From positions 1 to 33,080 of the forward strand of contig JAGMDK010000130.1 in assembly GCA_023128695.1 (NCBI GenBank): a stretch of DNA of 33,080 nt, read 5' to 3'. A program made the position numbers and the translations under genes. This DNA comes from Phycisphaerae bacterium (GTDB taxonomy: Bacteria > Planctomycetota > Phycisphaerae > UBA1845 > Fen-1342). The notes below the pieces were generated by a model. The model had not been told where the DNA came from and made no database searches. It was given only the letters and a program-made list of their open reading frames with translations. Of this stretch, positions 1-33,080 are shown one piece after another (positions within the stretch are counted from its first letter, which is position 1; each line of letters starts with the position of its first letter).

Positions 1-303
1 AAGGCCGCGGAGAACGCCGCCCTGCGGGCCGAGGTGCCTCCGATGATCGCCGAGAAGCGCGCGGAGAACGAGGCCCTGCGGGCCGAGGTGCCTCCGATGA
101 TCGCCGAGAAGCGCGCGGAGAACGAAGCCCTGCGGGCCGAGGTGCCTCCGATGATCGCCGAGAAGCGCGCGGAGAACGAAGCCCTGAAAGCCGAGGTGCC
201 TCCGATGCTGGCCGAGAAGGCCGCGGAAAACCAGGCGCTGAGAGCCGAGGTGCCTCCGATGATTGCCGAGAAGGCCGCGGAGAACGAGGCCTTGATCAAA
301 GAG
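1..303 (+). repeat. 54-bp in-frame tandem repeat
   Basis: Units begin with GTGCCTCCGATG at 34, 88, 142, 196 and 250, exactly 54 bases apart, with a partial unit before 34. The array lies inside a coding frame and encodes an 18-residue unit. Copies differ at a few positions, so the array is not a very recent expansion. There are no spacers, so this is not a CRISPR array. Confidence 0.95.
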
Positions 304-384
304 GTCGAGGAGGAAGGGCGCGAGCGCGCCGCCGCCTGGCAGGAGACGCTTAACATCGTCCGACGCAACAAAGACAAGAGTTGA
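1..384 (+). CDS. Repeat-built coiled-coil protein, 5' end outside window
   Basis: The frame is open from base 1, so the true start lies upstream. It ends at TGA 382-384. At least 127 residues are visible. The visible part is a string of 18-residue units with the consensus VPPMIAEKRAENEALRAE, five complete copies plus part of another, followed by a short charged tail. The units are rich in Ala, Glu, Lys and Leu and should form long helices broken at each Pro-Pro. I recognise no enzyme domain. A surface protein made of short helical repeats next to gvp genes recalls GvpC, which stiffens the outside of cyanobacterial gas vesicles, but GvpC repeats are about 33 residues and I see no sequence match. 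That role is a guess. Confidence 0.6.
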   Translation, partial: KAAENAALRAEVPPMIAEKRAENEALRAEVPPMIAEKRAENEALRAEVPPMIAEKRAENEALKAEVPPMLAEKAAENQALRAEVPPMIAEKAAENEALIKEVEEEGRERAAAWQETLNIVRRNKDKS

Positions 385-393
385 GCGGGCGCC

Positions 394-480
394 GTGTCAG
401 TGTCACGGGAGAACGATAGGTGGTTCAGGCGGCCCTGGAACGACAAGGCGAAGCGGACCAAAGCTAAGAAGGAGAATTGA
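394..480 (+). CDS. Possible 28-residue basic peptide
   Basis: A GTG at 394 opens a 28-codon frame ending at TGA 478-480. The peptide is rich in Arg, Lys and Trp, as are the neighbouring small proteins. The frame runs through the ribosome binding site of the next gene, so translation of the two could be coupled. There is no convincing Shine-Dalgarno sequence before 394 and the frame is short enough to occur by chance. Confidence 0.2.
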   Translation: MSVSRENDRWFRRPWNDKAKRTKAKKEN

Positions 481-482
481 TC

Positions 483-788
483 GTGCCGGACGAAGAGACA
501 ACTGATCCCAAACCGGAGCGTGAGCCGGAGCACAAGTCCGAGTGGCCCAAGCGCGAGCCTATGCAAGCGCGCAAGCCCGAGCCCAAGCCGGAGAGGCCGA
601 CGGCCTTGAAAGGCTGGATGAAGGACTGGCCGAGGCGGAACGCGGCAGCGGCCGCCAAGGCCGCGAGCGAGACCGAGAGGCGCAGGCTCAAAGAACTGGA
701 GTGGCAAAAGGCGCTCAAGGCGGACCGGAAGGAGCGGGAGAAGCTGGAGAAAGAGTGGATCAGGGCAGGAGAACATCGAGGCAGATAG
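483..788 (+). CDS. Small highly charged protein of unknown function
   Basis: The start is taken as GTG 483 because an AAGGAG lies about nine bases upstream; a TTG at 477 is in frame but too close to it. The 101-residue product has a Pro/Glu/Lys-rich N-terminal third and a basic, Ala/Glu/Lys/Arg-rich helical remainder. There is no signal peptide or membrane segment and I recognise no domain. Overlapping frames on both strands are shadows caused by the GC-rich, charged composition. It sits between other charged helical small proteins in the leader part of the locus and may be a minor vesicle-associated or scaffold protein, but nothing in the sequence proves this. Confidence 0.5.
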   Translation: MPDEETTDPKPEREPEHKSEWPKREPMQARKPEPKPERPTALKGWMKDWPRRNAAAAAKAASETERRRLKELEWQKALKADRKEREKLEKEWIRAGEHRGR

Positions 789-814
789 GGCCGGAGGACA
801 AGGCTGAGAAAGCC

Positions 815-1500
815 TCGCACAAACGGAACGATACACAGGCAAGCGAGTAGGACAACGCCGAACAAGGAGAACCAGATCATGCCTCAGGTATTCACAAGTG
901 GAGCCAAAGCCAGGGCCGAGACAATCAAGCGCGAGTACGAGGACAAACAGAAGTACCGGGAACTCGTGAGAGAGAGGGCCACACGGCAAAAGAACGAGAA
1001 TGCCTGGCACGCCGGGCTCCAGAACGAGAGGGACATGGCCTTCAAGAAGCAGTGCGCGTGGCTCAAGAACATGGAGAACACCAGGCTGGAGCGGCAGAAG
1101 GCGGACAATGATTCGCGGGGGGCGCTGCGAAAGACGACTAACAACCCATGGGGCTTCTACGACCGCAAGACCAAGCGCTGGCCGAATACGTAGCCCAGGC
1201 TGGGACAGCTTCGCACAAACGGAACGATACACGGATAGCCGAGTGGAACAACGCCGAGAAGGAGAATCAGACCATGCCTCAGGGATTCACAAGTGGGGCC
1301 AAAGCCAGGGCCGAGACAATCAGGCGCGAGAAGGCCGACAAGGAAATGAACAAGGGGCTGGTGAAAGACCGGGCCAGGCGGCAGAAGAAAGAGGATGCCT
1401 GGCACGCCGACCTTCAGAACGAGAGGGACGCGGCCTTCAAGAAACAGAATGAGTGGCTCAAGAAGATGGAGAGAACCAGGGTCGAGCGGGAGAAGGCCGA
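815..1500 (+). repeat. Direct tandem duplication of leader plus gene, about 395-bp period
   Basis: The motif TCGCACAAACGGAACGATAC occurs at 815 and again at 1211. It is followed in both copies by similar leader sequence, a ribosome binding site and the start of homologous genes at 879 and 1274. The spacing is 395-396 bases. The copies have diverged by point changes, and by different 3' ends. Confidence 0.85.
879..1193 (+). CDS. Charged helical small protein, tandem copy 1
   Basis: A 104-residue protein with ATG 879 preceded by AAGGAG. The first 85 or so residues are almost entirely charged helix (Arg, Lys, Glu, Asn, Ala) and start MPQVFTSGAKARAETI. This region is clearly homologous to the protein at 1274, including the shared stretches AWHA.LQNERD.AFKKQ..WLK and ADND. 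The last 15 residues differ from copy 2. Soluble, no cysteine cluster, no known domain. The duplication includes the upstream leader, so it is a true tandem gene duplication. Function unknown. Confidence 0.6.
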   Translation: MPQVFTSGAKARAETIKREYEDKQKYRELVRERATRQKNENAWHAGLQNERDMAFKKQCAWLKNMENTRLERQKADNDSRGALRKTTNNPWGFYDRKTKRWPNT

Positions 1501-1726
1501 CAATGACTACCGCGCGGTCCTGCGAGGGTCGGCGAAGGACGACGAGATGAAGAGGAATAAGACCGCCCGCTTCGCCCCGACCGGCAGAACGCCGCCCAAA
1601 CGGAAACAGCAGGTGGCGGCGCCGAGCCCGGCCGAGACCCATGTGAAGGCGGGCCCTCCGGCCGTGGCCGCGGCTGAGCCGGCCGAGACAGAGAAGACGC
1701 CCGAGACAGAGAGCTACTACCCCTAG
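1274..1726 (+). CDS. Charged helical small protein, tandem copy 2
   Basis: The start is ATG 1274, which aligns with the start of copy 1 and has AAGGAG just upstream; the frame runs further 5' but that part is the duplicated leader. The product has 150 residues. Residues 1-85 match copy 1. The rest is a Pro/Ala/Thr/Glu-rich, probably unstructured tail ending ESYYP. No domain is recognised. The pairing of a helical head with a disordered tail would suit a surface or linker protein, but this is inference only. Confidence 0.6.
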   Translation: MPQGFTSGAKARAETIRREKADKEMNKGLVKDRARRQKKEDAWHADLQNERDAAFKKQNEWLKKMERTRVEREKADNDYRAVLRGSAKDDEMKRNKTARFAPTGRTPPKRKQQVAAPSPAETHVKAGPPAVAAAEPAETEKTPETESYYP

Positions 1727-1920
1727 AGGGAAATCAAAGACTCGAAGAGGTCCGGGCGAAGAAGGGTTAAATCCGGAACCGGGCCGACCTGCCGACGCAA
1801 GGCGCGCGGCAGGCGGCGCCGGTGTCCACGGAACCGGTGGACTGATGGTCGGTCCACAGCAAGAACAGGGACTTTCCAAACAAGCCCCGGCAGCTTGGGG
1901 CTCGATGAGGTCGCCAGAAG

Positions 1921-2214
1921 ATGGCTGTGACGCTTAGCAAAGCGACGTGCGCCTTTTGCAACGGGACGGGCGTGGATCAGACCGGCGCTATGGCGAGGGG
2001 TTCCAAGTGCCCGGTCTGCGCCGGGCGCCGGATAGTCTACGTCCAGGAGCCCTACGTCCCCTGCGCCGATTGCGATGGCCGGGGCAAGAGGCCCGGCTCG
2101 CGGCTGACGTGCATGAAGTGCCGCGGCAAAGGGGTTGTCCACCACCAGGCCGAGCCGACAGCCGAATACGGCCAGTGGTGGGACAGCAGCGGCGAAGGAC
2201 GCTGGAGAAGTTGA
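1921..2214 (+). CDS. Short DnaJ-type zinc-motif protein, copy 1
   Basis: A 97-residue protein with GAGGT upstream of ATG 1921. It carries four CxxC motifs in the style of the DnaJ cysteine-rich domain: CAFCNGTG, CPVCAGRR, CADCDGRG and CMKCRGKG. In type I Hsp40s such motifs pair to hold two zinc ions and bind unfolded substrate. There is no J-domain here. After motif 4 the sequence AEPTAEYGQWWD aligns with AEPTTECPQCDG in the longer paralogue at 2698, so the fifth motif has lost both cysteines to Tyr and Trp and the sixth is absent. It is the first of three tandem genes. Confidence 0.75.
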   Translation: MAVTLSKATCAFCNGTGVDQTGAMARGSKCPVCAGRRIVYVQEPYVPCADCDGRGKRPGSRLTCMKCRGKGVVHHQAEPTAEYGQWWDSSGEGRWRS

Positions 2215-2306
2215 TCCGGAACCGGCGGACCGATGGCCGGTCGAACGAGAACGGGCAGTGGCAAAACAAGCCCCGGCAGCTTGGGGCTTGAGGAGGTCGC
2301 CAGAGA

Positions 2307-2609
2307 ATGGCTGTGACGCTTACCAAAGCTGAGTGCGCATTCTGCCGGGGAACCGGCGTTGTGGCGAAGATTTCCAAGTGCCCGGTCTGCAACGGGCGCA
2401 AGGTAGTGTATGTGCAGGAGCCCTTCGTCCCCTGCCCCGAATGCGAGGGCAGGGGCAAGAAGCCCGGCACGCAGATGAGTTGCCTGAAGTGCCGCGGGAA
2501 AGGGGTTGTCCACCAGGCCGAGCCGACAACCGAATACGCCGAGTGGGCCGGCCCGACAACCAAATACTCCCAGTGGAACGCCGGCGGCGAAGGAGCCTGG
2601 AAGAGCTGA
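2307..2609 (+). CDS. Short DnaJ-type zinc-motif protein, copy 2
   Basis: A 100-residue tandem paralogue of the gene at 1921, with GAGGAGGT before ATG 2307. Motifs are CAFCRGTG, CPVCNGRK, CPECEGRG and CLKCRGKG. Two residues groups that would be the fifth motif in the long paralogue read TTEYAEW and, in a further partial copy, TTKYSQW. Thus the aromatic replacement of cysteine is repeated rather than random. No J-domain. The likely role is a substrate-binding or zinc-structured adaptor of the locus; this is inferred from family and context. Confidence 0.75.
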   Translation: MAVTLTKAECAFCRGTGVVAKISKCPVCNGRKVVYVQEPFVPCPECEGRGKKPGTQMSCLKCRGKGVVHQAEPTTEYAEWAGPTTKYSQWNAGGEGAWKS

Positions 2610-2697
2610 TCCGGAACCGGCGGACCGATGGCCGGTCGAACGAGAACGGGCAGTGCCGAAACAAGCCCCGGCAGCATGTGGCGCGAGGAGATTACGC

Positions 2698-3954
2698 GTG
2701 GTAGTTCGGAAGAAAATGGCTGTGGTGACTACGAAAGTCAAGTGCGCGTTTTGCAAGGGGACGGGCAAGGATCCGTTCGGCGTCATGTCGAAGAGATCCA
2801 AGTGCCCGGTCTGCAACGGGCACCGGGAAGTCCATGTACAGGCGCCCACCGTCCCCTGCGCCTTTTGCGGCGCCACGGGCAAGCAGCCGCACTCACGCCT
2901 GACCTGCCAGGCGTGCCGCGGGAAAGGCGTTGTGCACCTGGCCGAGCCGACAACCGAATGCCCCCAGTGCGACGGCACCGGCAAGGAGCCGGGAGAGATG
3001 AATCTGCCCTGCTGGGTGTGCAAGGGCGCCGGGTGGCTCGGCAAGAATACATCCGTGCCAAAAGAGGTGACGGCGGCGGCGGCCGAACGAAAGGCGGCGG
3101 CAAAAGAAAGAGCTGCGAAACGAGCGGCGGCCGGCACGACGCCGGCCGGGGTCGGCACGCAAATCGACTGCGCCTTTTGCAGCGGGACCGGCGTGGACCC
3201 GTTCGGGGTTATGTCGCAGGAATCCAACTGCCCCGTCTGCAACGGACGCGGGAAGGTCCATGTGCAGGAGCCCACCGTTTCCTGCGCCTATTGCCACGCC
3301 ACGGGCAACCAGCCCGGCACGCGGCTGACGTGCACGACCTGCCACGGGAAAGGGGTCCTCCATCTGGCCGGGCCGACAACCCAATGCCCCAACTGCGACG
3401 GCAGCGGCCGGGAGCCGAAGACGAACATGCCCTGCGGGCTGTGCAAAGGTGCCGGCCTGATCTCCAGGCACAAAACCGTGCCAACAAAAGTACTTGAGAA
3501 GAAGGCAAAGCGAAAAGCTGTCAAACGGAAAGCGGCTCGCCGCACGACGCCGCCCGAGGAGATGATGGTCGTCAAGTGTGCCTTCTGCGACGGGGTGGGC
3601 GTAGACCCGTTCGGGGTTATGTCGGTGCTGTCCAAGTGCCCCGTGTGCAACGGACGCACGAAGGTGAGCGTGCGGAAGCCCGCCTACCCCTGCGCCTACT
3701 GTCACGGCACCGGCAGGCAGCGTGGCACCAAACTGAGCTGCGGGGTGTGCAAGGGCACCGGGCACGTCACCGTGCCCGGACCGGTGGCCGAGTGCCCGGA
3801 GTGTGATGGGCGCGGCAAGAGGCACGGGGCCCGCTTGCCCTGCGTCCTCTGTCGGGGCACCGGCCTGGTCACTGAGAAGTCAACCGAGAAGGCAACTGTG
3901 CCCGCCCAGGATAACAGCACCGACTCGCAGGGCGGCGCAGCAGAGGAGACGTAG
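2698..3954 (+). CDS. Triple DnaJ-type zinc-finger protein with 18 CxxC motifs
   Basis: The protein has 418 residues from GTG 2698, which has GAGGAG seven bases upstream. ATG 2716, in the position used by the two paralogues, is the alternative. It holds three homologous units of six CxxCxGxG-like motifs each (for example CAFCKGTG, CPVCNGHR, CAFCGATG, CQACRGKG, CPQCDGTG, CWVCKGAG in unit 1). Eighteen motifs could bind about nine zinc ions. Units are joined by Ala/Lys/Arg-rich linkers. A standard DnaJ has four motifs and a J-domain; here there is no J-domain. It is soluble and has no signal peptide. It could present several unfolded-protein binding faces at once. The J-domain of the locus is found on the GvpF/L at 8245. 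Confidence 0.8.
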   Translation: MVVRKKMAVVTTKVKCAFCKGTGKDPFGVMSKRSKCPVCNGHREVHVQAPTVPCAFCGATGKQPHSRLTCQACRGKGVVHLAEPTTECPQCDGTGKEPGEMNLPCWVCKGAGWLGKNTSVPKEVTAAAAERKAAAKERAAKRAAAGTTPAGVGTQIDCAFCSGTGVDPFGVMSQESNCPVCNGRGKVHVQEPTVSCAYCHATGNQPGTRLTCTTCHGKGVLHLAGPTTQCPNCDGSGREPKTNMPCGLCKGAGLISRHKTVPTKVLEKKAKRKAVKRKAARRTTPPEEMMVVKCAFCDGVGVDPFGVMSVLSKCPVCNGRTKVSVRKPAYPCAYCHGTGRQRGTKLSCGVCKGTGHVTVPGPVAECPECDGRGKRHGARLPCVLCRGTGLVTEKSTEKATVPAQDNSTDSQGGAAEET

Positions 3955-4484
3955 TGAGACATTGAGGCGTCGAAGGACAGTGCCTTCGGCCCCTCCGGCC
4001 GACCCGTGCATTAGCCCCCGCCGCTTACCGGCGGGCGCGAAGAAAAGGAATCGCACGTGTCATGCGTTCAAGTCAAGACAACCGGCTGCGCGATCGACGA
4101 CCTGGTCGGACCATCGACAAGTCCGCGGGACGCATCTGTCCCAGCGATTCACTTCGGCGCGCCTGGACGCGCCGGAGCGGGTCGCCGACATGCAATGGGG
4201 CCGCCCGCGGCCCGGGGGGATCTGCGAGGCTTTGTATATACGGACTGTTCGGCGCATTTTCCTTGCGCTCGGGCCGCAGCGAGTGGAACTCCCCTTCGCC
4301 GAACGGTAAGGGCGCTAAACACATTCTTGGCTGCGTTTGGCGTCACGCACTCCGGGGACAACCAGAGTCCTCGTCCCTCCTCTGTCCTCCAGGGAGGCGA
4401 GGGCCTGGTGTCCCCGTTGTCAAATCAAAAAGGCTTTGCTCCACCGAATACCGTGGGACTACCTGAGAATTGGAGTCAATAACG
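3955..4484 (+). other. 530-base intergenic region with several hairpins
   Basis: I see no credible gene here; the long open frames on both strands have no family features and arise from high GC. Perfect short hairpins are CCCGCCG/CGGCGGG at 4017-4035, CGGCGCG/CGCGCCG at 4155-4174 and GGGCCGC/GCGGCCC at 4198-4213. An imperfect one lies around 4370-4405. The first could end transcription of the zinc-motif genes, though no T-run follows. A promoter for the genes from 4485 may lie here, for instance around TATATA at 4235-4240, but I see no good -35 box. Confidence 0.4.
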
Positions 4485-4751
4485 ATGGCAGAAGAACCAC
4501 AGAAGAAAAAACAGAGGAAGATCGGCACACTGGAGAACCTCAAGACCGCCATGGGGTGTCGCCTTCACTCCAAGCCCTACGTCGAGGGACAGGAGTACAT
4601 CGAGCTGTACGCGCTGAAGCGCGACCGCGCCCGCTGGCTGAAAGGGAGGGATCAAGCCGAGGGAAGGCTCAAGATGATAGACGAGGCCATCGGCAAGATC
4701 AAGCTGCCGGAAGAGCAGAAGTGGTACGCCGGGGACGGGGGCCCGCGATGA
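4485..4751 (+). CDS. Small helical protein, paralogue of next gene
   Basis: An 88-residue protein from ATG 4485, with GGAG nine bases upstream. An in-frame TTG at 4470 is too close to that site. The C-terminal half (YIELYALKRDRARWLKGRDQ and on to IGKIKLPEEQ) looks like an antiparallel coiled-coil hairpin. The same pattern, YTLSLKRRR..., ending IRQIELPEND, is found in the gene at 4834, so the two are paralogues. The leaders also match (GGAGTCAATRACVATG). No known domain. Small helical proteins of this kind are seen in bacterial gas vesicle loci, but I cannot name this one. Confidence 0.65.
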   Translation: MAEEPQKKKQRKIGTLENLKTAMGCRLHSKPYVEGQEYIELYALKRDRARWLKGRDQAEGRLKMIDEAIGKIKLPEEQKWYAGDGGPR

Positions 4752-4833
4752 CCCGTTTCGCCGGACGTGCCGGCGGGCAGCCGCGCGCCGGTACGACAGG
4801 ATTCACCCGCCACGCAGACAGGAGTCAATGACC

Positions 4834-5115
4834 ATGGAACAAGAACACCCAAGGGCCAAGCGACAGATACGGGCGGTGGAGTGCATGGCAACCTCCCTGG
4901 GGCTCGCCCAGGGGGAGTTTGACTGCGATGAGTACACGCTGAGCCTCAAGCGGCGCCGCTGCGCGAAAGAGCTGGGGAGAGCCAACCGCAGGCTGGCCTG
5001 GCTCGACGAGCAAATAAGACAGATAGAGCTGCCGGAAAACGACCGGTCGATCTGGGGACGCTCCCGGCCGCAGGGCCGCAGCCACGTTGTCGCCACCGTG
5101 CCTAGGCGGCTATAG
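4834..5115 (+). CDS. Small helical protein, paralogue of previous gene
   Basis: A 93-residue protein. ATG 4834 is preferred over ATG 4828 because the AGGAG at 4820 is then nine bases away, exactly as in the paralogue at 4485. Residues about 30-70 form a charged helical hairpin matching the paralogue. The C-terminal 20 residues are basic and differ. It contains two cysteines not shared with the paralogue. No enzyme motif. The conserved leader suggests both were copied as gene plus ribosome binding site and are expressed together. Confidence 0.65.
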   Translation: MEQEHPRAKRQIRAVECMATSLGLAQGEFDCDEYTLSLKRRRCAKELGRANRRLAWLDEQIRQIELPENDRSIWGRSRPQGRSHVVATVPRRL

Positions 5116-5141
5116 GCTCGCTCCTGAACAGGAGAATCAAC

Positions 5142-5327
5142 ATGCCCTTTGATCTGCGAGGTAAGCTTGAGGAAGACAAAGCGGAAAAAAAAAAGGAATA
5201 CGATCAGGACCGCACCTACACGCGGTGGTACAGAAAAGGAAGGAACTTCATTTGTCCCCGGTGCGGGGTTCACACGAGCTCGGACAAGATGTTCTGCACC
5301 GATTGTGGTGCCAAGCTGCCATCGTAA
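5142..5327 (+). CDS. Zinc-ribbon small protein
   Basis: A 61-residue protein; ATG 5142 follows AGGAG at a normal distance. The N-terminal 35 residues are charged helix with KAEKKKEY. A single zinc ribbon follows: Cys38, Cys41, Cys52 and Cys55 in CPRCGVHT...FCTDCGAKL. The same ribbon with nearly the same flanks (CPKCGVHT...FCTDCGQKL) is found in the next gene, so the two are related. Zinc ribbons of this type usually bind protein or nucleic acid; nothing here decides between them. Context suggests a protein contact in vesicle assembly. Confidence 0.7.
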   Translation: MPFDLRGKLEEDKAEKKKEYDQDRTYTRWYRKGRNFICPRCGVHTSSDKMFCTDCGAKLPS

Positions 5328-5433
5328 GACCGGGCGCATTGCAGGGCGAGCGCCAAGGGCCGGAAAGATTCAAGCCGGCTGATACCAAGGGCCGTGCAGG
5401 GCAACAACCTTGCACCCAAACAGGAGAATGAAC

Positions 5434-5793
5434 ATGGCCTGGGAGCATAAAGAGAAATTCACGGCGGAAAAGATCCCCGAGGAGATGAGAGCATTCAACA
5501 AACACACTCCCGGCATGGAGTGGCCCAGAAGAGGAAGGGACACCTTTACGTGTCCCAAGTGCGGCGTCCACACCTTCTCGGGCAAGGAATTCTGCACCGA
5601 TTGTGGCCAAAAACTGTCGTATGAATGCCCGCAATGCGGACTGGGATTCCGGTACGAGTACCAACAGGCCTTCTGTCCCGACTGCGGCGCCGACCTGCGG
5701 CAGGACATGTGGTTCGGAGTCCAACAAAAACCGAAGCGGCCCGTCACCATGAAGCCCGGGACGGTCAGGACAGTCGAAGAGGAGGTCTACTAA
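5434..5793 (+). CDS. Double zinc-ribbon protein
   Basis: A 119-residue protein from ATG 5434, with AGGAG upstream (an in-frame ATG at 5410 lies before that site). It has two zinc ribbons: Cys40, Cys43, Cys54, Cys57, then Cys65, Cys68, Cys81, Cys84. The first ribbon matches the one in the 61-residue neighbour. The head is charged helix and the tail is basic. Its stop codon TAA overlaps the ATG of the next gene (TAATG at 5791), so the two are translationally coupled, which ties it functionally to the DnaJ-type zinc protein that follows. Confidence 0.75.
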   Translation: MAWEHKEKFTAEKIPEEMRAFNKHTPGMEWPRRGRDTFTCPKCGVHTFSGKEFCTDCGQKLSYECPQCGLGFRYEYQQAFCPDCGADLRQDMWFGVQQKPKRPVTMKPGTVRTVEEEVY

Positions 5794-6545
5794 TGGCTTG
5801 GGATGTGACTAAAGTACTGAAACCTGTGGACGCGCCCCCGCTCGAGACCCTCGCGGGCGGCGAGCCGGCGGCGACGGCCACCATCCCCGCGCCGCCGGCG
5901 ACGGGAGTAGAGGACCAGAACACGACCGGGAAGCCCACTCTCGTTTTTCACCCGGCAGGTGTAACCAGCAAGTCAGCAGCACACGTGGGTGGGAAACATA
6001 GGCTCCCGAACTTGCTGTACGGCGGGGAATTCGATTGCGCCTTCTGTAAGGCGACAGGCCTGGTGCACGGCAATGTATGCGCCGTCTGCCGCGGTAAGGG
6101 GACCGTGAAGGTGAAACCTCCCCTGGTGAAGTGTGCGTACTGCCATGGCCGGGCTCATGTTCCCACGGGCAGCGATATAACCTGCCCGGTCTGCCGCGGC
6201 GTTGGGCTCAACAGGGTGAAACCGCCGATCGAGAGGTGCCCGGATTGCAGGGGGCGCGGGAGGCAGCCCGGTCAGGCACTGTACTGTGGCCTCTGCCGCG
6301 GCTCAGGCGTTATCACCAAGGTCCCAGAGAAGCCGCAGGAGGGCCCGAACGTCGTGAAACAGAGGGACCCCAACAAGAAGCTCCTGCCCGGCGGCAAGGA
6401 GCCGGGGACCGGCAAGCCTTTCCAGCCGCCCTGGCACGGCCCATCAGTGGCCCCCGAGGAGGAGCACGAAATGGTCGAGAAAAAGAGGAAACAGGCGCTC
6501 GAATGGAAACCGGTGCCCCGGGCCATACGAAGGCCTCACAAGTAA
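5793..6545 (+). CDS. DnaJ-type zinc-motif protein with six CxxC motifs
   Basis: A 250-residue protein whose ATG 5793 overlaps the previous stop. The first 80 residues are Pro/Ala-rich and probably flexible. Residues about 82-172 hold six motifs: CAFCKATG, CAVCRGKG, CAYCHGRA, CPVCRGVG, CPDCRGRG and CGLCRGSG. This is one complete unit of the sort that is triplicated in the protein at 2698, so it is the closest single-unit relative of that protein in the window. The C-terminal 70 residues are basic and Pro-rich. There is no J-domain. By family it should bind about three zinc ions and unfolded polypeptide. Confidence 0.75.
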   Translation: MAWDVTKVLKPVDAPPLETLAGGEPAATATIPAPPATGVEDQNTTGKPTLVFHPAGVTSKSAAHVGGKHRLPNLLYGGEFDCAFCKATGLVHGNVCAVCRGKGTVKVKPPLVKCAYCHGRAHVPTGSDITCPVCRGVGLNRVKPPIERCPDCRGRGRQPGQALYCGLCRGSGVITKVPEKPQEGPNVVKQRDPNKKLLPGGKEPGTGKPFQPPWHGPSVAPEEEHEMVEKKRKQALEWKPVPRAIRRPHK

Positions 6546-6596
6546 AAACTTGACGGGGCTCACATAGAGATCTTCAGAGACCAACGGAGAAAGACC

Positions 6597-6827
6597 ATGA
6601 AGTACTCAACAGGTAGAGAATCAAAGGTGAAGCACTCGACCGGAGACACCTACGACATCTGGGTGAGGGCTCACAAGCGCAAGAACGGCCCGCGATGCGC
6701 AACGGGTGAGTATGCCGCGATCAAGCATTTCACCGGCCGGTATTATGACCTGAAACGTGAAGAGGAACTGGAGGCCGAGCGGGCCGAACGCGAAGCGGCC
6801 ATGTACGAACGGCCCCAGCGTGCGTAA
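6597..6827 (+). CDS. Small protein of unknown function with K-x-[SF]-T-G repeats
   Basis: A 76-residue protein; ATG 6597 follows CGGAGA. The motif KYSTG, KHSTG and KHFTG occurs three times, the second and third followed by a tyrosine-containing stretch (DTYD, RYYD), which suggests an internal duplication. The C-terminal 25 residues are an Ala/Glu/Arg helix. No known family is recognised. It lies just upstream of gvpN on the same strand. Confidence 0.55.
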   Translation: MKYSTGRESKVKHSTGDTYDIWVRAHKRKNGPRCATGEYAAIKHFTGRYYDLKREEELEAERAEREAAMYERPQRA

Positions 6828-6845
6828 GTGAAGCGATAAGTGGCC

Positions 6846-6862
6846 GGCGGACACGGTCCGCC
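6846..6862 (+). other. Hairpin in leader of gvpN
   Basis: GGCGGAC, a three-base loop ACG, then GTCCGCC form a perfect stem in the 73-base gap before gvpN. It is not followed by a T-run. It may influence transcript processing or partial termination before the gvp core; this is a guess. Confidence 0.4.
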
Positions 6863-6900
6863 AAGCGCCAAGAGACAGTCTTAAAGAAAGGAAACAAATC

Positions 6901-7830
6901 ATGCCAGCAACCGACGGTGTTACGCCGATTGAGATCGAAAAGGACCAGCCGGGCGTCGTCAGGACGCCCATGGTGGACAGTATTGTGAACCGCTCTCTGG
7001 CTTATCTGGGTGCCGGATACCCGGTCCACCTGACCGGCGCGGCGGGGACGGGCAAGACCTGCCTGGCACTCTACATCGCGGCCCAGATCGGGCGGCCCAT
7101 TATCCTGACACACGGCGACGAGGAGTTGGGCACCACCGACATGGTCGGCGGGAGCTACGGGTGGAAGCACAAGAAAGTTATGGACAACTTCATTCACTCG
7201 GTGAAGAAGCTGGATCAGTCGGTCTCGTCGATGTGGGTGGACAATCGGGTGACGGTGGCCTGCAAGTACGGTTTCACGCTGGTGTACGACGAGTTCACCC
7301 GCAGCCGGGCCGAGGCCAACAACAGCCTGCTCTCCGTCCTGGAAGAGCGCGTCCTGGACATGCCGTCCGGGCGGGGCGACCAGTCCTTCGTGCGCGTGCA
7401 CCCGAACTTCCACGCGATCTTCACCAGCAACCCGGCGGAATACGCCGGCGTGCACCGGGCCGCCGACGCCCTCCTGGACCGCATGGTTACGATCAAGCTC
7501 GGGCACTATGACCGCGAGACCGAGATCGCCATCACGGTGGCCAAGGCCGGGGTCAGTGATACCACGGCTACACGGATCGTGGATATCGTGCGCGGCCTCC
7601 GCGACTCGGAGCTGACCGACCGCAGGGGCGATGAGGTCTGTCCGGCGACGGTCCGGGCATCGATCATCATCGCCACCGTACTGCAGGCCTATGAGGCCGA
7701 AGCCAAGGTCAACGACGCAAACTTCGTTCTTCTTTGCCATGACGTGCTGGATTCGTCGCGCATGGAGATAATGCCCGACCAGAACGTCAAGGACGAGGTC
7801 ACTAAGCTGATCCAGAAGTTCGCGGCCTAA
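6901..7830 (+). CDS. gvpN: Gas vesicle protein GvpN, AAA+ ATPase
   Basis: A 309-residue protein with AAAGGA before ATG 6901. It is a MoxR-like AAA+ ATPase with Walker A GAAGTGKT at residues 46-53 and Walker B FTLVYDEF at 125-132, followed by EFTRSRAEANNSLLSVLEER, a conserved stretch of the GvpN family, and a sensor region FTSNPAEYAG. Length matches the family. GvpN is needed for vesicles to grow beyond small bicones and is thought to use ATP to remodel or deliver shell components in the cytoplasm. It leads the gvp core on the plus strand. Confidence 0.96.
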   Translation: MPATDGVTPIEIEKDQPGVVRTPMVDSIVNRSLAYLGAGYPVHLTGAAGTGKTCLALYIAAQIGRPIILTHGDEELGTTDMVGGSYGWKHKKVMDNFIHSVKKLDQSVSSMWVDNRVTVACKYGFTLVYDEFTRSRAEANNSLLSVLEERVLDMPSGRGDQSFVRVHPNFHAIFTSNPAEYAGVHRAADALLDRMVTIKLGHYDRETEIAITVAKAGVSDTTATRIVDIVRGLRDSELTDRRGDEVCPATVRASIIIATVLQAYEAEAKVNDANFVLLCHDVLDSSRMEIMPDQNVKDEVTKLIQKFAA

Positions 7831-7847
7831 ACGTGGAACGCTTGGAC

Positions 7848-7893
7848 GTGAGCATCGCCTAGTACGCGGCGTTGCGGGCCGACAGATGCTCAC
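7848..7893 (+). other. Inverted repeat between gvpN and the winged-helix gene
   Basis: GTGAGCATC at 7848-7856 and GATGCTCAC at 7885-7893 are perfect reverse complements around a 28-base GC-rich loop. No T-run follows, so it is more likely an RNA processing or stability element than an intrinsic terminator. It fills most of the 90-base gap after gvpN. Confidence 0.4.
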
Positions 7894-7920
7894 TCAACCG
7901 TAAGCGATGGAAGGTGTGCA

Positions 7921-8172
7921 ATGACTGGTACGGAAACTCAGATAGTACGGATTGTGGCCGAGCGACGCCGGACCGATGCGCCCACGATCGCCCGCGTTAT
8001 GGGCGTCACGCTTGAGTATGTGAAGCCGAAAATCCAAATGCTGGTGAAGAGCGGGTATCTCCTGGAAGTCGAGGAAGGCATCTATAACATCAAGGTGAGA
8101 GGCTCGAAAGCGCTCTTGCCCTTCGCCCATCGCGGCGCCCCACGCGCAGTGTGCGTTGCCAACTATCCGTAG
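7921..8172 (+). CDS. Small winged-helix-like protein
   Basis: An 83-residue protein with GGAAGG before ATG 7921. Residues 1-60 read as a compact winged helix: helix TETQIVRIVAERR, then TDAPTIARVMGVTLEYVKPKIQMLVKSGYL with a clear helix-turn-helix and a short wing, EVEEGIYNIK. The last 20 residues are atypical and run toward a palindromic element. It could be a local transcription regulator of the locus, or a structural protein using the fold for protein contacts. I cannot tell which from sequence. Confidence 0.6.
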   Translation: MTGTETQIVRIVAERRRTDAPTIARVMGVTLEYVKPKIQMLVKSGYLLEVEEGIYNIKVRGSKALLPFAHRGAPRAVCVANYP

Positions 8173-8181
8173 GGCGGGGCG

Positions 8182-8199
8182 TCCCGACGTACGTCGGGA
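8182..8199 (+). repeat. 18-bp perfect palindrome in the gvp core
   Basis: TCCCGACGTACGTCGGGA is its own reverse complement, in the gap of 72 bases before the GvpF/L-J gene, preceded by GGGCGGGGCG. This resembles short palindromes scattered through planctomycete genomes. It may be a mobile or regulatory element; a protein-binding site is also possible. Confidence 0.55.
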
Positions 8200-8244
8200 T
8201 CAGCCACGAAGGAAAACGAACTTTAGCAGACCCTGGAGTCAGCC

Positions 8245-9330
8245 ATGTCAACGCAATGCAGTTATCTCTACGGTATCATGCCGGCCGACAAGGCGAGAAG
8301 CTTCGGTCCCATCGGGATGGACGGCGGCAACGTCCGCGTGGTGACACACGGCGCGCTTGCCATGGTTGCCAGCCCGGCCGAGCGCATTCACTTTCCCGAC
8401 CTCCCGGCCGAGAAGATGCTTCAATACCTAGCCGAACACCAGCGCGTTCTCGAGCGGGTGATGCCCGACTCAGCGGTGATTCCGATGAAGTTCGGCACCT
8501 ATGCGGAGGACGAGGAGCAGGTTCCGGGCATCCTTCAGTCCGGGCGGGAGGTGTTCAGCCGAGCCCTGGAGGAATACGCCGGCAAGTTCGAGCTGGACCT
8601 GGTCGCCTCGTGGGCGGACCTTCGGGCCATCCTGTCCGAGATCGCCGCTGACCCGGCGGTTACGTTGATGAAGGCCAAGATCGTCGCCGGGGGGAAAGCG
8701 ACGATGGAACAGCGCCTCCGGCTGGGGCACTTGACCAAGAGGCTGCTGGATGAGCGGCGCGGCCGGATCGCAGCCGAACTGGTCGTGGCTTTGCGGGCGC
8801 TGTGGCCCCGCATCGTGGTCAACGAAACCAAGGATGACTCGATGATCCTCAACGCGGCTCTCTTGATCGACCGAAGCGACGAAGCTTCATTTGACCAGTT
8901 CGTCGATCAGCTCAACCGCGATTACGAAGATCGGCTCGATTTTCGCTGCGTTGGTCCGCTGCCGCCGTACAGCTTCGCGACCGCGGAGGTGCGGGCCGTT
9001 GATGCCGACGAGTTGGATGCCGCGCGGCAACTGCTCGGATTGGGCGAATCGCCCGGTCCGGCGGAAATCAAGGCGGCCTATCGCCGAATGCTGCAAGAGG
9101 TTCACCCCGACAGGAATCCCGACGCCGACGCGGCTGACCGCATGAAGGAGCTCGTCGCCGCGCACGAGCTTCTGGAAGAGTGTGCCTTGAATTGGAAACC
9201 GACGCCCCCCGCCGGCACAGGCGGGGCGCTGATCGTCAAGGTCAGGTCCCTGCCCGAAATACGGCTCAGGGCCGGTGTCTCCAAAGGCGCTTCCGAGCAA
9301 TCGGAACGTCTGGAGCCCCTGGGCGTTTGA
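8245..9330 (+). CDS. gvpF/L: GvpF/GvpL fused to a C-terminal DnaJ J-domain
   Basis: A 361-residue protein from ATG 8245, with GGAG upstream. Residues 1-245 are a GvpF/L domain: the start YLYGIMPAD, the central PMKFGT and the typical end CVGPLPPYSFA are all present. GvpF/L proteins are about 240-280 residues and bind GvpA monomers before assembly. Residues about 253-315 are a J-domain, with AARQLLGL, IKAAYRRMLQEVHPDRNPDA and the HPD tripeptide at 287-289 that stimulates the DnaK ATPase. A 45-residue tail follows. The domain union is in one unbroken frame. A dnaK lies 6 kb downstream on the same strand, so this protein is the likely link between the shell subunit and Hsp70. Confidence 0.93.
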   Translation: MSTQCSYLYGIMPADKARSFGPIGMDGGNVRVVTHGALAMVASPAERIHFPDLPAEKMLQYLAEHQRVLERVMPDSAVIPMKFGTYAEDEEQVPGILQSGREVFSRALEEYAGKFELDLVASWADLRAILSEIAADPAVTLMKAKIVAGGKATMEQRLRLGHLTKRLLDERRGRIAAELVVALRALWPRIVVNETKDDSMILNAALLIDRSDEASFDQFVDQLNRDYEDRLDFRCVGPLPPYSFATAEVRAVDADELDAARQLLGLGESPGPAEIKAAYRRMLQEVHPDRNPDADAADRMKELVAAHELLEECALNWKPTPPAGTGGALIVKVRSLPEIRLRAGVSKGASEQSERLEPLGV

Positions 9331-9354
9331 GCAACCCACTAGAGGAGCATGAAC

Positions 9355-10221
9355 GTGTCGACGGCCACGTTAACTAGCGAACCGCGCCCGGCAGTCGAGC
9401 CGGACCAACAGAAGGACTGGGGCCCGCGACGCTATATCTATTGTATCACCGACTGCGCTGAGCCGGCTCTCTTCGGTCCGCTGGGCCTTGGGAATGACTC
9501 GGAGTGCTTCGCGATGCCCTACAAGGGGATCTCCGCTGTCGTCAGCCGCACCCCGGAGAAGAAATTCGAGATTTCACGCGTGAACACTCTGAGGCACCAG
9601 CACGTGATGGAAGCGGTCATGGAGCGTGGATACACCGTCCTGCCGGTCAGGTTCGACACGATCGCCGAGGACAAGCCCGACGGGTCCGCCGACGCCGATA
9701 GCCGCATCGTCAACCATGTGCTCACCAAGCGCCTGGAGGAATTCACCGGGCTGCTGAAGATCTTCAGTGGCCGCGTGGAACTTGGGGTCAAGGGATTGTG
9801 GACCAACATGGAGACCGTTTTCGGCGAGATTGTGCGGGCCGATTACGACATCAAGCGCCTGCGCAGGAGAATGCTCGGCACCAAGGCCGGCAAGGCATCC
9901 GGCCAGCGTGAAGCCGGCCTCGCTCCCGAGGCCAGACTGGGCGAATTGGTCAAGAAGGCCTTGGATGCAAAGAAGGAGCGCGTCCAAAGGAAGCTGTTGA
10001 AGCAAGTTGACAACATGATAGTGGACTCGCGCACGAACAAGACTTTCGGTGACAAAATGTTCGCCAATCTGGCCCTGCTGGTCAAGAAACACCGACAGGG
10101 CGACTTTGGGGGTGCGCTGACGAAGTTCGACGATGAGCGGGCGGGAGGGGTCAAACTGAAATACATTGGCCCGGTACCGCCGTCGAATTTCATCGAAATC
10201 ATTATTACCTGGGACGATTGA
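9355..10221 (+). CDS. gvpF/L: Gas vesicle protein GvpF/GvpL, second copy
   Basis: A 288-residue protein. GTG 9355 is chosen because AGGAG at 9343-9347 lies seven bases before it; ATG 9349 is only one base from that site but would add just two residues. The GvpF/L pattern is present: RYIYCITDCA at the start, LPVRFDTIAE in the centre and IGPVPPSNFIEI at the end. A Lys/Arg-rich insert at about residues 175-205 lengthens the middle. No J-domain here. The stop overlaps the region of the gvpG start, so translation is coupled. By family it is a minor cytoplasmic assembly protein that interacts with the GvpA-type shell proteins. Confidence 0.92.
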   Translation: MSTATLTSEPRPAVEPDQQKDWGPRRYIYCITDCAEPALFGPLGLGNDSECFAMPYKGISAVVSRTPEKKFEISRVNTLRHQHVMEAVMERGYTVLPVRFDTIAEDKPDGSADADSRIVNHVLTKRLEEFTGLLKIFSGRVELGVKGLWTNMETVFGEIVRADYDIKRLRRRMLGTKAGKASGQREAGLAPEARLGELVKKALDAKKERVQRKLLKQVDNMIVDSRTNKTFGDKMFANLALLVKKHRQGDFGGALTKFDDERAGGVKLKYIGPVPPSNFIEIIITWDD

Positions 10222-10223
10222 CC

Positions 10224-10472
10224 GTGGCATTAATCCTCGATGACATCATACTGGCCCCCTTCAAGGCAGTCCACTGGATCGGCAAGAAGTTATACGAACA
10301 CGCGGAAGAGGAACTGACCGACGAATCCAAGGTCCGTCAGCAGTTGCTGGAGTTGCAAATGCGCTTCGAGCTCGACGAAATCACCGAGGATGAATACCAG
10401 GAAGGGGAAGACGCCCTGATGGCCCGACTCAAGGTGATCAGGGAATACAAGGAAGAGCGCGGATTGGACTAG
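10224..10472 (+). CDS. gvpG: Gas vesicle protein GvpG
   Basis: An 82-residue protein; GTG 10224 follows the previous stop by two bases. TTG 10218 is a possible but poorer start. The family pattern is clear: LDDIILAPFKAVHWIGKKLYEHAEEEL, then a helix with LLELQMRFELDEITEDEYQEGEDALMARLK. GvpG is a small, helical, essential accessory protein that works with GvpF/L in assembly. Size and order directly after gvpF/L fit other bacterial clusters. Confidence 0.94.
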   Translation: MALILDDIILAPFKAVHWIGKKLYEHAEEELTDESKVRQQLLELQMRFELDEITEDEYQEGEDALMARLKVIREYKEERGLD

Positions 10473-10501
10473 AGACCATCCCAACTACAAGGAGCAAGCC
10501 T

Positions 10502-10777
10502 GTGGCAGTGATAATGCATGAACTGATTCAAAAGGCGAGAGAACAGCTTGGCGACATGACCGGCCTGGAACTCGGCAGTACGCTGTCCGCCGTCAAGGAC
10601 GACGAGGGTGTCTGGCGTGTGGCACTGGAGGCGGTTGAGAAGAAGTCCCTGCCGGATTCGCAGGACATCCTGGCGACCTATGAGGTGAGCCTGGACGATG
10701 GCGGCAACGTGACGGACTTCAGCCGCACGCGCATGCGCAAGCGTGGCGATACGTTCACCCCGGGGGAAGAGGAGTAA
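10502..10777 (+). CDS. gvpO: Gas vesicle protein GvpO
   Basis: A 91-residue protein; GTG 10502 follows AAGGAG. The match to GvpO is seen in the helix HELIQKAREQLGDMTGLE, the WRVALEAVEKKSLPDSQDILATYEVSLDDGGNV strand region, and the closing RTRMRKRG. GvpO is a small accessory protein required for vesicle formation in several organisms; its exact role is unclear. The gene is followed after seven bases by the ArsA-like ATPase gene, so both probably share a transcript. Confidence 0.9.
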   Translation: MAVIMHELIQKAREQLGDMTGLELGSTLSAVKDDEGVWRVALEAVEKKSLPDSQDILATYEVSLDDGGNVTDFSRTRMRKRGDTFTPGEEE

Positions 10778-10784
10778 TAGGGTA

Positions 10785-12857
10785 GTGGCAGGCTTACTGG
10801 CTAACGAGGAGAGTTTGCGCCTGGTGATTTTCGGCGGCAAAGGCGGCGCCGGCAAGACCACCTCCGCGGCAGCGACGGCCATCCATCTGGCGCGGCGAAG
10901 GCCACGGCGGAGGATTCTGCTGGTATCGACCGATCCCGCCCATTCACTGGCCGACAGTCTGGATGTGTTTGTCACGGACGACCCCGTGGCCGTGCCGGGA
11001 ACCGACAACCTGTGGGTCCGTCAGTTGGATGCCCCGCAGGCGGACCGCCGCTTCCACATGCAATACGACAGGGTCTTGAAGGCGCTGATTGACCGCGGGA
11101 CTTTTCTGGACGATGAGGATGCCCAGAACATAGTCGACTTACCGCTACCGGGGCTCGATGAGATAATCGCCGTCAGGGAACTGGCCAACCTTCTGAAGGA
11201 AAACACGTACCAGCTCATCATCATGGATACCGCGCCCACCGGACATACGCTCAGGCTGCTGGCGTTGCCGGAGGTGATGGAGAGCTGGGTGCACGCTTAC
11301 TCGCTCATGCAGCGCAAACATAAGTACATGCAGCGCACATTCGCCGGACGTTGCACACCGGACGCGGTGGATGCTTTTCTCAAGACGCTCCGTGCCGACG
11401 TGTGCCGCGTACGAGACCTGCTGCACAACTCCGCTTCCACTGAATTCGTCCCCGTGGCCAACGCCGATCCACTCAGCGTCGCCGAAACCCGACGCCTGGT
11501 GGATACGCTCGCCAACATGCGCATAGCCGTTCGCAGCCTCGTCATCAACCGCGTTCCGGCTGACAGAGACTGCCCCTTCTGTCGAGCCAGACACGTCGAG
11601 GCGGTCTCCTGGCTCGACCGGATCGGTCAGGACTTCGAGCCGTTCAACCTCGTGCGCGTGCCGCTGTTGGCCGGCCAGGTCCGGGGTGTGGGAAAGCTGG
11701 AGCGCTTCGGCGCGGCAGTATTCGGCGCCGAGGCGGCCGGCGCACCGACGGAAGACACGCCGGCGATAGATGTCGGCAAGTCGCTCAGGCATCGGCAGAC
11801 ACCCTTGGCCGAGCTGCTGCATAGAAACTGCAAGTTCATTCTGTTTGGCGGCAAGGGCGGCGTGGGGAAGACCTCTTTGGCCGCTGCAATGGCCCTGAAG
11901 ATTGCCGCGCAGCGTCCCAAGGATCGCGTCTTGGTGCTCTCGATCGACCCGGCCCACTCGTTGTCCGATTGCCTTGACTGTTCCGTAGGCAACCAGGCCG
12001 TCCGTATAAACGCCCCAGGCCTGCTGGAGGCCAAGGAGCTGAACGCGGAGGACCTCTTCAAGGCCTATATAGACGAATACCGCCGGGATATCGCGCGGGC
12101 TTTCGACATCGCGGGGAATGTGGAACTGCGCTTCGACCGGGAGGTCATGGACGAGCTCCTCTCGGTCTGGCCGTCGGGTCTGGACGAGATCATGGCCCTG
12201 GTGGAGATGCTGGACCTGTCCGATGCCTATGACGTAGTCGTGCTCGATACGGCGCCCACCGGACACCTGCTCCGTTTCCTGGAGATGCCCGAGTTGGCCC
12301 GGCAATGGCTGAAGGCCATCTTCAGAATCATCATAAAGCACCAGACCGTCATCAACCTGACCAACATCGGTGAAAAACTTGTCCAGCTTTCGCGTGATAT
12401 TCGCCGTGTCCAGGAAGCACTGATCAACGCCGATCAGACCACGTTTGTCGCGGTGACCATCCCGGAAACGATGGCGGTTGCCGAGACCCACAGACTGCTG
12501 GCGTCTCTGAAGCGCTTGGGCGTGTCTTGTCGCGACCTGGTCATCAACATGGTCACGTCCAGCCCGGCCTCCTGCCCGTTCTGCCGCGCGCGCCGGCGCG
12601 AGGAGCAGAGCTGCATACGTGAGCTGCGCGGGCCGGCGGACGTGGCCATAACCGAGGTGCCGCTGCTGGCTCAGCAGATCAGGGGTATTGGGGCGCTGAA
12701 CGACCTGATCGCCGCTGCCCTGGGGCCGGCCGGCTCCTGGATTCAACGGGTCCTCAACGTCTCGCCCAAGCTGTTTGCCCCGCTGGGGCGTCTAATGTCA
12801 GTCGCCGTTGCGAACCCGGCTCCAGGCGAGACCTGCACCTGCCGGCGACGAGACTGA
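10785..12857 (+). CDS. Double ArsA/Get3-like ATPase within the gvp core
   Basis: A 690-residue protein; GTG 10785 has GAGGAG ten bases upstream. It has two homologous halves. Each has a deviant Walker A (GGKGGAGKTT at 17-26 and GGKGGVGKTS at 355-364), STDPAHSL or SIDPAHSL (switch I), and DTAPTGHTLR or DTAPTGHLLR (switch II). Each half also has a CPFCRAR motif, like the zinc-binding CxxC of Get3. ArsA drives arsenite export with ArsB; Get3 shields hydrophobic tail-anchored proteins. No arsB, arsR or arsD is nearby. The position between gvpO and a gvpJ-like gene suggests a Get3-type role with the hydrophobic shell subunits. This role is inference. Confidence 0.88.
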   Translation: MAGLLANEESLRLVIFGGKGGAGKTTSAAATAIHLARRRPRRRILLVSTDPAHSLADSLDVFVTDDPVAVPGTDNLWVRQLDAPQADRRFHMQYDRVLKALIDRGTFLDDEDAQNIVDLPLPGLDEIIAVRELANLLKENTYQLIIMDTAPTGHTLRLLALPEVMESWVHAYSLMQRKHKYMQRTFAGRCTPDAVDAFLKTLRADVCRVRDLLHNSASTEFVPVANADPLSVAETRRLVDTLANMRIAVRSLVINRVPADRDCPFCRARHVEAVSWLDRIGQDFEPFNLVRVPLLAGQVRGVGKLERFGAAVFGAEAAGAPTEDTPAIDVGKSLRHRQTPLAELLHRNCKFILFGGKGGVGKTSLAAAMALKIAAQRPKDRVLVLSIDPAHSLSDCLDCSVGNQAVRINAPGLLEAKELNAEDLFKAYIDEYRRDIARAFDIAGNVELRFDREVMDELLSVWPSGLDEIMALVEMLDLSDAYDVVVLDTAPTGHLLRFLEMPELARQWLKAIFRIIIKHQTVINLTNIGEKLVQLSRDIRRVQEALINADQTTFVAVTIPETMAVAETHRLLASLKRLGVSCRDLVINMVTSSPASCPFCRARRREEQSCIRELRGPADVAITEVPLLAQQIRGIGALNDLIAAALGPAGSWIQRVLNVSPKLFAPLGRLMSVAVANPAPGETCTCRRRD

Positions 12858-12872
12858 AAAGGAAGCAGAGAC

Positions 12873-13238
12873 ATGGAAGCTCAGAACATTGATGGCGCGC
12901 AGGCCCCCAGCACGGGGACGCTGGCGGACGTGATCGATCGTATCCTGGACAAGGGCTTGGTGATCGACGCCGACATCACCATCTCCATAGTCGACGTGGA
13001 GTTGCTGAACATCAAGATCAGAGCGGTGCTGTGCTCGCTCGAGACAGCGGCTCGGTATGGCCTCGAACTACCCTCCGGAACCAACATGGAGACGGAGGCC
13101 TGGAAAGAAGCCCAGATCCCCAAAGAGAACTGTCCGCAGTGCGGTAAACGGAGTCCCCTGGAAGAGCTTCTGGGAGTGGGCTGTCCGTGGTGCGGCTGGG
13201 TGCCAGCGAAGCTCAAGGTGCTGGCCGAGGCCTCCTAA
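12873..13238 (+). CDS. gvpJ: GvpJ-like shell-family protein with C-terminal zinc ribbon
   Basis: A 121-residue protein; ATG 12873 follows GGAAG. Residues about 15-68 are a GvpA-superfamily domain: TLADVIDRILDKGLVIDADITISIVDVELLNIKIR and on to LETAARYGLELP. The DVELL.IKIR form fits GvpJ better than the major shell GvpA. Residues 87-107 are a zinc ribbon with Cys87, Cys90, Cys104 and Cys107 (CPQCGKRS...GCPWCGW). GvpJ-type proteins are minor shell or nucleation components, usually with a plain tail. A metal-binding tail could dock the zinc-rich chaperones of the locus; that is speculation. Confidence 0.9.
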   Translation: MEAQNIDGAQAPSTGTLADVIDRILDKGLVIDADITISIVDVELLNIKIRAVLCSLETAARYGLELPSGTNMETEAWKEAQIPKENCPQCGKRSPLEELLGVGCPWCGWVPAKLKVLAEAS

Positions 13239-13255
13239 GAGCGCCGGCAACGGCG

Positions 13256-13978
13256 ATGCCCGAACGGAAACGCACGATGCCTGAAAGGAAAGCCAACAGG
13301 GACGAAATGGCTGAGCAAATAAGGCAACTGAAAGAGGAGGTTCGCAAACTCCGCGAGACTTCCTCGGAACCCCCTGCCCAGGCAGAGGGCGTGGCCGAAG
13401 GCATCACGGCCGAGCTCGGGAAGATGATTCCCGGGTTGCAGAAGCTGATCGACGTCGCGGCCCAGATGCCGGAGTTCCGCCAGCGGCTGGCGTCGATCGA
13501 CGAGGAAATCAAGCGCAAGTTCAAGGAACAGCCGCTGCGCCGCGCTTCCGCGGAGATGACCAGGGGCATCGAACGCCGCCCGCTGGGCATTCCGCCGGGG
13601 GTACGCCGCGGCAGACCGGGACGGCCCGTTTCGGCGGGGACCGGAAAGGTGTGGTCCTCGGGCAAGCCTCCCGTGCGCGGCAAGCACGGTAAGCCTGGCC
13701 CGCCGAAAGTCCACATCAGTCCCGAGACGCCCGCGCAGCTTCCCGTGGACGTCTTTGACGAGGGGGACAGACTCGTGGTCCTGGCGGAGGCAACCGGTCT
13801 GAAGTTGGGGCACATTACGGTCTCCCTGGAGGGCACCGCACTTGTGATTTCCATCGACGGCCCCCATGGAAAGGGTGTCCAGCGGGTCGAGCTGCCGTGC
13901 GAGGTCGCCGGCGAGCCCAAGGTGTCCCTCGCGAAAGGAATACTGAAGATCCAGGTGAGCAAGGTGGACAAGCAATGA
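13256..13978 (+). CDS. gvpH: GvpH-like Hsp20-domain protein
   Basis: The product has 240 residues from ATG 13256, or 233 from ATG 13277; ribosome binding sites are weak for both. The N-terminal part is coiled coil (EMAEQIRQLKEEVRKLRE) followed by an amphipathic stretch (GITAELGKMIPGLQKLI). A basic, Gly/Pro-rich linker at about 115-165 separates it from a C-terminal alpha-crystallin-like domain (VFDEGDRLVVLAEATGL ... GILKIQVSK). GvpH proteins of haloarchaea combine an N-terminal helix with an Hsp20 domain and chaperone vesicle proteins. Its stop overlaps the gvpK start, so the two are coupled. Confidence 0.8.
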   Translation: MPERKRTMPERKANRDEMAEQIRQLKEEVRKLRETSSEPPAQAEGVAEGITAELGKMIPGLQKLIDVAAQMPEFRQRLASIDEEIKRKFKEQPLRRASAEMTRGIERRPLGIPPGVRRGRPGRPVSAGTGKVWSSGKPPVRGKHGKPGPPKVHISPETPAQLPVDVFDEGDRLVVLAEATGLKLGHITVSLEGTALVISIDGPHGKGVQRVELPCEVAGEPKVSLAKGILKIQVSKVDKQ

Positions 13979-14328
13979 TCAAGATCGACGAAGCGAAGCT
14001 TAAGAATGGCGTTTTGGGTCTGGTGATGGCCGTCGTGGAGATCATCCGCGACGCCCTGCAAAATCAGGCCACCCGCCGAATGGAGTCGGGCAGTCTGGTT
14101 GAGGAAGAGGTTGAGCGCTTGGGCCGGGCCCTGGCGGACCTGGACCTCGCCATCGAGGACATCAAGCGCGAACAGGGGATCGAGCAGGCCGTCCAGTCGG
14201 TTCGTGACGGCTTGGACGACCTCGTTAATGACGTTGTCCAAACCGTGGTTGACCCAAGCAAATGGCCCGTAGTACCGGCCGGTACTGAGCGCGAAGAGCT
14301 AGTGGGAGCACAGAAGAATGACAGTTGA
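13975..14328 (+). CDS. gvpK: Gas vesicle protein GvpK
   Basis: A 117-residue protein. ATG 13975 overlaps the previous stop (ATGA). Family features are LKNGVLGLVMAVVEIIRDALQ, QATRRMESGSLVEEEVERLGRALADLDLAIEDIK, in the right order. The tail of about 40 residues beyond the usual end is acidic and variable. GvpK is an accessory protein needed for proper vesicle development. The end overlaps the start of the third GvpF/L by 11 bases. Confidence 0.93.
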   Translation: MIKIDEAKLKNGVLGLVMAVVEIIRDALQNQATRRMESGSLVEEEVERLGRALADLDLAIEDIKREQGIEQAVQSVRDGLDDLVNDVVQTVVDPSKWPVVPAGTEREELVGAQKNDS

Positions 14329-15109
14329 CGTGGCCGTTAAACAAGACGGACTGTACGTCTACTGCGTCGCCCGTGGCAAGGACCACTATCCACTTGGTCC
14401 CATCGGGCTGGATGGCCAGAGAGTCTACACCCTGGCGAGCGGAGACCTCTGCGCCGTGGTCCACGACCGCCAGGCCGAGCCATATCAATCCGAAGACGCT
14501 CAGGCCGTCGAGGGCTGGGCATTGACCCACCAGCAGGTGGTCAGCACGGCAACCGAGGCGTTCGGAACGGTTTTGCCGATGGCCTTCAACATGATCGTGC
14601 ACGGCGACGAGAACGGCGGCGCCACGGAAAATCTCGCGGCCTGGCTGGAGGAGAAGCGCGACAGATTCACCGGCCTGTTGGACAAGCTCGCCGGCAAGGC
14701 CGAATACGGCGTCCAAATATTCTGGGAGCCCAAGGTGGTCACCGCCGCTCTCATTCGGAGCATGCCTGAGCTTCGCAGGCTACGGGATGAGGCCCGGACC
14801 AAGCCGAAGGGCCTGGCCTACATGCTTGAACAGAAACTGGCCAAGGCGGCGCGGGCGGCGCTGGAGGCGCGGGCTAACCAGTGTGTCGAGAACTTCTACG
14901 CCCAGATCCGTGAGTGCGTGGATGACATCCGTCTCGATAAGCTCAAGAAGGCCGACAACGGCAGGCAAATGCTCTTGAACCTCCCCTGCCTGATGGACCG
15001 GAGCAATGGTGCCCTGGGCCGCGTGCTGGACGAGATTCAGAAGACCGAGGGTGTTTCGGTACGTTTCACCGGTCCGTGGCCGCCTTACAACTTCGTCAGC
15101 CCTGGGTAA
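14318..15109 (+). CDS. gvpF/L: Gas vesicle protein GvpF/GvpL, third copy
   Basis: A 263-residue protein; ATG 14318 lies inside the end of gvpK, with GGGAG upstream. GvpF/L features: GLYVYCVARG, ending with VRFTGPWPPYNFVSPG, and the middle VLPMAFNMIV. It is of normal length and has no added domain. Three GvpF/L copies are usual in many bacterial clusters and are not interchangeable where tested; by family each likely contacts the GvpA-type subunits at a different step. Confidence 0.94.
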   Translation: MTVDVAVKQDGLYVYCVARGKDHYPLGPIGLDGQRVYTLASGDLCAVVHDRQAEPYQSEDAQAVEGWALTHQQVVSTATEAFGTVLPMAFNMIVHGDENGGATENLAAWLEEKRDRFTGLLDKLAGKAEYGVQIFWEPKVVTAALIRSMPELRRLRDEARTKPKGLAYMLEQKLAKAARAALEARANQCVENFYAQIRECVDDIRLDKLKKADNGRQMLLNLPCLMDRSNGALGRVLDEIQKTEGVSVRFTGPWPPYNFVSPG

Positions 15110-15137
15110 CCGGGAGATTGGCCGTTCGGAAACGATT

Positions 15138-15440
15138 ATGGAACCTGAGCTTCCCAAATACAACCGGGCCACCCTCGTAGACCTGTTGGACCGGATCCTG
15201 GACAAGGGGGTGTTCCTACGTGCCGACGTAGTGATATCCGTGGCGGGCATCCCGCTGATCGGCCTGACGCTGAGCGTGGTGCTGGCCGGCATGGAGACCA
15301 TGCTCGAGTACGGCCTTCTGTCCGATTGGGACCAGGCGATCCGGGCCTTGCCACCCGGCCAACGATACGCAACGACGACAGGGGGCCGGCCGACCGAGCC
15401 TCGGCCGGGCAAGCGAGTAGCAAGCGCGGTGCCGGCCTGA
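15138..15440 (+). CDS. GvpA-superfamily minor protein (GvpJ/M/S type)
   Basis: A 100-residue protein from ATG 15138; the ribosome binding site is weak (CGGAAA). Residues 11-70 match the GvpA superfamily: ATLVDLLDRILDKGVFLRADVVISVAGIPLIGLTLSVVLAGMETMLEYGLL. The AGIPLIGL...LAGMETM wording is unlike the major shell protein and fits the minor GvpJ/GvpM/GvpS branch. The C-terminal 30 residues are basic and probably disordered. It is likely a minor shell or tip component. The branch cannot be fixed by eye. Confidence 0.88.
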   Translation: MEPELPKYNRATLVDLLDRILDKGVFLRADVVISVAGIPLIGLTLSVVLAGMETMLEYGLLSDWDQAIRALPPGQRYATTTGGRPTEPRPGKRVASAVPA

Positions 15441-15506
15441 ACGCAAGGCCCAGTCAGCCACCTGGAGACCGAAGAGTTCACGCTGCGATAAGGAGACAAC
15501 AGATCA

Positions 15507-17369
15507 ATGGATACCCCAACGGATACCCCAACGGACGCCCCAACAGAGACCATCATAGGCATCGACTTGGGCACGACCAATTCCGCCGTAGCCTACATGA
15601 AAGACGGAGAGTCCGTCATCGTGCCGAACATGGAGGGCGACGCGCTGACGCCGTCGGTGGTGGCTTTCGCCGAGGACGACCGCCGGTGGGTGGGGCGGAT
15701 CGCCAAGACCCAGGCCGTGGCAAACCCCCGGAGGACGATATTCTCCATCAAGCGGCGGATGGGGAGTACCCGCACGGCCCGGGAGGAGTTGCTCGACGTC
15801 GTCTCCTCCATTAAGCGGCGGATGGGTACCGAGAACGTGGTGACCGTTGGTAATCGCACGTACACGCCCGTCGAGATCTCCGCCATGATCCTCGAAAAAC
15901 TCAAGGCGGATACCGAGGCATATCTGGGAAAAACGATCAAGCGGGCGGTCATCACCGTTCCGGCCTACTTCAACGACAGTCAACGACGGGCGACCAGAGA
16001 GGCCGGAGCGGTCGCCGGCCTGGAGGTGGTGCGGCTGGTCAACGAGCCCACGGCGGCGTCGCTGGCCTACGGCCTGGATATCGAGAAGGTGCACTCGATT
16101 CTGGTGTGGGACCTCGGCGGCGGAACGTTCGACGTGTCGGTACTTGAGCTGGGTGACGGGGTCTTCGAGGTCAAGGCCGTCAACGGGAACACCAAGTTGG
16201 GCGGGGACGATTACGACCAGCGCCTCGTCGAGATGCTGATTGAGCGCTTTCGCGACGAATGGGACGTGGATCTCAACCAAGATGCGACTGCCAAGCGCAT
16301 GACGCGCCAGTTGGCGGAGCAGGCCAAGATGCGGCTAACCGACGACGCCGAGACGCGGGTGGTGCTGCCGGCCTATCTCAGCGAGGGCCGCCGCTGCGCC
16401 CTAACCGTCACCAGAGACGCCTTCGAGCAGATCACGGCCGACATTACCGAGAGGATGGTGGCTCCCGCGGAATGCGCCCTGTCCGATGCGGGTATCGACC
16501 CGATCGCTCTGGACCGGGTTGTCCTGGTCGGCGGGATGACCCGGGTGCCGGCGGTCCGGGCCCTGGTCAAGCGGATCACCGGGATCGACCCCTACGGGCA
16601 CATCGATCCGGACAAGGTCGTCGCCCTGGGAGCCGCGATTCAGGCGGGCGTGCTCGCCGGGCAGGTGCACAATGTCACCCTGGTGGATGTGACCCCGCTG
16701 TCGTTGGGGATCGAGACCAAGGGCGAACTCTTCACCCGCATCATCCATCGTAACACCCCGATCCCGACCACCAAGAGCAAGCTGTTCACCAACGCGGAGG
16801 ACGACCAGACCGTGGTGGAGATACACGTCCTTCAAGGTGAACGCGAGCTCGCTCCGGACAATGTTACTCTGGACAAGTTCTATCTGCACGACGTCGAGCC
16901 GCAACCCCGGGGCGAGGCCCGGCTCGAGGTGTGGTTCGACATCGACGCCAACGGGATGGTCCACGTCTCGGCCGTCGATCTTCAGCAGGACACCGTCAAG
17001 CGGATTCGCATCGAGGCCGCCTGCCAACCGCCCGCTGACGTTGTGGAACGAATGCTGGCCCAGAGCCAAGAGAAGATGGAGTCGGACCAGCGCAAGCGGC
17101 AAGAGATCGAGGCCGGAATACGTGGAGAGAACCTGATCCTCGCCACCGAGAAACTGGTCGGCGACATGGGAGAGACACCCGACGAGAAGGTCCGTCAGGC
17201 GGCCGAAGCTGCCGAGCACGGCACCGCGCAGGTCCGTGATGCCATGGCCGACGGGAGACTTGAGCGCATCACCTCGGCCAACGAGACGCTCGAGGCGCAA
17301 GTGAAGAAGCTCGACTTGGCGATCAAAGCTGCCGCAGCACCTATTATGGCCCAGGAGCCTGTGGCCTGA
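15507..17369 (+). CDS. dnaK: DnaK (Hsp70) chaperone in the gas vesicle locus
   Basis: A 620-residue Hsp70 from ATG 15507, which follows AAGGAGA. ATPase signatures: IGIDLGTTNS at 17-26, VPAYFNDSQRRATREAG, DLGGGTFDVSVLEL and VLVGGMTRVPAVR. The substrate domain has DVTPLSLGIETKGE, HVLQGERELAPDN and FDIDANGMVHVSA. The lid is shortish and the usual acidic EEVD-like bacterial tail is missing; the end is KAAAAPIMAQEPVA. The N-terminus starts with a DTPT repeat. SIKRRMG occurs twice, 21 residues apart, from a 63-bp internal duplication. Its J-domain partner is probably the GvpF/L at 8245; no grpE is in the window. It is likely a locus-dedicated paralogue, not the housekeeping copy. Confidence 0.95.
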   Translation: MDTPTDTPTDAPTETIIGIDLGTTNSAVAYMKDGESVIVPNMEGDALTPSVVAFAEDDRRWVGRIAKTQAVANPRRTIFSIKRRMGSTRTAREELLDVVSSIKRRMGTENVVTVGNRTYTPVEISAMILEKLKADTEAYLGKTIKRAVITVPAYFNDSQRRATREAGAVAGLEVVRLVNEPTAASLAYGLDIEKVHSILVWDLGGGTFDVSVLELGDGVFEVKAVNGNTKLGGDDYDQRLVEMLIERFRDEWDVDLNQDATAKRMTRQLAEQAKMRLTDDAETRVVLPAYLSEGRRCALTVTRDAFEQITADITERMVAPAECALSDAGIDPIALDRVVLVGGMTRVPAVRALVKRITGIDPYGHIDPDKVVALGAAIQAGVLAGQVHNVTLVDVTPLSLGIETKGELFTRIIHRNTPIPTTKSKLFTNAEDDQTVVEIHVLQGERELAPDNVTLDKFYLHDVEPQPRGEARLEVWFDIDANGMVHVSAVDLQQDTVKRIRIEAACQPPADVVERMLAQSQEKMESDQRKRQEIEAGIRGENLILATEKLVGDMGETPDEKVRQAAEAAEHGTAQVRDAMADGRLERITSANETLEAQVKKLDLAIKAAAAPIMAQEPVA

Positions 17370-17379
17370 AGTCATCACG

Positions 17380-18300
17380 ATGAAAGAAGAAGAACTCTTA
17401 CAGTATTTGCTGGTCCCCTCCGAGCAACTCGTCCTCGTCAGCCCAGGCGCCTGTAGAACCTCTGATCGCTCGGGCTGGAAGCTGGGGCGGATGGTCCTGA
17501 CCGACATGCGGATCGTCTTCGTCGCAGCCGACCGCCGGCTCAGGGTCCAGGTGCTGCTCGATAACCTCAGGGACATCACCGTGGCAAAACAGCCCTTTTT
17601 CATTGCCAAACCTCCGGCCGTGAGGCTGACGTGGTCGGTGACGCCGACTAACCAATGGGTGTCGTCCCGCCGCATGGCTTGGCTGATCATGGGCAAAGCC
17701 AAGGCCTGGGCAGAGGCGATTTACCAGATGGCGCTCCTAGAGGTAACCGACCAAACCATCGAACGGGTCGCAGCCAGCGTGGATCCGGACAGTGCCGCCA
17801 TGCTGCGGTATGTCTGTCACCAGCACCATGCCGGCGTCGACGAACTCGCGGGTTTGATAGACGCGCCCTGCCACGATGATGTGCTGGTCAGGATTCACAA
17901 GACCATTAACCCCGCCGCGGTAAAGCTGTTGGGATGCAACATCCTGGTCTTTCGCCGGCGCTGGAGAGCAAGCGGCGACTCCGAGCCAATCAGCTTCAAC
18001 TGGTGGATCGCCGGAAGACGCAAGAGCGTCTCCACCACACCCATTGCGTCGGTGAATGTCTTCGAGGAACCCGACCAGGTGCATGTGGTGGCGGACCTGC
18101 CCGGCGTCAAGGACAACAACGATGTGATGCTGAGCATCTGCGACAGCCGCTTGGTTATCTCCGCGGCCTCCAACACGGAAAGATTCAACGAAGAGGCCAT
18201 CCTGCCGCCGGGCACACGCACGGAGACGATGACCTCGGGCATGAACAATGGCGTACTCGTCGTGCGGTTTCGCCGGCACTCACGCCGGAAGACTGCATAA
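17380..18300 (+). CDS. CheF-like/PH-type domain fused to Hsp20-like domain
   Basis: A 306-residue protein 10 bases after dnaK. Residues about 15-125 read like the PH-like part of archaeal CheF (GRMVLTDMRIVFVAADRRLRVQ, then LLDNLRDITV), and residues about 130-192 like a short winged-helix region with VDELAGLIDAP. Residues about 223-298 are an Hsp20-like fold: VNVFEEPDQVHVVADLPGV, LSICDSRLVISA and NNGVLVVRFRR. I do not know a named family with this order. CheF links chemotaxis to the archaellum; here that role is not implied. The Hsp20 part links it to the two other Hsp20-domain genes of the locus. The CheF likeness is by eye and should be checked. Confidence 0.65.
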   Translation: MKEEELLQYLLVPSEQLVLVSPGACRTSDRSGWKLGRMVLTDMRIVFVAADRRLRVQVLLDNLRDITVAKQPFFIAKPPAVRLTWSVTPTNQWVSSRRMAWLIMGKAKAWAEAIYQMALLEVTDQTIERVAASVDPDSAAMLRYVCHQHHAGVDELAGLIDAPCHDDVLVRIHKTINPAAVKLLGCNILVFRRRWRASGDSEPISFNWWIAGRRKSVSTTPIASVNVFEEPDQVHVVADLPGVKDNNDVMLSICDSRLVISAASNTERFNEEAILPPGTRTETMTSGMNNGVLVVRFRRHSRRKTA

Positions 18301-18345
18301 ACTGGTCACGAGCGAACCTTCGCTCAGTACGAGAAGGAGAATGAA

Positions 18346-18861
18346 ATGGCGAAAAAGGACGAACAGGTTCAGACGTCCACTGGCTTCGGCTTGGGCGGTC
18401 TGTTCGAGGGGATTCAGAAGCTGATGGAAGCTGCCGCCGGACTACAAGGGTCCGACGAGATTAATAAGACCCAGGAGTTCACCATTCCGGGGCTCGGCGA
18501 GAAGGGCAAAGGCATCTTCGGCTTCTCCATCAGGAACCTCGCCGGCGAGACTCCAAGCGTGAAGGTCCAGCCCTTCGGCAACATTCACAAGCGCAAAGAG
18601 GGAATGGTCGTCGAGGAAGCCAGAGAGCCCGTGGTCGATACCTTTGAGGAAGGCGATCGAATCCGCGTGATTGCCGAGCTGCCCGGCGTTTCGGAGAGCG
18701 ACCTCAAGTACGAAATCGAGGGCGACATCTTGACGATCTCGACCAATGGCGAGCGCCCATACAATGCCGAAGTGCTCCTGCCCGCCGCCGTCGAGCCGGG
18801 CGACATCGAATCCTCCTACAACAACGGCATTCTTGAACTGAAGCTCAAGAAGGCCGGTTGA
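18346..18861 (+). CDS. gvpH: GvpH/Hsp20-type small heat-shock protein
   Basis: A 171-residue protein with AAGGAG before ATG 18346. The N-terminal part (GFGLGGLFEGIQKLMEAAAGLQ) resembles GvpH leaders; residues about 95-170 are an alpha-crystallin-like domain with VVDTFEEGDRIRVIAELPGVSESDLKY, GDILTIS and YNNGILELKLKK. GvpH is a soluble vesicle chaperone in haloarchaea. The last 50 bases of this gene have a diverged copy at 24835-24897, after the second ArsA-like gene, so another hsp20 gene once stood there. Confidence 0.88.
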   Translation: MAKKDEQVQTSTGFGLGGLFEGIQKLMEAAAGLQGSDEINKTQEFTIPGLGEKGKGIFGFSIRNLAGETPSVKVQPFGNIHKRKEGMVVEEAREPVVDTFEEGDRIRVIAELPGVSESDLKYEIEGDILTISTNGERPYNAEVLLPAAVEPGDIESSYNNGILELKLKKAG

Positions 18862-18907
18862 TAGTCCGCCCCGCACACTTCGTGCGTGGAATTAGAGGAC
18901 ATCTCTC

Positions 18908-19825
18908 ATGAATCGAGGCACTTTGACAATACTGTTATGCGGCGTCGTTGCCGTGCTCAGCTACGCCTTGGGCCTCTTCGGTCTCTCAGGGCCGTACGAC
19001 TTTCTCTATTACGTTGGTTTTGCCGGTCTCATAGGAAGTTTTACCAACAAGATGGCAATCGACGCCATGTTCTCGCCCTGGCCGAGCCGCCGATTGCGAT
19101 TGCCGTACACGGGCATCATCGAGCGCAAACGTGAGGAGATTATCGAGGGAATCGCGGTCGCTGTTTCCGAAGAGATCATGGCGCCGGCAACGGTCACGCG
19201 ATGGATGGCAGAAAACGGTTTCCTCGAGACTGTCCGAGACGAGGGTGCTGAGCAGGTCCTCAGCCTTTGCGAGAAAGAGGGTGACGCCGCCACTCTGCGA
19301 ATCGCCATCTGCGATTCGCTCCGACGGGACGCGGTCAGTTTCCTTGACAGCGATGACGCGTATTCTCCCTTACGAGCCCTTACGGAGAAAGGGGTACAGG
19401 AGTTCCTGACCGAAAAGGGAGGACTGGCTATGCAATTCGGTCAGATGATAACACCGGCCGATTATGACGTGATGACATGCGCGATCCGCGACGGCATCAA
19501 GGCCAAGGTCGAGGCGGCGCTACAGACCGAGGATGGCGAGCCCACCCGGGAGGTACGTTCCTTGATTGAGGCAGTGGGCAGTCGCCTTAAGGGATGGGAC
19601 ATCCGATCGGACACTGTAGCACAACGATTGGCATCCGCTGCCGTGCAGAAGTTCGACGTCCGCGGCATTGTCACGCAATCATTGGGCGAGTATTCGGCGG
19701 TGGACGTAAAGGAACTCCTCGTATCGCTCAGCCGCCACCACCTTACTTGGTTGGAAGTATATGGTGGTGTCTTCGGAGCGATCGGTGGGTTAGTGTTGTG
19801 GTTATTATCGCAGCGGCTGCTGTAA
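18908..19825 (+). CDS. DUF445-like membrane protein
   Basis: A 305-residue protein from ATG 18908 (GGACATCTCTC upstream, a weak site). It has a hydrophobic N-terminus (about residues 6-27, followed by YVGFAGLIGSFTNKMAIDAMFSPWPSR) and a C-terminal membrane segment (GVFGAIGGLVLWLLSQ). The GSFTNKMAI...F.PWP and Y.G.I..K+ pattern is that of the DUF445/YheB family, whose role is unknown. The middle is a long soluble, helical, charged part, likely cytoplasmic. It is in the same direction as the gvp genes, 47 bases after GvpH. Any tie to vesicles is by position only. Confidence 0.8.
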   Translation: MNRGTLTILLCGVVAVLSYALGLFGLSGPYDFLYYVGFAGLIGSFTNKMAIDAMFSPWPSRRLRLPYTGIIERKREEIIEGIAVAVSEEIMAPATVTRWMAENGFLETVRDEGAEQVLSLCEKEGDAATLRIAICDSLRRDAVSFLDSDDAYSPLRALTEKGVQEFLTEKGGLAMQFGQMITPADYDVMTCAIRDGIKAKVEAALQTEDGEPTREVRSLIEAVGSRLKGWDIRSDTVAQRLASAAVQKFDVRGIVTQSLGEYSAVDVKELLVSLSRHHLTWLEVYGGVFGAIGGLVLWLLSQRLL

Positions 19826-19876
19826 CGGTCCCCGAATGAATTGGTGTCTGACCGCTAACAAAAGGAGAAGAGCTCA

Positions 19877-20077
19877 ATGGATCCGGAGAATGTTCCCGCA
19901 GTCGATGGAGCAATCGATAGAGAGATCAAGCAACTTCAGAAAAAGCTCGGAATCCAACGCAGCAGCTACAAGGGCAATGTGAGTAAGCGATTGATTCTGG
20001 ACGACTTACGCACAATGGAAAGAGCCCGGCGCGATTCTGCCTCCCCCGCTGACATGGAGCAAGGGAAGAGCGCATGA
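19877..20077 (+). CDS. Small protein of unknown function
   Basis: A 66-residue protein; ATG 19877 follows AAAGGAGAAG at good distance. It is charged and mostly helical, with EIKQLQKKLGIQRSSYKGNVSKRLILDDL. No domain is recognised. Its stop overlaps the start of the next gene (ATGA at 20074), so it is translated together with the ThpR-like protein. Confidence 0.55.
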   Translation: MDPENVPAVDGAIDREIKQLQKKLGIQRSSYKGNVSKRLILDDLRTMERARRDSASPADMEQGKSA

Positions 20078-20664
20078 CCTGGCGAACGTTTCTGGCATTG
20101 GATGTCGACGATGCGATGCGCGATCGGCTGGTGGACGTAATGAAGCGCCTGCACAGTTGCGACGCGAAGTATCGATCGAAGCTTCGCTGGCGCGATCCGG
20201 CCCACCTGCACGTCACCGTGAAATTCCTGGGCTCGGTCTTGCCGCCCGCGACTCCACTGGTCGCTTCGCGCGCGGCCGAAGTCGCATCCCGGACCGAGCC
20301 GTTCCAGATCAACGTCGCGGGGCTGGAGTGCGTGGCCGGGGCCCGGCCGCCAGGCGGGCGGCTCACCAGAATCCAGGCCATCGTGCATGACCCCAGCGGC
20401 CGGCTGACCGCGCTGCGCAGGAAACTCGACGTGGCCGTGGCGGGGCTGGGATCGACGGAAGGGAACCCCAATTTCGCGCCGCACATCGTCATCGCAAAAG
20501 TCACATGCCTGGCCGATAATGAGCGAATCAGACGGGCGGTTGCGCCCCTGGAGGAGGAAGATTTCGGCACACAGAATTGTGCACAGATCGTCACCTACAG
20601 CGGCTGTGTTCTGGGCAGGGGGGCGGAGTATGCGACGCTCGCCCAGGCGAAGCTGGGCGCGTAA
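20074..20664 (+). CDS. thpR: RNA 2',3'-cyclic phosphodiesterase / 2'-5' RNA ligase (ThpR)
   Basis: A 196-residue 2H phosphoesterase-type protein. ATG 20074 overlaps the previous stop. The first catalytic HxTx is HVTV at residues 46-49 within LHVTVKFLG. The second is HIVI at 137-140 (APHIVIAKV), where the usual Thr is Val; His, the acid-base residue, is kept. ThpR opens 2',3'-cyclic phosphates on RNA ends and can join 2'-5' linkages in vitro. A role in gas vesicles is not obvious. The Thr to Val change may reduce activity. Confidence 0.88.
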   Translation: MTWRTFLALDVDDAMRDRLVDVMKRLHSCDAKYRSKLRWRDPAHLHVTVKFLGSVLPPATPLVASRAAEVASRTEPFQINVAGLECVAGARPPGGRLTRIQAIVHDPSGRLTALRRKLDVAVAGLGSTEGNPNFAPHIVIAKVTCLADNERIRRAVAPLEEEDFGTQNCAQIVTYSGCVLGRGAEYATLAQAKLGA

Positions 20665-20751
20665 GGACCGACGATCACATGGGAGATAAGCGGACAGACT
20701 GGGATGGCACAGGGTCAAGAGCTGAATCCTCGATGCACAAGGAGTATGGAG

Positions 20752-21129
20752 ATGGATCCCAAACGCGTCTTTGTCAGTTGTGACAATCGCAATGACCTCT
20801 ACTACAAGCATGAGGTGGTCAACTGGAATACGGACCAGAAACACGCCTTCGACTACTGCGAGCCGTCGCCGGGCGTGCCTGCGGAGCAGGCAAAACAGGT
20901 CATTACGAAACGCATAAATGCCGCATCGCGCTTCCTCTGTCTCGTGGGGGAGCATACTCACAAGAGTAGACAGGCCAGCTGGGAGATCGAGCAGGCGGTT
21001 TTCGCCGACAAGAAGATAGCCGCCGTACTGATCAGACCGGAATATACACCACCAGCGGAGCTTTTGAGGGTCGGGGCCAGTTGGGCTGAGACTTTCGGCT
21101 ATCCGGCGATATGCGTTGCCTTGATCTAG
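20752..21129 (+). CDS. TIR-like (MTH538/ThsB-type) domain protein
   Basis: A 125-residue protein. ATG 20752 is set by AAGGAG at 20739, seven bases before it; ATG 20746 is too near and the frame upstream lacks a site. It matches the TIR-like fold once called DUF1863: start KRVFVSCDNRND.YYK, then FLCLVGEHTHKSRQASWEIEQA, with Glu78 and Glu80 in the WEIE motif. This fold is that of ThsB, the sensor that makes a cyclic ADP-ribose signal in the Thoeris phage defence system. There is no ThsA-like gene in the window. It could be an isolated defence gene, a signal enzyme or a pure adaptor. Confidence 0.75.
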   Translation: MDPKRVFVSCDNRNDLYYKHEVVNWNTDQKHAFDYCEPSPGVPAEQAKQVITKRINAASRFLCLVGEHTHKSRQASWEIEQAVFADKKIAAVLIRPEYTPPAELLRVGASWAETFGYPAICVALI

Positions 21130-21140
21130 ATGGTGAAGCG

Positions 21141-21623
21141 ATGAGATACTTTACAAAGCCAAGAGGGATAAAGAAAAAGAAGGAGCCGTGGTACAAAGAC
21201 GGGCTGCGGTATGAATGCACCCGTTGCGGGCAGTGTTGTACCGGAAGGGGCTACATCTGGGTTGACTATCAGGAAATCCTGGGCATGGCGGAACACCTGA
21301 ACCTCGAGCCGGAAACGTTTCTCTACCTGTACGTCCGCCGCGTGAAGTCGCGGCGCAGCCTCGTACAGACTCCTCAGGGGAACTGCGTGTTCCTGAGCTA
21401 CGACTCTGCCGGGCAGTCGCAATGCAAGGTTTTTCCAGCTCGCCCAGCCCAGTGCTGGACCTGGCCGTTCTGGCCGGCCAACCTGTTTGATGAGCGCTGT
21501 TGGGACCAGGCCGCCATAAATTGCCCGGGCGTCGGCAAGGGTCCGCTGTACAACCTCACTGAAATCCGGCAGATGCGAACTGCATCACCAACCCGACGGC
21601 GACGGCCGCAGCGCAGGAGGTGA
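21141..21623 (+). CDS. YkgJ-like cysteine-cluster protein, tandem copy 1
   Basis: A 160-residue protein. ATG 21141 is chosen because it aligns with the in-frame start region of copy 2 (MRYF). After a basic head (RGIKKKKEPWYKDGL) comes CTRCGQCCTGRGYIWV, then CVFLSYDSAGQSQCKVFPARPAQCWTWPFWP and a further CW..AA.NC. This is the pattern of the YkgJ family of cysteine-cluster proteins, which bind a metal ion or Fe-S cluster; the reaction is unknown. Copy 2 begins after a five-base gap. Confidence 0.82.
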   Translation: MRYFTKPRGIKKKKEPWYKDGLRYECTRCGQCCTGRGYIWVDYQEILGMAEHLNLEPETFLYLYVRRVKSRRSLVQTPQGNCVFLSYDSAGQSQCKVFPARPAQCWTWPFWPANLFDERCWDQAAINCPGVGKGPLYNLTEIRQMRTASPTRRRRPQRRR

Positions 21624-21627
21624 TCAG

Positions 21628-22182
21628 GTGGCGATGAGATACTTTAAAAACGCAGCGATAAGAGGAAAAGAGATAAAAAAAAAGGCGAAGGAGCCATGGC
21701 ACAAAAACAAGGAGCCGTGGTACAAAAAGAAGGAGGTGTGGTACATTGACGGGCTGCCGTATGAATGCACCCGTTGCGGGCAGTGTTGTAAGGGAAAGGG
21801 CTACATCTGGGTCGCCTATGAGGAAGTCCTGGGCATGGCGGAACACCTCGAGGTCTCCCCGGAAGCGTTTATCCAGCAGTACACCCACCGCGCGCGCGGG
21901 CGCCGCAGCCTGGTACAGACTCCCAAGGGGGACTGCGTGTTCCTGAGCCACGACTCTACCGGACAGTCGCAATGCAAGGTGTATCCAGTGTGCCCCGCCC
22001 AGTGCTGGAGTTGGCCGTTCTGGCCGGCCAACCTGTTTGATAGGCACTGTTGGGACGATGCCGCCAAGGAATGCCCGGGCATCGGCAAGGGCGAGATGCA
22101 CGACTGCGCTGAAATCCGTCGGATGCGAGCTGCATCACCAACCCGACGGCACCGGCGCGTGCAAAGGCCGGGGCAGCGTTGA
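21628..22182 (+). CDS. YkgJ-like cysteine-cluster protein, tandem copy 2
   Basis: A 184-residue tandem paralogue of the preceding gene. GTG 21628 follows AGGAGGT; ATG 21634 is in frame two codons later. The basic head is longer, with KEPWHKNKEPWYKKKEVWY, a triplicated short EPWxKxK element. Cysteine pattern is the same as copy 1: CTRCGQCCKGKGYIWV, then CVFLSHDSTGQSQCKVYPVCPAQCWSWPFWP. A likely metal or Fe-S cluster protein of unknown function. The repeat of EPW.K in the head is odd and not known to me in the family. Confidence 0.82.
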   Translation: MAMRYFKNAAIRGKEIKKKAKEPWHKNKEPWYKKKEVWYIDGLPYECTRCGQCCKGKGYIWVAYEEVLGMAEHLEVSPEAFIQQYTHRARGRRSLVQTPKGDCVFLSHDSTGQSQCKVYPVCPAQCWSWPFWPANLFDRHCWDDAAKECPGIGKGEMHDCAEIRRMRAASPTRRHRRVQRPGQR

Positions 22183-22219
22183 TATGAACACGTGCAATGC
22201 CGTTAACGGAGAACTGACA

Positions 22220-22537
22220 ATGCTTGCGGTAACGGAAGCCGCCGGAGCGTACATGGCGCGGATGCTCACTCAACAGGGTTTTCCCGAGGAAATCGGAATC
22301 CGGCTTTTCCAAGAGGAACGTGGAATCACAATGCACCCGGACTGCGAGCGTTCCGGCGACGCGGTAATCACCATCGGTGACCGGGTGGTGCTGCTGCTCG
22401 ATAGCCAGATGTCGAAGCGGCTCGCCAAGGACACACTCGATCTGGACGGTAAGAAGCTCACGCTTATTAGAGCTCCCCAAAGGTCCAAGGCCGAGGAGGA
22501 GGAGGAGAAGATAGACTGCCAGAAGCACTGGCTTTAG
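22220..22537 (+). CDS. HesB/IscA-like protein without the cluster-binding cysteines
   Basis: A 105-residue protein. ATG 22220 has CGGAG nine bases before it and gives the family start MLAVTEAAGAYM; an in-frame ATG at 22184 is less well placed. The fold pattern is that of HesB/IscA A-type carriers (IRLF..., GDAVITIGDRVVLLLDSQMSKRL). The three conserved cysteines of IscA are not present: the IRL region reads IRLFQEERG with no Cys. It belongs to the cysteine-poor HesB-like group whose role is unknown, so iron-sulfur transfer should not be assumed. Confidence 0.75.
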   Translation: MLAVTEAAGAYMARMLTQQGFPEEIGIRLFQEERGITMHPDCERSGDAVITIGDRVVLLLDSQMSKRLAKDTLDLDGKKLTLIRAPQRSKAEEEEEKIDCQKHWL

Positions 22538-22610
22538 CGGGCGGGCGGGCCGGATTTGGGCTCGTCGGCGCTCTTCGTTATTGATTGCCGCCGCGCTTTT
22601 TGTTGGATTA

Positions 22611-22638
22611 CAGGTGCGAGAATCCTTTCTCGCACCTG
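22611..22638 (+). repeat. Palindromic hairpin left of the AT-rich insertion
   Basis: CAGGTGCGAG and CTCGCACCTG are perfect reverse complements around an eight-base loop AATCCTTT. It lies in the gap between the HesB-like gene and the AT-rich ATPase gene. It may be a terminator for the HesB-like gene or a scar of a mobile element; a T-run is lacking. Confidence 0.55.
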
Positions 22639-22692
22639 TCCTCACTGGGAATCCCTTCGCGGCTCTCAAGAGGGACCGAGAAGGCCGGGTGG

Positions 22693-22713
22693 CCCATGTC
22701 CCTTGGACATGGG
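22693..22713 (+). repeat. Second palindrome left of the ATPase gene
   Basis: CCCATGTCC, loop CTT, then GGACATGGG form a perfect nine-base stem. It is 66 bases upstream of the ATG at 22779. A palindrome of this kind in a MAG or planctomycete intergenic region often belongs to a repeat family, but I cannot count other copies here. Confidence 0.5.
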
Positions 22714-22778
22714 GGAGCCGGTGTCCATTGTCTTTCAACGACTTACGCCACCAACTTTTTGGGAGGAGAACCGTATTT

Positions 22779-24866
22779 ATGATGCCTTCCGTTGCACAAA
22801 AAAGTAGTTTACCAAGTTTCCTTACTAATAAAGGATTACGGTTGATAATCTTAGGCGGGAAAGGTGGCACAGGAAAAACCACTTGCTCGGCTGCCACGGC
22901 AATTCATCTCGCTAGGGCCCATCCCAAGAAGAAGATATTGGTTATCTCCACAGATCCCGCTCATTCCTTGGGAGATAGCTTTGGGTGCCCCATCGGGACA
23001 CAGAAGCCCCTCATAGAAGGGTTCTCCAACCTTTGGGCAATGGAAATGGATCCCCGTCGTGACCTTGAGGATTTTAAATATAAGCATAAACGGGAGTTAG
23101 ACAAGCTTCTACACAGATCTGGTTTCTATGGTCAGATAAGTCTAAATAAATTCCTTTCCTTCTCCTTGCCTGGCATGGCTGAGATGATGACCTTTTTACA
23201 CATTGCAGATATGCTCTTTAAATCTTCCCGGCTACATTCTAAAAGATCTGCCTGGATAGATTCTACCCAAGAAGCTGACTTGGTCATTTTGGATACCGCT
23301 CCGAGCGGTCATACCTTGAGATTGCTCTCCCTGCCCCAAAGGACGAAAGACTGGGTCAATGTCCTTGACACCTCGCTTAATAGATACCGCACCAGTCCCA
23401 GGCTACCTCTTGTGGGGTTTAAAGGTAGTGTACCCAAAGCCGGAGGGGATGCTACAGATCGGTTTGTGGGATGGTTAAAAGCGGATCTGGAAAAAATGAG
23501 TTCACTCCTTACAAATGGGGAGGAATGCGAATTTGTCCCGGTTATGCTTCCTGAACCAATGAGTGTAGAAGAAACCCACGACCTTATTTCTGCTTTGGAA
23601 GAGAGGAACATCTCGGTAAGAAATATCATTATAAATCGCATCCGGAAAATGAGAGAGTGCCCATTTTGCGGACCAAAAGGGAAGGAAGATGAAGCTGCTG
23701 TCGTAGAAATAGAGAAAGAATTCGCCAACTATAATCTCATACAAGTCCCCGTATTTCCTTACGAAATTCGAAAAGCTGAAACTCTCACAACGTATGCTGA
23801 AGTGTTATCTGGCAACTCCCACCCCTGTCTAGAGACTAGGCCAACCGGATCAAAGCAAAAGCCGATAGCGAGCATATCACCCATATCAGATCTCCTAGAG
23901 AAGAAACCAACGGTTATTCTCTTTGGAGGTAAAGGAGGCGTGGGCAAAACCTCTATCGCTGCTGCCACGGCCCTCCGCGCGGCACGGCAGTATCCCCAAA
24001 AAAAGATCCTGATCTTTTCCCTCGATCCCGCCCACTCTATCGCTGATAGTTTTGACGTCCCTATAACAGAAGATACAGTAACAGCTATACCCGGTGTGAA
24101 TAATCTTTATGCCCTGGAGACAGACGCAGCAAAACTGCGTCAGCATTTCATCGATCAAATCAGTGCTCTCATAACAAGCGCGTTCGCCGTTTGGGAGGAG
24201 CGTCTGAGGTCACTGGTCCTCAAGTGGGATAAACAGGTGATGGAGGCTTTTGCCCAAACCTCTCCTGTCGGACTAGATGAACTTCTTGCCCTAGAAAAGA
24301 TTATGGGGTTTGTCGAAGAGAAGAAATATGACGTGTATGTTTTGGATACAGCACCCACCGGGCATTTGCTCGATTTACTGGAATTCCCGGAGCTCGTTAG
24401 AGATTGGCTGAGGCACCATTATGTTAATCTCTTAAGATGGAATAGAGACATACCTCTGACAGAGATTACTGATTTAGGCAACCTGATTTTGAGATCAACG
24501 ACTAACCTCAGGAAGATTCGAGAACTCATCAGTGATCAGCATAAGAGCAAGCTTGTGGTTATCACCATCCCTGAGGCAATGGGAGTTGCCGAAACACGGC
24601 GTCTCCTTACCTCTCTTAAAAGGCTCGAGATTCCCTGCCAGCATATCCTAATCAACATGATTGTTCCCCCCACAGATTGCAATTTTTGTGTCTCCAAGAT
24701 GCAGGAGCAGATGAAATATATCACGCAAGTAAAGGACCTGGATCCTTCCCACTACCTTATTACAGAGATAATGCTATTACCTCACGAAATGAGCGGGATA
24801 GACGATTTGACAGAGCTTTCAGAGATTATGTATGGAACGGTCCGCTTACAGCAACGGCGTTCTTGA
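22779..24866 (+). CDS. Second double ArsA/Get3-like ATPase, in AT-richer DNA
   Basis: A 695-residue protein; ATG 22779 follows GGGAGGAG, while the longer upstream frame runs through palindromes. It has two ArsA-like halves, each with a deviant Walker A (GGKGGTGKTT at 26-35 and GGKGGVGKTS at 383-392), DPAHS, and DTAP(S/T)GHxL. The first half has CPFCG and the second CNFC, so both keep a CxxC. It is homologous to the ATPase at 10785 over its full length, but is AT-rich with many A/T-ending codons, unlike all neighbours. The last residues (GTVRLQQRRS) are read from a remnant of an hsp20 gene, so the native C-terminus may be missing. Confidence 0.88.
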   Translation: MMPSVAQKSSLPSFLTNKGLRLIILGGKGGTGKTTCSAATAIHLARAHPKKKILVISTDPAHSLGDSFGCPIGTQKPLIEGFSNLWAMEMDPRRDLEDFKYKHKRELDKLLHRSGFYGQISLNKFLSFSLPGMAEMMTFLHIADMLFKSSRLHSKRSAWIDSTQEADLVILDTAPSGHTLRLLSLPQRTKDWVNVLDTSLNRYRTSPRLPLVGFKGSVPKAGGDATDRFVGWLKADLEKMSSLLTNGEECEFVPVMLPEPMSVEETHDLISALEERNISVRNIIINRIRKMRECPFCGPKGKEDEAAVVEIEKEFANYNLIQVPVFPYEIRKAETLTTYAEVLSGNSHPCLETRPTGSKQKPIASISPISDLLEKKPTVILFGGKGGVGKTSIAAATALRAARQYPQKKILIFSLDPAHSIADSFDVPITEDTVTAIPGVNNLYALETDAAKLRQHFIDQISALITSAFAVWEERLRSLVLKWDKQVMEAFAQTSPVGLDELLALEKIMGFVEEKKYDVYVLDTAPTGHLLDLLEFPELVRDWLRHHYVNLLRWNRDIPLTEITDLGNLILRSTTNLRKIRELISDQHKSKLVVITIPEAMGVAETRRLLTSLKRLEIPCQHILINMIVPPTDCNFCVSKMQEQMKYITQVKDLDPSHYLITEIMLLPHEMSGIDDLTELSEIMYGTVRLQQRRS

Positions 24867-24897
24867 ACCGAAGCTCAAGAAGAGCAAGGGCTCCTAG
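24835..24897 (+). pseudogene. Remnant of an hsp20 gene 3' end
   Basis: In the frame of TCC 24841 the DNA reads SAYSNGVLEPKLKKSKGS and stops at TAG 24895. This matches the end of the Hsp20 protein at 18346 (SSYNNGILELKLKKAG) at protein and DNA level, with one Leu to Pro change. The rest of that hsp20 is absent; the ATPase gene sits in its place and overlaps the remnant in another frame. I infer insertion or recombination at an hsp20-containing site. Confidence 0.6.
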
Positions 24898-24941
24898 TGT
24901 TCCGTCAACGCTGATTTGACCGGTTGCGTATCGATCAGAAT

Positions 24942-25025
24942 GTGTGCCACTGCTCTTGAGCAGTGCTAGATATCGTCGAGTGCTCCAGAATCCATAAGAA
25001 ACACTGCTCAAGAGCAGTGGCACAC
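24942..25025 (+). repeat. 84-bp element with perfect 24-bp terminal inverted repeats
   Basis: The ends at 24942-24965 and 25002-25025 are perfect reverse complements of 24 bases, beginning GTGTGCCACTGCTC. Each end contains its own palindrome (CACTGCTC around TT to GAGCAGTG). The middle of 36 bases carries no gene. It is a MITE-like or REP-like element between two convergent genes and could also end transcription from either side. Confidence 0.75.
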
Positions 25026-25125
25026 CAGTCCATCAATTGACGAGCGACGGAGCACTAGCTTCAGATCTCGAATTCAGGGTCATCAAGGGTCTTTGCCGCA
25101 GATTACCTACGCAACTGTTGTCATG

Positions 25126-25142
25126 TTGGCAACTCGTGCCAA
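25126..25142 (+). terminator. Weak hairpin near the end of the convergent genes
   Basis: TTGGCA, loop ACTCG, then TGCCAA form a six-base stem, 34 bases downstream of the AAA ATPase stop on the minus strand. There is no T-run. It may help end transcription in this convergent gap. Confidence 0.3.
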
Positions 25143-25175
25143 TTCGTTCATGCGCGACAGCAGCCCTCGGAAGTC

Positions 25176-27392
25176 TCACGTGCTCTGGCGTTCGACGATC
25201 TGGCGGGCCTCTTCCATGTGTTTCATGGTGATCGCGAATCCGCCGTAGCCATCGGTGTCGTCTTCGTGCGTTTCGAGGTACTCACGGATCGCCAGCAGCG
25301 CCGCCTTGCTGCATGTGCCTGCCAGATCCGCGCCGGAGCTGCCCTCGGTGGCGTCGACTATGGCCGACAGATTCACTCCCTTGGCAAGCGGCTTGCCTCT
25401 CGTGTGTATCTGCAAGATAGCCAAGCGTGTCGCCTTGTCGGGCAGGGGAAGCTCCAGCAGGAGATCGAATCGCCCGGGCCTTAGGATGGCGAGGTCCACA
25501 ATGTCCCGGCGGTTTGTGGCGCCCAGCACGACCACGCCCTTGAGTTCCTCGATGCCGTCCAGCTCGGTGAGAAACTGACTGACCACCCGCTGGGTCACCC
25601 CGCTGTCGCCACTACCTCCCCGGGCCGGGACCAGGCTGTCGATCTCGTCGAAGAACAGGATGCAGGGGGAAGCCTGCTTGGCCTTGCGGAACACCTCCCG
25701 GATGCCCTTCTCCGACGCGCCGACCCACTGGGTCAGCAGTTCCGGGCCCTTCACGGAAATGAAGTTGACCTCGCTCTCGCGGGCCACGGCTTTCGCCAGG
25801 AGGGTCTTACCCGTTCCCGGAGGACCGCTCAGCAGGATTCCCTTGGCCGGGCGGGTGGCGGCGATCTTGAACAGCGCGGCGTGCTGAAGCGGCCACTGGA
25901 CCGTCTCGATCAGTTCCCGTTTGACATCGTCCAAGCCGCCCACGTCCTCCCAGCTCACGTCGGGGACCTCGACAAACACCTCGCGGATCGCCGAGGGATC
26001 GATTTCCTTCAACGCCTCAAGGAAATGATCCATGTGGATCTCGAGGTTCAACAGTTGCTCGTAGGGGACCTCCTCCAGGGCGAAGTCGATGTTGGGGAAG
26101 ATGATCCGCAGACAGGCCATCGCCGCCTCGCGACACAACGCCTCCAGGTCGGCGCCGACGAACCCGTGCGTGATCTGCGCCAGGCGTTCGAGGTCTACGT
26201 CGTCTGCCAGGGGCATCCCGCGGCTGTGGATTTGAATGATATTCAACCGGCCGTTCGCGTCCGGAATGCCGATCTCGATCTCCCGATCGAAACGGCCCGG
26301 CCGACGCAGTGCCGGATCCAGCGTGTTGACGATATTGGTCGCGCCAATCACCAGGACCTGACCGCGGTTGCTCAGCCCGTCCATCAGCGCGAGCAACTGG
26401 GCCACGACCCGGCGTTCCACCTGCTTTTCCGCCCCCATCTCCTCGCGCTTCGGCGCGATGGCGTCGAGCTCGTCGAGAAAGATGATCGCCGGTGCGTGGG
26501 ACGAAGCCTCCTCGAAGATTGCCCGCAGCTTGCCCTCGCTCTCACCATAATACTTGGCCATGATCTCCGGGCCGCTGATGTGCACGAAATATGCGTCGGT
26601 CTCGTTGGCCACGGCCCGCGCGATCAAAGTCTTGCCGGTTCCCGGCGGCCCGTATAGCAGGACACCCTTGGGCGCGTCGATGCCCAACCGCTGGAAGACC
26701 TGGGGGTACTTCAGCGGCAGCTCCACCATCTCCCGAATCCGCCGAACTTCCCGGCTCAAACCGCCAACATCCTCGTAGGAGATGCGCTGGCTCCGTGGTA
26801 CGCCGGCCTTCTCCTCCTTGACCCTGATCAGCGTGGCGGTGTGCACCAGCACGGGGCCCGCCGGCGTAGTGCTCTCTACGCTGAAATCGTGCGAGCGGGC
26901 GCCAAACAGCGTGGCGCGGACCGTATCACCGGCCATGACCGGCAGACCCTCCAGCAGGCGCCCCAGGTACTTCGTGTCGCGGCTGGCGGTCATCGAGGGG
27001 AGTTCTTCGCCCGGCGACAACACGATGCGCCCGGCCAGCCGCGCCGTGACCTTGGATATCTTCACTTTCTCATCGAGGCCGGCCTGGCAGTTTCCGCGCA
27101 CCAGGCCGTCGACCTGGATGACGCCTTTCCCCCGCTCGCTCTGGAACGTAGGCATGACCTTGGCCACGGTGGTTCGTTTGGCCTTGAGCTCAATGATGTC
27201 GCCGACGTCCGCCCCCAGCCGGGACATGTCCTCGGGATCTATGCGGGCAATGCCCCGGCCAACGTCCTTGGGCCACGCTTCGGCCACTTTCAGGACAATC
27301 GCGGGGGGGCCGTCCGTGGCGGGGCCGGGCGTTTTCCGTGCCGCCTGCTTCTCCTTCAATTCAAGTCCATCAGGCTTACGGGTGGTTACCAT
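25176..27392 (-). CDS. Cdc48/VAT-type double AAA ATPase
   Basis: A 738-residue protein on the minus strand; ATG at 27392 follows GGAG. Residues about 30-195 are a Cdc48 N-domain (VLKVAEAWPKDVGRGIARID). Two AAA modules follow, with Walker A GPPGTGKT at 248-255 and 523-530, Walker B IIFLDELD at 303-310 and ILFFDEID at 578-585, and both arginine-finger regions (RRPGRFDREIEI, LRPGRFDLLLEL). The family is common in archaea and in some bacteria; it unfolds or extracts proteins by threading through a hexamer. It lies on the opposite strand to the gvp genes but next to them. Start is two bases after the previous gene's stop, so the two are coupled. Confidence 0.94.
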   Translation of the reverse strand: MVTTRKPDGLELKEKQAARKTPGPATDGPPAIVLKVAEAWPKDVGRGIARIDPEDMSRLGADVGDIIELKAKRTTVAKVMPTFQSERGKGVIQVDGLVRGNCQAGLDEKVKISKVTARLAGRIVLSPGEELPSMTASRDTKYLGRLLEGLPVMAGDTVRATLFGARSHDFSVESTTPAGPVLVHTATLIRVKEEKAGVPRSQRISYEDVGGLSREVRRIREMVELPLKYPQVFQRLGIDAPKGVLLYGPPGTGKTLIARAVANETDAYFVHISGPEIMAKYYGESEGKLRAIFEEASSHAPAIIFLDELDAIAPKREEMGAEKQVERRVVAQLLALMDGLSNRGQVLVIGATNIVNTLDPALRRPGRFDREIEIGIPDANGRLNIIQIHSRGMPLADDVDLERLAQITHGFVGADLEALCREAAMACLRIIFPNIDFALEEVPYEQLLNLEIHMDHFLEALKEIDPSAIREVFVEVPDVSWEDVGGLDDVKRELIETVQWPLQHAALFKIAATRPAKGILLSGPPGTGKTLLAKAVARESEVNFISVKGPELLTQWVGASEKGIREVFRKAKQASPCILFFDEIDSLVPARGGSGDSGVTQRVVSQFLTELDGIEELKGVVVLGATNRRDIVDLAILRPGRFDLLLELPLPDKATRLAILQIHTRGKPLAKGVNLSAIVDATEGSSGADLAGTCSKAALLAIREYLETHEDDTDGYGGFAITMKHMEEARQIVERQST

Positions 27393-27394
27393 GC

Positions 27395-28042
27395 CTATTC
27401 TCCATGTCTTTGACTTCGTTGAGCGGCGTTCCTGCGCGGCGCGGCGGGCGGGTTCAGGCGTGTCACGACGATATCCTTGGAAAGATGCAACTCAACGTCG
27501 TGCATCAGGCCCAAGAATAGGATCCCCGTACGCCCGGGACGGAGCGTTTCACGTATGCGCCGCCCCACGTAAGCGTCTCGTTTCCTCAGCACCTCGCGGT
27601 TGCGTGTGGCCGGATCGATGCGCAGGGTGGGACCTTCACGCAACGACTTGCCCGCCAGGGTGGTTTGTACGTCGCGATACTCCTCCAAGAGCAGTTTGGG
27701 GTCTTCCGTACCCATCAGCGTCGCCCCGCGGGCGATCAGCTCCAGAAGCAGTTGGTGGTTCTCACTGCCCTTGGCCGCGCCTTCCCTGACGATCTCAAGC
27801 TCCTTCCCGCAGACCGGCAGTCCGTCCTGGTACAAGTCAACCCGACCATAATCGAGCCGCTGCGCCTCCAGGCTCTCGCGGACCACCTGCCAGAACGTCT
27901 CTATCAAGGTCAGGTACTCGTCCCAGTGCCGACGGCCAAATTGTTCAATGTGGACCGCTTCAAGCCCCTCTGCCATCGACCCCATATCCGCCGGAGAATG
28001 GATGATCGGGACGTGAATCAACCGCCGGGTGTACTCTTCCAT
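27395..28042 (-). CDS. Protein of unknown function, coupled to the Cdc48-type ATPase
   Basis: A 215-residue protein from ATG 28042 on the minus strand; the upstream frame extension is basic and repetitive and lacks a site. It is soluble, with helical stretches and the segments HIEQFGRRHWDEYLTLIETF, YGRVDLYQDGLPVCGKELEIV, EDPKLLLEEYRDVQ and GILFLGLMHDVELHLSKDIVV. I do not recognise a named family. Stop at 27395 is two bases before the ATPase start, so it is likely an adaptor or partner of that ATPase. Confidence 0.65.
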   Translation of the reverse strand: MEEYTRRLIHVPIIHSPADMGSMAEGLEAVHIEQFGRRHWDEYLTLIETFWQVVRESLEAQRLDYGRVDLYQDGLPVCGKELEIVREGAAKGSENHQLLLELIARGATLMGTEDPKLLLEEYRDVQTTLAGKSLREGPTLRIDPATRNREVLRKRDAYVGRRIRETLRPGRTGILFLGLMHDVELHLSKDIVVTRLNPPAAPRRNAAQRSQRHGE

Positions 28043-28637
28043 GCCCGTTCGCTCTGCCTCGCCGTTCGATGTTGTCCTGCGGGCGCGATACCCGGGTAGG
28101 GCTGCCCGCACGCCGCGCCGACGGGCGAACCCGGCCCTTCCTCTTATCTTATCGGAAGGCGTGCCCCCGCGCTTCAGCAATCTTTCAGGAACCTTCGTAC
28201 GCTAACCAGGCGGCGTCGGCCAGCGGCAACGCCGTTGGGTTCAACCTGGCGTCTCACTCGCCCATCTATGCCACCTCCCGCCACGGGGCAGGCCACGATC
28301 TGGCTCGACGGGCCGAACGTCATCCGCGTCAACGGCTGGGCGGGCCCGACCACGCGCGAGCAGTGCGCCGACCATGCCCGGCGGAACGACGACGAACTGA
28401 CGGCGCTCGTCCGCCGGCTTCAGGGCCGCTTGGATGGCCACGCGGGCACCGCCGCTACGCGGCCGCGGGCCTTCCGCCGAGGCTGGCGGATCGCTCGTAG
28501 AGGTCTACGGGGCACTCGCGGTACTCCACGGAGCGGTCGGGCACCTCCCCGGATCGTCCGGGGGACTCTATGGAGTTGAAAAATCTCAGAAATTCTTGCA
28601 GACGGGTGAACTGTTACCAATAATGAAAAACATAAAT
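28043..28637 (-). other. 595-base region without a supported gene
   Basis: This GC-rich stretch lies between the start of the unknown gene (28042) and the end of pheT (28638). Plus-strand frames of about 100 residues show no domain or ribosome binding site. A hairpin CCCCGGA/TCCGGGG at 28547-28563 lies 75 bases past the pheT stop on the minus strand and may be a terminator without a T-run. The promoter for the 28042 gene must be here, but I cannot point to it. Confidence 0.45.
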
Positions 28638-30575
28638 TCACACTTCCAGCAGTTTTTCCAAGCTCAACTCCATCACCGACACCGGATGCTTCAGACCGTA
28701 GTTCTCCAGCACCTCGGGATGAACCTCGCCCATTACGCCGACTTGCTTACCCTGGTCGTCGAACAGGGCGGCGGCGCGGCCGGGGATGTAGCTGGGGTGG
28801 TCGGTCGCTTTTACCGTGCAGATCACGCCCATCTCGTGGACGAAGGCGTCGGTCACGGCCCGGATGTCTGCATACCCGACGTGCGTGCCGATCATGCAGG
28901 CGGCGATGATGCGCTCCTCGCGGGCACCCGTCTCCACGTCGGGGTCCACGAAGCAGCAGTCGCCGACCTCGAACAGGTATTGCGGCAGATCGTATTGCTT
29001 GTTGATCGCCAGCGTTTCGAGCAGGCCCGGGAGGATCGAGACGCGACAGATGGTCTGCTCGGTGCTGATTGGATTCTCGATCTTCACGGTGCGTGGGTCG
29101 GGCTCGATCCGCCACTTGCCGAACGCGGCCGGCTCGCTGCTGAGCACCAGCGTCATCACCTGGTGAAATCCGAGCCCGGTCAGCACACGGCGGGCGGTCG
29201 CCGAATGCTCCTCGATCGCCCACGGCGAGCCAACCGTGAACGTGGGCACCAGTTCGGGCTTGAGATTGTCGTAGCCGTACGCGATGGCGGCGTCCTCGAT
29301 CAGGTCGATCGGGTGCATCACGTCGTTGCGGTACGCCGGCACGAGCACTTTGAGCGTCTCTCCGTGCGGGCCTTCCTCGACGCCGTGGCCCATCGATTCG
29401 AGCAATTCGGCGAGTTGGGCGGCATTGATGTCGATCCCAATAGTCTCGGCGGCCTGCCGGACGTTGAGCGTCATCTCAGCCGGCGTCAGGTCGGGTGTGA
29501 TGCGAACGACAGGCGAGACGCTTGCTGATTGACGATTGACGATTGACGATTGACGATTGGAGTCTGTTTCGACCGCGTGAGAGACAGCGGCTTCACCCGC
29601 CGGCGACTCGATCATGACGCACTCGACCTCGATCCGCGGCATGATCTCCTTGAGGCTGGTCGCGACGATGTTGAGCGCCCGGTCGACGGTCCGCTGCGAA
29701 ATCCCGGTCACGTCGATGAAGAACTGCTTCGTCTTCATCGTCACGCGCGTCGACTCGCTGTTGATGATCGGCGGCATGGACAGCACGGTCCCCTCGCCGT
29801 CGCGCAGCAACGGGTATTTCTTCAGCGGCTTAAGCAAATGGGCGTACTCCTGCCCGGTCTTGTGCTGCTCCAAGATCTCCCGCGGCGTGAGGTTGGCGTC
29901 CGGATCATTCGGCGAAAGGCCGAGCGGGACGAACTTGAGCCCGTCCGGAACGACCGCGTCGTAGTGAAACACGTCGCCGGCGAGCGTGTCGAGGTCGTAG
30001 ACGCCGATGGACGCCAGCTTGCGGTCGCGGCCGAGGGCCCAGTGCAGGTCCTCCTGAAGGTTCATCACCATCTTGATCGTGTTGTTGTCCAACTCGACAT
30101 TGCGGACGACCGCGCAGGCGATGTACGGCCGATAGCTGTCCTCGTTCGAGAGGTCCGGATCGACCTGGACCTTGATCCTCGCGGCGGAGAGCACGTACTC
30201 CGGCAGCCCGGTCTGGATACCGAGGTAACCGCGGATGTAGCGGGCCATTCCGCCGGGATCGAAGATGTCCGGCCGAACGGCGAGCATATCCAGCCGCAAT
30301 ACCCGGCTGGTCCCGAGATTTTCCAACTCCTCGGGAAAGGTGCGAAAATCGGCCCCACAGTTCGAGCAGTGCAGCGGCGGCCCCTGGGCCTCGGTACGGT
30401 CGTATATCTTGCCGCAGACCTTGCAGACAAACTCCTGCATGTCGGCGACTTCTTCGACCTCGCAGCCAAGCTTGGGCAGAATCTCGCCCAGATCGTCGGC
30501 GGTGATCTTCGACGCATCACCCTCGCTCGAGATCCGCGCTAACAACATATCAACAGGCATATCTATGATCGGCAC
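28638..30575 (-). CDS. pheT: Phenylalanyl-tRNA synthetase beta subunit, archaeal/eukaryotic type
   Basis: A 645-residue protein from GTG 30575 with GGGAGGAA upstream; it overlaps the pheS end by 13 bases. The N-terminus (MPIIDMPVDMLL), the B3/4 and B5 domains, and the absence of the bacterial tRNA-binding OB-fold and anticodon domain show the short archaeal/eukaryotic form. Near residue 50 there is an inserted Cys4 zinc ribbon with Cys51, Cys54, Cys70 and Cys73 (CKVCGKIYD...HCSNCGADF), not expected in the family. In the middle (about residues 340-355) the sequence SNRQSSIVNRQSA comes from a 7-mer repeat. The enzyme charges tRNA-Phe together with PheS. Confidence 0.92.
   Translation of the reverse strand: MPIIDMPVDMLLARISSEGDASKITADDLGEILPKLGCEVEEVADMQEFVCKVCGKIYDRTEAQGPPLHCSNCGADFRTFPEELENLGTSRVLRLDMLAVRPDIFDPGGMARYIRGYLGIQTGLPEYVLSAARIKVQVDPDLSNEDSYRPYIACAVVRNVELDNNTIKMVMNLQEDLHWALGRDRKLASIGVYDLDTLAGDVFHYDAVVPDGLKFVPLGLSPNDPDANLTPREILEQHKTGQEYAHLLKPLKKYPLLRDGEGTVLSMPPIINSESTRVTMKTKQFFIDVTGISQRTVDRALNIVATSLKEIMPRIEVECVMIESPAGEAAVSHAVETDSNRQSSIVNRQSASVSPVVRITPDLTPAEMTLNVRQAAETIGIDINAAQLAELLESMGHGVEEGPHGETLKVLVPAYRNDVMHPIDLIEDAAIAYGYDNLKPELVPTFTVGSPWAIEEHSATARRVLTGLGFHQVMTLVLSSEPAAFGKWRIEPDPRTVKIENPISTEQTICRVSILPGLLETLAINKQYDLPQYLFEVGDCCFVDPDVETGAREERIIAACMIGTHVGYADIRAVTDAFVHEMGVICTVKATDHPSYIPGRAAALFDDQGKQVGVMGEVHPEVLENYGLKHPVSVMELSLEKLLEV
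29527..29559 (+). repeat. GATTGAC heptamer repeat inside pheT
   Basis: Four to five copies of GATTGAC in direct tandem. The unit of seven cycles through all three frames, so 21 bases encode seven residues and the frame is kept open; on the coding strand it gives NRQSSIV. Such a simple repeat within a synthetase is likely an expansion in a surface loop. Confidence 0.85.
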
Positions 30576-32092
30576 AGCGGTTCCTCCCGCAGCCAGGGCA
30601 TGGTGGCGTAGAATAGTTCGCCGATGGATTTCAGGTCGTGGACCATCATCGCCAGGCGTTCGAGGCCGAGGCCCCAGGCCAGCACGCGGTCGGTGATGCC
30701 GACGGGCAGCGTAACCTCCGGGCGGAAGATGCCGGAGCCGCCCATCTCGACCCAGTCCCGGCGGTTCTCCAGGTAAAGGAGAACTTCCGCCGAGGGCTCC
30801 GTGTAGGGGAAGAAGCTCGGCACCACTTTGACCTTCGGGAAACCCATCTTGTGGTAGAACGCCGAGAGTGTGCCGACCAGATTCGCCAGGCTGGCGTGTT
30901 TGTCCACGATGATGCCGTCCACCTGGTGGAAGACCGGCAGGTGTTTGTAGTCCGCCGTCTCGCGGCGGAAGACCGGGCCGATGATGAAATACTTGCCGGG
31001 GCGTCCCTGGGTGTGCCGTGCGAGAGCTCGGATCGTGGCTGACGTTGTGTGGGTGCGCAGGACCGGCTTGTGGGCCAGGTCGCGGCTCCAGCGGTATTGC
31101 CAGCCCGTGGAGCCGGTGTCGCCGCCGTTTTCGTGCGTGTTCTTGATCCGCTCGACGTACTGTTCGTCCGGCAATTGACAGTGATCCGGACGGCCGACAT
31201 AAAAGGTGTCCTGCATGTCGCGGGCCGGATGATCCTGTGGCTGGAACAGGGCGTCGAAATCCCAGAAGCTCGACTCGACCCACGGGCTGACGATCTCCTC
31301 GAAGCCCATTTCGAGGAATACTCGCCGCACGCGGTCGATCGTGCGTTGGAACGGGTGTTCCTTGCCGGGATAGAGTTTCTTGGCCGCCAGCGTGACGTCG
31401 TAAGGCTGAATCTCGACCTCACGCCAACCACCTTCGGCGAGCAGTTCCGGCGTAAGTTGCGTGACCTTCTTGCGCCCCTTGACGCCGCCGGCCAGCAACT
31501 CGCGACCGGCGTCGGTGAGCCGCACGCGGCGTTCGGTGCGTTCCTTGATGACCAGAAAGCCCTTGCGTTTGGAGAGCAGCTTGAGCGCGTCAGCGACCGG
31601 CAGCCCTTCGGCTTCCAGTTCGGGCCGCCGCGCGACACGTCCGCCGGCTAAGGCCTTAATCAGTTGCTCGTCGGCCGTCGGCGGCCCATCGGCGGCGGGC
31701 GCAGCGTCGGCGAGAACCAGCATGTCTTCTTCCTTGCGAGCCCACTTGCGCTGGTTGAGCCAGCGGAGTGCCCCCCCGACCTGCGACGCCGTGAGATCAC
31801 AATGGTTGGGCACCTCCGTGAGCTTGCAGCGGCCACCTTGTCCTGCCAGCACGCCGACGATGACCCGTTCCGGTAATGGAATATCGATCGTGTATTCGGC
31901 TTCTGGCCCGAGACGTAGTTCCTGGTAGGCGTTTTCCTCAATTGCGATATACCCGGCATCCTGGAGAGACTCACAGGTAGCGGAAACCAGCGATTGATCC
32001 ATACGAAGCGTATTGGCCAAGCCCGGTATCACGTCGGGGCCGGTCACCTTGAGCTGCATCAGAACATCTACTTGGCTTTGCGGCAATTCCAT
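30563..32092 (-). CDS. pheS: Phenylalanyl-tRNA synthetase alpha subunit, archaeal/eukaryotic type
   Basis: A 509-residue protein; ATG at 32092 follows GAGGTGA. The N-terminal 200 residues hold winged-helix repeats (for example LMQLKVTGPDVIPGLANTL, then CESLQDAGYIAIEE), as in archaeal PheS. The catalytic domain has HTTSATIRAL, GPVFRRE (motif 2), DWVEMGGSGIFRPEV and GLGLERLAMM (motif 3). It has the longer archaeal form, with no bacterial N-terminal coiled coil. It is followed by pheT with a 13-base overlap. Spirochaetes also hold this type, so transfer from archaea is known for this enzyme. Confidence 0.93.
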   Translation of the reverse strand: MELPQSQVDVLMQLKVTGPDVIPGLANTLRMDQSLVSATCESLQDAGYIAIEENAYQELRLGPEAEYTIDIPLPERVIVGVLAGQGGRCKLTEVPNHCDLTASQVGGALRWLNQRKWARKEEDMLVLADAAPAADGPPTADEQLIKALAGGRVARRPELEAEGLPVADALKLLSKRKGFLVIKERTERRVRLTDAGRELLAGGVKGRKKVTQLTPELLAEGGWREVEIQPYDVTLAAKKLYPGKEHPFQRTIDRVRRVFLEMGFEEIVSPWVESSFWDFDALFQPQDHPARDMQDTFYVGRPDHCQLPDEQYVERIKNTHENGGDTGSTGWQYRWSRDLAHKPVLRTHTTSATIRALARHTQGRPGKYFIIGPVFRRETADYKHLPVFHQVDGIIVDKHASLANLVGTLSAFYHKMGFPKVKVVPSFFPYTEPSAEVLLYLENRRDWVEMGGSGIFRPEVTLPVGITDRVLAWGLGLERLAMMVHDLKSIGELFYATMPWLREEPLCRS

Positions 32093-32120
32093 CAGGCGTC
32101 ACCTCGTTTTATTCAAAGGC

Positions 32121-32236
32121 TAGAGCAGTTTCAAAAAACATCTGGCGTCCGTTGGGAGGGCGAGGCTCCTGCCGAGCCGCGGCTCGCCGGGAGGCTCGCC
32201 CTCCCAAAGCAACGGACTTATACTGAAAGTGCTCTA
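32121..32236 (+). repeat. 116-bp planctomycete-type palindromic element
   Basis: The core at 32152-32207 is two 28-base arms that pair with only a few mismatches (TTGGGAGGGCGAG... and ...CTCGCCCTCCCAA). The outer ends TAGAGCAGTTTCA and TGAAAGTGCTCTA also pair imperfectly. This matches a palindromic element that I recall as frequent in planctomycete intergenic DNA. It lies 29 bases upstream of the pheS start, in its likely leader. Confidence 0.75.
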
Positions 32237-32549
32237 TTTGTGTATCGTAAGCATGCGCGGGACTCAAGGGTAAAGGCGGTTCGGCCGTAAGTTTTTCCGG
32301 AAGCTGCGCGAAATCGTCGCCGCCCGAAGCCCTCTGGGCGGACTTATACAGTCGGCTACTGATAATAGCTGGGGGCAGTGTTTCCAAGAGACCTCTGGGG
32401 CGTGCCGCGAAAAAACCCGGCCGGCGGGTGCGTCGTCGAGTCCCGGGCGGGCATAAAATTGGTCGCTTTCAACAAGAGGAGGTGTGGCGCGTCCCTCACC
32501 GGCTGACTTCGACCCACGGCCCGGTGAATGCCTGAGGAGGCTAAGAAGC
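32237..32549 (+). other. 313-base divergent gap between pheS and the coiled-coil gene
   Basis: No gene is supported here. An imperfect GC hairpin CCGCCC/GGGCGG lies at about 32320-32341. Promoters for pheST (minus) and for the coiled-coil gene (plus) should be here; I see no clear -35/-10 pair. Confidence 0.35.
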
Positions 32550-32828
32550 ATGAACGAAGCCGAATTCCAGAAACGCCTGGCCGAACTCGTGAACGAGATC
32601 GACACATTACCGGCGGGCGAGCGGGATCGCCTGCACAGACTGGCCGCCGAGACCAAGAACCGTCATGAGCAAATCAAGAAGAGCGTGAGCAACCTACAGG
32701 AGAGCATTGATTTCCTGCGGCTGGGCATCAAGTACATGCTGTTTGATCTCGAGGCGACCCGCCGGGAGAACTCCTACCTGCGGAAAATGCTCGAGCAGGA
32801 CCCCAACGGCAACAACCAGGACGAATAA
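32550..32828 (+). CDS. Small coiled-coil protein of planctomycete type
   Basis: A 92-residue protein from ATG 32550 with GAGGAGG upstream; the longer frame starts before that site. It is charged and helical, with EFQKRLAELVNEIDTLPAGERDRLHRLAAETKNRHEQIKK, then FLRLGIKYMLFDLEATRRENSYLRKMLE. I recall similar proteins as common in Phycisphaerae, of unknown function; this is from memory. No DNA-binding motif is seen. Confidence 0.75.
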   Translation: MNEAEFQKRLAELVNEIDTLPAGERDRLHRLAAETKNRHEQIKKSVSNLQESIDFLRLGIKYMLFDLEATRRENSYLRKMLEQDPNGNNQDE

Positions 32829-32933
32829 GAGGACCCCCCAAGCCAGGCACGGCGTCTGTGTGGCAGGGGTCGTGCCGGATGACCCATAGCCGGCCGTCTG
32901 TGACGGATTTGTGACTCTCCTTTGTTCGACTCT

Positions 32934-32961
32934 GAGCCCGGCGGTGCTCGCCGCCGGGCTC
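32934..32961 (+). terminator. GC-rich hairpin after the coiled-coil gene
   Basis: GAGCCCGGCGG, loop TGCTCG, then CCGCCGGGCTC, an 11-base perfect stem about 106 bases downstream of the stop. The run after it is TCGCCTTAT, not T-rich, so this is only a possible terminator. Confidence 0.45.
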
Positions 32962-33009
32962 TCGCCTTATCAGTCCGCCGCAAAAGTCCTGCTGGTCAGG
33001 AAATGTGGC

Positions 33010-33080
33010 GTCCGGGCTCTGTCCCGGACGTAGAATACGGGAAAGCGCTTCTCTACGTGTGGCACCGGCATCCTGCCGGT
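33010..33080 (+). repeat. Palindromic repeats at the right edge
   Basis: GTCCGGG/CCCGGAC at 33010-33029 and ACCGGCA/TGCCGGT at 33064-33080 form hairpins. GGCACCGGCATCCTGCCGGT is of a kind seen in planctomycete intergenic repeats. The second is cut by the window edge. Confidence 0.5.

What the first reader, a model, noticed from the sequence alone, without database searches (positions are those of the whole stretch)
1921..18861. Gas vesicle locus with a split Hsp40 and its own DnaK
The parts of a type I DnaJ are separated: the J-domain sits on a GvpF/L (8245), the zinc motifs sit on stand-alone proteins (1921, 2307, 2698, 5793), and a dnaK is embedded among gvp genes (15507). Three Hsp20-domain genes are added. 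I infer a locus-dedicated Hsp70 machine for building gas vesicles, with GvpF/L feeding shell subunits to DnaK and zinc proteins holding unfolded chains.
Basis: partly seen in the sequence, partly recalled or inferred. Interest (0 to 1): 0.85.

Follow-up and report, generated by a model that had tools for sequence, protein, structure and literature searches.

The report
Gas-vesicle locus with dedicated Hsp70 team
Many bacteria that build protein gas bubbles carry, among the bubble genes, an assembly protein fused to the "J" switch of Hsp70 chaperones, often with a private Hsp70 beside it, which suggests that the bubbles are built or maintained with their own ATP-driven chaperone machine.

Summary
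The named parts are present: 8245-9330 is a GvpF/L with a C-terminal J-domain (HPD intact), 15507-17369 a full DnaK between gvp genes, and four stand-alone proteins carry DnaJ-type zinc motifs.

The fusion is far wider than planctomycetes: 80 loci under about twenty phylum-level titles, HPD intact at 78 of 80 aligned sites, one origin the simplest reading. In 84 gvp-positive genomes of three phyla, 30 have the fusion, 12 a DnaK in the locus, 11 both; the one exception starts mid-cluster at a contig end. Thirteen of 16 locus DnaKs form one group apart from the housekeeping DnaKs sampled.

"Split Hsp40" is only partly right: the zinc proteins have their own six-motif layout and also occur in gvp loci without fusion or DnaK.

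Most likely GvpF/L-J holds GvpA-type subunits and hands them to Hsp70; this step is inferred. Nine searches found no paper on fusion or DnaK.

The parts
8245..9330 (+). GvpF/L protein fused to a C-terminal J-domain (FL-J); J helices at residues 254-263, 272-286 and 296-316, HPD at 287-289
   Evidence: Pfam PF06386 189.8 bits and PF00226 39.2 bits; AlphaFold mean pLDDT 93.1; PDB matches GvpF 6l5d/4qsg, then J-domains such as 5vso and 5nro
15507..17369 (+). locus DnaK (Hsp70), 620 aa, with a lid region
   Evidence: Pfam PF00012 633.8 bits; NCBIfam PRK00290 700 bits over 648, but TIGR02350 675.8 under 822.55; key residues kept; in a gvp-only group of 13, 100/100
1921..2214 (+). stand-alone zinc protein, four CxxC motifs (spacing 20-18-16)
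   Evidence: PF00684 38.3 bits; spacing
2307..2609 (+). stand-alone zinc protein, four CxxC motifs (spacing 15-18-16)
   Evidence: PF00684 41.1 bits; spacing
2698..3954 (+). stand-alone zinc protein with three six-motif blocks (18 CxxC motifs)
   Evidence: PF00684 115.7 bits, seven stretches; AlphaFold of the first block pLDDT 85.3
5793..6545 (+). stand-alone zinc protein with one six-motif block
   Evidence: PF00684 32.9 bits, cut-off 32.7
5142..5327 (+). zinc-ribbon protein
   Evidence: Pfam Zn_Ribbon_1 26.2 bits, cut-off 25
5410..5793 (+). double zinc-ribbon protein; relatives stand in other loci (tag ribB)
   Evidence: Pfam DZR 36.3 bits, cut-off 27.3
6901..7830 (+). GvpN AAA+ ATPase
   Evidence: TIGR02640 318.4 bits over 266.8
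9349..10221 (+). second GvpF/L, no J-domain
   Evidence: PF06386 164.1 bits
10218..10472 (+). GvpG
   Evidence: PF05120 73 bits
10502..10777 (+). GvpO
   Evidence: PF05800 67.8 bits
10743..12857 (+). double-domain ArsA of the TRC40/GET3/ArsA family, CPFC in both halves
   Evidence: TIGR00345 427.6 bits over 135; P-loops, DTAPTGH and CPFC in both halves
12873..13238 (+). GvpA-family protein with a C-terminal pair of CxxC motifs
   Evidence: PF00741 60.9 bits; sequence
13256..13978 (+). Hsp20-like protein (weak)
   Evidence: NCBIfam Hsp20 33.6 bits, under its cut-off of 140; no Pfam match
13978..14328 (+). GvpK
   Evidence: PF05121 65.7 bits
14318..15109 (+). third GvpF/L, no J-domain
   Evidence: PF06386 221.3 bits
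15135..15440 (+). GvpA-family protein directly before dnaK
   Evidence: PF00741 53.9 bits
17380..18300 (+). protein with a C-terminal Hsp20 domain
   Evidence: PF00011 24.7 bits over 20.8
18346..18861 (+). Hsp20
   Evidence: PF00011 31.5 bits over 20.8
22581..24866 (+). second double-domain ArsA
   Evidence: PF02374 407.8 bits; motifs
25176..27392 (-). CDC48/p97-type AAA+ ATPase, gvp-linked
   Evidence: TIGR01243 900.3 bits over 802.65; over cut-off in exactly the 6 gvp-positive of 150 genomes, window's own included

Best explanation
The locus encodes a gas-vesicle system with its own Hsp70 branch. GvpF/L proteins bind GvpA-type shell subunits (published for other organisms). Here one GvpF/L carries a J-domain, so it can dock on an Hsp70, trigger ATP hydrolysis and pass the hydrophobic subunit to it, or hold Hsp70 at the growing vesicle. 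Where the locus encodes a DnaK, as in this window, that DnaK is the preferred partner; elsewhere the housekeeping DnaK would serve. The zinc proteins and Hsp20s act as side holdases, and CDC48, the Get3-like ArsA and GvpN supply further ATP-driven steps. Shown here: the fusion, its predicted fold, the conserved HPD, an origin of the fusion that may be single, the intact and distinct DnaK, and co-occurrence. Inferred: J-Hsp70 docking, the client, the direction (assembly), and the roles of the side proteins.
For: Pfam DnaJ in 79 of 80 fusion proteins; HPD intact at 78 of 80 aligned sites. AlphaFold gives GvpF plus a J-domain, pLDDT 93.1; PDB matches include the DnaK-bound J-domain 5nro, E 0.049. 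The fusion needs 2 label changes on a 374-row GvpF/L FastTree (shuffled mean 84). Locus DnaKs keep D8, K70, R167, E171, T199 and D393 (E. coli numbers) in 16 of 16; 13 of 16 form one group with 100/100 support. Of 84 gvp-positive genomes, 11 have DnaK and fusion, 1 DnaK alone, 19 fusion alone, 53 neither, p = 2.7e-5; without the three search centres 8/1/19/53, p = 4.8e-4; also without two genomes known beforehand 7/1/18/53, p = 0.001. PMC11445434 (passages) says chaperoning of GvpA2 is likely done by GvpF; PMC9501494 (passages) reports GvpF as the GvpA partner in split-GFP tests.
Against: No binding or ATPase data. 19 of 30 fusion-positive genomes show no DnaK in the stretch examined. GrpE was not among the 30 proteins scanned. 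Fisher p-values ignore shared ancestry. The DnaKs of the tree come mostly from loci fetched through the fusion, so their standing beside a fusion is no extra evidence. L217 and L232 lack an intact HPD. DnaK N170, a J-contact position by recall, is S in 4 of 16. PMC11445434 saw GvpF bind GvpA2 only when other gvp genes were removed. In PMC11445434 DnaJ, DnaK and J-domain occur 0 times, and in PMC9501494 DnaJ 0 times, so studied systems are described without this machine and Hsp70 is not known to be a general need.
Confidence: 0.68

Rival explanations
1. The J-Hsp70 pair serves turnover: it takes apart collapsed or mis-built vesicles and GvpA aggregates, with CDC48 as unfoldase, rather than building vesicles.
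For: CDC48 is the annotated gene directly before the fusion gene, on the same strand, in 55 of 80 fusion loci, and Hsp20 is in 51 of 84 gvp loci; Hsp20, Hsp70 and an AAA+ unfoldase together resemble a disaggregation set.
Against: The published role proposed for GvpF is with new GvpA before the shell forms (PMC11445434, passages). CDC48 is also in 28 of 54 gvp loci without the fusion (23 of 30 with it, p = 0.036), so it does not depend on the J-domain.
Confidence: 0.2
2. The zinc proteins are the missing zinc domain of a type I DnaJ and act in trans with GvpF/L-J.
For: PF00684 over cut-off in all four; the family profile finds E. coli DnaJ's zinc domain 1EXK at 8.9e-10 over motifs 3-6; zinc proteins are commoner where the locus has a DnaK (7 of 12 against 14 of 72, p = 0.008), and in near-complete loci with the fusion (9 of 20 against 6 of 37, p = 0.028).
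Against: Six-motif layout with other spacing; no Foldseek match at E 0.001 or better; present in 10 of 54 genomes without fusion and absent from 19 of 30 with it.
Confidence: 0.15
3. The J-domain is a leftover or a structural spacer without Hsp70 function, and the DnaK is a chance neighbour.
For: 2 of 80 fusion proteins lack an intact HPD; 19 of 30 fusion-positive genomes show no DnaK in the locus.
Against: HPD intact at 78 of 80 aligned sites although identity to the window protein is mostly 28-37%; a gvp-only DnaK group and its place after gvpA2 in 13 of 15 DnaK-bearing fusion loci.
Confidence: 0.07

Closest known systems
GvpF (Anabaena 6l5d, Microcystis 4qsg), binder of GvpA
   Same: Foldseek's first three matches, 246-249 columns; same family PF06386
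   Different: those chains (237-244 residues) have no room for a J-domain
Dedicated Hsp70-J pairs such as HscA/HscB for iron-sulphur assembly (recalled)
   Same: a second Hsp70 with a J-protein whose other domain binds one client class
   Different: the client-binding part is GvpF/L, the genes sit in a gvp locus, and this Hsp70 passes a DnaK model (700 over 648 bits) but not the HscA models (best 544, under cut-off)
Class C J-domain proteins (naming recalled)
   Same: J-domain joined to an unrelated domain, no zinc or C-terminal DnaJ domain in the chain
   Different: J-domain at the C-terminus of a gas-vesicle assembly factor
BSD2, a stand-alone DnaJ-type zinc protein that assists Rubisco assembly (role recalled)
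   Same: DnaJ-like zinc motifs without a J-domain; weak Foldseek match of the zinc model, 6ekb E 0.062
   Different: six motifs; Pfam BSD2_CRD 24.3 bits under its cut-off of 27 for 1921-2214
Ruc, a zinc holdase that passes clients to DnaK (PMC7448276, passages)
   Same: small zinc protein tied to an Hsp70 system; a precedent for the role guessed here
   Different: one four-cysteine zinc ribbon, not CXXCXGXG repeats; no sequence comparison was made
gvp loci with ArsA and Hsp20 (PMC2963123)
   Same: two-domain ArsA and hsp20 inside gvp clusters
   Different: DnaK and Hsp70 occur 0 times in its main text

Membership tests
GvpL/GvpF family | PF06386 over its curated cut-off | tested here: met
   189.8 bits against 23.6; Foldseek GvpF 6l5d E 1.8e-14
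J-domain protein | J-domain over Pfam's cut-off with intact HPD between helices II and III | tested here: met
   39.2 bits against 27.8; HPD 287-289 between predicted helices 272-286 and 296-316
J-domain protein | stimulates Hsp70 ATPase | not testable with these tools
   needs purified proteins
Type I (class A) DnaJ | J, zinc and C-terminal client domains in one chain | tested here: not met
   FL-J matches only GvpL_GvpF and the J-domain; none of the 30 window proteins scanned matched a DnaJ C-terminal domain
DnaK/Hsp70 | full-length HSP70 with catalytic and linker residues | tested here: met
   633.8 bits, residues 16-602; D8, K70, R167, E171, T199, D393 kept; NCBIfam PRK00290 over cut-off, TIGR02350 under
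DnaJ zinc domain (DnaJ_CXXCXGXG) | PF00684 over cut-off | tested here: met
   38.3, 41.1, 115.7, 32.9 bits against 32.7
DnaJ zinc domain (DnaJ_CXXCXGXG) | four motifs with DnaJ spacing and fold | tested here: not met
   spacing differs in all four window proteins and two have six-motif blocks; best Foldseek match 2ctt E 0.017. The profile match to 1EXK over motifs 3-6 keeps homology likely
Anti-TRAP (RtpA) | curated cut-off of PF15777 or NF058604 | tested here: inconclusive
   2698-3954 passes both (72 over 32; 67 over 65), probably by repetition of the motif. The other three fail PF15777; 2307-2609 and 5793-6545 fail NF058604, 1921-2214 was not scanned with it
TRC40/GET3/ArsA ATPases | TIGR00345 over cut-off, P-loop, CxxC | tested here: met
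   427.6 over 135; both halves with P-loop, DTAPTGH, CPFC
TRC40/GET3/ArsA ATPases | delivers tail-anchored or other hydrophobic proteins | not testable with these tools
   needs experiment
CDC48/p97 | TIGR01243 over cut-off | tested here: met
   900.3 over 802.65

The most novel reading that the evidence does not exclude
These loci encode a complete, gas-vesicle-only protein-handling relay. Hsp70 and GvpF/L-J receive the hydrophobic GvpA subunits, zinc proteins and Hsp20 hold them, a Get3-like double ArsA carries them, and GvpN and a dedicated CDC48 drive insertion or removal at the shell. It would be a bacterial counterpart, built from similar parts, of the eukaryotic route that delivers tail-anchored membrane proteins.
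Probability: 0.25. Interest if true: 0.88.

Novelty: new variant of a known kind. Interest (0 to 1): 0.75.

Why it matters
How the very hydrophobic shell protein GvpA is kept soluble and added to a gas-filled shell is open. The two works read in passages propose GvpF as a likely chaperone but no Hsp70 cycle was seen there. A GvpF/L with a built-in Hsp70 switch gives a direct, testable link, and HPD mutants are a clean handle. Gas vesicles are also used as ultrasound reporters (titles), so extra assembly factors could help their transfer to new hosts.

Tried and rejected
Chance neighbourhood: rejected by recurrence in other families and phyla. DnaK as the displaced housekeeping gene: rejected where data suffice. 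G123 and G202 hold a separate full-length DnaK. So do 12 of the 13 genomes that have a locus DnaK; the 13th, G543 (L223), shows only partial matches, and L229's genome was not held. Two weak cases: G000's other DnaKs are fragments at C538 and C295, and G460's other HSP70 matches (C125, C91) are divergent.

Missing ~24-residue insertion in the nucleotide domain as a mark of the gvp group: weak. Some non-gvp DnaKs (L099, L107, L251 among them) lack it too; window and L156 have extra residues there, in the window a second SIKRRMG stretch. Lidless DnaK: L177 and L201 end 35 and 24 residues after the beta subdomain; L179 looks lidless only because the locus ends there.

Independence: no phylogeny-corrected test was made. 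The gvp group had 94/88 support in the 53-row tree; 100/100 comes from a second tree with six distant rows left out. All 16 locus DnaKs as one group is rejected (p-AU 0.014), G460 joining the 13 is not (0.293).

Limits of calls: one search kept 80 of 168. One search scored up to 6 first-look candidates a genome. Two-domain ArsA matches also occur in G020, G053 and G116, which have no GvpF/L match, so ArsA is not gvp-only. Of 26 gvp-positive Desulfobacterota 12 were examined; of 45 Chloroflexota 43 (G638, G703, single weak matches, left out); some genomes only in part of their gvp contigs. G393 and G226 were dropped from the 86-genome table because my model found no GvpF/L. G920, DnaK without fusion, has gvpK at base 1 of its contig.

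Other rows dropped: L231 (run of N) and an extra frame of L188 from A3 (81 candidates; 79 plus window); five rows without six motifs and L181:18188 from A4 (58 found; 52 plus window); L223 (partial), L100 (the window again), L108 and L252 (fragments) from the DnaK trees.

Literature: nine searches of open-licence PubMed Central; I judged by listings and, for six papers, passages. None seen describes a J-domain GvpF/L, a gvp-locus DnaK or a gvp-linked CDC48. One search listed 15 of 1,628; PMC2631018, the only hit, was not opened. PMC2270826 (passages) claims a similarity of GvpC to DnaK and DnaJ, which I did not test. Subscription journals and preprints were not covered.

Full report
WHAT IS THERE. 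The window is a complete contig (C36, 33,080 bases) of a 4.47-Mb, 668-contig assembly that is 87.7% complete. Its left two thirds, on the + strand, form a gas-vesicle locus. Pfam and NCBIfam name GvpN, three GvpF/L, GvpG, GvpO, GvpK, two GvpA-family proteins, two double-domain ArsA ATPases, a DnaK, two Hsp20 proteins over cut-off and one weak one, and four proteins with DnaJ-type zinc motifs. From the fusion gene to the DUF445 gene the spacings run from -35 to +66 bases. On the - strand at 25176-27392 lies a CDC48/p97-type ATPase. The first GvpF/L (8245-9330) carries a J-domain at its C-terminus. AlphaFold with 80 sequences gives mean pLDDT 93.1, with J helices at 254-263, 272-286 and 296-316 and HPD at 287-289. 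Foldseek's first three matches are GvpF structures (6l5d, 4qsg; E 1.8e-14 to 5.4e-14); the next are J-domains at E 0.005 and weaker, among them the DnaK-bound one 5nro.

THE FUSION IS WIDESPREAD. A scan of one genome per species with a four-member fusion alignment gave 168 relatives, of which the best 80 were kept. They carry about twenty phylum-level names in their record titles, among them Chloroflexi, Planctomycetota, Nitrospirae, Omnitrophota and Acidobacteria; Oscillochloris sp. ZM17-4 is one of the records not titled MAG. Of 80 proteins aligned (window plus 79 loci), 80 match GvpL_GvpF and 79 match the DnaJ domain. HPD is intact at 78 of 80 aligned sites; L217 and L232 lack it. Identity to the window's protein is mostly 28-37%. 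On a FastTree of 374 GvpF/L domains the 94 J-bearing rows need 2 changes of label against a shuffled mean of 84, so one origin is the simplest reading, though not shown. These 80 loci were selected for the fusion and say nothing on how common it is.

LESS BIASED TABLE. GvpF/L was searched in the window's relatives (6 of 150, own genome included), across its phylum (26 of 392), in Chloroflexota (45 of 301) and in Desulfobacterota (26 of 297). Stretches, up to 60 kb a genome, were examined for 86 gvp-positive genomes (31, 43 and 12); in 84 my model found a GvpF/L. The fusion is in 30, a DnaK in the locus in 12. Both: 11; DnaK alone: 1 (G920, whose contig begins inside gvpK); fusion alone: 19; neither: 53 (Fisher p = 2.7e-5). 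By phylum the association is p = 4e-5, 0.11 and 0.07. In 57 near-complete loci the counts are 10, 0, 10 and 37 (p = 4.3e-6). Without the three genomes that served as search centres they are 8, 1, 19, 53 (p = 4.8e-4) and 7, 0, 10, 37 (p = 1.1e-4); without two more genomes known beforehand 7, 1, 18, 53 (p = 0.001). These tests ignore shared ancestry. The relation is nested: a locus DnaK nearly always comes with the fusion, the fusion often comes without a locus DnaK.

THE LOCUS DnaK IS ITS OWN KIND. Of the 80 fusion loci, 15 show DnaK; in 13 it follows the second GvpA gene, and in the two Anaerolineae loci (L181, L189) it precedes the fusion gene (annotated genes only). A tree of 53 DnaKs put 13 of 16 locus DnaKs in one group (94/88): three Planctomycetota including the window, G123 of the window's class, two Chloroflexota, six Desulfobacteraceae or Deltaproteobacteria by title, and the Thermodesulfovibrionales of L160 (L257; identity checked). 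With six distant rows left out the support is 100/100. The Anaerolineae pair falls among Chloroflexota housekeeping DnaKs, and forcing all 16 together is rejected (p-AU 0.014), so DnaK entered gvp loci at least twice. Since 13 of the 16 come from loci fetched through the fusion, this repetition is not independent evidence of a tie to the fusion; the table above is. All 16 keep D8, K70, R167, E171, T199 and D393 (E. coli numbering), while N170 is S in 4. The position of M404 is polar (E, Q or K) in 12 of 16, where 17 of 18 housekeeping rows have L, and V436 is M in 9 of 16, which hints at a changed client. Residue roles are recalled.

THE ZINC PROTEINS ARE A DIFFERENT STORY. In the fusion loci 58 were found, 53 of them with six motifs, and 12 cysteines are invariant in 53 aligned rows. 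Their spacing (typically 20-18-16-18-16 or 15-18-17-18-16) differs from E. coli DnaJ's 17-22-14. Their profile finds DnaJ's zinc domain 1EXK (8.9e-10) over motifs 3-6, so they are likely distant kin of it with an added motif pair. Foldseek found nothing at 0.001 or better; weak matches are a DnaJ zinc domain, BSD2 and anti-TRAP. They occur in 11 of 30 fusion-positive and 10 of 54 fusion-negative genomes (p = 0.11), though in near-complete loci the tie is 9 of 20 against 6 of 37 (p = 0.028), and they are commoner with DnaK (7 of 12 against 14 of 72, p = 0.008). 'Split Hsp40' is therefore too strong; a loose partnership is not excluded.

CDC48 (TIGR01243) passes its cut-off in exactly 6 of 150 genomes (window's own included). 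These are the 6 gvp-positive ones, and each match lies on the gvp contig (Fisher p = 7e-11, ancestry ignored; up to 6 candidates a genome were scored). G013 has a shortened match of 759 bits, under cut-off, and no GvpF/L match. CDC48 is in 51 of 84 gvp loci and stands directly before the fusion gene among annotated genes in 55 of 80 fusion loci, on the same strand in all 55. The ArsA at 10743-12857 belongs to the TRC40/GET3/ArsA family and has P-loop, DTAPTGH and CPFC in both halves. ArsA and Hsp20 in gvp loci are already published (PMC2963123, passages).

HOW IT MOST LIKELY WORKS. Published interaction work makes GvpF a first binder and probable chaperone of GvpA, although in the full Bacillus system the contact showed only when other genes were removed (PMC11445434 and PMC9501494, passages). 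A GvpF/L with a functional J-domain would recruit Hsp70 to that client. I hold this at 0.68; that the DnaK of the locus is the preferred partner where present follows from co-occurrence and its separate group. Direction (building or clearing), client, and the roles of the zinc proteins, CDC48 and ArsA are inferred.

NOVELTY. Dedicated Hsp70-J pairs are a known kind (recalled); one for gas vesicles, made by fusing the J-domain to GvpF/L, appears to be a new variant. Nine literature searches showed no description, within open-licence papers and as far as listings and passages show.

Noticed in passing
25176-27392 (-): A CDC48/p97 ATPase that, among 150 genomes of the window and its relatives, passes the family cut-off only in the six gas-vesicle genomes, always on the gvp contig.
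   Followed up: yes
1-384: End of a coiled repeat protein cut by the contig start; it resembles a 458-aa repeat protein beside a short gvpA in G123 (L025), so the main shell gvpA may lie just outside the contig. Only two GvpA-family matches were found in the assembly.
   Followed up: partly
22581-24866: Second double ArsA lying mostly on DNA of about 46% G+C, while the other 1-kb windows have about 55-66%; possible recent arrival.
   Followed up: no
12873-13238: GvpA-family protein with a C-terminal pair of CxxC motifs, also seen in the G123 relative (L024 8908-9339).
   Followed up: no
L177 15629, L201 13978: Chloroflexota gvp DnaKs that end 35 and 24 residues after the beta substrate subdomain and so seem to lack the lid.
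   Followed up: partly
15507-17369, residues about 80-115: The window's DnaK carries a second SIKRRMG stretch in its nucleotide domain where kin such as G123 and L155 lack the residues.
   Followed up: partly
21111-21623 and 21628-22182: Two similar cysteine-rich proteins in tandem, probably a duplication (sequences).
   Followed up: no

Follow-up and report, generated by a model that had tools for sequence, protein, structure and literature searches.

How the 8-kDa, highly hydrophobic shell subunits of the gas vesicle stay soluble and load into the growing structure is an open question, and a chaperone role for GvpF has so far only been inferred. The locus described here, from a Phycisphaerae bacterium (Planctomycetota), raises the further question of whether GvpF can be tied to Hsp70 in this process. 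We analysed a stretch of 33,080 nucleotides (JAGMDK010000130.1, assembly GCA_023128695.1; hereafter the window), which is one contig of a 4.47-Mb draft genome that comprises 668 contigs and is 88% complete. A first-pass annotation, made from the letters alone, had read one gene in it as a GvpF/L domain followed in the same frame by a J-domain with its HPD motif at residues 287-289. The open reading frame occupies exactly 8245-9330, begins with ATG downstream of a GGAG and encodes a protein of 361 residues, which we call GvpF-J.

8245-9330 (+): GvpF-J fusion, 361 residues (Pfam, AlphaFold, Foldseek)
9031-9177 (+): stretch coding for the J-domain (Pfam match, residues 263-311)
9103-9111 (+): HPD codons, H287-P288-D289 (read from the sequence; conserved in 82 of 83 aligned fusions)

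Searching this one protein with both profiles, a check that the first-pass annotation had proposed, bore out its reading, with each match above the curated cut-off. PF06386 (GvpL_GvpF) covers residues 7-245 (189.8 bits, E=1.1e-55, cut-off 23.6; profile positions 3-244 of 245) and PF00226 (DnaJ) covers residues 263-311 (39.2 bits, E=7.8e-10, cut-off 27.8; positions 5-54 of 63), the two lying in one frame with no interruption. The Pfam match to the J-domain stops at residue 311, so a canonical helix IV is not recognised. These were the only two Pfam domains found, with no DnaJ zinc finger or DnaJ C-terminal domain, and GvpF-J is a class C J-domain protein by its profile match, its HPD hairpin and its belonging to neither class A nor class B. 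Among the NCBIfam models, none spans the combination of GvpF and J-domain, and GvpF-J falls below both the GvpF and the GvpL equivalog cut-offs.

A structure was predicted with AlphaFold from an alignment of 77 fusions (the aligned fusions without the row for plasmid pOA238_160), all 77 of which match both Pfam models. The model (mean pLDDT 93.1, pTM 0.85) has a GvpF fold followed by helices at 254-263, 272-286 and 296-316 and then a conserved strand at 327-334, C-terminal of the J-domain. HPD is placed in the loop of an antiparallel hairpin formed by the second and third of these helices; this is the feature whose presence in a predicted structure had been proposed as the test of the J-domain. 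The top Foldseek matches in the PDB are the GvpF structures 6l5d (Anabaena) and 4qsg (Microcystis), with E values from 9.1e-14 to 3.2e-13 and TM scores by target of 0.72-0.79. They are followed by J-domains including 5nro_B (target TM 0.78, rmsd 2.0), a J-domain whose structure was determined in complex with DnaK. GvpF-J therefore shares with GvpF (PF06386) the same fold and a domain of about 240 residues, but has in addition the C-terminal J-domain and conserved strand; none of the reference GvpF and GvpL proteins included from Halobacterium, Anabaena and Microcystis carries a J-domain.

Since the window is a single contig of a fragmented draft genome, two genes could in principle have been joined by an assembly error or a frameshift, a reading that the relatives refute and that we regard as extremely improbable. 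GvpF-J alone, used as a single-protein query, found no relatives in public genome contigs; when four fusions were aligned and used as the query, 175 came up, of which the best 80 were kept. All of these 80 are GvpF-J fusions within gvp clusters, from more than 15 phyla, although the ranking favours full-length fusions. The phyla include Chloroflexota, Thermodesulfobacteriota, Planctomycetota, Omnitrophota and Pseudomonadota, as well as Nitrospirota, Nitrospinota, Actinomycetota, Acidobacteriota and others. The architecture thus recurs in 80 loci outside this organism. It is also encoded on a closed plasmid of Octadecabacter arcticus 238, pOA238_160, by a gene annotated merely as 'GvpL/GvpF family gas vesicle protein'; its product is 33% identical to GvpF-J over 315 residues, a stretch that takes in the J part. 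No relative of GvpF-J was found in viral contigs. The first-pass annotation had treated the fusion as a single oddity, and in this it was mistaken: GvpF-J belongs to a widespread family, part of which sits beside a dedicated Hsp70. Within a draw of 392 Planctomycetota genomes, 26 have GvpF/L and three of these have the fusion (the window's genome, G155 and G420); the genomes G016 and G026, from the same family as the window, have unfused GvpFs only, so the fusion is not shared by the whole family. Among loci drawn from two other phyla, 22 of 48 in Chloroflexota and 10 of 32 in Desulfobacterota are fused.

The J-domain might be a structural add-on that serves docking or oligomerisation and has no Hsp70 function. 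Two Chloroflexota proteins, L269:11445-12632 (-) and L179:8787-9866 (+), have lost HPD while the remainder of a J-like tail persists, as this reading would allow. The three HPD columns are, however, intact in 82 of the 83 aligned fusions, the exception being L179 with HRM, and they lie amid freely varying neighbours: entropy exceeds 3 bits at the positions directly before the motif and is near zero at H, P and D. HPD is also kept in 32 of 32 fused J-domains from the Chloroflexota and Desulfobacterota draws, which were not selected for fusion, although those fusions were recognised by the J-domain profile, so that degenerate tails such as that of L269 are not counted among the 32. In the closest pair, the window and L114, dN/dS is 0.11/0.62 (about 0.18) for the J part and 0.22/0.69 (about 0.32) for the GvpF part, and the J part is under purifying selection. 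We consider a purely structural role very unlikely. The predicted hairpin, the near-invariant motif and the lower dN/dS of the J part support the description of the J-domain as functional-looking.

The gene sits in a gvp cluster that starts with gvpN at 6901 and closes with an Hsp20 gene ending at 18861. All its genes share one strand and either overlap or are separated by no more than 90 bp, and we infer a single operon over this span. The first half of the cluster reads gvpN, a small gene, gvpF-J, gvpF, gvpG, a small GvpO-like gene (so labelled by eye only) and an ArsA-type ATPase; the second half reads a GvpA-family gene, an Hsp20-like gene, gvpK, gvpL, a further GvpA-family gene, Hsp70 and two Hsp20 genes.

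6901-7830 (+): gvpN, AAA ATPase (NCBIfam TIGR02640, 318 bits, above cut-off)
9349-10221 (+): second GvpF paralogue, unfused (PF06386, 164 bits; trees)
10218-10472 (+): gvpG (PF05120, 73 bits)
10743-12857 (+): two-domain ArsA/Get3-type ATPase (PF02374, 434 bits, two stretches)
12873-13238 (+): GvpA-family protein with a zinc-ribbon-like tail, not the short shell GvpA (PF00741, 61 bits; translation)
13187-13978 (+): Hsp20-like protein (NCBIfam NF041800, partial, E=3.6e-8, below cut-off)
13897-14328 (+): gvpK (PF05121, 65 bits)
14318-15109 (+): gvpL (PF06386, 221 bits; NF045778 GvpL, 187.5 bits, just below the cut-off of 200)
15006-15440 (+): second GvpA-family protein (PF00741, 55 bits)
15507-17369 (+): Hsp70, 620 residues, of a dedicated clade (PF00012, 634 bits; J-binding residues; tree)
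17380-18300 (+): Hsp20-like protein (PF00011, 24.7 bits)
18346-18861 (+): Hsp20 (PF00011, 31.5 bits)

ArsA and Hsp20 genes are already known from gvp clusters (PMC2963123), and the present cluster is of the same type; we know of no mention in that account of the J-domain fusion or the Hsp70, both of which are present here. A short shell gvpA was found neither in the contig nor in the 88%-complete genome. The relative L116 has one about 4 kb upstream of its fusion, so that of the window may lie off the assembly. The tail of the protein at 12873-13238 ends in CPQCG...CPWCG, with similar tails in L116, L120 and L136. Elsewhere in the window, a PPMIAEKRAENEALRAEV-like unit is tandemly repeated at the contig start (1-384), where it may belong to a longer repetitive protein, perhaps GvpC-like. 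Past the end of the gvp cluster lie a ThsB-like TIR-domain protein (20704-21129; PF08937), which adjoins two CxxCxxCC proteins (21111-22182), a second two-domain ArsA/Get3-type ATPase (22581-24866; PF02374, 408 bits), a CDC48-type double AAA ATPase (25176-27392, -) and a protein that combines a MarR-like match at its N-terminus with the core of a class II tRNA synthetase (30563-32092, -; PF01409).

Which of the two related gas vesicle proteins was fused bears on what GvpF-J may bind. A tree built from 148 GvpF/L domains places the 26 fused ones in a single clade (support 100), its sole additional member being L269, whose J-domain tail lacks HPD. When reference proteins are included the fused clade has support 94 and groups with the GvpFs of Halobacterium, Anabaena and Microcystis (support 95). 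The GvpL clade (support 99), in which the window's gvpL groups with Halobacterium GvpL, excludes the fused clade, and GvpL identity for GvpF-J is ruled out by the tree. Rhodococcus GvpF, which has no J-domain, is placed within the fused clade in the reference tree; its branch is long, and the placement is probably an artefact of this or else reflects loss. The simplest reading of these trees is a single old fusion that later spread, the deep branching having no more than moderate support.

The Hsp70 of the window matches PF00012 over 1-593 of 599 and is full-length, including the substrate-binding domain. An Hsp70 lies inside the cluster and on the same strand in 17 of 83 fusion loci, usually directly after gvpL and a GvpA-family gene; none was seen in the clusters of the other 66, many of which are cut by contig ends and too short to judge. 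Of 25 in-cluster Hsp70s placed in a tree, 22 fall into a single clade (support 100) that excludes the canonical DnaKs of the same genomes. The Hsp70s of L140 and L149 group instead with Chloroflexota DnaK and represent a separate recruitment within fused clusters, and that of L088 is a long branch. Contacts between DnaK and the J-domain are made by R167, D393 and the hydrophobic linker of DnaK (structure 5NRO). R167 (E. coli DnaK numbering) is kept in all in-cluster Hsp70s tested, and D393 and the linker are kept wherever the sequence extends that far. The in-cluster Hsp70s lack the DnaK C-terminal tail, and those of L136, L235, L281, L161 and L167, at 494-536 residues, are short enough to miss part of the lid. 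Against NCBIfam, the window's Hsp70 passes PRK00290 and misses the DnaK cut-off of TIGR02350. A housekeeping DnaK orthologue was rejected on its grouping with the other in-cluster Hsp70s (support 100), and HscA on its TIGR01991 score of 544 against a cut-off of 708.6. Phage records searched with this Hsp70 gave general DnaK-like matches only.

The partner of the J-domain could nonetheless be the housekeeping DnaK only, the nearby Hsp70 serving other clients such as GvpK, GvpL or the Hsp20s. This would suit the 66 loci with no Hsp70 in the cluster and L269, which couples an in-cluster Hsp70 with an HPD-less J-domain. Moreover, all 15 fusion genomes searched contain further Hsp70s, and 14 of them encode, outside the cluster, an intact DnaK of housekeeping type with a higher score (only fragments were found in G504, the genome of L186). 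Set against this are the separate recruitment of Hsp70 within fused clusters and the distribution of the gene across the phylum draws. As classified, 9 of 35 fused and 4 of 70 unfused clusters have an Hsp70 (p 0.009), and in a revised count 10 of 36 fused-clade and 0 of 66 unfused clusters do (p ~1e-5), both p-values being crude in that they ignore relatedness and the second resting on after-the-fact exclusions. The revision drops L279, L292 and L294, which look unfused and are cut at the contig start, and counts L269 with the fused clade; every Hsp70 cluster that is uncut at its start then has a fused-clade GvpF. An exclusive role for housekeeping DnaK therefore seems improbable to us, and we take the link between the J-domain and Hsp70 to be well supported by the sequence data.

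The window also contains free-standing proteins with the CXXCXGXG zinc-finger motif of DnaJ.

2506-3954 (+): free-standing DnaJ-type CXXCXGXG zinc-finger protein, 15 motifs (PF00684, 114.8 bits)
5625-6545 (+): second CXXCXGXG zinc-finger protein, partly degenerate (PF00684, 31.3 bits, just below the cut-off of 32.7)

More such free-standing reading frames lie beside the gvp genes at 1921-2214 and 2307-2609. Similar ones were counted at 48 of 116 gvp loci with the fusion and at 16 of 80 without it, as if the zinc finger of DnaJ were supplied in trans. GvpF-J resembles class A DnaJ in its PF00226 homology and in having free DnaJ-type zinc fingers in its gvp cluster, but differs in that no zinc finger or DnaJ C-terminal domain was found in the protein itself.

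What GvpF-J might bring to Hsp70 is best considered in the light of work on GvpF. In Halobacterium, GvpF alone among the accessory proteins GvpF to GvpM was found to bind GvpA (PMC7688916), and it has been proposed to keep GvpA soluble (PMC9501494). The claim of the first-pass annotation that GvpF/L binds GvpA monomers consequently stands for GvpF and fails for GvpL (PMC7688916, PMC9501494), and it is with GvpF that the fused clade groups. HPD is essential for stimulation of the Hsp70 ATPase, which is abolished by the change of D to N alone (PMC13254874). Taken together, the GvpF literature and the HPD requirement suggest that the most likely role of GvpF-J is to direct to Hsp70 a Gvp client that it has bound. 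We therefore favour, with some confidence, a reading of GvpF-J as a class C J-protein dedicated to Gvp clients, which it would present to Hsp70 and which are most likely GvpA-family shell subunits. The GvpF part would bind gas vesicle proteins in the manner of unfused GvpF from model systems, and the J-domain, through HPD, would trigger ATP hydrolysis by Hsp70. Hsp70 would then clamp the bound client, keeping aggregation-prone subunits soluble, and release them for incorporation, perhaps with delivery to the growing shell. The partner would probably be the in-cluster paralogue where there is one, such as that at 15507-17369, and housekeeping DnaK elsewhere. The client and the assembly step are more conjectural than the Hsp70 link. 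Fused clusters hold further, unfused GvpF paralogues, and one of these rather than the fused copy could be what binds GvpA. The proposal that the fusion hands shell subunits directly to Hsp70 is strengthened by the finding of a widespread family that lies in part beside a dedicated Hsp70, and such handover may be how the protein works.

Known systems offer two comparisons. HscB and HscA (Jac1 and Ssq1), which act on IscU, likewise pair a client-specific class C J-protein with a dedicated Hsp70 paralogue encoded alongside it; GvpF-J has a different client-binding domain and pathway, and the in-cluster Hsp70 falls below the HscA cut-offs. Auxilin and Hsc70, which uncoat clathrin, are alike in placing a J-domain on a binder of a self-assembling coat, and differ in being eukaryotic and in acting in disassembly. 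We know of no homology between auxilin and GvpF-J outside the J-domain. With auxilin recruiting Hsc70 for uncoating as a precedent (PMC13254874), GvpF-J might instead recruit Hsp70 for remodelling, dismantling or resetting a nucleation complex or stripping GvpF from the shell. GvpL and GvpF are indeed part of a multi-protein complex (PMC9501494), and GvpF is the primary but transient partner of GvpA2, then superseded by GvpG (PMC11445434). No sequence feature distinguishes this alternative, however, and the Hsp20s of the cluster fit folding or holding equally well; we consider remodelling possible but rather unlikely, and continue to prefer delivery of a Gvp client.

In the open-access literature, to which our search was limited and which cannot prove priority, we found no description of the GvpF-J fusion or of an in-cluster Hsp70. 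We see an even chance that these clusters encode, in many bacterial lineages, a dedicated Hsp70 assembly line, made up of a GvpF-J of single ancient origin, a gas vesicle clade of Hsp70, Hsp20s and free zinc fingers, and that such an ATP-driven line has not been described in the model systems studied. The occurrence of the fusion across many phyla, together with an Hsp70 of their own in some clusters, suggests that these lineages use Hsp70 to drive vesicle building. A fusion with conserved HPD in more than 15 phyla, in part beside a dedicated Hsp70, connects GvpF with the Hsp70 cycle, so that a single point mutation would suffice to test the chaperone model directly, and the chaperone modules may be worth trying where gas vesicles are to be expressed in new laboratory hosts for imaging.
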